A model generated the notes under the pieces. That model was not told the DNA's origin and searched no databases. It saw nothing but the letters and a program-made list of their open reading frames with translations. A program made the position numbers and the translations under genes. Of a DNA stretch of 64,000 bases, positions 1-64,000 are shown piece after piece (the stretch's first letter is position 1; every line of letters starts with the position of its first letter). This DNA comes from Micromonospora sp. R77 (lineage in GTDB: Bacteria; Actinomycetota; Actinomycetes; Mycobacteriales; Micromonosporaceae): positions 5,580,001-5,644,000 of the forward strand of contig NZ_JALDST010000001.1 of NCBI RefSeq assembly GCF_022747945.1, given 5' to 3'.

Positions 1-441
1 GTGCTCCTGCCGGAGCTGCCCGAGGTCTGCTTCGTCGAGGTCGGCGACTTCACCGGCGCGGCCGTCACCGCCGCCGTCGGCGACGGGATGACCGGGGTGG
101 TCTTCGTCGGCATGGCCGGCAAGCTGGCGAAGCTGGCCGCCGGCATCCTGATGACCCACTACACCCGCTCGGCGGTGGACCTGTCGCTGCTCGGCGCGGT
201 GACCGCCGAGGCCGGCGGCGACCCCGACCTGGTCACGGCGGTCACCGCCGCCAACACCGGGCGGCACGCGTACGAGCTGTGGGAGGCCGCCGGCCTGCTC
301 GGCCCCGCCGGGGACCTGCTCTGCCACCGGGTCCGCCAGGTGCTGCTCCGCTTCGCCGGGCAGGCGGTCACGGTCGACGTGGCCATGGTGGACTTCGCCG
401 GCTCCCGGGTCGTCGCCTCCTCCGGCCGGTGGGCCGCGTGA
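1..441 (+). CDS. cbiD: Cobalt-precorrin-5B C1-methyltransferase CbiD, C-terminal part
   Basis: The 5' end lies outside the window; the visible 146 residues are the C-terminal part of CbiD, which methylates C1 of cobalt-precorrin-5B in corrin ring synthesis in the cytoplasm. The recognisable family signature is GMAGKLAKLAAGILMTHYTR around residues 38-57, followed by SAVDLSLL. The reading frame is open from base 1. Its stop codon overlaps the GTG of the next gene (GTGA at 438-441), so it is translationally coupled to cobL. CbiD belongs to the anaerobic (cobalt-early) route, which agrees with CbiG and CbiX downstream. The operon promoter, and any cobalamin riboswitch, must lie upstream of the window. 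Confidence 0.85.
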   Translation: MLLPELPEVCFVEVGDFTGAAVTAAVGDGMTGVVFVGMAGKLAKLAAGILMTHYTRSAVDLSLLGAVTAEAGGDPDLVTAVTAANTGRHAYELWEAAGLLGPAGDLLCHRVRQVLLRFAGQAVTVDVAMVDFAGSRVVASSGRWAA

Positions 442-1694
442 CCGCTCCCGGTCCTGTGCAGGCCGTACCGGGGCCGTCCCGGGCGCTCGTCACCGTGGTC
501 GGCGTCGACGCGGCCGGGCGGCCGGCGACCCGGTTCGTGCTCGCCGACGCCGGCCTGGTGGTGGGCGCGGCCCGGCACCTCGCCGCCGCGCCCGGTGCCG
601 GCCGGCTGCGCCACCGTCGCCCTCGGTCCGCTCGCCCCCGCTGGACCGGCCGACCGCCGTCGCCGCCGGTGTCCCGGCCGTCGTGCTGGCCAGCGGCGAC
701 CCCGGACTCTTCGGCATCGTCCGGCGGCTGCGGGCGGCCGGCCTGCCGCCGGGTGCGCGGTGTCCAGTGTGGCCGCCGCGTTCGCCCGCGCCGGCCTGCC
801 CTGGGACGGCGTCGCCGTGGTCACCGCGCACGGCCGGGACCCGCGAGCGGCGCTCAACGCCTGCGGCGCTGCCCGCCGTCGCGGTCCTCACCGCGCCGGG
901 CGCCGACGTCCGCCGAGCTCGGGGCGGGCCGGTCGGCTGGGCCCGCCGCCTGCTGGTGGCCGAACACCTCGGCACCGACGCGGAACGGGTCACCTGGACG
1001 ACCGCCGAGGAGGCGTCCGGCCGCCCGTGGGCCGACCCGCACGTGCTGCTCAGCCTCGCGCCGACCGTGTTTCGCCGACCCGGCCGGCCCCGACCGGGGT
1101 GCGACCGGCCCGGGGCCGGCCCGATGCGGATGGACAACCAGCCCGCCGCCGCCCCGCCCGGCGGCTGGGCGCTGCCCGAGTCCGCGTACACGCACCGCGA
1201 CTCCATGATCACCAAGGCCGAGGTACGCGCCCTCGTGGTCGCCCGGCCGGCCCCGCCTCGGCCGCCTCGTCTGGGACGTCGGGGCCGGCAGCGGCTCGGT
1301 CGGCATCGAGTGCGCGCTCCTCGGCGCGGCGGTGGTCGCCGTCGAGCGGGACCCGGCCGCACCGGTCCGGGCCAACGCCGCCCGCCACGGCGTCGACGTC
1401 CGGGTGGTGACCGGCAGCGCACCGGCGGCCCTGGCCGGGCGTGACCCGGACGCCGTCTTCGTCGGCGGCGGCGGCACCGACGTGCTCGACGCCGTGGTGG
1501 CTGCCGCCCGCAGCCGGGTGGCGACCCTCGCCGCGCTGGACCAGGTCGCGCCCGCCGTGCAGCTGCTCCGGTCGGCCGGATACGCGGTCGAGGGCAGCCA
1601 GCTCGCCGCCGCGCGCCTGGCCGACCTGCCCGGCGGGTCGCTCCGGCTCGCCGCCACCAACCCCGTCGTCGTCCTCACCGGAGAGCGCCCGTGA
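438..1694 (+). pseudogene. cobL: Precorrin-6Y C5,15-methyltransferase CobL (CbiE-CbiT), frameshifted
   Basis: A CobL-like bifunctional methyltransferase/decarboxylase can be read only by switching frame at least five times. The N-terminal CbiE part starts at GTG 438 (VTVVGVDAAG, then VVGAARHL), continues in other frames with VLASGDPGLFGIVRRL near 680, SSVAAAFARAGLPWDGVAVVTAHGRDPR near 770 and VAVLTAPGAD near 880. The C-terminal CbiT methyltransferase follows with LPESAYTHRDSMITKAEVRAL near 1175, the SAM-binding DVGAGSGSVGIECALLGA near 1275, and an intact tail to 1694. All expected blocks are present in order, so the gene is either freshly broken or damaged by sequencing indels. It sits between cbiD and cbiG with GTGA overlaps at both ends. 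Confidence 0.75.
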
Positions 1695-2757
1695 CCACCC
1701 CGACCCCGACCCCCGTCCCGCTCCCCGCCGCATGGGACTCGTCGCCGCGACCGCCGCCGGCCGGCGGCGCGCGGATCCTCGCCGCCGCCTGGCCGCACGC
1801 GCGCCCCGTCGACGGGGCGACCGTCGCCGACGCGCTCCGCGCCGCCTGGGCCGACTGCGACGCAGTGGTCGCCTTCCGGCCACCGGGGCGGTGGTCCGTG
1901 TCCTCGGGCCGCTGCTCGGCGACAAGCGCACCGACCCGGCCGTGGTCGTGGTCGACGAGGCGGCCCGGCACGCGATCGCGCTGCTCGGCGGCCACGCCGG
2001 GGCCAACGACCTCGCCGCCGAGGTCGGCGCGCGCTCGACGCCCGCCCCGTGGTCAGCACCGCGACCGACGCCGCCGGGCTGCCCGGGCTGGACACCCTCG
2101 GCTGGCCGGTCGAGGGCGCGGTGGCCGCCGTGACCAGGGCGATCCTCGACGGCGAGCCGGTCGAGCTGATCGCCGACGCCACCTGGCCGCTGCCCGCGCT
2201 GCCGCCGAACGTCCGGCTCGCGCCCACCCCGACCGGTCCACCGGCGTCGACCGGAACCGGGCCGGCCGGTCACCCAGTGCCGGACGGCGACGGGCACCGG
2301 ATCCTGGTCACCGACCGGGTCGTGCCGGTGGACGACCGGACCGTGGTGCTGCGACCGCCGTCCCTGGTCGCCGGCATCGGCTCCAGCCGCGGCGCGACCG
2401 CCGCCGAGGTGACCGGCCTGCTGCACCGGGCGCTCGCCGACGCCGGCCTGAGCCCGGCCAGCCTCCGCTGCCTGGCCAGCGTCGACCTCAAGGCCGACGA
2501 GGCGGGCATCGTGGCCACCGCCGACGCGCTCGGCGTACCCCGATGGAGACGTCGACCGCCGCGGAGCTGGCGGCGGTCGACGTGCCGCACCCCAGCGAGG
2601 TGGTCCGCGCGGCGGTCGGCACGCCCAGCGTCGCCGAGGCCGCCGCGCTGCGCGGCGGCGGCGCCCTGCTGGTGCCGAAGACCGCGTCGGCGATGGCATG
2701 CGTCGCGGTGGCCCGGCACGCCCCGCGCGGCCGGCTGGCGATCGTCGGCCTCGGCCC
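1691..2757 (+). pseudogene. cbiG: Cobalamin biosynthesis protein CbiG, frameshifted N-terminal half of a CbiG-CobJ fusion
   Basis: CbiG opens the delta-lactone of cobalt-precorrin-5A. The GTG start at 1691 overlaps the cobL stop. Family blocks occur in order but in three frames: ILAAAWPHARPVDGATVADALR (1770), TGAVVRVLGPLLGDKRTDPAVVVVDE (1890), then VEGAVAAVTRAILDGEPVELI (2110), LVAGIGSSRGATAAEV (2370), SVDLKADEAGI (2480) and VPHPSEVVRAAVGTPSVAEAAALRGGGALLVPK (2580), which is the typical CbiG C-terminus. No stop separates this from the following CobJ domain: RLAIVGLGP runs into GAADLRTPRAVAEL, with one G apparently missing near 2758. This supports a single CbiG-CobJ fusion protein, an arrangement known in actinobacteria. 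Several indels are needed to read the gene through. Confidence 0.75.
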
Positions 2758-3456
2758 GGCGCGGCCGACCTGCGCACCCCACGCGCCGTCGCCGAGCTGC
2801 GCCGGGCCGCCGTGGTCGTCGGCCTCGACCAGTACGTCGACCAGGTGCGCGACCTGCTGCGCCCCGGCACCCGGATCCTCGCCAGCGGGCTGGGCGCCGA
2901 GGAGGAACGGGCCCGCGCCGCCGTCGCCGAGGCCACCGCCGGGCACGCCGTGGCGCTGGTCGGCTCCGGCGACGCCGGGGTGTACGCGATGGCCAGCCCC
3001 GCCCTGGAGGACGCCGACGACCGGATCGACGTGGTCGGCGTGCCCGGGGTGACCGCCGCCCTCGCCGCGTCCGCGCTGCTCGGCGCGCCGCTCGGCCACG
3101 ACCACGCCTACCTGAGCCTGTCCGACCTGCACACCCCGTGGGAGGTGATCGCCCGGCGGGTGGCCGCCGCCGCCGAGGGCGACTTCGTGGCGCTGCTCTA
3201 CAACCCGCGCAGCCGCGCCCGGGACTGGCAGCTCGGCGCCGCGCTGACCACCTTCGCCGCGCACCGCCCACCGGACACCCCGGTCGGTGTGGTCCGCCAC
3301 GCCAGCCGCCCCGGCGAGCGGGTGCACCTGGCCACCCTCGCCACCCTCGACCCGGCGCTGGTCGACATGTACAGCGTGGTCGTGGTCGGCAGCTCGCAGA
3401 CCCGGGTGGTCGCCGGCCGGATGGTGACGCCCCGGGGCTACACGTGGCGGCGGTGA
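2698..3456 (+). CDS. cobJ: Precorrin-3B C17-methyltransferase CobJ (CbiH) domain, C-terminal half of a CbiG-CobJ fusion
   Basis: SAM-dependent tetrapyrrole methylase that methylates C17 during ring contraction. From about 2760 the frame is intact: DLRTPRAVAELRRAAVVVGLDQYV, then the methylase-family LVGSGDAGVYAMASPALE, the VVGVPGVTAALAASALLGAPLGHDHAYLSLSDLHTPWEVI block and a C-terminal ALLYNPRSRARDWQ, all typical of CobJ/CbiH. The first glycine-rich segment (RLAIVGLGPG) lies just upstream in the frame of CbiG, so the real start is inside the fusion and the nominal open-frame start at 2698 is not meaningful. The TGA overlaps the GTG of the ferredoxin gene. Confidence 0.82.
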   Translation: MRRGGPARPARPAGDRRPRPGAADLRTPRAVAELRRAAVVVGLDQYVDQVRDLLRPGTRILASGLGAEEERARAAVAEATAGHAVALVGSGDAGVYAMASPALEDADDRIDVVGVPGVTAALAASALLGAPLGHDHAYLSLSDLHTPWEVIARRVAAAAEGDFVALLYNPRSRARDWQLGAALTTFAAHRPPDTPVGVVRHASRPGERVHLATLATLDPALVDMYSVVVVGSSQTRVVAGRMVTPRGYTWRR

Positions 3457-3632
3457 CCATCGACGCCTGCCAGGGCTGCGGCGCCTGCCTGCTCACCTGC
3501 CCGGTGCACGCGATCCGCCCCACCCCCGACGGCCTGCGGGTGACCGACCGCTGCACCGGCTGCCTGGAATGCCTGGAGATCTGCCCCGTGGACGCCATCC
3601 GCGCCACCGGAGAAACCCGAGGAGAGCGATGA
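3453..3632 (+). CDS. 2[4Fe-4S] ferredoxin in the cobalamin operon
   Basis: A 59-residue ferredoxin made of two near-identical cluster motifs: CQGCGACLLTCPVHAI and CTGCLECLEICPVDAI, each binding one [4Fe-4S] cluster. The start chosen is GTG 3453, which overlaps the TGA of the CobJ domain; GTG 3444 in the same frame is an alternative. Its stop overlaps the ATG of the NiCoT gene. Embedding in the operon suggests that it supplies low-potential electrons for a corrin step, such as cobalt reduction or CobJ/CbiH-type chemistry. That role is inferred from position; the sequence shows only the cofactor sites. Confidence 0.85.
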   Translation: MTIDACQGCGACLLTCPVHAIRPTPDGLRVTDRCTGCLECLEICPVDAIRATGETRGER

Positions 3633-4711
3633 CCGCCACCACCCCCACCGCCGCCGGCCCACCCACCGGCCGGTGGAGCCGCGCCGAGCGGGTACGCCTC
3701 GGCGGCATCGTCTGCGCCGTCGCCGCCCTGCACGTCGCCGGCGTGAGCCTCTACCTGTACTGGAACCACCAGCCGGTGGCGGCCGGCGGCCTCGCCGGGG
3801 CCGGCACCCTCGCGTACCTGCTGGGGGTGCGGCACGCCTTCGACGCCGACCACATCGCCGCGATCGACGACACCACCCGGCTGATGCTGCTGCGCGGCCG
3901 GCGACCGGTCGGCGTCGGGTTCTTCTTCGCCCTCGGGCACAGCGCGGTGGTGCTGCTGCTCGCCCTGGTGATCGGCCTCGCCTCGGCCCACTTCAGCGGG
4001 GCCGGCCTGGACCGGGTCCGCGAGGTCGGCGCCACCGTCGCCGTGGTCACCGCGACGCTCTTCCTGGCGCTGGTCGCGGTGCTCAACGCGGTGGTGCTGA
4101 CCGGGCTGGCCCGGCTGTGGCGACGGCTACGGGCCGGCGCGCTCGACGAGTCGGAGCTGGACCTGCTGCTGCTCAACCGGGGCCTGCTGCACCGGGTGCT
4201 GGGCGCCCGCGCCCGCACGCTGGTCCGCTCCTCCTGGCACATGGCCCCGGTCGGGTTTCTCTTCGGCCTGGGCCTGGAGACCGCCAGCGAGGTGACCCTG
4301 CTGGCCCTGTCGGCCAGCACCGCGGCGGCCGGCGGGCTGCCCGTGCTGGCCCTGCTCACCCTGCCGCTGCTCTTCGCCGCCGGGATGTCCGCCATGGACA
4401 CCGCCGACAGCCTGCTGATGAGCCGCGCCTACTCGTGGGCGTACCGGCAGCCGGCCCGGCGACTCTGGTACAACCTGGCGACCACCGGGATGACCGTGCT
4501 GGTCGGCGGCCTGGTCGCCAGCGTCTACCTGGCCGGGCTGCTCACCGACCGGTTCGGCGTCACCGCCCTCGCCGGGTACGCCTCGATCGCCGACCACTTC
4601 GAGCAGCTCGGCTACGCCGTGGTGGCGCTCTTCGTGCTGGCCTGGGGCGGCGCGGCGCTGACCTGGCGGCTGGCCGGCCTCGACCGCCGCCACGGGCGGG
4701 TGGACTCATGA
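3629..4711 (+). CDS. NiCoT family cobalt/nickel permease (HoxN/NixA type)
   Basis: A 360-residue polytopic membrane protein of the HoxN/NixA/NicT family, importing Co2+ or Ni2+ across the cytoplasmic membrane. The signature RHAFDADHIAAIDDTTR is present at about residues 68-84, with FFFALGHSAVV after it and AGMSAMDTADSLLMSRAY in the C-terminal half, which are the conserved NiCoT histidine/aspartate motifs. About eight hydrophobic segments are visible. It overlaps both neighbours (ATGA at each end). Location inside the cobalamin operon makes cobalt the probable substrate; a nickel preference cannot be excluded from sequence alone. Confidence 0.9.
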   Translation: MTATTPTAAGPPTGRWSRAERVRLGGIVCAVAALHVAGVSLYLYWNHQPVAAGGLAGAGTLAYLLGVRHAFDADHIAAIDDTTRLMLLRGRRPVGVGFFFALGHSAVVLLLALVIGLASAHFSGAGLDRVREVGATVAVVTATLFLALVAVLNAVVLTGLARLWRRLRAGALDESELDLLLLNRGLLHRVLGARARTLVRSSWHMAPVGFLFGLGLETASEVTLLALSASTAAAGGLPVLALLTLPLLFAAGMSAMDTADSLLMSRAYSWAYRQPARRLWYNLATTGMTVLVGGLVASVYLAGLLTDRFGVTALAGYASIADHFEQLGYAVVALFVLAWGGAALTWRLAGLDRRHGRVDS

Positions 4712-5298
4712 GCCGGGTGGTGCATCCGATCGAGGCCGAGTCCTACCGGATCCTGCGCTCCCGGGTCGACCTGTCCCACCTGCCGCCGCTGAGCCGGGCG
4801 GTCACCGAGCGGGTGGTGCACGCCAGCGCCGACCTCGACTACGTCACCGAGCTGGTCTGCGACGAGAGCGCCCTGGCCGGTGGGCTGGCCGCGCTGCGCG
4901 CCGGCGCCCCAGTCGTCACCGACGTCTGGATGGTCGCCGCCGGCATCACCGGCCGGGAGGTCGTCTGCCCGGTCGCCGAGCCGGCCGCCGCCGAGCTGGC
5001 CCAGGCGGCCGGACTGACCCGCTCGGCGGCGGCGGTGCGGATCGCGTACGAGCGGGTCGGCCCCGGCGCGCTCTGGGTGGTCGGCTGTGCGCCGACCGCG
5101 CTGGTCGAACTGATCGCCCTCGACGTCGCGCCCGCGCTGGTCGTCGGGCTGCCGGTCGGCTTCGTCGGGGCCGCCGAGTCCAAGGCCGCGCTGCGGGCCG
5201 CCGGCCTGCCCGCGGTGTCCAACGTGGGCGAGAAGGGCGGCTCCGCGGTGGCCGCCGCCGCCCTCAACGCCCTGCTTTATCTCAAGGAGACGCCATGA
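4708..5298 (+). CDS. cobH: Precorrin-8X methylmutase CobH
   Basis: A 196-residue CobH/CbiC protein, which moves the methyl group from C11 to C12 to form hydrogenobyrinate (or the cobalt form). Family features are IEAESYRILRSRVDL near the N-terminus, the active-site histidine in RVVHASADLDYV (about residue 35), VVTDVWMVAAGI, and the C-terminal LPVGFVGAAESKAALRA plus EKGGSAVAAAALNALL. The length matches the family. It overlaps the permease (ATGA 4708) and the chelatase/methyltransferase gene (ATGA 5295), so it belongs to the same operon. Confidence 0.93.
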   Translation: MSRVVHPIEAESYRILRSRVDLSHLPPLSRAVTERVVHASADLDYVTELVCDESALAGGLAALRAGAPVVTDVWMVAAGITGREVVCPVAEPAAAELAQAAGLTRSAAAVRIAYERVGPGALWVVGCAPTALVELIALDVAPALVVGLPVGFVGAAESKAALRAAGLPAVSNVGEKGGSAVAAAALNALLYLKETP

Positions 5299-6935
5299 AC
5301 CCGGACCGCACCCCGCTGCTCATCGTCGGGCACGGCACCCGCAGCGCGCCCGGCGTGGCCCAGTTCGCCGCCCTGGTCGACCGGATCCGCCGCCGGGGCG
5401 TCGTCGACGACGTCGAGGGCGGCTTCATCGAGCTGTCCCGCCCGCCGCTGACCGACGCGGTCGGCGCGCTGGTCGCGCGGGGCAGCCGGAACCTGGTCGC
5501 GCTGCCGCTGGTGCTCGCCGCGGCCGGCCACGGCAAGGGCGACATCCCGGCCGCCCTCGCCCGGGAGAAGCAGCGTCACCCGGGCTTGCGCTACGCCTAC
5601 GGCCGGCCGCTCGGGCCGCACCCGCTGCTGCACGACGTCCTCGCCGAACGGATCGACACGGTCCTCGACGGCGACGACCGGGCCGGCACCTGGGTCGCGC
5701 TGATCGGGCGCGGCTCCACCGACCCGGACGCCAACGCCGAGGTCGCGAAGGTGGCCCGGCTGCTGTGGGAGGGACGCGGCTACGCGGGCGTCGAACCCGG
5801 GTTCATCTCCCTCGCCGAGCCGTCCGTGCCGGCCGTGCTGGAGCGGCTGCGCCGGCTCGGCGCCCGCCGGATCGTCGTCGCGCCGTACTTCCTCTTCGCC
5901 GGGGTGCTGCCGGACCGGATCGTCGCGCAGACCACCGCATACGCGGGGGAGCACCCGGAGCTGGACGTGCGGGTGGCCGACCTGATCGGCGACTGCGACC
6001 CGCTCGCCGACCTGGTGCTGCAACGGCACGCCGAGGCGCTGCGCGGGGACATCCGGATGAACTGCGACACCTGCGCGTACCGGGTGGCGCTGCCCGGGTT
6101 CGCCGACAAGGTGGGCCGGCCGCAGACCCCGCACCACCACCCCGACGACCCGGCCCACGGCCACGGACACCACCACGACCACCACCACGAGCCGGCGCTG
6201 CGGCCCGGCCAGGTCGCCGTCGTGGGCGGCGGGCCCGGCCCCGACGACCTGATCACCGTACGCGGGAAGGCGCTGCTCGACGCCGCGGACGTGGTGGTGG
6301 CCGACCGGCTGGCCCCGACCGGCCTGCTCGCCGGGCTGCGCCCCGAGGTGCTGGTGGTGGACGCGGCGAAGAATCCCCGCGGCCCGTCGATGGGTCAGGA
6401 CACCATCAACGACACCCTGGTCGCGCACGCCCGCGCCGGCCGGCGGGTGGTCCGGCTCAAGGGCGGCGACCCGTACGTCTTCGGTCGCGGCCACGAGGAG
6501 GTGCAGGCCTGCGCGGCGGCCGGGGTGCCCACGGTGCTGGTGCCCGGGGTGAGCAGCGCGGTCGCCGCGCCGGGGATGGCCGGCGTGCCGGTCACCCACC
6601 GGGGCGTCGCCCACGACCTCACGGTGGTCTCCGGTCACCTGCCGCCCGGGCACCCCGACTCGCTGGTGGACTGGCCGGCGCTGGCCCGCGCCCGGGGCAC
6701 CGTGGTGCTGCTGATGGCGGTGGACACCATCGACAAGATCGCGGCGGTACTGGTCGAGCACGGCCGCGACCCCGGGTCCCCGGTGCTGGTGGTGCAGGAC
6801 GCCGGGCATCCCGGCCAGCGGACCCTGACCGGTCGACTCGACGAGGTCGGTGCCCTGACGGTGCGGGAGGAGGTAAGCCCGCCGGCGGTCTTCGTGCTCG
6901 GACCGGTGGTGGCGCTGCGCGCCCCGGCGGGCTGA
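5295..6935 (+). CDS. Fusion of sirohydrochlorin cobaltochelatase CbiX and uroporphyrinogen-III C-methyltransferase CobA
   Basis: A 546-residue bifunctional protein. Residues 1 to about 275 are a double CbiX chelatase (LLIVGHGTRS; ALPLVLAAAGHGKGD; second half ALIGRGSTDPDAN; APYFLFAGVLPDRI) ending in MNCDTCAYR, a Cys pair seen in long CbiX proteins. A histidine-rich linker (about 276-300: HHHPDDP then HGHGHHHDHHH) probably holds or senses metal. Residues 305-546 are the SUMT/CobA domain (VAVVGGGPGPDDLITVRGKALLDAADVV, VRLKGGDPYVFGRGHEE, PGVSSAVAAPGMAGVPVTHRG). Together the halves would make sirohydrochlorin precursor and insert cobalt. It is the last gene of the operon; the next gene converges two bases later. 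Confidence 0.93.
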   Translation: MNPDRTPLLIVGHGTRSAPGVAQFAALVDRIRRRGVVDDVEGGFIELSRPPLTDAVGALVARGSRNLVALPLVLAAAGHGKGDIPAALAREKQRHPGLRYAYGRPLGPHPLLHDVLAERIDTVLDGDDRAGTWVALIGRGSTDPDANAEVAKVARLLWEGRGYAGVEPGFISLAEPSVPAVLERLRRLGARRIVVAPYFLFAGVLPDRIVAQTTAYAGEHPELDVRVADLIGDCDPLADLVLQRHAEALRGDIRMNCDTCAYRVALPGFADKVGRPQTPHHHPDDPAHGHGHHHDHHHEPALRPGQVAVVGGGPGPDDLITVRGKALLDAADVVVADRLAPTGLLAGLRPEVLVVDAAKNPRGPSMGQDTINDTLVAHARAGRRVVRLKGGDPYVFGRGHEEVQACAAAGVPTVLVPGVSSAVAAPGMAGVPVTHRGVAHDLTVVSGHLPPGHPDSLVDWPALARARGTVVLLMAVDTIDKIAAVLVEHGRDPGSPVLVVQDAGHPGQRTLTGRLDEVGALTVREEVSPPAVFVLGPVVALRAPAG

Positions 6936-6936
6936 C

Positions 6937-7884
6937 TCAGGAGCCGTCCCGGTAGTGGTGGCCGCCCGGGTTGGCCCGGGCGGCCGCGCCGAGCAGCACG
7001 GTGACCCGGCACTCCGGGTCACCGACGGCGATCCGCTCGTCGAGCAGGACGACCGCCTCGCCGTGGCTGCGGGCGGCGATCCCGCCGAAGACGCTGGAGG
7101 TCATCCGGCACAGGGCCGGGGCCCGCCGGACGGTGTCACCGAACGGGCACTGCCGGTTGCCCAGCACGATCCGGTCCTCGCCGACGGCGATGACGTGGAA
7201 GCCACCGCCGATGGCCGACTTCAGCCGCAGGTAGCACTCGGCCACCTGCTCGGCGGTGAGCCGTCCGACCACCTCCCGGGCCCGCCGGTACTCCTGCTCC
7301 ATCTGACCGCCGACGGTGGCCCCCACCTGGGCGACCATCCGCTCGGCGGCGGCCGGGCCGTGACCGTTCTCGGCGGTACGCGCCAACTCCACCACCAGCG
7401 CCCGCAGGAACGACTCCCGGCCGAACCCGTCCGGGCCGGCCTCGTCGAGGCCGGGCAGCGGGTTGACCTGCCGCAGCGGCGGGTCGAAGGACGGCTCCAC
7501 CCGGCGGGTCACCGGCAGCACGGTGTGGATCCGCTTCCCGGCGCCCCGCTTCGCGACCACCGCCAGGTCGGCGGCGAGCCGGGACACCAGCCACAGTCCC
7601 CGCCCGCGGAGGCTGTCGGCGTCGGGCAGCGCCAACTCCTCGACGTCGAGGGCCGCGCCCAGGTCGTGCACGATCAGTTCGGGTCGGGGCGCCGACCAGT
7701 CCAGCGTCACCCAGATCGGTCCGCCGGCGTGCTCGACCGCGTTGCCGAGCAACTCCGAGACGATCAGCCCGGCGTCGTCGAAGTCGTCCGGCTGCCCGGC
7801 CCCGTGCCGGCGCAGGAACGCGGTCAGCTCGACGCGTAACAGGCTGGCGTTCAGGGCGTCCGGCGGGGCGAGCAGCCAGTCCAT
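6937..7884 (-). CDS. HATPase (anti-sigma-like) protein with C-terminal methanogen-output-type sensor domain
   Basis: A 315-residue soluble protein. The first 130 residues are a GHKL/HATPase_c_2 fold as in anti-sigma kinases: GLIVSELLGNAVEHAGGP (N box), ELIVHDLGAALDVEEL (G1) and LRGRGLWLVSRLA (G2). The C-terminal part (about 190-310) holds NRQCPFGDTVRRAPALCRMTSSVFGGIAA and ERIAVGDPECRVTV, with three cysteines in the pattern of the 'methanogen output domain' (MEDS/AS-like). That assignment is from memory of the family and is less certain than the ATPase. The start ATG at 7884 is preceded by GAGGTGG. It may be a stress or redox signal protein controlling a sigma factor, but no partner is nearby. 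It converges with the cobalamin operon. Confidence 0.7.
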   Translation of the reverse strand: MDWLLAPPDALNASLLRVELTAFLRRHGAGQPDDFDDAGLIVSELLGNAVEHAGGPIWVTLDWSAPRPELIVHDLGAALDVEELALPDADSLRGRGLWLVSRLAADLAVVAKRGAGKRIHTVLPVTRRVEPSFDPPLRQVNPLPGLDEAGPDGFGRESFLRALVVELARTAENGHGPAAAERMVAQVGATVGGQMEQEYRRAREVVGRLTAEQVAECYLRLKSAIGGGFHVIAVGEDRIVLGNRQCPFGDTVRRAPALCRMTSSVFGGIAARSHGEAVVLLDERIAVGDPECRVTVLLGAAARANPGGHHYRDGS

Positions 7885-8102
7885 TCCGCCACCTCGATCC
7901 TGGTGTCGTGCCGCCCGTCCTGCGGGTCCGCGTCCGAGGTCACCGGGTCGGACGACCCGCGGGATGTGACCGGCGCGCGACCTTCTGGTGATCGCCACGT
8001 CACGGTCACCATACGCCTTCTCCCCGGCGGTGCCGGAGTGACCGCCGTCATGGTGTTCCGCCGGGGGCCGGGTCGGCGGGTGCGGGCGACGCGGGCGGCG
8101 GC

Positions 8103-8465
8103 TCAGCCGGTCACGGCGTGCGTGACGGCGTAGCCGAGGGCGGCCGCGCCCAGCCCGGCCACCACGCTGAGCAGCACGTTCGCCAGGGCGTGGCGGTGGG
8201 CACCCTGCCGGGTCAGGCGCAGCGTCTCGTAGCTGAGCGTGGACCAGGTGGTGAGCGCGCCGCAGAAGCCGGTGCCGACCAGCGCCGTCACCGCGGGAGC
8301 GGCCGGGATCGCGGCGACCGCGCCGAGCAGCAGCGAGCCGACCACGTTCACGGTGAGCGTGCCCCACGGCAAGGGCGAGTCGTGCCGGGCCTGCACCGCC
8401 CGGTCGGTCAGGTAGCGCAGCGGCGCGCCGAGCGCCGCCCCGAGCGCGACGAGCAGGACGGTCAC
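8103..8465 (-). CDS. crcB: Fluoride efflux channel subunit CrcB (second copy of pair)
   Basis: A 120-residue, four-helix membrane protein of the CrcB/Fluc family, which exports F- as a dual-topology or paired dimer. Characteristic blocks are LGAALGAPLRYLTDR, LPWGTLTVNVVGSLLLGAV and GTGFCGALTTWSTLSYET. The GTG start at 8465 overlaps the stop of the upstream crcB copy (GTGA read on the minus strand), so the two are co-translated. Paired adjacent crcB genes in Gram-positive bacteria usually make a heterodimeric channel with opposite subunit topologies. Confidence 0.9.
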   Translation of the reverse strand: MTVLLVALGAALGAPLRYLTDRAVQARHDSPLPWGTLTVNVVGSLLLGAVAAIPAAPAVTALVGTGFCGALTTWSTLSYETLRLTRQGAHRHALANVLLSVVAGLGAAALGYAVTHAVTG

Positions 8466-8896
8466 CGGGCGACCCGGGCGGCGTGTCGGCGGGCCAGCAG
8501 CCGGGTCGTCGCCGCGTCGCCCACCCAGACCGCCAGCAGCGCCCCGACCAGGGTGGCGGCCAGGTACGCGAGCCCGGTGCCGGCGGCCCCGGCGGCGACC
8601 GCCCGCTGCACGTCCACCACGTACGTGGAGAAGGTGGTGAAGCCGCCGAGCACGCCCACGCCGAGGAAGGGTCGGACCAGCGGGCCGGCCGGCCGGCTGG
8701 CGAGCACCGCCATCAGCACACCGATCAGCAGGCAGCCGGTGAGGTTGACGCCGAAGGTGGCCCAGCCGAAGCCGGTCACCGGGTGCGGGAACGCGGCCTG
8801 CGCGCCGGCCCGGGCCAGCGCGCCGCACCCGCCCGCGGCGATGGCGCCGAGCACCGCCGCCGGGTGGGCGGTCAGCTCGCCCCGGTCGGCCGGCAC
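8462..8896 (-). CDS. crcB: Fluoride efflux channel subunit CrcB (first copy of pair)
   Basis: A 144-residue CrcB with the family signatures AAGGCGALARAGAQAAF, TFGVNLTGCLLIGVLMAVL and GGFTTFSTYVVDVQRAV. The start used is GTG 8896 (VPADRGELTAHP); the frame is open further upstream but that part is not CrcB-like. It is expected to pair with the overlapping downstream copy. I compared the upstream DNA with the fluoride riboswitch consensus and did not find a convincing match. Confidence 0.88.
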   Translation of the reverse strand: MPADRGELTAHPAAVLGAIAAGGCGALARAGAQAAFPHPVTGFGWATFGVNLTGCLLIGVLMAVLASRPAGPLVRPFLGVGVLGGFTTFSTYVVDVQRAVAAGAAGTGLAYLAATLVGALLAVWVGDAATTRLLARRHAARVAR

Positions 8897-9065
8897 CCGC
8901 AGATGACGTCGGGGTCGATCCGAGGTTCTGGTGACACGGCACCTCCCAGCAGGACGGCCAGCACGGGCCGGGACCGTCGCCGGTTCTCCCGGCCGAACGC
9001 CGCCCACCGCCGGTGGGGCCCGACATAACCCGCTGCCCGCACCCCGGTCGCCACCCTGCCCGCGG

Positions 9066-10163
9066 TCACCTGCGGAACTCCCGGCCGGCCGCCGGCAGGC
9101 GGCCGCTACGGCCGGCGCGCGGCACCGGCCGGGCGGCCGGCCGCCGAGCAGCGCGCCCTCGAGCGCGGTGAGCGTGATGATGCCCGCCACACTTCCGGCG
9201 TCCGAAGGATCCCGTCGGCCACCGCCAGCCCCAGCAGCCCGCCCCGACCGCGGCGGCGAAGACCGCCCCGGCCAGCGGCAGCCGCAGCGGCGCGTCGGCG
9301 CCGCGGACCGCGTCCAGCCGGGACAGCACCAGGTCCGCGACGAACCCGCCGAGGACCGCCGCCACCGCGGCCACCAGCTGCGGCCGGGGGAACTCGAACA
9401 TCACCATGCAGAACAGGGCCGGCCCGGCGACGATCGCGGTGGCCGCGCCGAGCGTCCCCCGCCGCCGGTGGGCCAGCAGGAACGGCACGCCGAGGGCCAT
9501 CGTGGTGATCAGGTACGCGTCGACCCCGAGGATCGCCGACTGCTGCGCGCCGGCGATGCCGATCGGGTGGGTCGGCGCGGCGGTGAGGAACGCCGTCGAG
9601 TGATTGATCAGGATCGTCGGCGCGGTCACGCCCAGCGTCAGCGACGCCACCCCGGTCACCGACCGCAGCCCGCCCTCGCCGCCGGCCCACCAGGAGCGCA
9701 GCGGACTGGTCAGCAGCAGCACCGCACCACCGTCGAGCAGCAGGTGACTGGGGCTGAACCCGGCGTCCAGGCCCACCTCCACACCGAGCGTCTCGTGCCA
9801 CACCATGTCCGCCAGCCCACCGGCGAGGAAGACCACGACACCGAGCGCGCCCACCCGGTAGCCGGCCGGCCAGCCGTCCCGCCACCAGCGCGGCGCCACG
9901 TCCCGGCGCTGGTACGCCAGCCAGAACGTCCACGCCGCCGTGCCGGTGAAGCCGGCGTAGAGCAGACCGTGCCACGGGGTGAAGAAGCCCTCGATGGTCT
10001 CCACGATGTTGGCGTGCGCCCAGCCGTCGGAGAGGGCGCCGCCGATCAGGCACGCCCCCAGCAGCACGGTGACCAGGTCCTCCCGCCGGCTGGCCGGGGG
10101 CACCGCCACCCGGTCCACCCGCCCGTCGCCCCGCACCGTCCGCGTCGTCCCGGTCCCCGTCAT
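9066..10163 (-). CDS. Uncharacterised polytopic membrane protein with conserved histidines, frameshifted near its C-terminus
   Basis: Starts at ATG 10163 (MTGTGTT) and gives about nine hydrophobic segments. Histidine-bearing motifs stand out: DGWAHANIVETIEGFFTPWHGLLYAGF, DMVWHETLGVE, GFSPSHLLLDGGAVLL and ILINHSTAFL followed by THPIGIAG. I do not recognise a characterised family; metal handling would fit the histidines, but that is a guess. Near 9190-9210 (minus strand) the hydrophobic sequence hops frame (LAVADGILRTPEVW, then AGIITLTALEGALLGGRPPG), so the last about 40 residues of the simple translation, which are Arg/Gly-rich, are probably an indel artefact. The paired crcB genes follow on the same strand. 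Confidence 0.6.
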   Translation of the reverse strand: MTGTGTTRTVRGDGRVDRVAVPPASRREDLVTVLLGACLIGGALSDGWAHANIVETIEGFFTPWHGLLYAGFTGTAAWTFWLAYQRRDVAPRWWRDGWPAGYRVGALGVVVFLAGGLADMVWHETLGVEVGLDAGFSPSHLLLDGGAVLLLTSPLRSWWAGGEGGLRSVTGVASLTLGVTAPTILINHSTAFLTAAPTHPIGIAGAQQSAILGVDAYLITTMALGVPFLLAHRRRGTLGAATAIVAGPALFCMVMFEFPRPQLVAAVAAVLGGFVADLVLSRLDAVRGADAPLRLPLAGAVFAAAVGAGCWGWRWPTGSFGRRKCGGHHHAHRARGRAARRPAARPVPRAGRSGRLPAAGREFRR

Positions 10164-10345
10164 GCCCCGCAGCCCCCCGCTCCTCGGCAGCAACTCTCCG
10201 CCATTCTGCCGTGTCGGTGCGTGAGCATCGACGCTGGGCTCTGCCGCCCACCGTGACCTGACAGGCCCGCCGGTGCGGGCGTACGGTACGCAGCATCGCC
10301 CGACGCCGCGGCCGCGTCGCCGGGCGCGCCGAGCAGGAGGCAACC

Positions 10346-11653
10346 GTGCAGGACCGCACCCCTCGACCCGAGGAGCTGGAGCCCGTCGAACGGGCCGGTG
10401 TCGACGAGCTGCGGGCGTTGCAACTGGACCGGCTGCGCCGGTCGCTGCGGCACGCGTACGACAACGTGCCGCACCACCGGCAGGCCTTCACCGCCGCCGG
10501 GGTGCACCCCGACGACTGCCGGGAGCTGGCGGACCTGGCCCGCTTCCCGTTCACCGGCAAGGCGGACCTGCGCGACAACTACCCGTTCGGCATGCTGGCC
10601 GTGCCCCGGGAGCGGGTCGCCCGGTTGCACGCCTCGTCCGGCACCACCGGCCGGCCCACCGTGGTCGGTTACACGAAGGACGACCTGGCCACCTGGGCGC
10701 GACTGATGGCCCGCTCGATCCGGGCGGCCGGTGGCCGGCCCGGCGACCGGGTGCACGTCGCGTACGGCTACGGCCTCTTCACCGGGGGGCTCGGCGCGCA
10801 CTACGGCGCCGAGGAGCTGGGCTGCACGGTCATCCCGGTCTCCGGGGGCATGACCGAGCGGCAGGCGCTGCTGATCCGCGACTTCGAGCCGGATGTCGTC
10901 ATGGTGACGCCGAGCTACCTGCTGGCGATCGTGGACGAGCTGGAACGCCAGGGCGTCGACCCGCGCACCACCTCGCTGAAGGTCGGCATCCTCGGCGCCG
11001 AGCCGTGGACCGAGGACATGCGCCGGGAGATCGAGGAGCGCCTCGACATCCACGCGGTGGACATCTACGGCCTGTCGGAGCTGATGGGCCCCGGCGTGGC
11101 CGTGGAGTGCGTGGAGACCAAGGACGGCCCGCACCTGTGGGAGGACCACTTCTATCCGGAGATCATCGACCCGGTGACCGGCGCGGTGCTGCCCGACGGC
11201 GAGCGGGGCGAGCTGGTGCTGACCTCGCTGACCCGGGAGGCGATGCCGGTGGTCCGCTACCGCACCCGGGACCTGACCCGGCTGCTGCCCGGCACCGCCC
11301 GCCCGATGCGCCGGATCGAGAAGATCACCGGCCGGACCGACGACATGATGATCGTCCGAGGGGTGAACGTCTTCCCGACCCAGATCGAGGAGCTGATCCT
11401 GCGGCTGCCCGCGCTGTCGCCGCACTTCCAGTGCGTACTGGACCGGCAGGGCCGGATGGACACCCTCACCGTCCTGGTGGAACGCCGGGCCGGGGCGCCG
11501 GCCGACCAGGCCGAGCGGGCCGGCGCGACGCTGGTGGAGCAGGTCAAGAGCACCATCGGGGTCAGCGTCACGGTACGGGTGATCGAGCCGGACGGGGTGG
11601 AGCGGTCGATGGGCAAGATGCGCCGGATCGTCGACCAGCGGCGGGGCCGCTGA
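10346..11653 (+). CDS. paaK: Phenylacetate-CoA ligase PaaK-type
   Basis: A 435-residue adenylate-forming enzyme of the short PaaK family, which activates phenylacetate or a related aryl acid to its CoA thioester. The AMP-binding motif ASSGTTGRPTVVGYTKDDL lies at about residues 96-114; other PaaK blocks are AYGYGLFTGGLGAHYGAEELGC, VMVTPSYLLAI, DIYGLSELMGPGVAVEC and the C-terminal GRTDDMMIVRGVNVFPTQIEE. GTG 10346 is preceded by an AGGAGG ribosome site. A thioesterase gene begins one base after its stop, giving a two-gene operon without the PaaABCDE oxygenase, so the substrate may not be phenylacetate itself. Confidence 0.9.
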   Translation: MQDRTPRPEELEPVERAGVDELRALQLDRLRRSLRHAYDNVPHHRQAFTAAGVHPDDCRELADLARFPFTGKADLRDNYPFGMLAVPRERVARLHASSGTTGRPTVVGYTKDDLATWARLMARSIRAAGGRPGDRVHVAYGYGLFTGGLGAHYGAEELGCTVIPVSGGMTERQALLIRDFEPDVVMVTPSYLLAIVDELERQGVDPRTTSLKVGILGAEPWTEDMRREIEERLDIHAVDIYGLSELMGPGVAVECVETKDGPHLWEDHFYPEIIDPVTGAVLPDGERGELVLTSLTREAMPVVRYRTRDLTRLLPGTARPMRRIEKITGRTDDMMIVRGVNVFPTQIEELILRLPALSPHFQCVLDRQGRMDTLTVLVERRAGAPADQAERAGATLVEQVKSTIGVSVTVRVIEPDGVERSMGKMRRIVDQRRGR

Positions 11654-11654
11654 C

Positions 11655-12074
11655 GTGGCGGCGCAGGACGGCCGCAACGCGGCGTACGCGATGTTCGACG
11701 CGGACGTGGCCTCGAAGGGCCTCGGCATCGAGCTGGTCTCGGCCGGCGACGGCGCCGCGGTGGCCCGGATGCGGGTCACCCCGGCGATGCTCAACGGTCA
11801 CGCCATCGGCCACGGCGGTTTCGTCTTCCTGCTCGCCGACACCGCCTTCGCGCTGGCCTGCAACAGCCACGGCCCGGTGACGGTGGCCGCCGGTGGCGAG
11901 ATCAGCTTCCTCCGCCCGGTGCGGGAGGGGGACCTGCTGGAGGCCCGGGCCACCGAGCGGACCCGCTACGGCCGCAGCGGCATCTACGACGTCACGGTCT
12001 GGCGGGACGACGAGGTGGTCGCCGAGTTCCGCGGCCGCAGCCGGACCCTCGCCTCCCGCACCGACGCCAGCTGA
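11655..12074 (+). CDS. paaI: Hydroxyphenylacetyl-CoA thioesterase PaaI-type (hotdog fold)
   Basis: A 139-residue hotdog thioesterase. The PaaI signature NGHAIGHGGFVFLLADTAFALACNSHG spans about residues 43-69 and ISFLRPVREGDLLEARATE follows. In phenylacetate metabolism PaaI releases CoA from dead-end aryl thioesters. It is co-transcribed with the PaaK gene. GTG 11655 is the only plausible start before the hotdog core. Confidence 0.9.
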   Translation: MAAQDGRNAAYAMFDADVASKGLGIELVSAGDGAAVARMRVTPAMLNGHAIGHGGFVFLLADTAFALACNSHGPVTVAAGGEISFLRPVREGDLLEARATERTRYGRSGIYDVTVWRDDEVVAEFRGRSRTLASRTDAS

Positions 12075-12144
12075 CCCCCCGGCGCCGCGCCGCGCCGCGC
12101 TGCTCGCCCCGCCCCGGCCTTCGCTCAGGATCGCGCTGAAAGCA

Positions 12145-12185
12145 GGAAGTAGTGGCATCCGAGCGCCTACGAGGCCACTGCTTCC
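12145..12185. terminator. Imperfect hairpin downstream of paaI
   Basis: Arms at 12145-12156 and 12174-12185 pair over 11 of 12 positions, with one G-T pair, around a 17-base loop. The next bases (12187-12202) contain GGATCGAGCACGATC, sharing GGATCGAGCACGA with the perfect palindrome at 22854-22896. It lies 70 bases beyond the paaI stop and could end that operon, or be a dispersed palindromic element. Confidence 0.4.
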
Positions 12186-12380
12186 AGGATCGAGCACGAT
12201 CTTGGGAGGCCGTCCGAGGCAAGGCCGTCCGGGGCGAGGAGGGCCGGGGCGAGGCGATGCGTGGCGGGGAACGGTGGGCGGCGGCTGGCCGGATCGGCCA
12301 GCGAGTCTGTTCGGACGTGGTCGCACGGTAGAACGGTCGGCCACCCGGACCCTCCGCGGACCGCCGGCCCGGGAAGCCCG

Positions 12381-12676
12381 ACGAGCGTCCCCGCTCGTGC
12401 CCCGCCCTGGCGGGCGAGCGTCGACGGTGGTGCCGCGTCCCGCGCAGCGAGCGTCAACGGTGGGGTCGTCTCCCGCCCGGCGAGCGTCGCTGCTCGTGCT
12501 CCGCCCCGGCGGACGAGCGGCAACGGCAGGGCCGTGTCCCGCGCGGCGGGGGTCAACGGCGGTGCCGTGCCCGCGCGGCGAGCGTCGGCGCTCGTGCGGC
12601 ACCCCGGCGGACGAGCGTCAACGGTGAAGCTGTGTTCCGCGCGGCGGGCGGCAACGGTCGGGCCTCGTCCCGGCCG
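12381..12676. repeat. Nine-copy degenerate 33-bp tandem repeat
   Basis: Nine head-to-tail units of 33 bases (one of 32) fill 12381-12676. Each begins with a variant of GCGAGCGTC, with ACGG in the middle and CCCGCGCG or CCCCGGCGG at the end. Unit starts are 12381, 12414, 12447, 12480, 12513, 12546, 12578, 12611 and 12644. Units of type A (CTGCTCGTGC core) alternate irregularly with type B (AACGGTGG core). All six frames are open because the DNA is GC-rich and the period is divisible by three, but no frame looks like a protein. The stretch 12075-12739 holds this array and the hairpin at 12145 and otherwise no gene that I can support. Confidence 0.75.
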
Positions 12677-12739
12677 GCGTCGACGGGCCGGAGACCCTCG
12701 GGCGTGACCGACTCGCCGGTCGCCACCTTCGACCTCGGC

Positions 12740-14478
12740 CGCCTCCCGGAGTGGACGACCAGGCCCACCCTCCGACGCGCGCTGCCCGGGTGCTGCCGGC
12801 GGGCGTACCGTCGCGGACGGCGCGCGGTAGCCGGTCCCGGGCCACCCGGGCCACCGCCGGGTCGGCGGGCAGATCGCCACCGGCGGCGGTCGGGCGCAGC
12901 AGCCCCTCGGCGACGAGTCCGCGCAGGACCGGGTGGCCCGGCCGGAGCCCAGCCGAGCGAACGTTCGATTGCCGGCGCGGTGACGGTCCACGAGGCTGGC
13001 GGCCGCCATCAGCACCGCCCGCGACACTCGTCGAGCCGGTCCAGCCGGGCGTCGACGACGCGGCGTACGTCTCCGGGACCGTCCGGCGGGCCGCCCGTCG
13101 CACGCGGCGACGTACGCCGCCGCCACGCCGGGGTTCCCGGCGACCAGCGGCAGCAGCGCCCCGGCCAGCGCGGCCGGGCGGCCGGCCCGGTCCAGCAGGT
13201 GTCGCAGCAGCCGCCCGGGTCGACGGCGCGCAGCCGGGGACGCGACACCCGCCGGCACCGGTCGGCGGCGTGGGCAGCAGGTCCGCCCAGCCCGGTCCGT
13301 GGGTGGCGACGACCGCGAGCGGCAACCGTCGCCGGCCGCCGTCGCGAAGAGACCGTGCAGGAACCGGTTCGCGGGTGCCGCCCGGTCCAGGTCGTCCACC
13401 GCCACCACCACCGGCCGGGCGGCGGCCAGTTCCAGCAGCACGCCGCCACGCCTCGGCGCCGGGGCGCGCGGCGGTGTCGTCGTCCGGGGCGGCGAGCAGG
13501 TCGGCCAGCGCCGGCACCGCCGCCGCCCGCGTCGTCGGGTCCAGCCGTCGAGCGCGCGACGAGCCGCCGGCGGACGGTCGCGGCCGGGTCCGTGTCGCGG
13601 ATCCCGGCGAAGCCGCGGACCATGTCCGCCAGCGGTGCCAGCCGTCCCTGCGGGTACGGCGGGCAGTGCGTGACGCACCAGCGGACCTCGGTGCCCTCCA
13701 CCGTGGGCACCGCCCGGGCCAGCTCGTGCAGCAGCCGGCTCCGGTGGCTGCCGGTGGCCCGACCAGCGACACCCAGCGGGGCCGACGGTCGCGGACGGCC
13801 CGGACGATCTCGTCGGCGGCGGTGGAGAGCCCCGACGCCGGCCGACCAGCGGGCCGTGGTGCCGGGCGGGCGCGGCCGGGCCGGGCCGGTGACCCGCCAG
13901 ACGTCCAGCGGTTGGGCCTTGCCGGTGAGCGTCATCGTGGCGAGCGGACGCTGCTCCACCAGGCCGGCGGTGGCCCGCCGGGTGGTCGGGCAGACCACCA
14001 CGGCACCGGGTGGGGCGCTCCGCAGGCGGGCCGCGGTGGTGAGCACCGCGCCGCTGGCCGCCCCGTGCCCCCCGTCGCGGATGCCGGCGACGTCCACCAG
14101 CGCCTCGCCGGTGGCCACCCCGACCCGCACCCGCAGCCGGGTGCCGGCGGGCATCCGCCGGTCGACGGCCTGCTGGATCTCCAGGCCGGCCCGCACCGCC
14201 CGGTACGCGTCGAAGCCGTCGGAGCCCCCCGCCCCGAACAGCGCCACCACCGCGTCACCGATGTACTTCTCCACCACGCCGTGCCACCGGCGCAGTACCC
14301 CCGCCACCGCGCCGAAGTAGGCGTACTGCAGGGTCCGCACGTCCTCCGGGTCGAGCCGTTCGACCAGTCCGGTGGAGCCGACGATGTCGGCGAAGAGCAC
14401 GGTGACGGTCCGCCGCTCCTCCGGTACCGGCCAGTGGGCCGAGGTGGCGGCTCCCGCCCCGGTGACGATAGTGGACAT
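12740..14478 (-). pseudogene. Class III adenylate/guanylate cyclase-ATPase regulator, heavily frameshifted
   Basis: The first about 190 residues from ATG 14478 are an intact class III cyclase domain: VTVLFADIVGSTGLVERLDPED, HGVVEKYIGDAVVALFG, RVRVGVATGEALV. Beyond about 13900 the reading frame breaks repeatedly; fragments in three frames give the expected ATPase part (LVGPPA with a scrambled P-loop near 13760, DPTTRAAAVPALADLLAAPDDD, VLLELAAARPVVVAVDDLDRAAPANRFLHGL, LLPLVAGNPGVAAAYV, and HPVLRGLVAEGLL near 12900). This is the cyclase plus AAA_16 ATPase design of actinobacterial signalling proteins. The density of indels and the loss of the P-loop lysine suggest real decay more than in other broken genes here. 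The downstream end is approximate. It diverges from the LAL regulator. Confidence 0.65.
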
Positions 14479-14667
14479 TGGCTTCGCCCCTTCCCCCCGT
14501 GTGTGCCTGACGACCTCCGGAGACTTTCACCACCGGGTCGTCGGGGGATCGGTAGGACGACGTATGTCGAGCACCCGCAACCTTTGGTCGCGAAGTTGAC
14601 GCGAGGAGTACCACAAGGGCCCTGAGCCCGTAGAGCGGCCAGGGAACCTGTGATTAGGCTGCGTGCC
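14479..14667. promoter_or_regulatory. Divergent promoter region, leaderless-type -10 for the LAL regulator
   Basis: The 189 bases separate the cyclase gene (minus) from the LAL regulator (plus). On the plus strand TAGGCT at 14655-14660 fits the actinobacterial -10 TANNNT and ends seven bases before the ATG at 14668, so the mRNA would start at or next to the start codon (leaderless). No ribosome site precedes that ATG, in agreement. A TTGACG at 14597 has no good -10 partner. Confidence 0.4.
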
Positions 14668-17607
14668 ATGGCCAGCGATGTGGACAGCGCACCGCTCGTC
14701 GGCCGTGCCGACCAGCTCACGAAGCTGCGGTCGGCGCTGCTGGACGACCTCGGGCCCGGGCACACCGCGGCGGTCTTCCTCACCGGCGAGAGCGGGGTGG
14801 GCAAGACCCGGCTGCTGCGCGAGGTGACGGTCGAGTTGCGCGGCGCGGGCGCCCTGGTGCTCACCGGCTCCTGCCTCGACATCGGCGACGCGTCCCCGCT
14901 GCACCCGCTGCTGCAGGCGCTGCGCCGCTTCGACGCCGAGTTGACCGCCGCACAGGCCCGGACCTCCTCGGCGGTGCGCGGCCTGTTGCAGCTGTTCGCC
15001 GAGGAGACGCCGGGACCGGACGGCGCGGGCGCGCTGCTGGAGCGGGTCTCCCGGGGGCTGCACCTGATCGCCGCCGGTCGGCCCCTGGTGCTGGTCCTGG
15101 ACGACCTGCAGTGGGTCGACCGGAGCACCCGGCAACTGCTGCTCTATCTCCTGGCCGGCCTGGGTGACCTGCACGTGTCCGTGCTCGCGGCGATCCGCGC
15201 CGAGTCGCTGCAGGGCGCCCACCCGCTGCGCCGGGTGCTCACCGAGCTGCGCCGGCTGCGGTCGGTCCAGGTGCTCGACCTGACGCCGCTGGACCGCGCC
15301 GACACCGACCGGTTGGCCGCCGCGGTCGTCGGCGCGCCGCTGTCGGCGGAGGCGGCCGACCAGGTGTGGCAGCGCAGCGGCGGCAACCCGTTCGTGGTCG
15401 AGGAGCTGGCCCGGGACCTGCGCGACGGGCGTGACGGGCTCTCCGACACGCTGCGCGAGATCTTCCTGGCCCGGGTGGACGCGCTGCCGGAGCACGCGCA
15501 CGCCGTGGTGCACGCGGTCGCGGTCGGCGTCGAGCCGGTCGGGCACTGGCTGCTGGGGCAGGTGGTCCGGCTGCCGGAGGAGGAGCTGATCGAGGCGGTC
15601 CGGGCGGCGGTGGCGCACCGGCTGCTGGTCGGCGCCGACGACGGTTACCGGCTGCGGCACCGGGTGGTCGCCGAGGTGCTGCCGCACGAGCTGTTGCCGG
15701 CCGAGCGGGCGGCGCGCACCGCGGTACGCCGAGGCGCTGACCACGGCGCCGACCGAGCTGCACCGGACGCGCTGGCGCACCACCGGCGGCTGGCGGGCGA
15801 GCGGCCTGGGCGCTGCCGGCCGCGATGGCCGCCGCCCGCGAGGCCGAGCGACTGCACGGGTACGCCGAGGCGCACCGGCACTGGTCGGCGGCGTTGCAGC
15901 TGGCCGCGGTCAGGCACCGGGCGGCCCGACCGACACCGACCGGCTTGACCCCACGGCCGTACGCAGCTGCTGGAGCACGCCGCCGAGGCGGCCCACCACT
16001 GCGGCGAGCACGCCCGCGCGTTGGCCCTGCTGGAGGAGCTGGCCGGGGACCCGGCCGGCCACCGGCCTGTGCCCTGCACATCCGGCGGGCCCGTTCCTCG
16101 CCGCCGCCGGCCGGTCCGCCCTCGCCGAGGCGGAGTACCGGCGTCGCTGGCGGCCGCCGACTGCGCGTCCCGGGAGCGCGCCACCGCCGCCGCCCATCTC
16201 GCCGAGCTGCTGCTGCACCTCGGCCGGTACGCCGAGGCCGGCGCGCAGGCGCGCGAGGCGCTGGAGTTGGCCGCGGCGGTGGAGGGTTCCGCGTCGGAGG
16301 TGGTGCTGGCCAGCGCCGCGCTCGGGTTCAGCGAGGCCTACCTGGAGGACCCCGAGGCGGGTCTCGCGGTGATGCGGCAGGCTCTGGACACCGCTGAGCG
16401 GTCCGGCCGGCCGGAGGACGTGGCCTGCGCCTACCTGCACCTGGCCGAGTTGCTGACCGGGCCGCTGAACATCCTGGAGGAGGGGGTGGTGGTGGCCCGC
16501 CGGGGCGCGGAGCGGGTCGCCGAGCTGGGGTTGGGGCGCACCTGGGAGACCCGGCTGCTGGCGATCGCCACCAACGGGCTGTTCCGGGTGGGGCAGTGGG
16601 CCGAGGCGGAGAAGGTGGTCGCGGCGGCGCTGCGGCACCGGCCCTCCGGCGCGGACGCGGTGGAGCTGCTGCTGGCCCGCTGCCGGCTCTCCGTCGGGTA
16701 CGGCGACGTCGAGGCCTCCGACCGGGACCTGGAGGCGGTCGCCACGGTGCTGGCCGGCGGGGGCGCCCGGCACGTGCTGCCGATGCTGATCCTGCGGGCC
16801 GGGCTGGCCATGTGGGAGGGCCGGCACGACGTGGCCCGGCAGGCCGTCCAGCGGGGCCTGACCGAGAGCCGCTCCGACGACGTGATCGTCCTGGCCACCC
16901 TGGCCTGGCACGGGCTGCGGGCCGAGGCGGAGGCGCACGCCAGCCGCACCGTTGCGGTGGACGAGACGGCGGTCCGCCGGCTGCGCGACGTGGTCGACCG
17001 GGTACGCCGCAAGAGCACGCACGCCGCCCGCCCGGTGCGCTACATCGTGGACGGTTTCCTCGCGCTGTGCGAGGCCGAGGTGAGCCGCCTCGACGGCCGG
17101 GGCGACCCGGAGCTGTGGGCCCGCTCGGTGGCGGAGTGGGACCGGCGTCAGCACCCGTACCCGGCGGCGTACTCGCGGTTGCGGCAGGCCGAGGCGCTGC
17201 TGGCCCGGCGCAGCCGGGTGGCCACCGCGGGCAAGCTGCTGCGCCGGGCGCACGAGATGGCGCAGGCGCTGGGCGCGGTGCCGTTGAGCAGCGAGATCCG
17301 TATCCTGGCCGGCCGGGCCCGGGTGGCGCTGCCGGACCGGCCGGGCGACCCGGTGCCGGTCCGGACGCCGACGCGGGCCGTGGTGGCGGTGGCCGAGCCG
17401 GCCGTCGACGAGCTGGCCGTGCTGACCGCCCGGGAGCGGGAGGTGCTCGCCGCGGTCGCGGAGGGACTGACCAACAAGGAGATCGGCCAGCGGCTGTTCA
17501 TCAGCGAGCGGACCATCGGCGTGCACGTCTCGCACATCTTCGACAAGCTCCAGGTCCGCACCCGGGTGCAGGCCAGCGCGATCTTCCTGCGCAACCGGGC
17601 GGACTAG
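14668..17607 (+). pseudogene. LAL-type LuxR family transcriptional regulator (AAA ATPase plus LuxR HTH), frameshifted in the middle
   Basis: A large ATP-binding LuxR regulator of about 975 residues. The N-terminal ATPase is intact from ATG 14668: LVGRADQLTKLR, Walker A GESGVGKT at residues 40-47, Walker B LVLVLDDLQWVDRSTR and GGNPFVVEELARDL. The C-terminal half is also intact: TPR-like helices, then the LuxR helix-turn-helix LTAREREVLAAVAEGLTNKEIGQRLFISERTIGVHVSHIF near the end. Between about 15720 and 16150 the protein must be read through other frames (REAERLHGYAEAHRHWSAALQLAAV near 15840, LLEHAAEAAHHCGEHARALALLEELAG near 15970), so at least two compensating indels lie there; the two ends are in the same frame. 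It is divergent from the cyclase relic. The target is unknown. Confidence 0.75.
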
Positions 17608-17726
17608 ACGTACGACGGGACGCGCCGAATACGTCGTTCTACTGATCCGGCGCGGTGACGCCGGCTGGCAGGCTGTCCGGCGTCACCCGGTGGTGCTCGG
17701 CCCACCTCGACCACAATGGAGGAGAG

Positions 17727-18497
17727 ATGACCGAACCGGTCTGGGGTCCCGTGCACCAGGACATCGCCGGGCTGCTCGCCGATCACCCGGCGGACGTGCC
17801 GGCGGTGGTCGACCACCTCACCAAGCTGCAGGACCTGCTGGTCCGGATCCCGCCGCTGGAGGCGAGCTGCCCGCTCGCCGACTTCAACAAGCTCTATCTG
17901 GTCATCACCAGCACCGTCCTGGACGGCCTCTACGACGACCGCTTCGCCGACCCGGTCTTCCTGGCCCGGCTGGACGTGGAGTTCGCCGCCCGCTACTTCG
18001 ACGCGTTGCGGTTCTGGACCGAGTCGAGTCCGAGCACCCCGAAGGCGTGGTCCTGCCTGTTCCACCGGATGCGTGGCCCGGACGCCCGGCCGCTGCCCTC
18101 GGCCGCCGCCGGGGTGAACGCGCACATCAACTTCGACCTGCCGTTCGCGCTGGTGACCACCTTCGACAGCCTGGAGTCCGAGCCGGTCGACCTCAGCGAC
18201 CAGCACCGCGACTACCTGGAGATCAACAAGATCTTCGCCGAGCGGATCCCCGAGCTGCGACGCGGCTACCTGGACCACTGGCAGCTCATGATCGACATGG
18301 TGAACGGCGAGATCGACGACTGGTACCAGGGCGAGTTGGTCGAGTACACCCGGAACGTGGCCTGGCGCAACGCGCAGAAGATCTGGCGCTGCCGGCACGA
18401 CCCGGAGGCCCGCGAGTGTGAGCGGACGCGGCTGGACGACAACGCCGCGCTGCTCGGCCGGCTGTTGCTGTCGCCCCTCGGGGCGTTCCTGCAGTAG
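17727..18497 (+). CDS. DUF5995 family protein
   Basis: A 256-residue soluble protein matching the DUF5995 pattern as I remember it: PLADFNKLYLVITSTVLDGL, DVEFAARYFDALRFW, TPKAWSCLFHRM and especially AAAGVNAHINFDLPFALV (about residues 127-144). ATG 17727 follows a GGAGGAGAG ribosome site. The function of the family is not known. The conserved Asn-Ala-His-Ile-Asn and nearby acidic residues hint at a metal or small-molecule site. It is followed by a strong terminator-like hairpin and appears monocistronic. Confidence 0.75.
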   Translation: MTEPVWGPVHQDIAGLLADHPADVPAVVDHLTKLQDLLVRIPPLEASCPLADFNKLYLVITSTVLDGLYDDRFADPVFLARLDVEFAARYFDALRFWTESSPSTPKAWSCLFHRMRGPDARPLPSAAAGVNAHINFDLPFALVTTFDSLESEPVDLSDQHRDYLEINKIFAERIPELRRGYLDHWQLMIDMVNGEIDDWYQGELVEYTRNVAWRNAQKIWRCRHDPEARECERTRLDDNAALLGRLLLSPLGAFLQ

Positions 18498-18509
18498 CCG
18501 GGACGGGGG

Positions 18510-18547
18510 GTCCCCGCGTTCCGCCGGCGCCGGCGGAACGCGGGGAC
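18510..18547. terminator. Perfect 19-bp-stem hairpin after the DUF5995 gene
   Basis: A 38-base perfect palindrome (each arm 19 bases, beginning GTCCCCGCGTTCCGCCGGC) without a loop begins 13 bases past the DUF5995 stop. It lies between that gene and the convergent CGNR gene and can serve as a bidirectional terminator, although it lacks a T-run. Confidence 0.65.
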
Positions 18548-18578
18548 ACCGTCGTGCGGACGGCCCGCCCCTGACCGC

Positions 18579-19119
18579 TCAGGAGCGCCGGGTCCGGCCC
18601 CGGTACGCCGCCGCGGCGGCCCGGTTGTTGCACAGCTCGCAGCAGTACCGCTGCCGGCCGGCCCGGGTCCGGTCCAGGTAGAGGCGGCGAACGGTCGGCG
18701 GCACACACCCGAACGGTCGGTCCCGCGACCGCGGCCCGCGCGAGGGCCGGTGACCAGGGTCGGCGAACGCGCCCGACCGGGCCGGGCCGGGGCAGCGGGG
18801 TCAGGCGCAGGGTGCCGTCGGGGGCGGCCTCGACGGCGGTGCCCCCGCTGGTCTCGGCGAGGACGTCGTTGAGCGCGGTCACCCGGGCGGTCGGGTCGGG
18901 GGCGGCGAACACCCGGTAGAGCCGGTCGCGCAGGTCCCGCAGTCGGGGCAGGTCGGCCTCGGTCAACGCGCCGGTGACCTCGTCCAGGCCGGTCTCGCGG
19001 CCGGCGGCCCTCATCCGGGCGACGCTGAGCTGGTCGGCCGGGTCCTGGAGCACCCAGTGGGTGTGCAGCAGCGAGACGGCCAGCCGCAGCGCCGGTTCCA
19101 GGGGAGGCACCGCGCTCAT
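18579..19119 (-). pseudogene. CGNR zinc-finger (ABATE domain) transcriptional regulator, single frameshift
   Basis: From ATG 19119 (MSAVPPLEPALRLAVSLLHTHW) the N-terminal ABATE-like domain reads cleanly (LPRLRDLRDRLYRVFAAPDPTARVTALNDVL; TVRVCAADR). Near 18690 a one-step frame change is needed to reach the C-terminal zinc ribbon, RRLYLDRTRAGRQRYCCELCNNRAAAAAYRGR, ending at the TGA 18579-18581. In the family the motif is CxxC with a CGNR core; here the third and fourth positions read CELCNNR. These proteins are typically DNA-binding regulators. It is divergent from the secreted hydrolase gene, with an AT-rich inverted repeat between them. Confidence 0.7.
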
Positions 19120-19198
19120 CGCCCGTCCCGCCGTCCGGTTGCCGACACGTCCGCCGCCTTTCCGCCTTGACCGATCGCCGTCCGCCATTCTACCGTCG

Positions 19199-19226
19199 TC
19201 AGTCATAAAACAAATTTAGAAACTGA
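19199..19226. promoter_or_regulatory. AT-rich inverted repeat between the CGNR regulator and the secreted hydrolase
   Basis: TCAGT (19199-19203) and ACTGA (19222-19226) flank an 18-base core rich in A and T (CATAAAACAAATTTAGAA), striking in DNA of this GC content. It lies 12 bases before the hydrolase GTG and 80 bases before the CGNR ATG, so it could hold both promoters and the regulator's operator. Confidence 0.4.
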
Positions 19227-19238
19227 TGGAGGTGGCTC

Positions 19239-20090
19239 GTGCGTCGTCTGCCCGTACTCCTGTCCACGGCGGTGCTCCTGCTCGTCGGGACCGTCGCCGG
19301 GGTCGCCCGCGCCGATGCCCCTACCGACGCCGCCCGGCCACCCGCCGACACCGTGCTGATCCGCGACATCGAGATCCCGGTGCCCGGGCAGCCGGCCGTC
19401 CGGGCGTACCTGGTCCGACCGGTGCGGTCGGGCCCGCACCTGGCCGGGGTGCTGGGCCTGCACTGGTTCGAGCCGGGCCGGTCCAGCCAGGACCGCACCG
19501 AGTTCCTGGCCGAGGCGACCGCCCTGGCCGCACGCGGGGTGGTGTCGGTGCTGCCCCAGCTGACCTTCCCGTGGGCCGCCGACCCGGTGGGCGACGCCCG
19601 GGACCGGGCCGCGGTCACCGCGCAGCTCGACGCCGTCCAGGCGGCGTACCGGCGGCTGCTCGGCGAGCCCGGGGTGGACCGGGCCCGCACCGCCGTGGTC
19701 GGGCACGACTACGGCGCGATGTACGCGGCCGACCTCACCGCCCGGGAGCCGGGCCTGCGGACGGCCGTGCTGCTCGCCCCGGACGCCACCTGGGCCAACT
19801 GGTTCGACCGCTACTGGCTCCAGCTCCCGCCGGGACAGGCTGCGGCCTACCGGGCGGTGTTCGCCGGGCTCGACCCGGTGGACCAGGTGCAGCGGCTCGG
19901 TGCCGGGGCCTACCTCCAGTTCGCCGCCGAGGACCGGTTCGTCGGCCCGGAGACCCGGGCGGCCTTCGGCACCGCCGCCCCCGCCGCCCGGGTGGCGCTC
20001 TATCCGCATGAGGAGCACGACCTGGGCGGGGCGCGGGTCCGCGACGAGCGGGTCGCCTGGCTCGCCGTCCGCCTCGGCCTCGCCGGATGA
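19239..20090 (+). CDS. Secreted dienelactone-hydrolase-like alpha/beta hydrolase with an Asp nucleophile elbow
   Basis: A 283-residue exported protein. A signal peptide of about 25 residues (MRRLPVLLSTAVLLLVGTVAG, cut after ARA) precedes a dienelactone-hydrolase-like core (VRAYLVRPVRSGPHLAGVLGLHWFEPG; RGVVSVLPQLTFPW). The nucleophile elbow is VVGHDYGAMYA, placing Asp157 where this fold normally has Cys or Ser; an Asp there is typical of haloalkane dehalogenases and epoxide hydrolases (GHDWG). The likely catalytic His is in PHEEHDLGG near the C-terminus. GTG 19239 has a GGAGGTGG ribosome site. The stop overlaps the next gene's ATG. Substrate unknown. Confidence 0.8.
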   Translation: MRRLPVLLSTAVLLLVGTVAGVARADAPTDAARPPADTVLIRDIEIPVPGQPAVRAYLVRPVRSGPHLAGVLGLHWFEPGRSSQDRTEFLAEATALAARGVVSVLPQLTFPWAADPVGDARDRAAVTAQLDAVQAAYRRLLGEPGVDRARTAVVGHDYGAMYAADLTAREPGLRTAVLLAPDATWANWFDRYWLQLPPGQAAAYRAVFAGLDPVDQVQRLGAGAYLQFAAEDRFVGPETRAAFGTAAPAARVALYPHEEHDLGGARVRDERVAWLAVRLGLAG

Positions 20091-20602
20091 CCGTCGGCCG
20101 GTCGGCCCGGGGGTGTCGACCGGCCCACGGGACCGGTGCGGGGCGGGCGGTGTCGCGCCCCGCACCGGGTACGCCCCGTCCATGGCGAGCAGCGCACCGG
20201 CCGACCCCACCGCCGCACCGGTTCGGATTCCGCTTCGATCCGCCGTTCCGGCTGCCGCTGGCACTGCTCGGCGTCCGGCCGGAGACCACCGGGGTCGAAC
20301 TGGACGCCGACACGGTGACGATCCGGTTCGGTCCGTGGCGGCTGCGCACCGCCCGCGGCAACGTCACCGGGGCGCAGGTCGGCGGGCCGTACCGGTGGTG
20401 GCGGGCGGTCGGCCCGCACCTCTCCCTGGCCGACGGCGGCGTCACCTTCGGCACCGGCACCACCTCCGGTGTCTGCCTGCGGTTCGCCGACCCGGTGCCG
20501 GCGCTGGCGCCCGGCCGGTGGCTGCGCCACCCGGCGGTCACGGTGACCGTCGCCGATCCCGACGGGCTGCTCCGCGCACTCCGCCTCCCGGCGGGGAGCT
20601 GA
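20087..20602 (+). CDS. Conserved hypothetical actinobacterial protein
   Basis: A 171-residue protein whose start (ATG 20087) overlaps the preceding stop, but the first about 40 residues are Arg/Pro-rich and unlike the rest. The conserved part begins at FGFRFDPPFRLPLALLGVRPETTGVELDADTVTIRFGPWRLRT and continues with NVTGAQVGGPYRWWRAVGPHLSLADGGVTFGT. It looks like a small beta-rich PH-like domain often annotated as hypothetical in Micromonosporaceae. A frame change near 20180, where an ATG occurs in another frame, may have produced a false N-terminus. No function can be assigned. Confidence 0.6.
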   Translation: MTVGRSARGCRPAHGTGAGRAVSRPAPGTPRPWRAAHRPTPPPHRFGFRFDPPFRLPLALLGVRPETTGVELDADTVTIRFGPWRLRTARGNVTGAQVGGPYRWWRAVGPHLSLADGGVTFGTGTTSGVCLRFADPVPALAPGRWLRHPAVTVTVADPDGLLRALRLPAGS

Positions 20603-20727
20603 TCGGCAGCGACGCGACCGGCGGGGTACGATCCCGGCCGGCCCGATGATCTTTCCGGCTTGTCCGGTTCCGACGGGCGATGCCGTGGGTACCGCCTACG
20701 GTCGGGGCAGAGCCGGAAGGGACGGAC

Positions 20728-22830
20728 ATGGCGGACGGGCGGGACGGGGCGCAGCCCCGGCGGGTGCGGGGTCGGCGTGCCACCGCGCAGCCCGGCAACG
20801 GGCGGGCGCTGCGGGCGGCGCGGGACCCGGAGCGGGGCGAGCGGACAGCCGCGGCCCGCAGGGCGTTCCGGAGTGCGTGGAGAGCCCGGTACGACCCGGC
20901 CGAGCCGGCCGGCAGGCTGAGCCGGTGGCTGTTCCAGCACCGGGTGCAGCCGGTCGGCCCGGAGACCCAGGAGCCGGAGGCGAAGGCGCACCCGTGGTGG
21001 CAGGTGATGTGCCTGACCGGGGTCGACTACTTCTCCACCCTGTCCTACCTGCCCGCCATCGCGGCGGTGGCGGCCGGGGCGCTCTCCCCGCTCGCCACCC
21101 TGCTGATCGTGGCGCTCACCCTCTTCGGGATGCTGCCGATGTACCGACGGGTGGCCCGGGAGAGCCCGCACGGGCAGGGGTCGGTGGCCATGCTGGAGCG
21201 GCTGCTGCCGTTCTGGCGCGGCAAGCTCTTCGTGCTGGTGCTGCTCGGTTTCGTGGCCACTTCCTGGATCATCACGATCACCCTCTCCGCCGCCGACGCC
21301 ACCGTGCACCTGCTGGAGAACCCCTATCTGCCGGCGTCGTTCCCGCACGGCAGCACCGCCGCCGTGGTGGTCACCGTGGTGCTGCTGCTCATCCTCGGCG
21401 GGGTCTTCCTGATGGGCTTCAGCGAGGCGGTGCAGGTCGCCATCCCGCTGGTCGCGGTCTTCCTCGGGCTGAACGCGGTGATCGTGGTGGCCAGCCTGGT
21501 CGAGATCGCCGCCGACCCGGCGGTGCTCGCCGACTGGACGTCGGCGTTGACCCGGGCCGGCAGCGTCGGCGACGTGCTGGGCACCACCGTGCTGGCGTTC
21601 CCGCTGCTGGTGCTGGGCCTCTCCGGCTTCGAGACGGGGGTGAGCATGATGCCGCTGGTCACGGGCGCGGGCGACGACCCCCGGCAGCGGCTCGAGGCCC
21701 GGATCCGCAACACCCGGAAGCTGCTCACCGCCGCTGCGCTGATCATGTCGGTCTACCTGATCGCCACCACCTTCGTCACCACCGTGCTGATCCCGGCGAA
21801 CGAGTTCGCGCCGGGTGGGGCGGCGAACGGGCGGGCGCTGGCGTTCCTGGCGCACGAGCACCTCGGCGAGGCGTTCGGCACCGTGTACGACGTCAGCAGC
21901 GTGCTGATCCTCTGGTTCGCCGGCGCCTCGGCGATGGCCGGTCTGATCAACATCGTGCCCCGCTACCTGCCCTCGTACGGCATGGCACCGGAGTGGGGCC
22001 GGGCGGTCCGCCCGGTCGTGCTGGTCTACACGGCGATCAGCATCGCCATCACCGTCGCCTTCCGCGCCGACGTCAACGCCCAGGCCGGCGCGTACGCCAC
22101 CGGGATCCTGGCGATGATGGTCTCCGGCGCGGTGGCGGTGACGATCGCGACGGCCCGCGCCCACCACCGGTTCGCCGCAGTCGGCTTCGGCGTGCTCACC
22201 GCGGTCCTGCTCTACGCCCTCGTGGAGAACGTGATCGAGAAGCCGGACGGCATCGCCATCTCCGCGCTCTTCATCGCCGGCATCGTCGCCGTCTCGCTGA
22301 TCTCCCGGGTCACCCGGACCACCGAGCTGCGCGCCGAGCGGATCGAGTTCGACGAGGCGGCCCGGCGGTTCATCGCCGACTCGCTGGCCCACGACGGCCG
22401 GCTGCACCTGATCGCCAACAAGCGGCAGGGCGGCTCGGTGAAGGAGTACCGGGTCAAGGAGCGGGCCCAGCGGGGGATGAACCCGGTGCCGGGCGCCGCG
22501 GACGTGCTCTTCCTGGAGATCGACGTGGTCGATCCGTCGCAGTTCAGCCAGGTGCTGCGGGTGCACGGGGTGGAGGCCGGTGGCTACCGGATCCTGCGGG
22601 CCAGCAGCCCGGCCGCCCCGAACGCGATCGCCGCGATCCTGCTCGCGCTCCGCGACGCCACCGGGGTCCGTCCGCACGCCCACTTCGAGTGGTCCGAGGG
22701 CAACCCGATCGCCCACCTGCTGCGTTACCTGATTCTCGGCCGGGGGGACACCCCGCCGGTGGTCCGCGAGATCATCCGCAAGTCCGAGCCCGACCCCACC
22801 CGCCGCCCCGGCATCCACGTCGGCGGCTGA
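20728..22830 (+). CDS. APC-superfamily transporter resembling KimA-type potassium permeases
   Basis: A 700-residue integral membrane protein with about 12 hydrophobic segments and a long cytoplasmic C-terminal region. The first conserved block, [59 protein letters not shown], is that of KimA (YdaO)-like H+/K+ symporters and related APC permeases. Later blocks include [15 protein letters not shown] and [35 protein letters not shown]. The C-terminal about 150 residues ([19 protein letters not shown] to [17 protein letters not shown]) form a soluble domain. ATG 20728 is preceded by GGAAGGGACGG. Substrate is K+ by analogy with KimA or an amino acid; the sequence does not decide. Confidence 0.75.
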
Positions 22831-22853
22831 CCCGGCCCCGCACCCGCCCCAGC

Positions 22854-22896
22854 CCGCATGGTCGTGCTCGATCCAGGATCGAGCACGACCATGCGG
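22854..22896. terminator. Perfect 21-bp inverted repeat with a one-base centre
   Basis: Arms 22854-22874 and 22876-22896 are exact reverse complements around a single A. The inner part reads GTGCTCGATCCAGGATCGAG. It lies 24 bases after the transporter stop and before the convergent small membrane protein gene. It can act as a bidirectional terminator; the shared GGATCGAGCACGA with 12187 suggests a dispersed element. Confidence 0.6.
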
Positions 22897-23055
22897 TGCG
22901 GTAGGGCGGCGAGTGGGCAGGGCACAGGGCGCGGAGCGAGGACGAAGCCCAGCCTCCTAGGACGCACTACGGGTGGTGACCCGGGACAACGGTGGCAGGA
23001 AGCGGCCCGCGCCACGGGGGAGCGGGGCACGGGCCGGGTGGAACGGGGCGACGAC

Positions 23056-23262
23056 CTACTTGGACGGCTCCGGGAGCTTGCAGTCCACCTTCGGGTTGGC
23101 GCCGATGTAGTTCAGCGGCCCGGCGACGATGGTGACCAGGATGGTGCCGGCCTCGGCGCAGTTCTTGTCGTCGTTGCCGTAGTAGCCCCGCTGACCCGCG
23201 GCGATCGCGCCGATGATCAGCCAGATGACGACGATGACGCCGAGTATCGAGGTGCCGCGCAT
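23056..23262 (-). CDS. Small single-pass membrane protein, conserved hypothetical
   Basis: A 68-residue protein starting at ATG 23262, eight bases after a CCGGAGG ribosome site. One transmembrane helix (ILGVIVVIWLIIGAIAAG, residues 5-22) is followed by GYYGNDDKNCAEAGTILVTIVAGPLNYIGANPKVDCKLPEPS; the two cysteines may form a disulphide outside the membrane. Similar short proteins occur in actinobacteria without known function. The frame is open 42 bases further upstream (MASTSIHH) but lacks a good ribosome site there. Confidence 0.7.
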   Translation of the reverse strand: MRGTSILGVIVVIWLIIGAIAAGQRGYYGNDDKNCAEAGTILVTIVAGPLNYIGANPKVDCKLPEPSK

Positions 23263-23384
23263 GATGTGCCTCCGGGGGTCGTGGTGGATCGAGGTGGAGG
23301 CCATGTACCCAATCGCGATGAACGGCTAACGGTGATCGGTACCGGTCAGCCGGACCGATTTCGGCACACCCCGGCATGCCGGCC

Positions 23385-24584
23385 TCAGTGCGGCGGCGAC
23401 GGGTCCTCCGGCGGCCGGCCCCGGCTGCGCAGATGATCGGCCACCGCCACCCCGGTCAGGACCAGCATGGTGCCGAGCGCCGCGAAGAGCGGCGGCAGGA
23501 AGAGTACGCCGGGAGCGATGGTGAGCAGGGCCAGCAGCCCGCCGGGGCGGGACAGCGAGACCCGGCTGAACACCTCGTACTCGAAGCAGCACCGGCCGAC
23601 CAGGAAGAGTGCCGGCCCACCCAGGATGACCGCCGCCCAGGCCGGTGGGGTCCGCCCGGCCGGTTCGTGCAGCACCAGGTCGAAGCCGGAGGCGGTGGTG
23701 ACCACCCCGGCCACCATCAGCAGATGGGTGTACGGGGCGGTGAGCAGGAACCGGCTCGGCTGCCGGGCCCGGGAGATGGCGTGCGGCAGCAGTTCCCCGG
23801 ACTTGTGCACGTAGATGCGCCACAGCAGCAGGGTGCTGACGAACGCGGTGGCGAAGGCGACGAAGTTCTCCAGCTCCGAGTGGCTGAGACTGAACATGGT
23901 GCCGGTGACCAGGATGGCGTCGCCCAGGGCGATGATGAAGAACTGCTGGTAGCGCTCGGAGAGGTGCTCGGCGGTGACGTTGCGCTGGTGCTCCGGGACC
24001 ACGCCGAGGCCGGGCACCGGGTAGGCGAGGCGAAAGCCGAGATAGTCGATGGCCAGGGCCAGCGCCCAGAGCGCCTCCCGGGCGCCGCCGTGGACGACCC
24101 CGCCGACCAGCCAGGGCACCGCGGAGACCGCGAACCAGGTGAAGACCCGCGCCGCGCGCCGCCGGGCCTGCGGGTGGTGGCGCACCGTCGGGAGGAGGAA
24201 GAGGCCCCGGCCCAGGTGGATCGCCACGTACGTGCCGGCGAAGACGAGACCCCGGCCGCTGAACGCCTCGGGGATGGCGGTGGTCATCAGCAGCGCGCCG
24301 AACATCACCAGGGCGATCAGCACCTTGATCTCGGGGCGCTGCGGGTCGTAGAGGTCGGTGACCAGGGTGGTGATCGCCCAGGTCCACCAGATCGCCATCA
24401 GCATGAGCAGGGACTGGAAGGCCCGCTCCCAGGTCACCTCGGTGACCAGGCCCCGGGAGATGAGGGCGAGGGCCACCACGTAGACGAGGTCGAAGAAGAG
24501 TTCGAGCAGGGTCACCCGCCGGGGTGACTCCGGGTCACGCACGGGGGGCCGGCCGGCGGGCGGCTCCGGCGTGGCGAAGGGCAC
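23385..24584 (-). CDS. Low temperature requirement protein A (LtrA) family membrane protein
   Basis: A 399-residue protein with about ten hydrophobic segments. LtrA hallmarks are VTLLELFFDLVYVVALALISRGL near the N-terminus, MAIWWTWAITTLVTDLYDPQRPEIKVLIALVMFGALLMTTAIPEAF, and HLSERYQQFFIIALGDAIL in the middle. GTG 24584 is chosen because AGGAG lies six bases upstream; the longer frame to 24707 is Arg-rich and non-conserved. LtrA was named from a cold-sensitive Listeria mutant; its biochemical function is unknown. It is divergent from the phosphotransferase gene. Confidence 0.88.
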   Translation of the reverse strand: MPFATPEPPAGRPPVRDPESPRRVTLLELFFDLVYVVALALISRGLVTEVTWERAFQSLLMLMAIWWTWAITTLVTDLYDPQRPEIKVLIALVMFGALLMTTAIPEAFSGRGLVFAGTYVAIHLGRGLFLLPTVRHHPQARRRAARVFTWFAVSAVPWLVGGVVHGGAREALWALALAIDYLGFRLAYPVPGLGVVPEHQRNVTAEHLSERYQQFFIIALGDAILVTGTMFSLSHSELENFVAFATAFVSTLLLWRIYVHKSGELLPHAISRARQPSRFLLTAPYTHLLMVAGVVTTASGFDLVLHEPAGRTPPAWAAVILGGPALFLVGRCCFEYEVFSRVSLSRPGGLLALLTIAPGVLFLPPLFAALGTMLVLTGVAVADHLRSRGRPPEDPSPPH

Positions 24585-24748
24585 GAGCTGCTCCTGCGGT
24601 GGCGCGGCCGGCCCGTCCGGCCCTTCACCGACCGTAGCGACCGCCGCCGGCCGGCGCGCCCGTTTTCGTACTTCCCGTCCGATTCTCCGGCACCGGCCGG
24701 CGCGCAAACCGGTTGCGGCGGGCCGTCGCCGGCACCACCGTGGCGGGG

Positions 24749-25654
24749 ATGACAGAACAGGGCGCCGCCGTACCCCCGTCGATCGACGTGCCGCTGGTGC
24801 GCCGGCTGATCGCCGCGCAGTTCCCCCGCTGGGCCGACCTCCCGGTCCGGCCGGTCGACGACGGCGGCTGGGACAACCGCACCTTCCACCTCGGCGACAC
24901 GATGAGCGTGCGGTTGCCGAGCGCCGTCGGCTACGCCTCCCAGGTCGACAAGGAGGACCGCTGGCTGCCGGTGCTGGCCCCCCGGCTGCCGCTGCCGGTG
25001 CCGGCCCCGGTGGGCCGCGGCCGGCCCGGCGAGGGCTACCCGTTCCCGTGGTCGGTCCGGCGTTGGATCGAGGGGCGCACCGCGCGGGTCGAGCGGATCA
25101 CGGACCTGACGGAGTTCGCCCGGACGCTCGCCGGGTTCCTGACCGCCCTGCACCGGACCGAGCCGGCCGACGGGCCGCCGGCCGGGGCGCACAGTGCGTT
25201 CCGGGGGGCGCCGCTGAGCACGTACGACGGGGAGACGCGGCGGGCGATCGCGGCGCTGGGGGACCGGGTCCCGGTCGACACCGTCACCGAGATCTGGACG
25301 CTGGCGCTCCGCTCGGCCCGGACCGGTCCGCCGGTGTGGTTCCACGGTGACGTCGCCGCCGGCAACCTGCTGGTACGCGAGGGGCGGCTGGTGGCGGTCA
25401 TCGACTTCGGTTGCTGCGGCACCGGTGATCCGGCCTGTGACCTGGCCATCGCCTGGACGCTGCTGTCCGGTGCTAGCCGGTCGGCGTTCCGGGCCGCGCT
25501 CGCGGTCGACGACGGGACCTGGGCGCGCGGGCGGGGGTGGGCACTGTGGAAGGCGCTGATCCGGCTCGACGATCCGGACCCGGTCGGCGCGGCGGAGGCC
25601 CGGCACGCGCTCGACGCGGTCCTCGGCGAGTACGCGGAGTCCGCCACCCGGTGA
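24749..25654 (+). CDS. Aminoglycoside phosphotransferase-fold kinase (APH family)
   Basis: A 301-residue protein kinase-like fold enzyme of the APH group. Motifs: DDGGWDNRTFHLGDTMSVRLPSA (nucleotide loop), SVRRWIEGR, the catalytic WFHGDVAAGNLLV (about residues 202-214; HGD with Asp as base) and VIDFGCCGTGDPACDLAIAW (metal-binding DFG-like). Proteins of this subgroup are usually annotated as phosphotransferases without proven antibiotic substrate. The start at ATG 24749 has only a weak ribosome site (GGCGGGG). It converges with the helix-hairpin-helix gene. Confidence 0.85.
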   Translation: MTEQGAAVPPSIDVPLVRRLIAAQFPRWADLPVRPVDDGGWDNRTFHLGDTMSVRLPSAVGYASQVDKEDRWLPVLAPRLPLPVPAPVGRGRPGEGYPFPWSVRRWIEGRTARVERITDLTEFARTLAGFLTALHRTEPADGPPAGAHSAFRGAPLSTYDGETRRAIAALGDRVPVDTVTEIWTLALRSARTGPPVWFHGDVAAGNLLVREGRLVAVIDFGCCGTGDPACDLAIAWTLLSGASRSAFRAALAVDDGTWARGRGWALWKALIRLDDPDPVGAAEARHALDAVLGEYAESATR

Positions 25655-25696
25655 GCCGGGCCGGTGGCGACGGATCGCCACCGGCCCGAGAGCGGC

Positions 25697-26763
25697 TCAG
25701 GCGTCCCCGCCCGCTCCCGCCGGCAGGACCTGGTCGGCCTCGGCGTGGGCACCGGCGAGCACCCGGGCCTGCTGGGGCCAGGTGGCGAGGCTGGCGGTGG
25801 CGCGCAGGCCGGCGGCGCGCAGCGTGTCCCGCAGCGCCGCCTCGTCCAGGTCGCCGAGCTGCCGGTAGGTGCGGATGCCGGCGGCCTGGAGGGCGGTGGC
25901 CAGCTTCGGTCCGATGCCCTGGATACGCCGGAAGTCGTCGGCCCCGGTGGGCTCGCTGCCGTTCGCCGCGCTGCTGTCGACGGCGGAGCCGGCTCGGCCG
26001 GGGTGGCGGTGGCGACCGGCGGGAAGGTGTCCTCCACGGCGGGTCGGGGGGCCGGGACGACGGCCGGCGTGGCGGGCTCCCCGGCCTCCGGCGCGTGCTG
26101 CCCGGCCGCGGCGACCGGCTCCGCGCCGGCAACCGCGGTGCGCGACGCCGCGTCGTCCCCGACCGGCTCCGCCTCGACAGCGACCGGCTCCGCCTCGGTG
26201 ACGACCGGCTCCGCCGCGGGGACGGGTTCGGCGGCGACCGGCTCCGCCACGTGGACCGGTTCGGCCTGGACGGGCTCGGCCTGGACGGGCTCTTCGACGG
26301 GCGCGACCGGCTCGGCGACGACCGGCTCGGCGGCGACCGGCTCCGCGACGACCGGCTCCGCGAGCCGGGCGGGCTCGTCGGCCGGGGCGGCCTCGTTGAC
26401 GTCGGTGCGGGGCTCGTCCACGTCGGTCCGGGTCTCGTCGACCGGCTCGTCGGCGGTCGGGAGCGGGGTGGCGGCGGCGGCCAGGGTGGCCGCGGCCGGC
26501 GGTGCCTCGTACCCGGTGGGGGTGGGCTCGTCGGACACCGCGGCGGGCGCCGGGGCCTCGTCCACGACGGCGGCCGGGTGCTGCTGGTCGACGACGGCGG
26601 TGGCCGGCAGCGGTACGTCGGCGACGCCGGCCACCGGGTCGCCCTCCACGATGGACCGGGTCGTGCCGGTGGTCGGCCGGCGGGATGCCAGCACCCACCC
26701 GCCCAGCAGGCCCACCAGCAGGGCCAGGATCACGATCAGCCATTGTCCGAACGTCGACGGCAC
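25697..26763 (-). CDS. Membrane-anchored protein with Glu-Pro-Val repeats and a C-terminal helix-hairpin-helix domain (one frameshift)
   Basis: From ATG 26763 a single N-terminal membrane helix (WLIVILALLVGLLGGWVLAS) is followed by about 200 residues of Ala/Pro/Glu/Val-rich low complexity with AEPV repeats. The conserved end, DDFRRIQGIGPKLATALQAAGIRTYRQLGDLDEAALRDTLRAAGL, is a helix-hairpin-helix/Rad51-like tail that is reached only by changing frame near 25980; without the change the first frame runs on to 25036 as Arg/Ser-rich sequence. Similar TM plus flexible linker plus HhH proteins are common near actinobacterial cell-envelope genes; function unknown. Confidence 0.6.
26109..26370. repeat. 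Short-period coding repeat (GACCGGCTCCGC family)
   Basis: About ten imperfect copies of GACCGGCTC(C/G)GC, 12-30 bases apart, encode the AEPV/EPVAAEP tract of the membrane protein on the minus strand. Copy number is likely to vary between strains. Confidence 0.65.
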
Positions 26764-26957
26764 GGCAAACCTCCCTTGTATGTACGGGTACAGAAGTCGC
26801 GGGAAAACTCGCCGCAGCTTGCCACACGTACGCCGGGGACGACAGGGAGGTGGGTCGCGTCCGGCGCTGGTGGGACGGCCTGGTGCCGCGCGGTGGTGGT
26901 GGGATGACCGAGCGTGCGACGACTGCGGCGGGTCGGGTGTCCGTACCGGACGAAGGG

Positions 26958-26995
26958 GGCGTCCCGGGCCCGGTGCCGCCGGGGCCCGGGACGCC
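26958..26995 (-). terminator. Hairpin downstream of the minus-strand TcmI cyclase gene
   Basis: GGCGTCCCGGGCCCGG pairs with its near-perfect complement ending at 26995 (one bulged base, four-base loop region). It sits 22 bases beyond the end of the cyclase gene at 27017. Confidence 0.5.
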
Positions 26996-27016
26996 GGTCC
27001 GGGTGGGGGTGATCGG

Positions 27017-27364
27017 TCAGCGCAGCGCGCCGGGCGAGGGCGCGTCGGCCGCGTCCCAGCTGTAGAAGCAGCCGGCCACGGCGTCCCGGGGGGAGTGCCA
27101 GGTCGGCAGGTAGGGCGAGGTGTGCGCGGAGAGGCGCTCGTTGACCTGGCGGTACAGCGGGTGCTGGCGCGCCCCGGCGACCGCGTCCGGGTCGACGTCC
27201 GTGGTCTCCATCAGGTGTACGCACAGGTCGTGCAGGCAGTACAGCGACCGGTGCCGGATGCCGGTCAGTCCGGGCAGCTCGGTGGCGTCGGACTCGGCGA
27301 AGATCTGCGCGACCCGCCCCTCCGCCCCTGGGACGATCCGGCTGACGATCAACAGACGACTCAT
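27017..27364 (-). CDS. TcmI-family polyketide cyclase (copy 1)
   Basis: A 115-residue ferredoxin-fold cyclase of the TcmI group, acting on aromatic polyketide intermediates (late-ring closure in pentangular or tetracenomycin-type pathways). Recognisable sequence: LLIVSRIVPGAEGRVAQIFAESDATELPGLTGIRHRSLYCLHDLCVHLMET, then HSPRDAVAGCFYSWD. ATG 27364 has an AGAGGGG ribosome site. It is a clear paralogue of the plus-strand copy at 28692, sharing FAESDATELP, GxRHRSLY and SPRDAxAxCFYxxDA. It is transcribed away from the main cluster with the SARP gene just upstream on the same strand. Confidence 0.85.
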   Translation of the reverse strand: MSRLLIVSRIVPGAEGRVAQIFAESDATELPGLTGIRHRSLYCLHDLCVHLMETTDVDPDAVAGARQHPLYRQVNERLSAHTSPYLPTWHSPRDAVAGCFYSWDAADAPSPGALR

Positions 27365-27457
27365 CGGGACCCCTCTCGCCGGTGGTGCCGCGGGACCCAC
27401 CGGGGGGTGTCGGACACCGTGTGGGACCACCATGCGGGCGGTGCTGTCATCTGCCCG

Positions 27458-28273
27458 TCACGCCTGCGGTCGGGCCCGTGACGCTGCCGGGGGTGTTGCC
27501 GCCGGTCGGCGTGGCGTCGCGGGCGGTCGGGTGGCGTGGCGGATCGGGGCGAGGGTCTCGTCGAGCAGCGCGCACATCGCCGGGGACGGTTCCAGGCGCA
27601 GTTCCCGCAGCAGCAGGTCCCGGTAGACGTAGAAGGCGTGCACCGCCTCGAAGGCGTTGCCCTCGGCGAGGTGGATCCGGACCACCAGCCGGTGCGGGGT
27701 CTCGCGCAGCGGTTCGGCGGCCATCGCCTCCAGGGCCGCCTCCAGGGCCTGCCCGTGCCGGCCGGCGGCCAGGTGGTTGCCGGCGAGCTGTTCCAGCATG
27801 TGCAGGCGCAGCTGCCGCAGCCGTTCGCGTTCCAGCAGCACCCAGTCGTCGTACCAGCCGGGGAGGAGGTCGTGGCGGCCGGCGGCGAGGGCGGCGCCGG
27901 TGGTGTCGGGCACGTCGCCGGTGCGGACCCGGGCGGCGGTCTGCACCAGTTCGTCGATGTCGACCGCGACGCGGGGCCCCAGGCGTACGGTGTCGCCGTC
28001 GGTGACCAGCGGGCAGTACGGGTCCTGGCGCAGCCGCCACAGCGCGGTCCGCAGCGACGACAGGGCGCGCTCCTCCGCCGTCTCGGGCCAGAGCAGGCCG
28101 GCCAGGTGGCTGCGGGTGGCGCCCGGCCGCAGGCCGATCAGCGCGATGACGCGTTGCAGTCCCCGGGGCACCACCACCGGGGTCTCGTCGTGCGTCAGTC
28201 GGAACCCGCCGAGCAGGTGCAGCGACACCTGGGGCGCGGACCGCTCCCCGGCGCTCCTCGAATGACCGGTCAC
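27458..28273 (-). CDS. SARP family transcriptional activator (OmpR-type HTH plus BTAD)
   Basis: A 271-residue SARP regulator. Residues about 17-105 form the OmpR/PhoB winged helix (LLGGFRLTHDETPVVVPRGLQRVIALIGLRPGATRSHLAGLLWPETAEERALSSLRTALWRLR), then the BTAD helical domain (HDLLPGWYDDWVLLERERLRQLRLHMLEQLAGNHLAAGRHGQALEAALEAMAAEPLRETPHRLVVRIHLAEGN) follows. Family members activate antibiotic operons by binding direct repeats. GTG 28273 is selected as start; the frame is open to 28420 but that extension overlaps a promoter-like sequence. It sits between the two TcmI genes at the head of the type II PKS operon and is the likely pathway-specific activator. Confidence 0.9.
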   Translation of the reverse strand: MTGHSRSAGERSAPQVSLHLLGGFRLTHDETPVVVPRGLQRVIALIGLRPGATRSHLAGLLWPETAEERALSSLRTALWRLRQDPYCPLVTDGDTVRLGPRVAVDIDELVQTAARVRTGDVPDTTGAALAAGRHDLLPGWYDDWVLLERERLRQLRLHMLEQLAGNHLAAGRHGQALEAALEAMAAEPLRETPHRLVVRIHLAEGNAFEAVHAFYVYRDLLLRELRLEPSPAMCALLDETLAPIRHATRPPATPRRPAATPPAASRARPQA

Positions 28274-28409
28274 GGGCGCACCCCCTGCGCCGGAACCCTC
28301 GTCCCGACTGTCCCTCGTTGGCCCGGCGCGACTGCCCGCGACGCCAGTGTCTCCAGCCGTTCCGCCGCGGCGCCCCTCGTACGTCCCGGCCACCGGGCTC
28401 ACTGGGACG

Positions 28410-28440
28410 GAGATTATCAATTCCGATTACACTCAGTCAA
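28410..28440 (-). promoter_or_regulatory. Candidate promoter of the SARP gene
   Basis: Read on the minus strand, TTGACT (28440-28435) and GATAAT/TAATCT 16-18 bases downstream match vegetative -35 and -10 boxes and lie in locally AT-rich DNA. Transcription would start near 28403, leaving an untranslated leader of about 130 bases before GTG 28273. Confidence 0.45.
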
Positions 28441-28521
28441 CGGGCGCGTCGACATTGTGACCAGCCGCAGCGCGCGACGATCAGCGCGCTGAACTGCGAG
28501 AAAGAGTCGACAAGCGACGGT

Positions 28522-28564
28522 CGTCAACAGTTGGCGCATAGCTGAAGCACAGTTTGCGTCAACA
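28522..28564 (+). promoter_or_regulatory. Candidate activator site upstream of the PKS operon
   Basis: CGTCAACA occurs twice on the plus strand (28522-28529 and 28557-28564, 35 bases apart) in the 418-base region between the SARP gene and the first PKS-operon gene; related TCGACAAG and GTCAACGG lie close by. SARP proteins bind tandem direct repeats near -35, so these are candidate sites. The rest of 28274-28691 holds the SARP promoter and no gene. Confidence 0.3.
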
Positions 28565-28691
28565 CACCGTCACGAGAGTCCGCGCTGCTTCGGCGGTACC
28601 GGGACGCCCCGGTGACGCCCGCGCGAGCACCGTGTGCCGCAGTCGTCCGGCCGGACCGGGTGCACACCGCCGTCACAGGGGAGGCTCGTCC

Positions 28692-29020
28692 ATGGACCGT
28701 TCGCTCATCGTCGCGAAGGTGGTGCCGACCGCCGAGGAGCAAGTGGCGGAGATCTTCGCCGAGTCCGACGCGACGGAACTGCCACGCCTCGCCGGCGTCC
28801 GGCACCGCTCGCTCTACCGGCTCGGTGACCTGTACGTGCACCTGCTGGAGACGGAGCTGTCGGGGGAGGGCGCGGTGGAGAACGTCCGTCGGCATCCCGA
28901 GTTCGAGCGGGTCAGCGCCCGGCTGCGGCCGTACATCACGCCGTACCTGGCGGACTGGCGCTCCCCGCGGGACGCGATGGCGCACTGCTTCTACCGCTTC
29001 GACGCCCCCGGGCGGCGGTC

Positions 29021-29024
<4 letters not shown>
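28692..29024 (+). CDS. TcmI-family polyketide cyclase (copy 2)
   Basis: A 110-residue TcmI-type cyclase (LIVAKVVPTAEEQVAEIFAESDATELPRLAGVRHRSLYRLGDLYVHLLETE; WRSPRDAMAHCFYRFDA). ATG 28692 follows GGGGAGG. The stop overlaps the GTG of the carboxylase gene, so it opens the main PKS operon. Two TcmI paralogues in one cluster suggest that two separate ring closures, or a cyclase and a non-catalytic partner, are needed. Confidence 0.87.
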
Positions 29025-33858
<4,834 letters not shown>

Positions 33859-33862
<4 letters not shown>

Positions 33863-35127
33863 CCGGCCGACGCACCGTGGTCACCGGCATCGGCGTCGTC
33901 GCGCCCGGCGGCGTCACCCGGGACCGGTTCTGGAAGACCATCACCGAGGGGCGGACCGCCACCCGGCGGATCAGCTTCTTCGACCCGTCGCCGTTCCGGT
34001 CCCGGATCGCCGCCGAGTGTGACTTCGACCCGGACGCCGCCGGGATCACCCTCGCCGAACGGCAGCGCGCCGACCGGTACGTGCAGTTCGCCCTCGCCTG
34101 CTCCACCGAGGCGCTCGCCGACAGCGGGTTGACCCTCACCGACGTCGGGCGGGACCGCGCCGGGGTGGTGCTGGGCACCGCCGTCGGCGGCACCATGGCG
34201 CTGGAGCAGGAGTACGTGCGGGTCAGCGACGCCGGCAGCCGGTGGCTGGTCGACCACACCCGCGGCGGGCCGTACCTCTATCAGGCGCTCGTGCCGAGCA
34301 GCCTGGCCGCGGAGGTGGCCCGCCGGCACGGCCTGCACGGGCCGGCGCAGGTGGTCTCCACCGGCTGCACCTCCGGCATCGACGCCATCGGGTACGCCCA
34401 CCAGCTGATCGTCGACGGTGAGGCGGACGTGCTGCTCGCCGGGGCCGCCGACTCGCCGATCTCCCCGGTCACCGTCGCCTCCTTCGACGCGATCCAGGCG
34501 ACCAGCCCGGACAACGACGATCCGGAGCACGCCTCCCGGCCGTTCGACGCGGACCGGCACGGGTTCGTCCTCGCCGAGGGGGCGGCGGTGCTGGTGCTGG
34601 AGGAGGCCGAGCACGCCCGCCGGCGCGGCGCGCACGTCTACTGCGAGCTGGCCGGCTATGCCAGCCGCAGCAACGGCTTCCACATGACCGGGCTGCGCCC
34701 CGACGGGGTGGAGATGGCGCTGGCCATCACCGACGCGATGCGGCAGGCGCGGATCGCGCCGGGCGACGTGTCGTACGTCAGCGCGCACGGCTCCGGCACC
34801 CGGCAGAACGACCGGCACGAGACGGCCGCGTTCAAGCGGGCCCTGGGGCCGGCCGCGTACCGGGTGCCGATCAGTTCGATCAAGTCGATGGTGGGTCACT
34901 CGCTGGGCGCGATCGGCTCGATCGAGATGGCCGCCTGCGCCCTCGCGATCGAGTACGGCGTGGTCCCGCCGACGGCCAACTGGAGCACCCGGGACCCGGA
35001 GTGCGACCTGGACTACGTGCCGAACGAGGCGCGCGAGCTGCCGGTGGACGTGGCGCTCTCGGTGGGCAGCGGCTTCGGCGGCTTCCAGTCCGCGATGATC
35101 TTCCGCCGACTGGCGGCGGTATCGTGA
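33859..35127 (+). CDS. Type II PKS ketosynthase alpha
   Basis: A 422-residue KS-alpha that condenses malonyl units on the ACP. The active site is complete: Cys170 in [16 protein letters not shown], His310 in [15 protein letters not shown], and Lys342/His347 in [16 protein letters not shown]. Length and motifs are those of aromatic type II KS enzymes. The GTG start overlaps the cupin stop. KS-beta follows after a 55-base gap, an unusually wide spacing for a pair that is normally translationally coupled. Confidence 0.95.
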
Positions 35128-35182
35128 GCGCGAGGAGTGAGCCGGTTCTGCGAGCCCCGCGGTCGCGAACGGAGCTGGCGCA
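35128..35182 (+). repeat. Candidate dispersed intergenic element between KS-alpha and KS-beta
   Basis: The 55-base spacer contains GCGAGGAGTGAGCCGG and GCGAGCCCCGCGGTCGCGAAC. From memory this resembles a short intergenic sequence found repeatedly in Micromonospora and Salinispora genomes; there is no second copy in this window, so the call rests on recollection only. It brings a GGAG near the KS-beta GTG. Confidence 0.3.
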
Positions 35183-36424
35183 GTGACCGCGCGGGCGGTG
35201 GTGACCGGGGTGGGGGTGGTCGCGCCGAGCGGCGTCGGCGCCGACGCGCACTGGGCGACGGTCCTCGCCGGCACCCGGCGCACCGGGCCGATCACGCTGT
35301 TCGACCCGGCCGGCTACCCGACCCGGATCGGCGGGGAGGTGCCCGACTTCGACGCCACCCGCTACGCCGACTCCCGGCAGCTCGTGCAGACCGACCGGTG
35401 GACGCACCTCGGTTTCGCCGCCACCCGGTTGGCGCTGGCCGACGCCGGCCTGCCCGAGCAGGCCCCGGACCCGTACGACTGGGCGGTCACCCTGGCCAGC
35501 TCGTCCGGGGGGAACCTGTTCGGGCAGCGGGAGCTGCAGCGGCTCTGGGGCGGGGCGACCCGGACCGTCGGGGCGTACCAGTCGATCGCCTGGTTCTATG
35601 CGGCGAGCGTCGGGCAGCTGTCGATCCGGCACCAGCTCAAGGGGCCGTGCGGGGTGCTGGACGCCGAGTCGGCCGGTGGGCTGGACAGCCTGGCCCACGC
35701 GGTCCGCACCATCCGCCGGGGCACCCCGGTGGTGGTCGCCGGCGCGACCGAGTGCCCGCTGAGCCCGTACGCGTTGGCGTGTCAGCTCCGCTCCGGCCTG
35801 CTCAGTGACGTGTCCGACCCGGAGCGGGCCTACCGGCCGTTCGACGCCACCGCCGCCGGCTACGTACCGGCGGAGGGCGGCGCGGTCTTCGTGGTGGAGG
35901 AACTCGGGCACGCGCTGGCCCGGGGCGCGCGGATCTACGGTGAGGTGACCGGCTGGGCGGCCACCCACGACGCCGCCCCCACCGAGGCGGACGTGGAGCC
36001 CGACCCGACACACTACGCGCGGGCGCTGCGGCTGGCCCTGGACCGGGCCGGGGTGCGGCCGCACGACGTGGACGTGGTCTTCCCCGACGCGCTGGGGGTG
36101 CGGGCGCACGACCGGGCCGAGGCGGCGGCGCGGCGGTCGGTGTTCGGTGACCGGCCGCCGCCGGTGACCACGCAGAAGCCGCTGACCGGCCGCGCCCACC
36201 AGGGCGGCTCCGCGCTGGACGTGGCGACGGCGCTGCTCGCCTTCCGGCACGGGCTGCTGCCCGCCTCCGCCGCCCCCGACCAGCCCGCCGACGGCTGCGA
36301 GCTGGACTTCCTGCGCGAGCCCCGCCGCCTTCGCACCCGGGTCGCGCTCATCGGCGCCCGCGGCTTCGACGGCTTCAACAGCGCCCTCGTCCTCCGCGGC
36401 GCCGCACCCCCACCCACCCCCTGA
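35183..36424 (+). CDS. Type II PKS chain length factor (ketosynthase beta), Ser at the usual Gln position
   Basis: A 413-residue KS-beta. The region aligned to the KS cysteine reads VLDAESAGGLDSLAHA, so Ser163 (codon TCG 35669-35671) stands where chain length factors usually have Gln (AEQAGGLD). The His motifs are also replaced (VFPDALGVRAHDRAE; QKPLTGRAHQGGSA), as expected for a non-condensing partner that sets chain length. It closes the operon, followed by a terminator hairpin at 36468. The GTG start is at 35183. Confidence 0.93.
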   Translation: MTARAVVTGVGVVAPSGVGADAHWATVLAGTRRTGPITLFDPAGYPTRIGGEVPDFDATRYADSRQLVQTDRWTHLGFAATRLALADAGLPEQAPDPYDWAVTLASSSGGNLFGQRELQRLWGGATRTVGAYQSIAWFYAASVGQLSIRHQLKGPCGVLDAESAGGLDSLAHAVRTIRRGTPVVVAGATECPLSPYALACQLRSGLLSDVSDPERAYRPFDATAAGYVPAEGGAVFVVEELGHALARGARIYGEVTGWAATHDAAPTEADVEPDPTHYARALRLALDRAGVRPHDVDVVFPDALGVRAHDRAEAAARRSVFGDRPPPVTTQKPLTGRAHQGGSALDVATALLAFRHGLLPASAAPDQPADGCELDFLREPRRLRTRVALIGARGFDGFNSALVLRGAAPPPTP

Positions 36425-36467
36425 CCGTCCGCCCCGGGCCCGACCAGACAGTGCGCCCGGTTTCCCG

Positions 36468-36505
36468 GAAAGAGTGGCCATTCCCCGCGGAATGGCCACT
36501 CTTTC
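36468..36505 (+). terminator. Terminator hairpin after the type II PKS operon
   Basis: A perfect 17-bp stem (left arm GAAAGAGTGGCCATTCC, 36468-36484) with a CCGC loop and right arm 36489-36505, followed by a weakly T-poor tail. It separates the PKS operon from the ligase gene. Confidence 0.75.
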
Positions 36506-36606
36506 GGTGAAAGTGCGCCCGCCGGAGGACTTCCGGCATCCCGGCGTACGGGGTCGATCCTTCCTGGCCGATCGAGGGTCGGCAATCCGTCCGGGCGCTC
36601 GTTTTG

Positions 36607-36634
36607 ATCTAGCCATTTGCATCTAGCAATGGCT
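36607..36634 (+). promoter_or_regulatory. AT-rich repeat upstream of the first ligase gene
   Basis: ATCTAGC occurs twice (36607-36613 and 36621-36627), overlapping an inverted pair AGCCATT (36611-36617) and AATGGCT (36628-36634). It is the most AT-rich part of the 36425-36718 gap and lies about 85 bases before the probable start, a plausible operator or promoter. Confidence 0.35.
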
Positions 36635-36718
36635 GAGGGGCTGTCGTACTGTTCCCGCAGCACCCCGGAGAGCGCACCTGTTGGGCGGATTCGCCCACTT
36701 TCAGCCTGGGCGGTGGGC

Positions 36719-38119
36719 GTGGTGGACAGTCAACGGACGACCGAAGATCCTGCGGTGACCGACCCGAGCTGGGTGGACGACATCCTGCTGGCCGGTCCGC
36801 CGACCGACATCTGTCTGCGCCTGCCCGAGCCGGTGGACCGCGGCACCCTGCGCCGGCTCGTCGAGGCGGCCCAGACCCGGCTCGCGGCGGCCGGGCTGCG
36901 TCCGGGCGGTGCCGCCGCGCTGCGCCTGCCGCCGTCGGTGGCGTACGTGGTGAACCTGCTCGCCACCTGGCGCACCGGGGCCCAGGCGGTCCTGCTCGAC
37001 CACCGGCTCACCGACCATGAGGTGGACCGGGCGCTGCGCCGGCTCACCCCGCAGGTGGTCGTCGCCCCGGTCCGTACCGGCGGCGGCGCGCTGCGGGTCT
37101 TCCTGGACGTCACCGAGGGGGTCACCCCGTACGCCGACCGGCCCGCCGGCAGCGCCCACGCGGTGATCCAACTCAGCTCCGGCTCCACCGGCCCGTCCAA
37201 GGTGATCGGTCGGACCGCCGCCGACCTGGTCGCCGAGGTGCACCGCTACACCCTCATCGACGGGGTGGCGCGGGCCGGCGAGCGGATCATCCTGCTGCCC
37301 TCGATGGTGCACGTGCTCGGCCTGGTCGGCGGCCTGCTCCACGGGCTGCACACCGGCGTCGAACTGGTGCCGCCGCAGCGGCTCAGCGGGGATGCCATCC
37401 TCGCCGCCGTCGCCGCCCAGGACACCCCCGCCACCGTGCTCGGCGTGCCGTTCCACATCGGACTGCTCGCCTCCACCCGCCCGGCCGGCCCGCTGCCGCA
37501 ACTGGTCCGGATGACCACCGGCGGCGAGCTGGTCCCGGCCGCCGTGGCCCGCGCCTTCACCGACCGCTTCGGCGTCCCGCTGGGCAACATGTACGGGATG
37601 ACCGAGGTCGGCGTCATCGGCACCGACCTGTACGGGCGGCACCGACCCGCCATCACCCCCGCCCCGGGCATCCAGGTGCGCGAGGTCGGCGGCGAGCTGC
37701 TGGTCAGCTGCCCGGCGTCGCCGTACGTCGGGCTCAGCGACCCGACCCGCTGGTCCGACGGGTGGCTGCACACCCGCGACGCCGGCACCGTCGACCCGGA
37801 CAGCGGCCGGGTCACGGTCGCCGGCCGGCTCGACTCGCAGGTGTCCGTGGGTGGCCTGAAGGTCGACCTGAGCGAGGTGGAGGCCACCGTCGCCGAGCTG
37901 CCCGGGGTGGGCGCCGCCGTGGTGGTCTGGGACGACGGGATCACCGCGTACGTGCAGCCGGACGGGCCGCTCACCGAGGAGACCCTGGACGACCTGCTCG
38001 CCGAGCGGCTGGCCGGCTACAAACGGCCGCGTACGCTGCGCCTGCTCGACCGGCTGCCCCGGACCACCACCGGCAAGCTGGTCCGCTCCGCCCCGGCGCT
38101 GCGGGCGGCGGCGTCGTGA
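36719..38119 (+). CDS. Adenylate-forming acyl/aryl ligase (ANL superfamily), first of two in the cluster
   Basis: A protein of about 466 residues, short for the family. Core motifs are present: HAVIQLSSGSTGPSKVIGRTAADL (A3), GNMYGMTEVGVIG (A5), DGWLHTRDAGTVDPDSGRVTVAGRLDSQVSVGGLKVDLSEVE (A7-A8) and LDRLPRTTTGKLVRS with the catalytic Lys (A10). It would activate a carboxylic acid and load it on CoA or one of the nearby ACPs. The start is uncertain: GTG 36719 is used, and 36713, 36722 and 36755 are alternatives in the same frame. It is followed by the convergent PPTase. Confidence 0.82.
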   Translation: MVDSQRTTEDPAVTDPSWVDDILLAGPPTDICLRLPEPVDRGTLRRLVEAAQTRLAAAGLRPGGAAALRLPPSVAYVVNLLATWRTGAQAVLLDHRLTDHEVDRALRRLTPQVVVAPVRTGGGALRVFLDVTEGVTPYADRPAGSAHAVIQLSSGSTGPSKVIGRTAADLVAEVHRYTLIDGVARAGERIILLPSMVHVLGLVGGLLHGLHTGVELVPPQRLSGDAILAAVAAQDTPATVLGVPFHIGLLASTRPAGPLPQLVRMTTGGELVPAAVARAFTDRFGVPLGNMYGMTEVGVIGTDLYGRHRPAITPAPGIQVREVGGELLVSCPASPYVGLSDPTRWSDGWLHTRDAGTVDPDSGRVTVAGRLDSQVSVGGLKVDLSEVEATVAELPGVGAAVVVWDDGITAYVQPDGPLTEETLDDLLAERLAGYKRPRTLRLLDRLPRTTTGKLVRSAPALRAAAS

Positions 38120-38231
38120 CCGGGCCCTGCGGCACGCGCCCGCCCCGCCCGAACCGCCACTCCCCAGCCCACCACCGACCGCGCCGACCGCGCGCGGCCT
38201 ACCACCGGCGGCGCCGACCGCGACCGGGCCG

Positions 38232-38852
38232 CTAGGCGAGGACGACCCGGATCTCGCCGGCCGCCCCGGCGACCGCCACCGCCAGCACCAGCCCACCGTC
38301 GGACGCGAGGTCGCCGCCGAGCGGCGGATGGCCGACCCGGAGTCCGGGACGGCCGGGCACCGGACGCAGCGGTCCGAGTTCCGGCCGGGGCACCGGGCGG
38401 CGCAGTCCCTGCCCGCGCAGCCCCGACCCGAGCGCCTTGCCGACGGCCTCCTTGGCGGTCCACAGCCGCAGGAAGTCCAGGTCCCGCCCGGTTGCCGGGC
38501 GGTCGCCCAGCCAGCCCACCTCGTCGGGGTGGTACCAGCGGCGGGCCAGCGCCAACGCGGGCAACGGCCGGCACGGCTCGACGTCCACCCCGACCGGGCC
38601 GCCCAACCGGGCGGCGACCACCACCACCTGCTCGACATGGCTGACGCTGACCGGCAGCGTCCGGCCGTCGTCGGCCCGTACCACCGGGCGCCCGCCGGGC
38701 TCCCGGCTCACGTCGATCCGCGTTTCCGTCCGGCCGAGCAGTGCGCCACCCGCGCGCCGCAGCAGCCGCCCCACCAGCACCCGCTGGTCACCGGCGGTAC
38801 GGCCCATCCACACGTACACGGTGTCCCGACCGGGCACCGGCAGCTGGACCAC
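38232..38852 (-). CDS. 4'-phosphopantetheinyl transferase (Sfp/AcpT type)
   Basis: A 206-residue PPTase, which attaches the phosphopantetheine arm to carrier proteins. Family motifs: LPVSVSHVEQVVVVAA, VGVDVEPCRPLPALALARRWYHPDE and the catalytic FLRLWTAKEAVGKALGSGL. GTG 38852 is 17 bases from the ATG of the divergent ACP gene; ATG 38807 would be a shorter alternative. Its position suggests that it modifies the two small ACPs beside it and perhaps the ACP-cyclase fusion. Confidence 0.9.
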   Translation of the reverse strand: MVQLPVPGRDTVYVWMGRTAGDQRVLVGRLLRRAGGALLGRTETRIDVSREPGGRPVVRADDGRTLPVSVSHVEQVVVVAARLGGPVGVDVEPCRPLPALALARRWYHPDEVGWLGDRPATGRDLDFLRLWTAKEAVGKALGSGLRGQGLRRPVPRPELGPLRPVPGRPGLRVGHPPLGGDLASDGGLVLAVAVAGAAGEIRVVLA

Positions 38853-38869
38853 GGAAAGAGGTTACCGCC

Positions 38870-39136
38870 ATGCGAGACGAGGTCCGCACCTTCGTCATAG
38901 CGCAACTCGCCGACATGAACTACGACGTCGACGACATCGACGACGACACCACCCTCGGCCCCTCCGGGGTCGACCTGGAATCGCTCGCCCTCGCCGACCT
39001 CTCGGTCCGGGTCGAGGACCGGTACGGCCTCAAGTTCGCCGACGACGAGTCGGAGAAGCTGGCCCTGATGACGGTCGGCGAGTTCACCACCATGGTGGCC
39101 GACCGGGTCGTCGGGGCGACCGGCGACCGGCCCTGA
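38870..39136 (+). CDS. Acyl carrier protein (small, stand-alone)
   Basis: An 88-residue ACP. Ser38 in PSGVDLESLALADL is the phosphopantetheine site (Glu replaces the common Asp before it). The C-terminal helix reads ADDESEKLALMTVGEFTTMVADRV. ATG 38870 has an AGAGG site. It overlaps the next carrier-like gene by one base (TGATGG), and both stand directly upstream of the ketosynthase-like genes, which suggests a second carrier system separate from the aromatic PKS. Confidence 0.88.
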   Translation: MRDEVRTFVIAQLADMNYDVDDIDDDTTLGPSGVDLESLALADLSVRVEDRYGLKFADDESEKLALMTVGEFTTMVADRVVGATGDRP

Positions 39137-39381
39137 TGGACGGTCGGCCCCGGCTGGGGCGCGCCGACCTGGTGGGCATGCTCGCCGAACTGACCGCGAG
39201 ACCCGTCGACCAGGTGCCCGACCGGATCGGCTCGATGGAGCTGGCCTGGCTGGTGCACCTCGTCGAGCAACGCCACGACCGCCAGCTGGACCTCACCGAC
39301 GACCAGCTGGCCGGCATCCGCACCGTCGACGACGCGCTGGCGGTGTTCCACGCCGCGCTGACCGCCCCCGCAGATGGTTGA
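39136..39381 (+). CDS. Second small acyl carrier protein, GSM variant
   Basis: An 81-residue protein of ACP size and helix pattern. The expected modification site is Ser33 in DRIGSMELAWLVHLVEQRH, where Gly replaces the usual Asp; the last helix is GIRTVDDALAVFHAAL. ATG 39136 shares a base with the previous stop. Paired dissimilar ACPs next to a ketosynthase and a short KS-like protein are typical of aryl-polyene clusters. Whether Ser33 is really modified is unknown. Confidence 0.75.
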   Translation: MDGRPRLGRADLVGMLAELTARPVDQVPDRIGSMELAWLVHLVEQRHDRQLDLTDDQLAGIRTVDDALAVFHAALTAPADG

Positions 39382-40479
39382 GCGGGGACGGCCCGTACCG
39401 ATCACCGGCGTCCATGCGCTCAGCGCCCTCGGCAGGGGCGTCGACGCGCAGCTCGCCGGGGTGCTCGCCGGCACCCCGGCGTTCGGGCCGGTACGGCGCT
39501 TCGACACCACCGGCCGCCGGGTCACGGTCGCGGCCACCCTGCCGCAGGTCGGCACCCTCGCCGACGAGCTGACCGACGCGGTCGACCGGCCCTGCCGGGC
39601 GCCGGCCTGGATGCGGCCCGGCGGGCCGAGTCGCTGCTGCTGGCCACTCCACGGCGGGCCCACGCCCGACGGCGGGCCCGAGGTGCCGGCGCTCGCCGGG
39701 CACCTCGCCGGCCGCTGCGGCCTCGGCGGATCGACCCGCGTCTACACCACCGCCTGCGTCTCGGCGAGCACGGCGGTGGCCGACGCGGCCACCTGATCGG
39801 GCGCGGTGACCTCACCCGGGTCGTGGTGGCCGCCGGCTACCTGGTCGAACCGGACCAGTACGCGCTCTTCGACGCCGGCCGGGCGCTCGCCGCCGACGGC
39901 GCGGTCCGCCCGTTCAGCGCCGGACGGCAGGGCCTGCTGCTCGGCGACGGGGTGGCCGCCGTGGTGCTGGAGTCCGCCGACGCCGCCCCGTCGGCGGGGC
40001 CGAACCGCTGGCCTCGGTGCACGGCTGGGGACGGGCCGGCGACGCGTACCACCCGTGCCAACCGACCCGCGCGGACCGGCCTGGCCCGCGCGGTGCGCTC
40101 CGCGTGCGCCGGGCCGGGCTGCCCGCCGAGGCGGTCGGCTACGTCAACGCCAACGCCACCGGTACGCAGTCCGCCGACGCGTCGGAGGCGGCGGCGCTGC
40201 GGCTGGCCCTCGGTGACCTCGCCGACCGGCTGCCGGTCGCTCCACCAAGGCGCTGCACGGGCACACGCTCGAGGCGTCCGGCCTGCTCGAACTGGTGGTC
40301 ACCGCGCAGGCGCTGCGGCACGGGAAACTGCCCGTCAACGCCGGTTTCCTGGCCCCCGACGACGCCTGCCCCCTCGACGTCATCACGACGCCCCCGCGCC
40401 CGCCGTCACCCCGTACGCGCTCACCCTGAACGCCGCCTTCGGCGGCGCGAACACCGCGCTCCTGGTCGGTGCCCCGTGA
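39374..40479 (+). pseudogene. Beta-ketoacyl synthase with Cys-Asn-His active site, frameshifted
   Basis: From ATG 39374 the FabF-like N-terminus reads PITGVHALSALGRGVDAQLAG. Later blocks occur in three frames: GLDAARRAESLLLATPRR (39602), VYTTACVSASTAVADA (39750, Cys nucleophile), RVVVAAGYLVEPDQYALFDAGRALAADGAVRPFSAGRQGLLLGDGVAAVVLE (39820), VGYVNANATGTQSADASEA (40135), STKALHGHTLEASGLLELV (40240) and PYALTLNAAFGGANTALLV at the end. The usual VNAHGTGT histidine is Asn here. At least four indels must be corrected. It overlaps the carrier gene upstream and the KS-like gene downstream (GTGA 40476), in keeping with an operon. Confidence 0.75.
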
Positions 40480-40993
40480 CCCCCGACGCCGGGCGGACAC
40501 CGGTCGGGTGGCGGGTGCTCGCCGAGGCGCGCTGGCCGGAGCCCGGCGACGGACACCGCCGGGGGTGCCGGGCTTCGTGCACTCGGCGTTCGCGCCGCTG
40601 GTCGTGGCGGTGGCGGAGCGCTGCCTGCGCCGGTACGCCGACCCGCCGGCGGGCCGGACGGCGGTGCTGCTGGTCAGCGCGCACGGGGACCGGAGCAGCG
40701 CGGAACACGTCCGCGCCACGGTGGCCGCCGGGGGCCGGATCGGGCCGCTGTTCTTCTACCAGTCGGTGCCGAACAGCGTCGCCGGGCACGTCGCGGCCCG
40801 CTGGGGACTGGACGGCCCGGTGGTCTGTCTGAGCCCGACCGGCGACCCGTGGGCCGCCGGCGTCGCCGAGGCGGACCTGCTGCGCTACGACGGCGACGCC
40901 GACCAGGCGTTGCTGGTGCACGTCGACGCGGCACCCGACGGCACGCCCACCGGGGCGGTCGCGGTGCTGCTGGGGGGAGGGACCCGTCAATGA
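40476..40993 (+). pseudogene. Short beta-ketoacyl-synthase-like (chain-length-factor-like) protein, one frameshift
   Basis: GTG 40476 overlaps the KS stop and gives VTPDAGRTPVGWRVLAEARWPEPGDG; the remainder, reached by a frame change near 40560, reads PGFVHSAFAPLVVAVAERCLRRYADPP, TAVLLVSAHGDRSSAEHVRATVAAGGRIGPLFFYQSVPNSVAGHVAARWGLDGPVVCLSP. The segment PLFFYQSVPNSVAGHVA recalls the Ketoacyl-synt_2 (PF13723) proteins of aryl-polyene clusters, which are short KS-like partners. The total is about 172 residues with no catalytic cysteine visible. It overlaps the ligase start (ATGA 40990). Confidence 0.6.
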
Positions 40994-42601
40994 GGACGAA
41001 GGGACTGCGCGGCGCGCTCGCCGCCGACCCCGAACTGGGCGCCGGGAACGTGCTCGCCCGGGTGCTGGCGCACGGCGCCGACCCGGACGGGCCGGGGCTC
41101 ACCTTCGACACACCGGTCGACGGCCACCCGGCCGAGCAGCCGCTGACCCTGGGGCAGCTCGCCGAGCGGGTCGCCGCCCGGGCCGCCTGGCTGCACGAGC
41201 ACGGGGTACGGCCCCGGGACCCGGTCGCGGTCTGGGCCACCGGCGCGGCCGACATGGTGCTCTCCTTCCTGGCGCTGGCCCGGCTCGGCGCGATCCCGGC
41301 GCTGATGAACGGGCGGCTGCGCGGAGATCCGCCGAGTACATCCGCCGGCTGCGCCCCGCCGGGGTGTCGCCGACGCCGCGCACACCGGGCTGCTGGCCGG
41401 GCACGACCTGGGCGCCCCGCTGCTGGGCCGGCCAGCCGACGCGGGCGCCGGGGACCCGGCCGCCGCGCCCGCCCACCACCGGCACCACGACGAGGACCCG
41501 GTCGTCATCACCCACACCTCCGGCACCACCGGGGTGCCTAAGGCGGTGCTGCACTCGCACGCCAGCCTCTTCGCCGCCACCCGGCACCTGCTCACCATGC
41601 CGCAGGCACAGGGCACCCACCGGATCCTCAACGCGCTGCCCGCCCCGCACACCGCCACGGTGCTCATGGTCAACCAGGCGCTGGGCAACCGGGCGGAGAT
41701 GTTCCTGCTCTCCGACCAGGGCGGCGAACGGGTCCTGGAGGCGATCCGGCGCTGGCGGCCCGACGGGGTGTTCGGCTTCTCGGTGACCTGGGCGGAGCTG
41801 GCCCGGTTCGACCTGTCCGCGTACGACCTGACGTCGGTGCGGCTGTGGTTCAACACCGGGGACGCCTCGCACGAACCGCACATCCGTCGCCTGGTCCGGG
41901 TCGGTTCCCGCGACGTGGTGACCCGCGACGGGGTGACCCGGGTGCCCGGCTCGGTCTTCATCGACGGGCTCGGCTCCAGCGAGATGGGGCACTCGATGTT
42001 CCACGTCACCCACACCGTCGACACCGACCGGTACGGCCGCTGCGTCGGCCGCCCCTACCGGTTCGCGAAGGTGGCGGTGCTCGACGAGCACGGCGACGAG
42101 CTGCCGCCCGGCCGGGTCGGCTGGCTCGGCGTCGACTCGCCGTCGCTGTTCCGGGGCTACTGGAACGACTCGGTGACCACCTGGCGGTCCCGGCTGCGCG
42201 GCTGGTACCTCACCGGCGACCTGGTCCGCACCGACTCCGACGGCCGCTTCTACCACCTGGACCGGGCGGTGGACTCCGTCGACGCGGGCGACGGGAAGCG
42301 CTTCTTCACCGCCCTGTCCGAGGAGCGGGTCCTCGCCGCCTGCCCCGACGTCACCGACTGCACCGTGGTGATCGTCAAGGAGGCGGCCGGGGTGGTCACC
42401 GACGTGCTGCTGGAACTCGCCACCGGGGCGGACCCGGAGGTGGACCGGACCGAGCCGGTCCGGGCGGCGCTCGGCCCGGACGTCGGGGCGACCCTGCGCC
42501 GGGTGGTGCCGGTCCGGGCGGACGACATCCCGGTCACCGTGACCGGCAAGGTCCGCAAGGTGGCGCTGCGCGAGCGCCACCTGACCGAGCGGGCGTCATG
42601 A
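40990..42601 (+). pseudogene. Adenylate-forming acyl/aryl ligase (ANL superfamily), second in the cluster, frameshifted
   Basis: ATG 40990 opens MRTKGLRGALAADPELGAGNVLARVL and LAERVAARAAWLHEHGVRPRDPVAVWATGAADMVLSFLALARLGAIPALMNGRL; then two frame changes occur between about 41325 and 41500. The rest is intact: VITHTSGTTGVPKAVLHSHASL (AMP loop), DGLGSSEMGHSMF, GWYLTGDLVRTDSDGRFYHLDRAVDSVDAGDGKRFFTALSEERVLA and the C-terminal TVTGKVRKVALRER with the catalytic Lys. It resembles acyl-AMP ligases that load a starter on an ACP. The stop overlaps the next KS (ATGA 42598). Confidence 0.78.
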
Positions 42602-43911
42602 CCGCCGTCATCACCGGGATGGGCCTGTTCACCCCGGTGGGACGGGGGGCGGAGGCGACCTTCACCGCGCTGACGTCCGGCCGGTCCGGGCTGGTCCGAC
42701 CACCCGAGGGCCACCCGGCGCGGGAGTCGCTGGAGGTGGCCGGGGTGCTGCCGCCGATCGACCCGCGCGACGTCGCGTCCGGACCGGAGACGAAGGTGCT
42801 CGACCGGATCGTGCTGCTCGCCCTGCTCACCGCCGCCGAGGCGCTGGCCGACGCGGGCATCGAGGTGGGCCGGGACGTCGACCCGGGCCGGATCGGGGTG
42901 ATCGTCGGCGGGGTCGGCGGCATGGCCACCCTGGAGACGCAGGTGCTGGCCCGGGCCGCCCGGGGCCGCGCGGCGGTCAGCCCGTACCTGCTCACCGGGA
43001 TCCTGCCGAACATGCCGGCCGCGCGGATCGCGATCGCGCACGGCATCCGGGGCTACAGCTCGGCGGTGGGCACGGCCTGCGCGTCCGGCGCGCAGTCGGT
43101 CGCCGACGCGGTACGCCTGATCCGGGCCGGCGAGGCCGACGTGGTGGTCTGCGGGGCGAGCGAGGCGCCGCTCTTCCCGACCTTCGCCGACACGTTCGGC
43201 AACGCCCGGGCGCTCGCCCGGGGCTGGGCCGACCCGACCGAGGCGAGTCGCCCGTTCGACAAGCGGCGCAACGGTTTCGTGCTGGCCGAGGGGGCGGCGC
43301 TGCTGGTGCTGGAGCGCGCCGGGCACGCCGCCGCCCGGGGCGTCACCGGCTACGCCGAGGTGGCCGGTTACGGGGCGACGACCGACGCGTACCACCCGAC
43401 GGCGCCGCGACCGGACGGGACGGGGGCGGCCGAGAGCATGCGCCGGGCCCTGGCGAGCGGGGGAGTCACCGTGCGGGACGTCGGCTACGTCAACGCGCAC
43501 GGCACCGGCACCCGGCTCGGGGACATCGCCGAGGCCACCGCGCTGGGGCAGGTGTTCGGGGTGGGCGGGGTGCCGGTCAGCGCCACCAAGGCGCTCACCG
43601 GGCACCTGCTCGGGGCGTCCGGGGTGCTGGAGGCGGCGGCCACCGCGCTCGCGCTCGGCCGGGGGCTGCTGCCGCCGACCTACCACCTCGACGACCCGGA
43701 CCCGGACTGCCCGGCCGACCACGTCCGGACCTTACCCCGGGCGACCACCGCCGAGTACGCGCTGACCAACTCCTTCGGCTTCGGCGGCCAGAACGTCAGC
43801 CTGCTGCTGCGTCGGGTCGCCGGCGACTGCTCCGGGTCGCGGCGCGGCGACAGCCGCGCCGAGCCGGAGTGGTCGTCACCGCGCCGACCGGCCACCCGAC
43901 CAGCGGAGTGA
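42598..43911 (+). CDS. FabF-type beta-ketoacyl-ACP synthase
   Basis: A 437-residue condensing enzyme with complete active site: Cys in SSAVGTACASGAQSVADA (about residue 162), His in VNAHGTGTRLGDIAE, and Lys/His in SATKALTGHLLGASGVLEAA. Near the C-terminus is the typical NSFGFGGQNVSLLL. The last about 30 residues (GSRRGDSRAEPEWSSPRRPATRPAE) are hydrophilic and non-conserved. It belongs to the small-ACP/ligase sub-cluster rather than to the aromatic KS-alpha/beta pair, and a 62-base gap separates it from the dioxygenase gene. Confidence 0.92.
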   Translation: MTAVITGMGLFTPVGRGAEATFTALTSGRSGLVRPPEGHPARESLEVAGVLPPIDPRDVASGPETKVLDRIVLLALLTAAEALADAGIEVGRDVDPGRIGVIVGGVGGMATLETQVLARAARGRAAVSPYLLTGILPNMPAARIAIAHGIRGYSSAVGTACASGAQSVADAVRLIRAGEADVVVCGASEAPLFPTFADTFGNARALARGWADPTEASRPFDKRRNGFVLAEGAALLVLERAGHAAARGVTGYAEVAGYGATTDAYHPTAPRPDGTGAAESMRRALASGGVTVRDVGYVNAHGTGTRLGDIAEATALGQVFGVGGVPVSATKALTGHLLGASGVLEAAATALALGRGLLPPTYHLDDPDPDCPADHVRTLPRATTAEYALTNSFGFGGQNVSLLLRRVAGDCSGSRRGDSRAEPEWSSPRRPATRPAE

Positions 43912-43973
43912 TGCCATCCCGGGCGCCGCGCGCCCGCACGTCGACCACGGGGGGAACAGGAAGGGCTGGATCA

Positions 43974-45122
43974 ATGGAGATCACCGGAATAGACCACCTC
44001 GAACTGCACGTGGGGGACGCCCGGCAGGCGGCCTTCTACTTCGGCACCGCGGTCGGTTTCCAGCTGCGCGGCCAGGGGGGACCGGAGACGGGGCTGGCCG
44101 ACCAGCGGTCGCTGCTGCTGGGGCAGGCCGACATCCGGCTGCTGCTCACCTCCGGGCTGACCGCCGAACATCCGGCGTCGACGTACGTGCAACGGCACGG
44201 CGACGGCGTCGCGGTGGTGGCGCTGGAGGTCGACCACGCCGCCGGGGCGTACGCGGAGCTGGTGGCGCGCGGCGCGACGGCGGTGGCCCCGCCGCGCACC
44301 TGGACCGGCGCGGACGCCGAGGTGGTGACCGCCGAGGTCGGCGGCTTCGGCGACGTGCGGCACCGGCTGGTGGAGCGGCGCGGCGACCGGGCCGACTTCC
44401 TGCCCGGCGCGATCGAGTCGCTGCCGGCCGGCCCCGGCGACGACCTGCTCGCCGAGGTCGACCACCTGGCCGTCTGCGTGCCACCCGGGCGGCTCGCCGC
44501 GACCGTCGCCTACTACGAACGGGTCTTCGGCTTCGCGTCGACCTTCACCGAGCACGTCGAGGTGGCCGGGCAGGCGATGAACTCCACCGTGGTGCAGAGC
44601 CCGTCCGGGCGGGTCACCCTCGTGCTGCTGGAGCCGGACACCAGCCGGCGGCCCGGCCAGATCGAGGACTTCCTGCGCTGGCACGCCGGGGCCGGGGTGC
44701 AGCACCTGGCGCTGCGCACCGACGACATCGTCAGCGCCGTCGGCGCGCTCGCCGGGCGGGGCGTCCGCTTCGCCGGCACCCCGGGCAGCTACTACGACGG
44801 CCTGGAGCAGCGGGTGGGGCCGGTCGACGCGCCGCTGGCCCGGCTGCGTGAGCTGGGCGTCCTGGTCGACTCCGACCACGGTGGACAGCTGTTGCAGATC
44901 TTCACCGAGTCGATGCACGTGCGCCGCACCCTCTTCCTCGAACTCATCGAGCGGCGCGGCGCGCGCACCTTCGGCAGCGGCAACATCCGGGCGCTCTACG
45001 AGGCCAAGGAACGGGAGCTGACCGCGGCGGGGGCGAACCCCGGCGTCGCGGCCGGCACCACCACACCCACCGTCGCGGCGCGACCCGCCGTGGCGGCGAC
45101 GAGTCGAGAGGTGGCGGCATGA
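43974..45122 (+). CDS. 4-hydroxymandelate synthase / 4-hydroxyphenylpyruvate dioxygenase family non-haem iron enzyme
   Basis: A 382-residue enzyme of two vicinal-oxygen-chelate domains. Iron ligands are His in EVDHLAVCV, His in [13 protein letters not shown] and Glu in [23 protein letters not shown]. The family C-terminus [15 protein letters not shown] is present. The substrate region reads [21 protein letters not shown], lacking the NEP found in HPPD and, as far as I remember, closer to 4-hydroxymandelate synthases (HmaS). It would turn 4-hydroxyphenylpyruvate into 4-hydroxymandelate (or homogentisate if HPPD). The HmaS reading is supported by the 2-hydroxyacid oxidase at 62940. The stop overlaps the PhyH gene start. 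Confidence 0.82.
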
Positions 45123-46042
45123 CCACGACCGAGCCCGCGCTGACCGCCGAGGAGGAGGCGCTGCTGCCCTCCCCGGCCGACGTGCGGTTCTACACCGAGC
45201 ACGGCTGGTACCTGTCGAAGAAACTGTTCACCGACGACGAGGTCGACGCGCTGGCCGCGGCGGCCGACCGCTACTACGCCGGGGAGCGGGACCGCACCCT
45301 GCCGGTCCGGCCGCCGAAGCTCGCCTACTGGGACCCGTCGAAGGGACCGGTGCAGCGGCACAACGACTACGTCCACCACGAGCACGACGGGCTCGGGGCG
45401 ATCCTGCGCAAGCCGCTGCTCGGGGCGGTCGCCGCCCGCCTGGCGCAGGCCGACGAGATCCGGATCTTCCAGTCCACCCTGATCTACAAGCCGCCGATCT
45501 CCGGCGAGCCGTCGAACATCGTGCCCTGGCACTTCGACAAGCACTACTGGGCGTCGTCGTCGTCGGAGCGGATGCTCACCGCGTTCATCCCGTTCCACGA
45601 CTGCGGCGAGGAGATGGGCACCATCACCATGGTCGACGGCTCGCACCGTTGGCGGGAGGTGGGCGCGGACGACACGGTGGTGCGGCACTTCGCCGAGCGC
45701 GACCGCGACCAGCTGGAGGAGATGCTCGCCGAGAACGCCGCGTACAACGGCGCGGTGATCCGCAAGATCCCCGTGGTGATCCCGAAGGGACACGTCAGCT
45801 TCCACCACTGCCGCACCTACCACGGCAGCGGCCCGAACCTCAGCGACCGGCCCCGGCAGGCGATCTCGCTGCACCTGCAGGACGGCGGCAACAGCTGGCG
45901 GGAGTATCCGCTCTCCGACGGGACGCTCGCCGCGTACAACCACGACGTGCTGGTCCGCCGCACGCCCGACGGGCGGCCGGACTACGCGGACCCCGAATTC
46001 TGCCCGGTCGTCTGGCGCGACCGCGCCCAGCAGGGAGGCTGA
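45119..46042 (+). CDS. Phytanoyl-CoA dioxygenase (PhyH) family Fe(II)/2-oxoglutarate oxygenase
   Basis: A 307-residue PhyH-like oxygenase. The facial triad is visible as HxD in [10 protein letters not shown] and the distal His in [27 protein letters not shown], whose Arg would bind 2-oxoglutarate. Family members hydroxylate or halogenate natural-product intermediates, often on carriers or CoA. ATG 45119 overlaps the dioxygenase stop and the DUF3050 gene begins three bases after its end, giving one transcription unit. The substrate cannot be read from the sequence. Confidence 0.85.
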
Positions 46043-46044
46043 CA

Positions 46045-46842
46045 ATGTCACGGTACGACTGGGGTGGCACGCACCCGGGCATCGAACGGCTGGAGCAGGC
46101 GGTCACCGAGCGCCGCGACGCCGTCGTCCGGCATCCCCTCTACGCCCACCTCGACACCCACGAGGCGCTGGTCACCTTCATGGCGCACCACGTCTTCGCG
46201 GTGTGGGACTTCATGTCGCTGCTGACGTCGCTGCAACGCCAGCTCACCTGCGTCACCGTGCCGTGGATCCCGACCGGCCCGACCGGCAGCCGCCGCCTGA
46301 TCAACGACATCGTCATGGTGGAGGAGAGCGACGAGCTGGGCGACGGCTACATCAGCCACTTCGAGCTCTACGTGCGCGGCATGCGGGAGGCCGGCGCCGA
46401 CACCACCGCCGTCGACCGCCTCGTCGACCTGCTGCGGGCCGGGCGGCCGGTCACCGAGGCCCTGACCGAGGCCGGCGTGCCCGCCCCGTCGGCGGCGTTC
46501 GCCGGCACCACCTGGCGGATCATCGAGCAGACCCCGGTGCACTGCCAGGCGGCGGCCTTCGCGTTCGGCCGGGAGGACCTGATCCCCGAAATGTTCACCC
46601 AGGTCGTCGCCGTCAACGACCGCAGCCACCGGCTGAACACCTTCGTCGACTACCTCGAGCGGCACATCGAGGTCGACGGCGAGCAGCACACCCCGATGGC
46701 CATGCAGATGCTGGCCGACCTCTGCGGCGACGACGACACCAAGTGGCAGGAGTGCGCCGACACGGTCAACGAGGCACTCACCGCCCGGGCGAAGCTCTGG
46801 GACGACATCCTCGCCGCGATCAAGGAGGGCCGGCCGGCGTGA
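46045..46842 (+). CDS. DUF3050 family haem-oxygenase-like dimetal oxidase
   Basis: A 265-residue all-helical protein with the DUF3050 pattern: [74 protein letters not shown], and a C-terminal [34 protein letters not shown]. Histidine, glutamate and aspartate residues in helices 1, 3 and the last part fit the ligand set of haem-oxygenase-like diiron oxidases (HDOs), several of which do C-C cleavage or N-oxygenation. ATG 46045 has AGGGAGG upstream. The next gene overlaps by four bases. Its role here is inferred only. Confidence 0.8.
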
Positions 46843-47807
46843 GCGCCGACCCGGTCCGGCTCTACCGCACGGTACGGCTGATCCGCCGGTTCGAGGAGCG
46901 GGCCATCGACCTGGTGCACGCCGGGACGATCGTCGGCGGCATCCACCCGTACCTCGGCCAGGAGGGGATCGCCGCCGGGGTCTGCGCGGCGCTGCGCGCC
47001 GACGACCTGGTCACCGGCACCCACCGGGGGCACGGGCACGTGCTGGCCAAGGGCGCCGACCCGGCCCGGATGCTCGCCGAGCTCTGCGGCCGGGCCACCG
47101 GGCTCAACCGGGGCCGGGGCGGGTCGATGCACGCCGCCGACCTCGGCGTCGGGGTGCTCGGCGCGAACGCCATCGTCGGCGCCGCCGGCGCGATCCTCAC
47201 CGGGGCGGTGTGGGCCCGCCGGCGGCGCGGCGCCGACGTCGTCGGCGCCACCTTCTTCGGTGACGGCGCGGTCAACGAGGGAATGCTGCTGGAGGCGTTC
47301 AACCTGGCCGCGCTCTGGCGGGTCCCGGTGCTGTTCATCTGCGAGAACAACGGCTACGCCACCACCATGCCCGTCGCGGGCGCGGTCGCCGGCACCATCG
47401 CCGGCCGCGCCGAGGCGTTCGGCATGCCGGCCACCGTCGTGGACGGCCAGGACCCCGAGACCGTACGCGTGGCCACCGCCGCCGCCGTCACGCGGATGCG
47501 CGCCGGCGGCGGCCCGGAGCTGGTCGAGGCCCGCACCTACCGCTTCGACGCCCACCACACCTTCGAACACGTGGTACGCCTCGACTACCGGACGCCCGAC
47601 GAGGTGGCCGCCGGTCGGGCCCGCGACCCGGTGGACATCCAGGCCGCCCGGCTGTCGGCGGCCGACCGGGCGGCCGTCGACGCGGAGGTCGAGACCACCC
47701 TCGCCGCGGCGGTCGAGTTCGCCCTGGCCAGCCCCGAGCCCGACCCGGCCGGCGCGCTGGACCACCTGTACGCCAGCGGGCTGGTCGCCCGGACCGGAGG
47801 TGGCTGA
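46839..47807 (+). CDS. Thiamine-diphosphate-dependent dehydrogenase E1 component, alpha subunit
   Basis: A 322-residue E1-alpha of the pyruvate/branched-chain 2-oxoacid dehydrogenase type: [59 protein letters not shown] and the ThDP motif [45 protein letters not shown] 46839 overlaps the DUF3050 stop. Only the E1 pair is encoded; no E2 acyltransferase or E3 is nearby. The pair may therefore decarboxylate an aryl 2-oxoacid and hand the unit to another acceptor, as proposed for the PglB/PglC pair of phenylglycine biosynthesis. Confidence 0.9.
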
Positions 47808-48772
47808 TGCCCCGGCTCTCCTACCGTCGGGCGCTCACCCGGGCGCTCGCCGACGAGTTGACCCGCGACGAGTCGGTCTTCCTGCTGGGCGAGGACATCC
47901 GGGTGGGTGCCTCGAACGTCACCTCGGGGCTGCTGAAGCGGTTCGGGCCGGACCGGGTGATCGACACCCCGCTGTCGGAGCAGGCGTTCACCAGCTTCGC
48001 CACCGGGGCGGCCCTGGCCGGGCTGCGGCCGGTCGTCGAGTTCCAGATCCCGTCGCTGCTGTTCCTGGTCTTCGAGCAGATCGTCAACCACGCGCACAAG
48101 TTCCCGCTGATGACGGGCGGGCAGTGCGCCGTGCCGGTCACCTACCTGGTGCCCGGCTCCGGCTCGCGGACCGGGTGGGCGGGGCAGCACTCCGACCACC
48201 CGTACGGCCTCTTCGCGCACGTGGGGGTGACCACGGTGGTGCCGGCCACCCCGGCCGACGCGTACGGGCTGCTGGTGTCGGCGATCCGCTGCGACGACCC
48301 GGTGGTGGTCTTCGCCCCGGCGGGCGCGCTGGACGTCCGCGCCGACGTGCCCGATCCGGCGCCGGTGCCGCTGGGCCGGGGCGTGGTCCGGCGCGCCGGC
48401 GCCGACGTCACGGTGGTCGCCGTCGGGCACCTGGTGCACGACGCGCTCGCCGTCGCCGACGAACTCGCCGACCAGGTCTCCGTGGAGGTGTTCGACCCGC
48501 GCACCCTCTATCCGTTCGACCGGGACGGGCTGGTCGAGTCGGTGTCCCGCACCGGCCGGCTGGTGGTGGTGGACGACTCCAACCGGTCCTGCGGCATCGC
48601 CGCCGAGATCATCGCCACCGTGGTCGAGCGGGTCCGGCTGGCCGCGCCGCCCCGCCGGGTCACCCGCCCCGACGGGGCCGTGCTGCCCTTCGCGCCCGCC
48701 CTGGACCGGGCCGTGCAGCCCGGCCGGGACCAGCTCCGCGCCGCCATCCAACTGACCATGAAGGACGGATGA
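47807..48772 (+). CDS. Thiamine-diphosphate-dependent dehydrogenase E1 component, beta subunit
   Basis: A 321-residue E1-beta: LSYRRALTRALADELTRDESVFLLGEDIRVGASNVTSGLLKRFGPDRVIDTPLSEQAFTSFATGAALAGLRPVVEF, then QIVNHAHKFPLMTGGQ and the C-terminal transketolase domain (VEVFDPRTLYPFDRDGLVESVSRTGRLVVVDDSNRSCGIAAEI). The conserved Glu of the ThDP site (LSEQAF) is kept. ATG 47807 overlaps the alpha subunit stop (TGATG). Needed with the alpha subunit for a functional heterotetramer. Confidence 0.9.
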   Translation: MPRLSYRRALTRALADELTRDESVFLLGEDIRVGASNVTSGLLKRFGPDRVIDTPLSEQAFTSFATGAALAGLRPVVEFQIPSLLFLVFEQIVNHAHKFPLMTGGQCAVPVTYLVPGSGSRTGWAGQHSDHPYGLFAHVGVTTVVPATPADAYGLLVSAIRCDDPVVVFAPAGALDVRADVPDPAPVPLGRGVVRRAGADVTVVAVGHLVHDALAVADELADQVSVEVFDPRTLYPFDRDGLVESVSRTGRLVVVDDSNRSCGIAAEIIATVVERVRLAAPPRRVTRPDGAVLPFAPALDRAVQPGRDQLRAAIQLTMKDG

Positions 48773-48775
48773 CCG

Positions 48776-50125
48776 ATGGACCCGAACTACGTGTGGCCGC
48801 CCGCCGCACAGCCGTGGAGCGACCTTCCCGAGTCCACCCGTACGGCGATGGTGGCCAGCGGCGCCGCGGCCTGGGAGCAGGTCTTCCACGGCCGGGCGAC
48901 GTACAACCGGCAGTGGCGGCTGGCCCGCCCCCCGGTGTTGACCGCCGACGCGTTCCGCGAGCTGAACGAGGTCTGTGACCGGATCGCCCAGCTGATCCTC
49001 CAGGCGTGCCGCCGGCGGGCCTCCACGGCCGGACAACTGCGCCGGCTGCTGGACGTGCCGGAGGGGGAGACCCGGCTGCTCGACGAGGACGAGCCGCTGC
49101 ACGACGGCCTGCTCGCCGCGTTCCGGCCGGACGTGCTGCTCTCGGACGGGGTGCCGTGCATCGTCGAGTACAACATCGACAGCAGCCTCGGCGGCGCGTT
49201 CGACGCCGACACGGTGATCTACCGCTACGCCGACCTCTACCGCGAGCGGGGCCTGCTGGACGGGGTCCGGCCGGCGCCGTCCCTGCTGGATCAGCGGTTC
49301 GTGGCGATCCGGGACACGCTGGGCCTGGCCGACGGTGCCCGGGTGGCGCTGCTGATGGACCTCGACGCCGACTATCCCGGCCTGGAGGACCCGGAGACGT
49401 TCCTGCGGATCCTCGACCCGCTCGCCGACCGGGCCAAGCACTTCGGCATCGACCTGGTCATCGCCGGCCTCGCCACCGCCACCGTGGACGCCGGGAAGCA
49501 CCTCTTGGTCGGCGGTGCACCCGTCGACGCGCTGTTCCGGCTCTTCGTGCCCAACCGGGTCACCCCCAGCGCCGGCCTGGACGCGGTGGCCGCCGCCCTG
49601 GCCGCGGGCACCCTGCCGATGTTCGTCAGCGCCGCCGCCTGGCTGCTCGGCAACAAGCTCAACTACGCCTGGCTCTGGGCCGACCTCGACCTGCTCTCCG
49701 AGGCCGACCGGACGCTGGTCCGCCGGTACGTCCCGCACACCGTCGCGCTCACCGCCGACCAGCTCGACCGGGCCCTCGCGGACCAGGCGAACCTGGTGGC
49801 GAAGCCGGCCGGTGGCTCCGCCGGGTACGGGGTGCTGATCGGCCGGGAGCTGAGCCCGGTCGCCTGGGAGGACGGCGTCCGCGCCGCCGTCGACGCGGGC
49901 GGCAACATCCTCCAGCGCTACCACCACGCCGACCGGGTGCCGATGGACTTCGTGCGGATCGAGACCGGGGAGACCGTCACCGCCGAGGTGCCGTACAGCC
50001 TGGCCCCGTACCTGTTCGGCCGTACCGCCTCCGGCGCCCTGGCCCGCGTCGGCTTCCCCGGCTGCGAGGAGGTCCTCAACCTCGCCCGAGGCGTCCTCCT
50101 CACCGGCATCCTCCTCACCGACTGA
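48776..50125 (+). CDS. ATP-grasp-like ligase, uncharacterised
   Basis: A 449-residue protein. DGVPCIVEYNIDSSLGGAFDADTVIYRYADLY in the N-terminal half resembles the acidic-Asn motif of circularly permuted ATP-grasp or glutathionylspermidine-synthetase-like enzymes; later NKLNYAWLWADLDLL, QANLVAKPAGGSAGYGVLIG (ATP loop) and GGNILQRYHHADRVPMDFV (metal and Lys region) follow. Such enzymes join a carboxylate to an amine through an acyl-phosphate. ATG 48776 is three bases after the E1-beta stop (GGATGACCG), so it is the last gene of the tailoring run. It could make the final amide bond of the product. This is inference from fold and place; I do not recognise the exact family. Confidence 0.65.
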   Translation: MDPNYVWPPAAQPWSDLPESTRTAMVASGAAAWEQVFHGRATYNRQWRLARPPVLTADAFRELNEVCDRIAQLILQACRRRASTAGQLRRLLDVPEGETRLLDEDEPLHDGLLAAFRPDVLLSDGVPCIVEYNIDSSLGGAFDADTVIYRYADLYRERGLLDGVRPAPSLLDQRFVAIRDTLGLADGARVALLMDLDADYPGLEDPETFLRILDPLADRAKHFGIDLVIAGLATATVDAGKHLLVGGAPVDALFRLFVPNRVTPSAGLDAVAAALAAGTLPMFVSAAAWLLGNKLNYAWLWADLDLLSEADRTLVRRYVPHTVALTADQLDRALADQANLVAKPAGGSAGYGVLIGRELSPVAWEDGVRAAVDAGGNILQRYHHADRVPMDFVRIETGETVTAEVPYSLAPYLFGRTASGALARVGFPGCEEVLNLARGVLLTGILLTD

Positions 50126-50157
50126 GCCCCCGCACCCCACCACCCGCCCGGCCCGGC

Positions 50158-50224
50158 CCCGGTGATCAAGAAGTTCTGGTCCGCCGACCGGCGTGTCCCC
50201 GACGCAAACTTCTTGATCACCGGG
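50158..50224. repeat. Inverted-repeat element (18-bp arms) at the end of the biosynthetic cluster
   Basis: Arms 50158-50175 (CCCGGTGATCAAGAAGTT) and 50207-50224 are exact reverse complements around a 31-base centre containing GACGCAAACTTCTTGATCA. The element at 52517-52578 has the same architecture and the shared words GATCAAGA and GACGCAAAC. It lies 33 bases after the ATP-grasp stop and may serve as terminator; the sequence similarity of two sites marks a dispersed element family. Confidence 0.65.
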
Positions 50225-50471
50225 CCACCGGCGGGCCGCGAGTGGGTGGGGTGGGTGGAGGTCGGGCGGGGCAGCCGGCGGGGTAGGTCGTGCGCTACCG
50301 TCGACGGGTGATCCCGGTGGAGGCTGTCGCAGCCGCGTACGCCCGATGGATCACGCCCGCGCTGCCGTTGTACGGCAACGACCACGAGCGGGCCGACTTC
50401 GCTCCCTGACCCGCGCCGGCCTTCGCCCGCAGGTCCGCCCGTCCACGCCATCGCACCGGGAGCGATGTCCC
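50225..50471 (+). other. Intergenic region before the MFS gene, with a possible 33-residue open frame
   Basis: A G-run sequence GGGTGGGGTGGGTGG lies at 50243-50257. A short frame from GTG 50308 to TGA 50409 reads MIPVEAVAAAYARWITPALPLYGN with DHERADFAP at its end, which has the amino-acid balance of real protein but no start signal; it may be a gene remnant. No other gene is seen. Confidence 0.3.
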
Positions 50472-51683
50472 ATGCCCACTGTCCAGTCGCCCGCCACCGG
50501 GATCGGGGCGGTCCTGCGTACCGCGCAGGTGCCGCGGGTGCTCGTCGCCGCTCAGGTCGGCCGCCTGCCCACCGCCTCCGGCCCGCTCGCCCTGCTGCTG
50601 TTCGCCCGGCAGTCGCTCAGCCTGACCACCGCCGGTCTGCTCGTCGCCGCGTACACCGGCGGGATGGCGGTCGGGGCGCCGCTGCTCGCCCGCGCCGTGG
50701 ACCGCTGGCGTCAACCGCCGGTGCTGTGGGGCTCGGCGATCCTGTCGGGCGCCGGATTCGGCGTCGTCGCCACCGGCGTCCTGGGTGTCCCGGGCGCCGT
50801 GCTGGGTGCCGTGCTGGCCGGGTTCGGCACGCCACCGTTGGAGGCGTGCCTGCGTTCGCTCTGGCCGGATCTCCTGCCCCCGGCGGCCGTGCCGGTCGCG
50901 TACACGTTGGACGTCGCCGTCCAGGAGGTCATCTTCGTGGTCGGTCCGCTCACCACGCTGCTCGCGGTGGCCCTCGGCGGTCCGGCCGCGGGGCTTCCGG
51001 TGGCGGCGCTGCTGCAACTCGCCGGCACCGCGGTCTTCGCCCGCGCGCCCGCGGTCCGCGCCTGGCGCGGTGTCCCGGCCGTACGCCACTGGGCCGGCCC
51101 ACTCCGGCGTCCCCGGTTCACGGCCATGCTGGCCGGCGTGGCCTGCGTCGGCATGGCGATCGGCGGCATCGCGGTGGCCGTCACGGCCTACGCGGAGGCG
51201 GCCGGCGACCGGCACCTCGCCGGTTGGCTGCTCGCCGCGCAGGCGACCGGTGCCCTGATCGGCGGCCTGCTCTACACCCGGGCTGCGCCCGGCGGCCCCG
51301 GGCGGCTGCCGCTCTTCGCCGGGGCGTTGGCGGTCGGGTTCCTGCCGCTGTTGTCCACCCCGCGCCCCGCCCTGATGGCGGTGCTGCTGGTCGTCAGTGG
51401 GTTGGCCCTGCCGCCGGTGTTGACCGCCGTCTTCGTCGCGGTGGACCGGCTGGCGGCACCAGGCACCGCCGCCGAGGCGTTCGCCTGGGTCGCCACGGCG
51501 TTCACCGTCGGCAGCGCCGCCGGCTCGGCGCTCAGCGGCCCGTTGCTGGCGATCGGCGTCCGCCACGGCCTGGCCCTGGCACCCGTCGCGGCCCTGCTGG
51601 GCGCCGTGGTGATGACGGCTGTCACCAGGCACGCATCCACCGGTGACCTCCGTGCCGCCTCAGGTGCCGGGGGGCGGCCATGA
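50472..51683 (+). CDS. MFS transporter
   Basis: A 403-residue protein with about 12 hydrophobic segments. The loop 2-3 region reads AAYTGGMAVGAPLLARAVDRWRQPPVLWGSAIL, the MFS motif A analogue, and TPPLEACLRSLWPDLLP plus AYTLDVAVQEVIFVVGPLTTLLAVALGGP follow, as in small drug-efflux-like MFS proteins of actinobacteria. ATG 50472 is preceded by GGGAGCG. The stop overlaps the next gene. It might export the product of the cluster, but an inverted-repeat element separates it from the biosynthetic genes, so the link is weak. Confidence 0.82.
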   Translation: MPTVQSPATGIGAVLRTAQVPRVLVAAQVGRLPTASGPLALLLFARQSLSLTTAGLLVAAYTGGMAVGAPLLARAVDRWRQPPVLWGSAILSGAGFGVVATGVLGVPGAVLGAVLAGFGTPPLEACLRSLWPDLLPPAAVPVAYTLDVAVQEVIFVVGPLTTLLAVALGGPAAGLPVAALLQLAGTAVFARAPAVRAWRGVPAVRHWAGPLRRPRFTAMLAGVACVGMAIGGIAVAVTAYAEAAGDRHLAGWLLAAQATGALIGGLLYTRAAPGGPGRLPLFAGALAVGFLPLLSTPRPALMAVLLVVSGLALPPVLTAVFVAVDRLAAPGTAAEAFAWVATAFTVGSAAGSALSGPLLAIGVRHGLALAPVAALLGAVVMTAVTRHASTGDLRAASGAGGRP

Positions 51684-52513
51684 CCGGGCACCCTGACCGC
51701 CACCGGCACCTCGAGGTCGGCGACCCCGGGTCGACGGCGTCGTCGGTCGCGGGAGGTGCGGCGGACCTCCGCCTCGCGTTCGAGGTGTCGGAGCTGGCGG
51801 CGCAGCTCGCGCTCGCCTACTTCCGCTCCGGCGTGGCGGCGACGCTGAAGGACGACGGCACTCCGGTCACCGAGGCCGACCGGGCGGTCGAGCGACTGCT
51901 CCGCGAGCGGCTGTCCGCGGCGAGGCCGGCGGACGCGCTCCTCGGCGAGGAGTTCGGTCGACTCGGTACGTCGGATCGGGTCTGGATCATCGACCCGGTG
52001 GACGGCACGTCGTTCTTCAGTCGGGGTGATCCGAACTGGCGGATCCACGTCGCGTTGGAGGTCGCCGGGCGCACCGAGCTCGCGGTCGTCACCGCTCCCG
52101 CGCTGGGACGCCGCTGGTGGGCCATTCGGGGCGGCGGATCCTTCGAGTCGCCCTGGCCCCGCGGGGAGACCGCGCCGAGGCGCCTGCGGGTCAGCACCAC
52201 GTCGCACCTGGCCGACGCCCGAGTCGATGTCCTGGGCGACGCGCACCGCGACTGCCTGCCACCGGGTGTGGCCCGCGCACCGGCGACCCCCCTCCCGCTC
52301 GTCGAGCTGGTCCGGGGCGAGATCGACGGCTTCCTGGTCGAGCGTTACCACCTCTGGGACCACGCGCCCTGGATCCTGCTCGTCGAGGAGGCCGGCGGAC
52401 GGTTCACCGACCGGACCGGCGGCCACGCCGGCGACCAGGGCGGCGGCCTCTACTCCAACGCCCTCCTGCACCCCCACCTGCTCACCGCCCTCGCGTACCC
52501 CACCCACCCCTGA
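51680..52513 (+). CDS. Inositol monophosphatase family protein
   Basis: A 277-residue Mg2+-dependent phosphatase. Metal-binding motifs: GTPVTEADRAVERLLRERL, LLGEEFG (Glu), WIIDPVDGTSFFSRGDPNW (motif A, Asp-Pro-Val-Asp-Gly-Thr) and LWDHAPWILLVEEAGGRFTDRTGG (motif B). Family substrates include myo-inositol-1-phosphate and histidinol phosphate. The histidinol-phosphatase subgroup has similar FxxGxP features, so the substrate is open. ATG 51680 overlaps the MFS stop. Confidence 0.88.
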   Translation: MTGHPDRHRHLEVGDPGSTASSVAGGAADLRLAFEVSELAAQLALAYFRSGVAATLKDDGTPVTEADRAVERLLRERLSAARPADALLGEEFGRLGTSDRVWIIDPVDGTSFFSRGDPNWRIHVALEVAGRTELAVVTAPALGRRWWAIRGGGSFESPWPRGETAPRRLRVSTTSHLADARVDVLGDAHRDCLPPGVARAPATPLPLVELVRGEIDGFLVERYHLWDHAPWILLVEEAGGRFTDRTGGHAGDQGGGLYSNALLHPHLLTALAYPTHP

Positions 52514-52516
52514 CCT

Positions 52517-52578
52517 GGTTGATCAAGAGGTTTGCGTCTCCCGGAGCCGGATTCCTGACGCAAACCTCTTGATCAACC
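52517..52578. terminator. Inverted-repeat element (22-bp arms) between convergent genes
   Basis: Arms 52517-52538 and 52557-52578 are exact complements around an 18-base centre; the left arm begins GGTTGATCAAGAGGTTTGCG. It begins three bases after the phosphatase stop and ends twelve bases before the end of the convergent hydrolase, the place of a bidirectional terminator. It shares words and layout with 50158-50224. Confidence 0.7.
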
Positions 52579-52590
52579 CGCGGGGGCGGG

Positions 52591-53415
52591 TCAACCCGCG
52601 CGGGTGGGGGTGGTGAAGAAGGTGGTGACGGGGGTGATGAGGGCGGGGGGTGCCACGGCGATGCCGTTGTGGGGGCTGCCGGGGACGCGGAGGGTTCGGG
52701 CCCGCGGGATGACGGCGGCCAGGCGGGTGTTGACCTCGGTGAAGTAGGGGGCGGCCCGGGCGCCGCTGATCAGCAGCGTCTCCGCGGTGATGGCGGCGTA
52801 CTCCTCGACCGGGCCGTCGTACTCCTGGATCTGCCGCGACTCGGCCAGCGTCATCCCCACCAGGCCGCCCATCGTCCGCCCGACCTCGGTGCGCAGGAAC
52901 GCCCGGCAGATCGCGGTCCGTACGCCGAGGGGGAGCCGCGACGCCGCGGACTGCGGGTTGACCGCCGCGCCCACGATCGCCAGCGCCCGCGCGGTGTTCC
53001 CGTCCCGGACCGCCTCCTGCGCCGGGTCGATGAACCCGGTCGGCAGGCCGTGCCCGGCCAGGTGGAGCGGCGCGTCGTAGACGGCGATCCGGTCCAGCGG
53101 CAGCCGGAGCGCGGCCCGCAGCACGACGAAGGCGCCGTAGCTGTGCCCGATGGCGCGCCGGGCGCCGGTGTGCGCGAGCACCGCACCCAGGTCGTCGACC
53201 TCCTGCTCCACCGTGTACGGCTCGCGGCGCGGTGCGGCGTCCGCCCGGCCGCGCCGGTTGTACAGGTGCACGGTGAACCGGTCGGCGAGCCGCGCGGCGA
53301 GCCGCCGGTATTCGTGGATGGTGACCCCGCCCCCGTGCACCACCACGAGATCCGGGCCGCTTCCCCTGGAGTGCAGGACGATTCTCGCGCCGTCCGGTGC
53401 CGTGATCCGCTGCAT
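52591..53415 (-). CDS. Alpha/beta hydrolase
   Basis: A 274-residue alpha/beta hydrolase: LVVVHGGGVTIHEYRRLAARLADRFTVHLYNRRGRADA (oxyanion region), nucleophile AIGHSYGAFVVLRAAL (Ser in GHSYG) and C-terminal GSPHNGIAVAPP with the catalytic His; the acid is in LLISGARAAPYFTEVN or nearby. ATG 53415 (MQRITAPDG) is preferred over the upstream MRKGAV. It is divergent from a TetR gene and presumably its target; substrate unknown. Confidence 0.88.
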   Translation of the reverse strand: MQRITAPDGARIVLHSRGSGPDLVVVHGGGVTIHEYRRLAARLADRFTVHLYNRRGRADAAPRREPYTVEQEVDDLGAVLAHTGARRAIGHSYGAFVVLRAALRLPLDRIAVYDAPLHLAGHGLPTGFIDPAQEAVRDGNTARALAIVGAAVNPQSAASRLPLGVRTAICRAFLRTEVGRTMGGLVGMTLAESRQIQEYDGPVEEYAAITAETLLISGARAAPYFTEVNTRLAAVIPRARTLRVPGSPHNGIAVAPPALITPVTTFFTTPTRAG

Positions 53416-53437
53416 GACCGCTCCCTTCCGCACCGCG

Positions 53438-53462
53438 AAACCGCGAACGCTGTTTGCAGTTT
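53438..53462. promoter_or_regulatory. Candidate TetR operator and leaderless promoter
   Basis: AAACCGCGAA and TTTGCAGTTT form a 25-base imperfect palindrome (8 of 10 positions) in the 58-base gap between the hydrolase and the TetR gene. TAGAGT at 53462-53467 fits a -10 box and ends six bases before the GTG of the TetR gene, pointing to a leaderless mRNA. Confidence 0.5.
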
Positions 53463-53473
53463 AGAGTAGTGGG

Positions 53474-54163
53474 GTGAACGGCGCACCGAGCAGTCCGGCC
53501 GACGGCGACTCGGCCGGACGGTCGATCTGGACCCGGCCGCAGCGCGGCACCCGCGGGCCCGCCCCGACGCACAGCCGCGACGAGATCGTCGCCGCCGCCG
53601 TCGGGTTGGCCGATGCCGACGGGTTGGCCGCCGTGTCGATGCGCGCGGTCGCCGGCGCGCTCGGGATGGCGGCGGGTTCGCTCTACCGGCACCTGTCGTC
53701 CCGCGACGACCTGCTGGACCTGATGGTCGACCGGTGTGCGGGGGAGCTGCGGCCCTACCCGGCCGGCGACGGGCACTGGCAGGACCAGTTCCTGCTGCTG
53801 GCCCGCCGCCAGCTGGCGCTCTACCGGCATCACCCGTGGCTGCCGGACGCGACGGCCCGCCGCGCCACCCCCGGGCCGAACACCCTCGCCTACTTCGACG
53901 CCTGCCTGCGTCTGCTGCAGCCGGTGCGGGCCGGGGTCGCCGCGAAGTTCGAGGCGATCGCCATGGTCACGGGCGTGGTGTCGCTCTTCGCCCGCAGCGC
54001 GGCGGCCGCCGGCACCGTCACCTTCGACCACGTCGATCTGGCGGACCATCCACACCTGGCCGCCGCGTTCACCGAACCCCCGGCCGCTCCACCTCGCGGG
54101 GACCTCTTCGAGCGCACCCTGCGCAGCCTGCTGACCGGCCTGCTCGCCGCCGATCCGGGCTGA
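53474..54163 (+). CDS. TetR family transcriptional regulator
   Basis: A 229-residue repressor. The helix-turn-helix is RDEIVAAAVGLADADGLAAVSMRAVAGALGMAAGSLYRHLSSRDDLLDLMVD (about residues 35-86). The C-terminal ligand domain (LLLARRQLALYRHHPWLPD; GPNTLAYFDACLRLLQ) is of the TetR_C type common in actinobacteria. It is divergent from the alpha/beta hydrolase, with a palindrome between them, which suggests mutual autoregulation. Confidence 0.9.
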   Translation: MNGAPSSPADGDSAGRSIWTRPQRGTRGPAPTHSRDEIVAAAVGLADADGLAAVSMRAVAGALGMAAGSLYRHLSSRDDLLDLMVDRCAGELRPYPAGDGHWQDQFLLLARRQLALYRHHPWLPDATARRATPGPNTLAYFDACLRLLQPVRAGVAAKFEAIAMVTGVVSLFARSAAAAGTVTFDHVDLADHPHLAAAFTEPPAAPPRGDLFERTLRSLLTGLLAADPG

Positions 54164-54169
54164 CCCCGC

Positions 54170-54850
54170 TCAGCGGGCGGTGAGGTGGCGGCCCAGGACG
54201 CGAAGAGTGACGGCGGTGGCGACGGCGTCGCTGCGCGCGCTGCCGTGCCGGCCGTCGCTGCTGTAGAGCGACGGGTCGGCGACGAGCGGATGGTCGGTCA
54301 GGTGCACGTGCAGCGTGCCGAGCCGTTCCGCCAGCCGGCCGGTACGGGAGGACAGCAACCGCATCCGCTCGCCCAGGCCGGGCCGTAGCGACGCCGGTAC
54401 GGCCGGGCTGTGCGAGACGTCGAACATGCCGACGGTGATGACGTCCGCCCCGGCCGCTTGGAGGGCGCCGACGATCGCGGTCAGCTCGGCGTCGACCGCG
54501 TCCGGGTCGTAGCCGGGTCGGAAGGCGTCGTTGCCGCCGCAGACCACCAGCGCCAGGTCCGGTCCGAACGCCAGCGCGGGGGCCAGTTGCGTCGCGCGTA
54601 CCTCGTGCGCCCGCAGCCCTCGCAGCCCCAGGTTCAGGTACGCCAGTCCCGGCCGCACCGCCGACAGCTCGGCGGCGATCCGGTCGGCCCACTGCACGTC
54701 GGGATAGCCGTCGACCGGCTCGCACATCCCCTCGGCCACGCTGTCGCCCAGCACCACGAAGCGCCGCCACGGATGCCCCCGCAGCAGCTCCCCGCCCTCC
54801 CCGTCCCGCAGGCAGTACGGATCCGAAGCTTCGGCGACCGTCGATCCCAT
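54170..54850 (-). CDS. SGNH/GDSL hydrolase (intracellular)
   Basis: A 226-residue SGNH esterase: block I FVVLGDSVAEGM (catalytic Ser), block II NLGLRGLRAHEV (Gly), block III VCGGNDAFRPG (Asn) and block V LYSSDGRHGSARSDAVA (Asp and His). No signal peptide is visible. It converges on the TetR gene with six bases between the stops. Members deacylate or de-esterify small molecules or sugars. Confidence 0.85.
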   Translation of the reverse strand: MGSTVAEASDPYCLRDGEGGELLRGHPWRRFVVLGDSVAEGMCEPVDGYPDVQWADRIAAELSAVRPGLAYLNLGLRGLRAHEVRATQLAPALAFGPDLALVVCGGNDAFRPGYDPDAVDAELTAIVGALQAAGADVITVGMFDVSHSPAVPASLRPGLGERMRLLSSRTGRLAERLGTLHVHLTDHPLVADPSLYSSDGRHGSARSDAVATAVTLRVLGRHLTAR

Positions 54851-54970
54851 CCCCGCACGCTATCCGACCCGCACCGCTCCGCGCATTCGCCACGGTTCTC
54901 CCGGGCAGCGATCATGAGGTTGCCGGCACCCGGTCCGGCGGCGGTGGGGTGATGGTCGCGGCACGAGCGC

Positions 54971-55978
54971 TCAGCCGGCGGCCGGTGACTTTGGCCGCGT
55001 GCCGGTGCAGCGCGCCGTCCGGGCCAGGGCGCGGATCCGGACCAGCAGCAGCAGGTTCAGCGCCACCAGCGGGAAACCGGCGAACTCGTTGTCGAGCAGC
55101 CAGAAGAGCTGCCCGACCAGCAGTTGGAGGAGCAGTGCCGCCGCCACGAGGCGCAGCGCCGGCGCCCGCTGCCCGGCGTGCCACCGCACCAGTCCGACGA
55201 CGGTGAGCAGCAGCGCGGTGCTCGCCGCCGCGACGTACACCTGGTTCCCGACGGTGGCGTCCCGGGACAGCAGCACGAGGGGCCGCCCGATGGCGAAGAC
55301 GACGAACAGGGACGTCACGGTGAGGACGGTCCGCGCGGACAGGCGCCGGTTGAGCCTCGCCCGGGGCCGGTTGAGTCCGTCCCGGAGGGGGCTGAGCCTG
55401 GCCCGGAGCCGGCCCGGATCGGACCGGGTGAGGCGTTGCCCCAGTGGGGCGGCCGGCTGGCCGCCGACAGTCGGTGTCCGGTCCCACCGGCCCGCCCGCA
55501 TCTCGTCGGGCGGCGTGGTGGCGGCCGCGCCGGCGAGCGCGTCGAGCTGGTTCACCAGGCGCTCGTGGTCGGTGAGTGGCCGCCGGTGCACCCCGACGCG
55601 CCCCACCAGCCAGGTGGCGACGAAGGTGCCGTAGATGATCGCGGCGACCGGCTCGTAGAAGTAGTTGTTGTCCCGGGTGACGAACTTGCCGACCTCGTCG
55701 ATGAAGAGACCGAAGCCGAGGCCGCCGACGATCGCGGCGAGCCGGAGCGCCCGGGGACCGAGGAAGAGCAGTGACAGCAGTTGACCGACCAGCATGCCGA
55801 GTCCGCCCCAGAGCACGTGCGCCAGGTGCAGGCCGCCGGAGCCGACCTGCGGGAAGCCCGTCGCGGCCAGGAAGGCACGGGTCACCGCGATGCAGAGCAC
55901 CGCGCTGACCAGGAACAGTTCCAGCCGGTCCGGTCCGGTCGCCGCGCGAACGAGGACCGGTGCGTGCCGTCCACTCAT
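54971..55978 (-). CDS. Uncharacterised polytopic membrane protein
   Basis: A 335-residue protein with about eight hydrophobic segments in two groups: residues 18-130 (LFLVSAVLCIAVTRAFLAATGFPQVG, HLAHVLWGGLGMLVGQLLSLLFLG, AAIVGGLGFGLFIDEVGKFVTRDNNYFYEPVAAIIYGTFVATWLVG) and about 220-325. A charged cytoplasmic section rich in Arg lies between them. The GLFIDEVGKFVTRDNNYFY motif is conserved in similar actinobacterial proteins, as far as I recall, without known function. The ATG is at 55978. Confidence 0.65.
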   Translation of the reverse strand: MSGRHAPVLVRAATGPDRLELFLVSAVLCIAVTRAFLAATGFPQVGSGGLHLAHVLWGGLGMLVGQLLSLLFLGPRALRLAAIVGGLGFGLFIDEVGKFVTRDNNYFYEPVAAIIYGTFVATWLVGRVGVHRRPLTDHERLVNQLDALAGAAATTPPDEMRAGRWDRTPTVGGQPAAPLGQRLTRSDPGRLRARLSPLRDGLNRPRARLNRRLSARTVLTVTSLFVVFAIGRPLVLLSRDATVGNQVYVAAASTALLLTVVGLVRWHAGQRAPALRLVAAALLLQLLVGQLFWLLDNEFAGFPLVALNLLLLVRIRALARTARCTGTRPKSPAAG

Positions 55979-56084
55979 GCTCCCGATGCTCGGCGCGGCG
56001 GCCGGGCTCGCGCATCAGGTGACTCCCGGGTCTTCCCCGGGCAGCGGACCCCGGACGGGCGTCCGGGCGAGTCGGCTCCGGGCA

Positions 56085-56255
56085 CCGCCCGGAGCAGGGC
56101 GATGTCGTGGTGGTCGACGTCGCGCGGCGGGTGGCCCTCGCGGAAGCGCAGTTGCTGGGTCACCGACAGGCAGGGCACCGGCCGGCCGCCAATCACTCCC
56201 TCGGTGAAGCCGTCCGCCGGGTAGTCGAAGGTGACGCCGTCCAGCCCGGCCTGGA
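56085..56255 (-). pseudogene. Remnant of a nucleotidyltransferase C-terminus overlapping the MFS gene end
   Basis: In a frame different from the MFS gene, the minus strand encodes LDGVTFDYPADGFTEGVIGGRPVPCLSVTQQLRFREGHPPRDVDHHDIALLRAV. This matches, as I remember it, the C-terminal region of lincosamide/aminoglycoside-type nucleotidyltransferases (YPADAF..G.I.GR.V.C.S...Q..F..GY.P...D.HD...L). No N-terminal half is found. It may be the scar of a deletion that joined it to the MFS gene, or a partially overlapping broken gene. Confidence 0.5.
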
Positions 56256-57446
56256 CGCCGCTGCCGTCGGCGACCGCCGGGCCAGCAGCGGGCCAACGGT
56301 GAGCACCAGGCAGGCCACCGACATCACCAGCAGCGCCGGGGTCAGCCCGAGCAGGGCCACCGACCAGCCGCCGAGCAGCGCACCCACCGGCAGCCCGAGG
56401 AACGCCACCGAGCCGGCGATGCCGAGCACCCGGGTCTGCAACGCGGCCGGCACCCGCTCGTAGAGGGCCGCGCCGAGCAGCGGGTTCACCACCGAGATCG
56501 CCACCCCGGACAGGAACGTCACGGTGAGCACCACGGCCAGCCGGTCGCTGAGGGCGAGGGCGAGCAGGCGGGGGGTACCGCTGAGCGCCACCCCCAGCGC
56601 GAAGGTGAGCTGGCGGGGCAGCCGCGTACCGGCCATCGTGAAGAGCAGGTTGCCCGCGAGGGCCCCACCGGCGAAGACACCGAGCAGCAGGCCGAACCCG
56701 GCCGGGTCGCCGAGGACCCGGGCCACCCACAGCGGGATCCACACCGCCACGCTGGCGTTGGCGAACATGTTGGACACCGACACCACCACCAGCATGGTCA
56801 GCAGCGTCCGGTCGGCGCGCAGGTGCGCGAAGCCGCCCCGCAGGGCGCGCAGGTAACCCTCCCGGGCCGCCGGCACCGCCGGGGCCGGCGGTCGCACGAG
56901 TACGCCGACCAGCAGCGCGCAGACCGCGAAGGTGCCCGCGTCGATCCAGATCGCCCGGGTCACCCCGACCCAGTCGATCAGCAACCCGCCCAGCACCGCC
57001 CCGAACAAGGTCATGCCCCGGGTCAGCCCGTCGTAGGCGGAGGTGAGCCGGATCAGCGGCACCCCGGCCCGCTCGGCCGCCGGCTTGAACAGCACGTGCT
57101 TGACCCGGTCGCCGATGCCGCGCAGCCCGCCCGCCACCGCCACCAGCGCCAGCAGCGTCCCGAAGCCGAGCCAGGGCGCCAGCGCCACCACCGCCATCGC
57201 CGCCGCGCTCGCCGCGTCCGCCACGACCGAGGTGCGGCGCACCCCGAACCGGTCCGCCCACGGTGTGGCCAGGGCGGAGGAGAGCAGGTACGGCAGCGTC
57301 TCCGCCGCCGCCACGAGGCCCATCCGGGTGGGGCTGCCGGTGGTCTCCAGCACCAGCCAGGGGATCGCCACCACCGAGATGCGGGTGCCCAGGTTGGAGA
57401 TCAGGTCGGCGCCGACCAGGGTGAACAGTTCCCGGCGCGGGGTCAC
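56193..57446 (-). CDS. MFS transporter
   Basis: A 417-residue MFS protein with about 12 hydrophobic segments. It starts at GTG 57446 (MTPRRELFTLVGADLISNLGTRISVVAIPWLVLETTGSPTRMGLVAAAETLPYLLSSALATPWADRFGVRRT), the typical N-domain with motif A (ADRFGVRR). NMFANASVAVWIPLWVARVL opens the second half. The last about 25 residues (GPLLARRSPTAAASRPGW onward) run over the nucleotidyltransferase remnant and look unlike an MFS tail. It overlaps the ligase gene upstream by four bases (minus strand), forming a two-gene operon. Confidence 0.83.
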   Translation of the reverse strand: MTPRRELFTLVGADLISNLGTRISVVAIPWLVLETTGSPTRMGLVAAAETLPYLLSSALATPWADRFGVRRTSVVADAASAAAMAVVALAPWLGFGTLLALVAVAGGLRGIGDRVKHVLFKPAAERAGVPLIRLTSAYDGLTRGMTLFGAVLGGLLIDWVGVTRAIWIDAGTFAVCALLVGVLVRPPAPAVPAAREGYLRALRGGFAHLRADRTLLTMLVVVSVSNMFANASVAVWIPLWVARVLGDPAGFGLLLGVFAGGALAGNLLFTMAGTRLPRQLTFALGVALSGTPRLLALALSDRLAVVLTVTFLSGVAISVVNPLLGAALYERVPAALQTRVLGIAGSVAFLGLPVGALLGGWSVALLGLTPALLVMSVACLVLTVGPLLARRSPTAAASRPGWTASPSTTRRTASPRE

Positions 57447-59032
57447 GCCCGGCCGCCGCTGGCCGTCGGCACCGCGTCGGCGTCCTGCGGATGGTCGGCC
57501 GCGTACCGGGCGCGCAGGGCACGCTTGTCGACCTTGGCCGACCGGTTCAGCGGCAGCGCGTCGACGAACTCCACCGCGCCGGGTGCCCAGGTGTCGCTCA
57601 GTTCCCGGGTCACCAGGGCGATCAGCTCGTCACCGGTCACCGTGCCCCCCGGCGCCCGCACCACGTACGCGTGCGGCAGCTCCCCGGCGACCGGGTCCGG
57701 TACGCCGATCACCGCCGCCGCCCGGACCTCCGGGTGGATGGCGAGCGCGTCCTCGATCGGGCGCGAATAGATCGGCCAGCTCTTCTGCCGGGTCAGGATC
57801 CGGTCCTGCAGGCGGTCGACCAGGTAGAGGTAGCCGTCGGCGTCGAGGTGGCCGATGTCGCGGGTGCGGACCCAGCCGTCGACCAGCGTCTCGGCGGTCA
57901 GCTCGGGCCGGCCGTGGTAGCCGGCGAAGCTCAGCCTCGTGCGGACCCAGACCTCGCCGTCCACGCCGGGTGGCAGCACCCGCTGCTCGGCGTCGCGGAT
58001 CTGCACCGCCACGTCCCCGTACGGCCGGCCGCAGGAGCGCAGCCGCTCCGGGTGCGCCGGGTCGTCGGTGAGCCCCGGCAGGGCACAGATCACCACCGCC
58101 TCGCTGAGGCCGTACACGATGCGCAGGACCGGGCCGAAGCGCGCGATCGCCTGGCGCAGCCGGACGGGCGCGGCGGGCCCGGCGCCCACGTTGAACATGA
58201 ACATCGCGGAGAAGTCCGCGCCGGGCAGGTCCGGATGGTCGAGGACCTCGGAGAGCATCGGTGGGGTGACGAAGGTGGAGGTGAGCCGCTCGGCGTCGAC
58301 GGTAGCGATGAACGCCGCCGGGTCCCACCGGTCGCGCAGGAAGAGCACCCCGCCGGTGAAGAGGTTGAACAGGGTGGTGATCTGCCCGCTGGCCAGCCAC
58401 ATCGGTGAGTGCGACAGGTGCCGCAGCAGCGGCAGGCCGGCGCCGCGGAAGTCGGCCGCCAGGGCCAGCACCTGGCGATAGAAGCTCTCCCGGTGGTGCA
58501 CCAGCTTCGGTGTGCCGGTGGTGCCGCTGGTCTGCAGGAACGACTCGGGTGCGGGCACCTCGGCCGGGAGCACGGGCGCCCCGTCGGCCGGTGCGGTCAG
58601 GTCCGGGCCGGCACCGCCCGGGCCGAGGCAGAGCACCGGTACGCCGGGGAGCCCGGCGGCGAGCTGCGCGCCGAGACCGTCGGCGGCCCGGGGGTCGTGC
58701 ACGAAGGCGTCGGGGCGGGCCAGCGCGACGAACTCGTCGATCTCACGGCGGGAGGTGACCGGCGCGATCCACATCGTCCGGCAGCCGAGCAGGTGCGCCG
58801 CGAGTTGCAGCAGCGGCCCCTCGACGGTGTTGCCGAGCATCACCAGCACGGCGGCGCCGGGGCGGACACCGTGCCGGGTGAGGGCGGCGGCCAGCGCGCG
58901 CACCTCGGCGGCGACGTCGGTGTAGGTCAACCGCCGGCTCTCGCCGACCAGCGCCTCCCGCGCGCCGAAGCCGGCGAACAGGTCCAGCGCGTCGTGCACG
59001 TAGGACGTCGGTCGGGTGGACTCCTCGGTCAT
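57443..59032 (-). CDS. Fatty-acid/aryl-acid CoA ligase (AMP-binding)
   Basis: A 529-residue ANL enzyme: RLTYTDVAAEVRALAAALTRHGVRPGAAVLVMLGNTVEGPLLQLAAHLLG, AMP loop ESFLQTSGTTGTPKLVHHRESF (about residues 162-183), IVYGLSEAVVIC, GWVRTRDIGHLDADGYLYLVDRLQDRILTRQKSWPIYSRPIEDALAIHPEV and C-terminal ALPLNRSAKVDKRALR with the catalytic Lys. The 'G.NVYP' segment is changed to SWPIYSRPIE. ATG 59032 starts it. It is coupled to an MFS gene, so uptake or export of the acid or its product could be linked. Confidence 0.88.
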   Translation of the reverse strand: MTEESTRPTSYVHDALDLFAGFGAREALVGESRRLTYTDVAAEVRALAAALTRHGVRPGAAVLVMLGNTVEGPLLQLAAHLLGCRTMWIAPVTSRREIDEFVALARPDAFVHDPRAADGLGAQLAAGLPGVPVLCLGPGGAGPDLTAPADGAPVLPAEVPAPESFLQTSGTTGTPKLVHHRESFYRQVLALAADFRGAGLPLLRHLSHSPMWLASGQITTLFNLFTGGVLFLRDRWDPAAFIATVDAERLTSTFVTPPMLSEVLDHPDLPGADFSAMFMFNVGAGPAAPVRLRQAIARFGPVLRIVYGLSEAVVICALPGLTDDPAHPERLRSCGRPYGDVAVQIRDAEQRVLPPGVDGEVWVRTRLSFAGYHGRPELTAETLVDGWVRTRDIGHLDADGYLYLVDRLQDRILTRQKSWPIYSRPIEDALAIHPEVRAAAVIGVPDPVAGELPHAYVVRAPGGTVTGDELIALVTRELSDTWAPGAVEFVDALPLNRSAKVDKRALRARYAADHPQDADAVPTASGGRA

Positions 59033-59269
59033 CGCACAGCCCCCATCGCGGTCCGGCGGCCGGTGCCGCGTCGGCCCGGTGGGGCCCGCCGCGCCGTCCG
59101 GCCGCGAGCGGCGTCCGGGCAGGTCACGGCCGGGACGCGACGACCGGTGCGCGGGTCGGCGACCGCACCGCCGCCGCCTGCGAGCCTAGGCGGGCCGCCG
59201 GGCGCGCGGACAGAGCCGAACGGTGTCCGCGCACGCGGAGCAGACATTTGACCATGTCGATCAGGTCGA
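59033..59269. other. Intergenic region upstream of divergent ligase and SGNH genes
   Basis: This 237-base part of the 333-base divergent gap has no credible gene. It is strongly GC-rich apart from CAGACATTTGACCATGTCGA at 59241-59260, which sits just upstream of the -35 box of the promoter for the SGNH gene and could hold an operator. Confidence 0.4.
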
Positions 59270-59299
59270 TTGACGCCCGTCAGCGCCGGCCGCTAGCTT
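59270..59299 (+). promoter_or_regulatory. Candidate promoter of the secreted SGNH hydrolase
   Basis: TTGACG (59270-59275) and TAGCTT (59294-59299) are spaced by 18 bases and fit vegetative-sigma boxes. Transcription would start near 59306, leaving a leader of about 60 bases that carries GGAGG before ATG 59366. Confidence 0.5.
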
Positions 59300-59365
59300 T
59301 CGGTCCATCGTCCGGGCGGTGCCGGCAACCGGCCCGCGTACCGGACTGCCAACCATGGAGGTTCA

Positions 59366-60676
59366 ATGTCGACCCCGAAGAGATGGCACGTCATTGCTTC
59401 CGCCGCCACCCTGCTGATCGTCGGTACCCCGGCGGTCGTGGCGAGCGCCGGCCCCACCGACACCGACCGCGCCCGGCCCGGGCGGACGGAGTGGGCCGGC
59501 AGCTGGGCGGCGGCGGTGACCCGCGGCAACACCGTCGGCCTCACCAACACCGGCCTCAACGACCAGAGCATCCGGATGACCGTGCACACCTCCGTCGGCG
59601 GTGACCGGCTGCGGGTCCGGCTGACCAACCTCTACGGCGAGCAGGCCGTCAAGGTCGGGCACGCCACCATCGCCCGACCGAACACCGCCACCGGAGACGA
59701 CCGCTCGGACATCGACCCGGCCACCCTGCGCGAGCTGACCTTCGGCGGCGCCACCTCGGCCACCATCAACCGGGGCGCCGAGCTGCTGAGCGACCCGCTG
59801 GACCTGCCCGTCGACGAGCAGGAGGATCTGCTGGTCACCCTGCACTTCCCGGTGCTGACCGGCCCGGTCACCTTCCACGGCCAGTCCCGGGCGACCACCT
59901 TCATCGGCGCCACCGACCTGACCACCGCGGCCGGTGGGGCCGGTTTCACCATCAAACCGAACTGCTGCTGGATGTTCCTCTCCGGGATCGACGTGGAACG
60001 CCGGCTCAGCCCCGGCGCGGTCGTCGTCTACGGTGACTCCATCGCCGACGGCAACGGCAGCACGGTCAACGCCAACAAGCGCTGGCCGGACCTGCTCGCC
60101 GCCCGGCTCGCCGACGCCCGCCCCGAGGTCCGCACGCCGGGCGTGCTGAACATGAGCCTCGCCGGCAACCGGCTCAACCACGAGGGCCCGGAGCCCGGCG
60201 CGGGTGGCTTCCCCGGCTACAACGAGCTGGGCCCGAACGCGCTGGCCCGGCTCAACGAGGACGTCTTCGCCCAGACCGGCGCGCGGACCCTCATCACCCA
60301 CCTCGGCATCAACGACATCTGGATGAACGGTGACTCCGCGGAGAGCATCATCGCCTCCCTGCGGCAGCTCAACCAGCAGGCGAAGGAGCGCGGCCTGACC
60401 AGCCTGGTCGGCACGATCACCCCGTACGAGGGCAACGGCGGCCCCGGGGTGTGGACACCGGAGAAGGACGCCACCCGGCAGGCGGTCAACACCTGGCTGC
60501 GCGGCCCCGGCGGGCAGGAGTTCGACGGTGTGCTCGACTTCGACGCGGTGCTGCGCGACCCGGCGCAGCCGAGCCGGCTGCTCCCGGCGTACGACTCCGG
60601 CGACCACATCCACCCGAACGACACCGGCAACCAGGCGATGGCCGACGCCGTACCCCTGCGCCTGCTCGGTCTGTGA
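59366..60676 (+). CDS. Secreted SGNH/GDSL hydrolase
   Basis: A 436-residue protein with an N-terminal signal peptide (MSTPKRWHVIASAATLLIVG, cut near ASA at about 28). An N-terminal beta-rich region (EWAGSWAAAVTRGNT; IRMTVHTSVGGDRLRVRLTNLYGEQAVKV) precedes the catalytic part: VVVYGDSIADGNGS (Ser), LNMSLAGNRLNHEG (Gly), LITHLGINDIWMNGDS (Asn) and DSGDHIHPNDTGNQAMADAV (Asp, His). The layout resembles extracellular esterases acting on polysaccharides or lipids. ATG 59366 has GGAGG eight bases upstream. The P450 gene follows after 66 bases. Confidence 0.88.
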   Translation: MSTPKRWHVIASAATLLIVGTPAVVASAGPTDTDRARPGRTEWAGSWAAAVTRGNTVGLTNTGLNDQSIRMTVHTSVGGDRLRVRLTNLYGEQAVKVGHATIARPNTATGDDRSDIDPATLRELTFGGATSATINRGAELLSDPLDLPVDEQEDLLVTLHFPVLTGPVTFHGQSRATTFIGATDLTTAAGGAGFTIKPNCCWMFLSGIDVERRLSPGAVVVYGDSIADGNGSTVNANKRWPDLLAARLADARPEVRTPGVLNMSLAGNRLNHEGPEPGAGGFPGYNELGPNALARLNEDVFAQTGARTLITHLGINDIWMNGDSAESIIASLRQLNQQAKERGLTSLVGTITPYEGNGGPGVWTPEKDATRQAVNTWLRGPGGQEFDGVLDFDAVLRDPAQPSRLLPAYDSGDHIHPNDTGNQAMADAVPLRLLGL

Positions 60677-60742
60677 CACCGGTGGGGGCGGCGGGTGACC
60701 CCCGCCGCCCCCACCGCCGATTCCTGGGGAGGTACGACCGCC

Positions 60743-61960
60743 GTGGACGTCGACGAGATCCTGACCGGCCTGTACAGCGAGGCCGGTCGGCAGAACCCCT
60801 ATCCCTGGTACGCGGCCCTGCACCGGCACGGTCCGGTCAGCGAGGTCCCGGCCCGTGCCGAGCACCGCACCGTCACCGCCGTCGCCGTCGGGTACGACGT
60901 GGTCGACCAGGTGCTGCGCGACCCCGGCTGGTACAAGGGGATGCCGCCCGGCTGGCAGGAGCAGGAGATCCTGCGCACCTTCCTCACCTCGATGATGTTC
61001 GTCGACCCGCCCGACCACACCCGGATGCGGGCCGTCTTCGCGAAGACCTTCACGCCGCGCCGGCTGGGCGCCCTGGAGCCGGTGGTCGTGCGGGTGGTGG
61101 ACACCATGCTGGACCGCATCGCCGAGGCGGGAGCCGGCGGCGCGGAGGTCGACTTCGTGGCGGACTTCGCGTACCCGGTCCCGGCGCTGGTGATGGCCGA
61201 GTTCATCGGCCTGCCCGAGGCGGACCTGGCGTGGTACCGGCAGCGGGTCGACTGGATCGACGAGTACATGGACGTCGCCGGCAAGACCCCGGAGCGGCTG
61301 GCCCGGGCCAACCGGGCTGCCGAGGAGCTGCGCGACTACTACCGCGACCTGATCGCCCACCGCCGGGCCCGACCCGGCGAGGACCTGATCAGCGGGCTGG
61401 TGGAGGCGCTGGACGGCGGTGGCGTCGAGCTGACCGAGGACGAGCTGATCAGCAACCTGATCGTGCTGTTCAACGCGAGCTTCGTGACCACCGTCTACAT
61501 GTTCAGCAACGGCCTGCCGCTGCTGCTCGACCACCCGGACACCGTCGCGGCGCTGCCCGGCGACGACGCGCTGGCCCGGGGCTGCGTCGACGAGGTGCTG
61601 CGGATGGCCAGCCCGGTGCACTTCCTGGCCCGGTCCGCGCCCCGGGACACCGAACTGGCCGGCGTGCCGGTCGCCCGGGACGAGAACGTGCTGCTGCTGA
61701 TCGCCGGGGCCAACCGCGACCCGGCCCGGTTCCCCGACCCGGACCGCTTCGACCCGCACCGGGACGGGCCGCCGTCGCTCGCGTTCGGGGTGGGGCTGCA
61801 CTTCTGCCTCGGCTCGGCGGTGTCCCGGCTGGAGGGGCGACTCGCCCTGCCCCGGCTCTTCGCCCGGTTCCCCGGCCTCGCCGTGACGCAGGCACCGACC
61901 TACAGCGGCAGCCTCTTCCTGCGCGGCATCGACAAGCTCTTCGTCGCCACCGGCAGTTAG
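60743..61960 (+). CDS. Cytochrome P450 with an unusual I-helix
   Basis: A 405-residue bacterial P450. The haem ligand is Cys355 in FGVGLHFCLGSAVSRLEGRLALPRL, and the ExxR motif is Glu284-Arg287 (DEVLRM). The I-helix oxygen-binding groove reads VLFNASFVTTVYMFSNGL (about residues 241-258): Val248 stands where the conserved Asp/Glu of the acid-alcohol pair (AGxD/ETT) is expected, although Thr249-Thr250 remain. GTG 60743 has GGGGAGG upstream. No ferredoxin gene is adjacent. It is followed closely by an HSL-type hydrolase and an FMN oxidase, all on the plus strand. Confidence 0.9.
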   Translation: MDVDEILTGLYSEAGRQNPYPWYAALHRHGPVSEVPARAEHRTVTAVAVGYDVVDQVLRDPGWYKGMPPGWQEQEILRTFLTSMMFVDPPDHTRMRAVFAKTFTPRRLGALEPVVVRVVDTMLDRIAEAGAGGAEVDFVADFAYPVPALVMAEFIGLPEADLAWYRQRVDWIDEYMDVAGKTPERLARANRAAEELRDYYRDLIAHRRARPGEDLISGLVEALDGGGVELTEDELISNLIVLFNASFVTTVYMFSNGLPLLLDHPDTVAALPGDDALARGCVDEVLRMASPVHFLARSAPRDTELAGVPVARDENVLLLIAGANRDPARFPDPDRFDPHRDGPPSLAFGVGLHFCLGSAVSRLEGRLALPRLFARFPGLAVTQAPTYSGSLFLRGIDKLFVATGS

Positions 61961-61969
61961 GAGACCGCC

Positions 61970-62947
61970 ATGGCCCTCGACCCCCAGGTGGTCGCGTACC
62001 GGGCCGCGCGCGCGGCCGCCGGCACCGTACCGCTCTACCGGCAGACCCTGGCGCAGGCCCGCGCCGCGGACCTGGCCGCGATCCGCGCCGGCGGCGGCGA
62101 TCCCGAGCCGGTCCATGAGGTACGCGACGCGCACGTCCCCGGCCCGGGCGGGCCGCTGCCGGTGCGGATCCACCGGCCGGCCGGCGACGGACCGCTGCCC
62201 ACCCTGCTGTACTTCTTCGGCGGTGGCTGGACGCTCGGCAGCGTGGAGACGGCCGACGGGATCTGCCGCCGGCTGGCCAACGCCACGCCCTGCCAGGTGG
62301 TGACCGTGGGTTACCGGCTGGCCCCGGAGCACCGGTTCCCGGCCGCCGTGCAGGACTGCCACGCGGCCCTGCGGTGGATCGCCACGCACGCCGACGAGTT
62401 CGGCGCGGACCCGGACCGGCTGGCGGTGGGCGGTGACAGCGCGGGCGGCAACCTGGCCGCGGCGGTCACCCTGCTGGCCCGCGCCGACGGCGGCCCCCGG
62501 CTCGCCGCGCAGCTGCTGGTCTATCCGAACACCGACCAGCGGCCCGGTCCCGCACCGGCCGGCGAGGAGGACCCGCTGCTGTTCAACCGGCACTCGGTCG
62601 CCTGGTATCGGGGGCACTACCTGGCCGACCCGGGGGACGCGGCCGATCCGTTGGCCTCGCCGCTGCTGGCCGAGGACCTGTCCGGGCTGCCGCCCGCCCT
62701 GGTGGTGACCGCCGAGCACGACCCGCTGCGCGACGAGGGCGAGCGGTACGCCGACCGGCTGCGCGCGGCCGGCGTACCCACCGAGGTCACCCGGTATCCC
62801 GGCATGATCCACGGCTTCTTCGCCATGCCGGGGGTCTTCGACGCCGGTCGGCGCGCCCAGGAGCAGGCGGCGGCGTTCCTGCGCGACCGGTTCGGGCCGC
62901 AGCTGCCGACCGCTCCGGCCGGCGTGACGGGGCGCGCCGATGACTGA
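61970..62947 (+). CDS. Alpha/beta hydrolase of the hormone-sensitive-lipase type
   Basis: A 325-residue HSL-family esterase: oxyanion segment LLYFFGGGWTLGSVET, catalytic Ser in VGGDSAGGNLAAAV (about residue 159), acid in TAEHDPLRDEGERYADRL and His in YPGMIHGFFAM. The oxyanion motif is FGGGW rather than HGGGW. ATG 61970 has AGGAG nine bases upstream, ten bases after the P450 stop. The end overlaps the FMN oxidase start. Possible role: ester cleavage or acyl transfer on a P450 product. Confidence 0.87.
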   Translation: MALDPQVVAYRAARAAAGTVPLYRQTLAQARAADLAAIRAGGGDPEPVHEVRDAHVPGPGGPLPVRIHRPAGDGPLPTLLYFFGGGWTLGSVETADGICRRLANATPCQVVTVGYRLAPEHRFPAAVQDCHAALRWIATHADEFGADPDRLAVGGDSAGGNLAAAVTLLARADGGPRLAAQLLVYPNTDQRPGPAPAGEEDPLLFNRHSVAWYRGHYLADPGDAADPLASPLLAEDLSGLPPALVVTAEHDPLRDEGERYADRLRAAGVPTEVTRYPGMIHGFFAMPGVFDAGRRAQEQAAAFLRDRFGPQLPTAPAGVTGRADD

Positions 62948-64000
62948 GCGGCTGACGTCCGAGGTGCCGGCCCGCGCGCCGGAGGTCGCGACCGGGGCGT
63001 CGATGGCTGACCGCCCTGCGGTGTGCCTGGACGACTTCGCCGAGGCGGCGCGGGCGGTGGTGCCGCCGGACGCCTGGGAGTACGTCGACGGGGGCAGCGG
63101 GACCGAGACCACGCTGGCCGCCAACCGGGCCGCCCTCGACCGGATCGCCGTGCTGCCCCGGGTGTTGACCGGCGTGGACTCGCCCCGCACCGACGCCCCG
63201 CTGCTCGGCCGCCGGCAGGCGATGCCGGTGGCGGTCGCGCCGATGGCGTACCAGAAGCTGGTCCATCCGGACGGCGAGCCGGCTCTGGCGGCGGCGGCCC
63301 GCGCGGCCGGCGTGCCCTACGTGCTCAGCACGCTCAGCAGCACGCCGGTCGAGGAGGTCGCCGCCGTCGGCGGGGAGGTCTGGTTCCAGCTCTACTGGCT
63401 GCGCGACCGCAGCATGGTGACCGACCTGGTGGCGCGGGCGGCGGCGGCCGGCTGCACCGCCCTGGTGGTCACCGTCGACGTGCCGGTGCTCGGCCGGCGG
63501 CGGCGCGACCTGCGCAACGGCTTCGCGTTGCCGCCGCAGGTCACCGCGGCGCACCTGCCCGGCGGGCGGGACGACCTCGCCCATCAGGGCACCCCGGGGT
63601 CTCCGCCGTCGCCGCGCACACCGGCGCCGTCTTCGCGCCCGCGCTGAGCTGGTCCGACCTGGCCTGGCTGCGCGCGCATACCGGACTGCCGCTGCTGGTC
63701 AAGGGCATCCTCGACCCGCGCGACGCGGTCCTCGCCGCGGCGGCGGGGGCGGACGGCGTGATCGTCTCCAACCACGGCGGCCGGCAGCTCGACGGCGCGC
63801 CGGCCAGCGCCGAGATGCTGCCGGAGGTGGTCGCCGCGGTGGGGGAGCGCTGCGAGGTGCTGCTGGACAGCGGGGTACGCGGCGGCGTGGACGTGCTGCG
63901 GGCGCTGGCGCTCGGCGCGAACGGCGTGCTCGTCGGCCGGCCGATGCTCTGGGCGCTCGCGGCCGGCGGCCGGGCCGGGGCGCAGGAGGCGTTGGCGCTG
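62940..64000 (+). pseudogene. FMN-dependent 2-hydroxyacid oxidase (hydroxymandelate-oxidase-like), one frameshift, cut by the window end
   Basis: ATG 62940 overlaps the hydrolase stop. Family signatures: DDFAEAARAVVPPDAWEYVDGGSGTETTLAANRAALDRI, PVAVAPMAYQKLVHPDGEPALAAAARAAGVPYVLSTLSSTPVEEVA, WFQLYWLRDR, VVTVDVPVLGRRRRDLRNGF. Near 63600 one G is missing in an ACCCCGGGGT run; after correction it continues VSAVAAHTGAVFAPALSWSDLAWLRAHTGLPLLVKGI, the FMN/substrate SNHGGRQLDGAPA (catalytic His in NHGGR) and LLDSGVRGGVDVLRALALGANGVLVGRPMLWAL, and runs off at 64000. Such enzymes oxidise lactate, mandelate or 4-hydroxymandelate. With the hydroxymandelate synthase at 43974 it could yield 4-hydroxybenzoylformate. 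Confidence 0.8.

Follow-up and report, generated by a model that had tools for sequence, protein, structure and literature searches.

Two adjoining gene sets in Micromonospora sp. R77: a non-reducing type II polyketide synthase and a probable relative of the ava/cma aryl-primed systems with a likely 4-hydroxyphenylglycine route

Spore-pigment (whiE-like) type II polyketide synthases (PKSs) are the comparison system for the first of the two gene sets described here, and the second invites comparison with glycopeptide producers, which make 4-hydroxyphenylglycine via HmaS-Hmo-HpgT. Closer relatives of the second set are the ava/cma clusters of Streptomyces sp. RI-77 and Kutzneria albida, which make avenalumic and p-coumaric acid through a diazo step. 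In the part of the report on these clusters that was available (PMC10777205), Table 1 gives the gene order A1-A6, a Trp and a His of the starter acyl carrier protein (ACP) are named that are thought to contact A1, and nitrite genes are said to be missing in 72 of 134 ava-type clusters. The available part of a second report (PMC11705231) covers Tri17 of triacsin, with structures 9bq0/8tf7.

The window analyzed here is a 64,000-nt stretch of Micromonospora sp. R77 (NZ_JALDST010000001.1), in which the region studied is 27017..50125. Its parts were identified by gene calling and Pfam, supplemented by NCBIfam, PDB matches, and alignments. Two gene sets adjoin, set A at 27.0-36.4 kb and set B at 36.8-50.1 kb. 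The parts named in an earlier sequence-only reading were all found at 27.0-50.1 kb (the carrier g38 by alignment only), and, as that reading had stated, the genes scanned in this interval included neither a ketoreductase nor a flavin oxygenase.

Set A starts with a TcmI-type polyketide cyclase (27017..27364, minus strand; PF04673, E 9e-38) and a SARP-type regulator with a BTAD domain (27458..28228, minus strand; PF03704, E 9e-16), for which Pfam reported no separate DNA-binding domain at E 1e-3. On the plus strand follow a second TcmI-type cyclase (28692..29024; PF04673, E 1.6e-40), an acetyl-CoA carboxylase with carboxyltransferase beta-alpha and BCCP in a single protein (29021..31210; Pfam, NCBIfam), a biotin carboxylase (31214..32716; Pfam), the ACP-cyclase fusion g31 (32713..33465; PF00550 and PF03364), a cupin (33458..33862; PF07883), KS-alpha g33 with a catalytic C-H-H (33859..35127), and KS-beta, a chain-length factor (CLF) without the catalytic Cys (35183..36424), the last two assigned by Pfam and active-site columns. 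Neither carboxylase protein had a match in loci L071 and L073. With g31 as its marker, set A is present in 62 of 63 sampled Micromonospora genomes (our own included), a non-reducing type II PKS shared by nearly the whole genus. It resembles spore-pigment PKSs in its KS-alpha/beta, cupin, ACP-cyclase, and TcmI cyclases, in that a ketoreductase was not found, and in being near-universal in the genus, but differs from them in having its own acetyl-CoA carboxylase genes and an ACP fused to a cyclase.

The front of set B has the counterparts of ava/cma A1-A6 in the same order: aryl ligase, two ACPs, ketosynthase, CLF, and ATP-dependent diazotase. The counterpart of AvaA1/CmaA1 is ANL1, an aryl-acid:ACP ligase (36755..38119, plus strand; Pfam) that matches the A1 position of the ava-type cluster in locus L096 at 44%. 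An Asp in the A4 region is the rule for amino-acid-binding ligases; none was seen there in the active-site columns of ANL1. A 4'-phosphopantetheinyl transferase gene (38232..38852, minus strand; PF01648) sits between the A1 and A2 counterparts on the opposite strand. The carriers are g37, counterpart of the extender carrier A2 (38870..39136, plus strand; PF00550, alignment), and g38, counterpart of the starter carrier A3 (39136..39381, plus strand; alignment, no Pfam match). In g38, Trp38 and His41, which correspond to the pair named for the ava/cma starter ACP in the available part of PMC10777205, do not vary across the 48 loci aligned (39 distinct sequences); the His is absent in L093 and L094, from other genera, which are the loci with nitrite genes. 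Homology supports the middle part of the region as kin of the aryl-primed type II PKS modules of avenalumic/p-coumaric acid clusters. For the aryl-polyene-like module proposed by the sequence-only reading, the genes scanned at 27.0-65.4 kb included neither a dehydratase nor a ketoreductase that would serve polyene formation.

KS1, the counterpart of A4 (39374..40479, plus strand; relatives, active-site columns), has a catalytic C-N-H, in which Asn replaces the catalytic His, and so lacks the full C-H-H site of A4. This C-N-H is found in KS1 of loci of the 4-hydroxymandelate synthase (HMS) type and C-H-H in those of the AHBA and PABA types; the ketosynthases of L096, L109, and L110 keep C-H-H. 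The counterpart of A5 is a short KS-like CLF protein (40469..40993, plus strand; PF13723) that matches the A5 position in L096 at 35%. KS1 and this protein also match, with weak scores, the models of AmcF and AmcG, a type II PKS-like pair from cispentacin biosynthesis (PMC10698177, available in part): 158.7 bits of a 325 cut-off for AmcF and 34 bits against a cut-off of 80 for AmcG (NCBIfam). ANL2, the counterpart of A6 in the ATP-dependent diazotase clade (40990..42601, plus strand), was read through an intact relative in L029, and is followed by KS2 with a catalytic C-H-H (42598..43911, plus strand; Pfam, active-site columns). The extra ketosynthases are present as had been proposed, but KS1 and the ligase ANL2 are not open in this assembly.

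Downstream lies HMS, of the HPPD superfamily (43974..45122, plus strand), whose best PDB match is 2r5v (317 bits; PCZA361.1, which we take to be the HMS of a glycopeptide producer), and which also passes the NCBIfam 4HPPD cut-off (342 of 277). Set B does not end at 50.1 kb, where the sequence-only reading had closed the region, because genes of a right arm at 60.7-65.4 kb belong with it: a cytochrome P450 (60743..61960, plus strand; PF00067), not found in genome G114, an alpha/beta hydrolase (61970..62947, plus strand; PF07859), an FMN-dependent 4-hydroxymandelate oxidase (62940..64000, plus strand, continuing past the window end), and, just beyond the window, an aminotransferase. The oxidase is frame-broken here; its intact relative in L103 has 5zzp, a 4-hydroxymandelate oxidase, as best PDB match (388 bits). 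The best solved relatives of the aminotransferase are generic class I enzymes, and we call it HpgT-like from its context. The right arm also carries an AMP-binding ligase (57443..59032, minus strand; Pfam), kept at the same position in G114, G245, G181, and G193.

HMS, hydroxymandelate oxidase, and aminotransferase occur together beside set B in G496, G691, G729, and G114 as well. A 4-hydroxyphenylglycine route is therefore the likely origin of the amino-acid-derived unit foreseen by the sequence-only reading, and it replaces the amino-hydroxybenzoate genes of ava/cma. Set B is like the glycopeptide pathway in that its HMS and FMN oxidase match the enzymes of that pathway best, with an aminotransferase next to them, and unlike it in serving a discrete KS/ACP system; gene calling at 27-65 kb gave no large NRPS.

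Between HMS and the right arm, all on the plus strand, lie a PhyH-type Fe(II)/2-oxoglutarate oxygenase (45119..46042; PF05721, best PDB match SnoK), the DUF3050 protein g45, a heme-oxygenase-like diiron protein (46045..46842; Pfam 321.7 bits, PDB 9vwb), the TPP enzyme subunits E1-alpha (46839..47807; PF00676) and E1-beta (47807..48772; PF02779/PF02780), and the ATP-grasp ligase g48 (48776..50125). The iron-ligand positions described for DUF3050 (PMC4520260) are matched in g45 by Glu-x11-His and His-x3-Asp-x3-His spacing, read by eye and kept in 32 loci. For g48, Pfam alone would have left the proposed ATP-grasp label in doubt (19.5 bits, cut-off 26.8), but the predicted structure has a glutathionylspermidine/glutathione-synthetase-type ATP-grasp fold; this model supports a carboxylate-amine ligase fold, in keeping with the joining role suggested for the protein. 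The amide-forming enzyme of set B seems to alternate with condensation domains of other genera.

The sequence-only reading had taken the region as one composite cluster, and had named as evidence against this a PKS kept where the 36.7-50.1 kb part is absent. This was found in 25 of the 63 Micromonospora genomes, in which g31 is kept and g48, the marker of set B, is absent; g48 is present in the other 38. Pieces of set B or its right arm remain in 7 of 12 fetched A-only genomes. Sets A and B are thus two separable gene sets. It might still be argued that they cooperate, with A making an aromatic core and B a hydroxyphenylglycine-derived unit, joined by the ATP-grasp enzyme, and A-only genomes making the bare core. 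A functional link is possible because the sets are neighbors in all 33 Micromonospora genomes in which one contig carried both (they lie on different contigs in four more), and are arranged and oriented alike in all stretches that were read; that set B closes with a protein of amide-ligase fold is also in keeping with such a link. However, PKS genes are not found next to set B in the fetched stretches of six genomes of other genera (G496, G691, G729, G638, G799, and G598, the last an 8-kb contig), and in G729 and G638 all KS-alpha matches at E 1e-60 have at most 39% identity. In G114, set B is ∼640 kb from a KS-alpha 84% identical to that of set A. The spacer between the sets varies from 278 to 8365 bases (measurable in 18 of 20 loci), and in 5 of these 18 loci it holds a small ABM-type monooxygenase, a usual companion of aromatic PKSs. 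These data leave one pentangular hybrid unsupported and cooperation quite unlikely. We consider it probable that the locus holds two side-by-side sets, the non-reducing PKS of Micromonospora and an aryl-primed, ava/cma-like PKS rewired to the 4-hydroxyphenylglycine route; homology, synteny, or predicted fold support the two-set structure, the A1-A6 match, the HMS-oxidase-aminotransferase set, the KS1 substitution, and the ligase fold. A shared product could be the reason why the sets are always adjacent in Micromonospora, which counts against the two-set explanation. Further points against this reading of set B are the AHBA, A7, ketoreductase, and nitrite genes not found at the locus, the low AvaA6 score of ANL2, the starter-ACP His absent in L093 and L094, the 4HPPD match of HMS, the naming of the aminotransferase from context, and the three frame-broken genes.

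Within set B, diazotization by ANL2 is a homology-based prediction. The L029 relative scores 500.8 bits with NCBIfam AvaA6 (cut-off 975; next model 134), and among PDB entries it matches 8ztz (411 bits), Tri17 (330), and 9xb8 (268), with other ligases below 90, so that its sequence is nearer proven diazotases than CoA ligases. That ANL2 reverted to acyl activation, with set B making an amide of an aryl-keto acid and hydroxyphenylglycine and no N-N chemistry, would fit the score below the curated AvaA6 cut-off and the lack of an A7 denitrification gene among the genes scanned at the Micromonospora locus. It would also fit the finding that, at E 1e-40, the putative nitrite-forming monooxygenase (E) has no relative in 36 of 38 Micromonospora genomes with set B, which would then need another source of nitrite. 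For the lyase (D), E 1e-20 gave no relative in G496, G638, G000, or five of six further Micromonospora genomes, whereas G181 has relatives at 40% and 30%. G691 and G729, by contrast, carry a relative of nitrosuccinate lyase, together with a partner that binds FAD, immediately after E1-alpha, E1-beta, and a protein with a condensation domain, all on the same strand. The nitrous-acid genes E and D thus lie in the set B region there, and ANL2 relatives ∼61% identical are within ∼15 kb of them. With these neighbors and the diazotase matches, reversion to acyl activation is somewhat doubtful.

The frame breaks raise the alternative that set B is decaying in this strain, with KS1, ANL2, and the oxidase as pseudogenes and only the product of set A made. 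The three genes have ∼12 frame changes (∼9 in KS1 and ∼2 in ANL2, relative to intact relatives), set B was lost in other Micromonospora, and relatives also have single interrupted genes (ANL2 in L037, DUF3050 in L029). Against decay, 11 of the 12 changes fall in a 1.8-kb stretch with very high G+C, and a neighboring FGGY-kinase gene that is not part of the cluster is a single frame in L103 but split here; because of both, the breaks point to indel errors in the assembly. Among relatives, every KS1 copy that does not run into a locus end is open (47 loci, 41 distinct sequences), as is ANL2 at 33 of 34 loci. The remaining genes of set B have open frames and normal codon use. Decay of set B is accordingly unlikely.

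For the preferred two-set reading, we infer the reactions, step order, diazotized amine, and product of set B as follows. HMS would convert 4-hydroxyphenylpyruvate to 4-hydroxymandelate, the oxidase would give 4-hydroxybenzoylformate, and the aminotransferase 4-hydroxyphenylglycine. ANL1 would place an aryl acid of this route on the starter ACP g38, with malonyl held by g37. KS2 could perform decarboxylative extension, and KS1 with its short CLF partner might hand on acyl groups without decarboxylation; the chain would stay keto because a ketoreductase is not present. ANL2 with ATP would activate nitrite and then nitrosate or diazotize an amine of the intermediate, whereas PhyH, DUF3050, the P450, and the TPP E1 pair may oxidize or decarboxylate. 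Finally, g48 would form an amide, a role that condensation-domain proteins may fill in other genera. A bolder proposal, which we regard as improbable, is that set B represents a new hydroxyphenylglycine-derived N-N class, in which an arylglycine amine made by the aminotransferase, beside an unreduced KS2 ketone, would become a diazo or N-nitroso group through ANL2, KS1 would be a non-decarboxylating transacylase, and the DUF3050 protein of Micromonospora would replace the aspartate-nitrosuccinate genes, retained in other genera, as the supply of oxidized nitrogen.

Relative to ava/cma as described in the available part of PMC10777205, set B shares the A1-A6 order and the starter-ACP Trp/His pair. 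It adds KS2, HMS, PhyH, DUF3050, the E1 pair, the ATP-grasp ligase, the hydroxymandelate oxidase, and the aminotransferase, along with the C-N-H of KS1, whereas 3,4-AHBA synthesis (synthase genes H and I, sought among the genes scanned at 27.0-65.4 kb), the ketoreductase, A7, and nitrite genes were not found at the Micromonospora locus. Triacsin Tri17 (PMC11705231, in its available part) is the nearest solved relative of ANL2 after 8ztz; nitrite-forming genes were not seen beside ANL2 in the Micromonospora loci read.

A distance-based cluster-border rule would wrongly merge sets A and B into one hybrid. Set B reuses the ava/cma core with an apparently different aryl supply and a ketosynthase of changed active site. 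Micromonospora, a genus of antibiotic producers, carries this diazotase-type gene set in 38 of the 63 genomes sampled, and the open literature searched gave no product for it.

Every gene that the sequence-only reading had named between 27.0 and 50.1 kb was recovered with a codon-model gene caller and Pfam. They form set A, a non-reducing type II PKS (27.0-36.4 kb) with the ACP-cyclase fusion g31 (32713-33465) as its marker, and set B, which starts at 36.8 kb and has the ATP-grasp gene g48 (48776-50125) as its marker. The right border proposed at 50.1 kb proved too short, as a P450, a hydrolase, an FMN oxidase, and an aminotransferase also belong to set B, the last at window-equivalent 64,093-65,406 as read in the relative's locus L101. 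The earlier idea of an aryl-polyene-like module was dropped, because neither a ketoreductase nor a dehydratase was found among the scanned genes. An APH-type phosphotransferase gene lies immediately left of set A (24749-25654), and several Micromonospora (L047, L057, L081) have relatives of it to the right of set B. On contig 1 of the same genome, a series of matches to type I PKS-like ketosynthases occupies ∼5.24-5.43 Mb, ∼150-340 kb left of the window.

By simple alignment, this assembly has ∼9 frame changes in the ketosynthase KS1, ∼2 in the ligase ANL2, and ∼1 in the oxidase. In relatives, KS1 is open wherever no locus end cuts it; of 34 ANL2 loci, 33 are open and one (L037) is interrupted. 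DUF3050 is interrupted in L029. The stretch at 39590-41400, with ∼11 frame changes within 1.8 kb of high-G+C DNA across two genes with open frames in almost every relative examined, is probably poorly assembled. A flanking FGGY-kinase gene is also split in this genome and lies in one frame in L103, so sequencing or assembly errors are a more likely source of the frame changes than decay.

The set B order ANL1, ACP, ACP, KS1, short CLF, ANL2 corresponds to A1-A2-A3-A4-A5-A6 of the avenalumic (ava) and p-coumaric (cma) acid clusters as listed in Table 1 of PMC10777205. Locus L096 (genome G743) is ava-type by NCBIfam: it contains 3,4-amino-hydroxybenzoate (AHBA)-type genes, a 3-diazoavenalumate reductase (520 bits, cut-off 400), and a nitrosuccinate lyase (601 bits, cut-off 650). 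Its A1, A4, A5, and A6 proteins are 44, 47, 35, and 44% identical to those of set B. An Asp in the A4 region is the rule for ligases that activate amino acids. ANL1 shows no such Asp and aligns with the ligases found at AHBA and PABA loci; a role for it as an amino-acid activator was dropped. When an intact ANL2 (L029) was scored, the AvaA6 model gave 500.8 bits, below its cut-off of 975, and the next model gave 134. The nearest solved relatives of ANL2 are 8ztz (411 bits), which may be CmaA6, Tri17 (9bq0/8tf7, 330 bits), and 9xb8 (268 bits), with the remainder below 90. PMC11705231 names 9bq0/8tf7 as Tri17.

Throughout the 47 aligned loci (41 distinct sequences), KS1 has Asn where the first catalytic His is expected, and this Asn is visible in the window DNA itself. 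It is also present in L093, L094, and L097; His is kept in L096, L109, and L110. Non-elongating ketosynthases transfer acyl groups without extension and, by analogy, KS1 may only transfer them. For the starter carrier CmaA3, PMC10777205 singles out Trp38 and His41 from a model. In our alignment, the carrier g38 has both residues, the extender-type g37 has neither, and the starter ACPs of L093 and L094 keep the Trp and not the His.

Related cores occur with other aryl-acid genes. The one on Streptomyces plasmid NZ_CP108007 (sp. NBC_00335, L109) is accompanied by pabB and a class IV aminotransferase, and its second ligase is of a type other than ANL2; that of NBC_01343 is accompanied by AHBA-type genes. 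The core therefore seems to accept different aryl acids. The plasmid core also has a diiron oxygenase, an aminoacyl-tRNA-synthetase-like ligase, and several PPTases, and YcaO/TOMM genes adjoin it. Six further loci (L090, L091, L098, L100, L095, L086) have ANL2 relatives (∼56-60% identical) beside a macrolide-type glycosyltransferase, most of them with a DrrA/DrrB-type ABC transporter, a KAS III-like protein, an ACP, and a protein of ∼290 aa; they are another family of possible diazotase-type clusters. L092 is a second Micromonospora locus with an ANL2 relative, in another setting. Titles and abstract starts of the open-licence PMC literature contained no report of the set B gene set under the topics hydroxymandelate/nitrosuccinate lyase, diazo-hydroxyphenylglycine-Micromonospora, AvaA6/CmaA6 diazotase, DUF3050, and Micromonospora spore pigment.

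The best PDB match of the putative 4-hydroxymandelate synthase (HMS) is 2r5v, and that of the FMN oxidase, in an intact relative, is the 4-hydroxymandelate oxidase 5zzp (388 bits). With HMS, the P450, hydrolase, FMN oxidase, and aminotransferase would complete a predicted 4-hydroxyphenylglycine route. HMS also passes the NCBIfam 4HPPD cut-off (342 for a cut-off of 277), as an HPPD/homogentisate (pyomelanin) route would have it; this route was nevertheless dropped on the basis of the 2r5v match and the presence of a hydroxymandelate oxidase. The residues that discriminate HMS from HPPD were judged by eye from the 2r5v alignment. The oxidase, hydrolase, and aminotransferase accompany set B in genomes G496, G691, G729, and G114; none was seen in the fetched G638 stretch.

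In G691 and G729, the genes next after E1-alpha and E1-beta, on their strand, encode a condensation-domain protein, an FAD-binding protein, and a relative of nitrosuccinate lyase. They lie ∼15 kb from PhyH and are separated from it by an opposite-strand transporter-glycosyltransferase block. The FAD-binding protein is called a putative nitrosuccinate-forming monooxygenase because it stands next to the lyase in L096 and matches Pfam NAD_binding_9. NCBIfam gives no match for it, and its sole solved relative, 8cp2, is titled FAD-binding protein. In G691 and G729, these nitrosuccinate-type genes tie the ANL2 clade to nitrite. No lyase was found at E 1e-20 in six of seven Micromonospora tested (G181 has relatives of only 40% and 30%) or, in the same search, in G496 and G638. 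Among ava-type clusters, 72 of 134, about half, are without nitrite genes according to PMC10777205.

The putative monooxygenase is found in all seven other-genus B genomes (weakly in G638 and G496) and in 2 of 38 Micromonospora B genomes (G241, G183). DUF3050 is found in 36 of the 38 and at none of the seven other-genus loci, with relatives of 53% and 42% elsewhere in G729 and G598. A one-for-one replacement of the nitrite genes by DUF3050 was dropped in view of G131 and G162, which have neither, and of G241 and G183, which have both; the pattern is thus one group contrast and no rule. Since set B occurs without DUF3050 in L044 and L046 (strains KC213 and KC723), G131, G162, and G114, DUF3050 is dispensable for keeping the set. 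DUF3050 retains the diiron ligand spacing described in PMC4520260. It belongs to the family of MgoB from the mangotoxin operon, and in PMC3298696 an mgoB insertion mutant still makes toxin, at a lower level. At the g48 position, the protein has a predicted glutathionylspermidine/glutathione synthetase fold. Among fetched stretches, ATP-grasp occurs in Micromonospora, G114, and G638 and a C domain in G496, G691, G729, and G799; an alternation between the two was dropped for its few independent cases.

The markers g31 and g48 were each searched in 250 genomes of the family, with g48 called present above 600 bits and weaker matches counted as absent. In Micromonospora, own genome included, g31 is present in 62 of 63 genomes and g48 in 38; the g48 matches of three further genomes are weak (E 1e-12 to 1e-6). 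Both sets are present in 37 of these genomes, A alone in 25, and B alone in one, G247, an assembly of ∼260 contigs. A single contig carries both sets, no more than 25 kb apart, in 33 of the 37; in the remaining 4 (G116, G183, G207, G215) separate contigs of draft assemblies carry them, and these genomes count neither way. Some strains contribute more than one locus, having entered by two routes, and the locus counts are therefore higher than the numbers of strains. Of 20 upstream stretches read, the 19 from Micromonospora had an identical gene order from A to B, the twentieth (L078, from G114) having no PKS genes; in L071 and L073, set A lacks g28-g30 (second TcmI cyclase and acetyl-CoA carboxylase genes).

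The spacer between the sets ranged from 278 to 8365 bases in the 18 of 20 loci where it was measurable. It was mostly empty or held genes unlike between loci, and its reading as lost tailoring genes was dropped. A family of 105-119 aa proteins recurs between KS-beta and ANL1 in five of the 18 (L074, L076, L077, L079, L080), with the L076 copy assigned to PF03992 (antibiotic biosynthesis monooxygenase, ABM), so some relatives may have an ABM-type set A oxygenase absent from the window; a second small protein recurs in three.

Set B also occurs without set A. Intact ANL2 was searched against 298 genomes of the order and KS2 against 345 of the class, and the neighborhoods were then read. B-type loci without set A genes were present in fetched stretches of G496, G691, and G729 (one genus of family f3), G799 (neither KS1 nor CLF), G638, and G598 (an 8-kb contig ending inside HMS). 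KS-alpha relatives of 61-66% identity lie elsewhere in G496, G691, G799, and G598; in G729 and G638, KS-alpha matches at E 1e-60 never exceeded 39% identity. G114, from another genus of the same family, has B from ANL1 to ATP-grasp with no adjoining PKS genes (L078, L082) and a KS-alpha 84% identical ∼640 kb away.

Of the 25 A-only genomes, 12 had their right flank retrieved and read. E1-beta fragments directly follow KS-beta in L112 and L116 (covering 26 and 56% of the protein at 88 and 91% identity), L116 having an aminotransferase fragment as well. The hydroxymandelate oxidase is kept (70-74% identical) in L111, L114, L115, L117, and L121, and L117 also retains the P450, hydrolase, and aminotransferase in pieces. 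No trace of B was seen in L113, L118, L119, L120, and L122. The sequence-only reading had offered one hybrid cluster and had named a conserved PKS with the rest absent as evidence against it; the A-only genomes and B remnants have this pattern. Together with the KS-alpha search, the marker distribution and these remnants rule out the single hybrid cluster as the default reading. B has been lost repeatedly from beside A, as its remnants in A-only flanks show; A is thus the stable neighbor and B the variable one.
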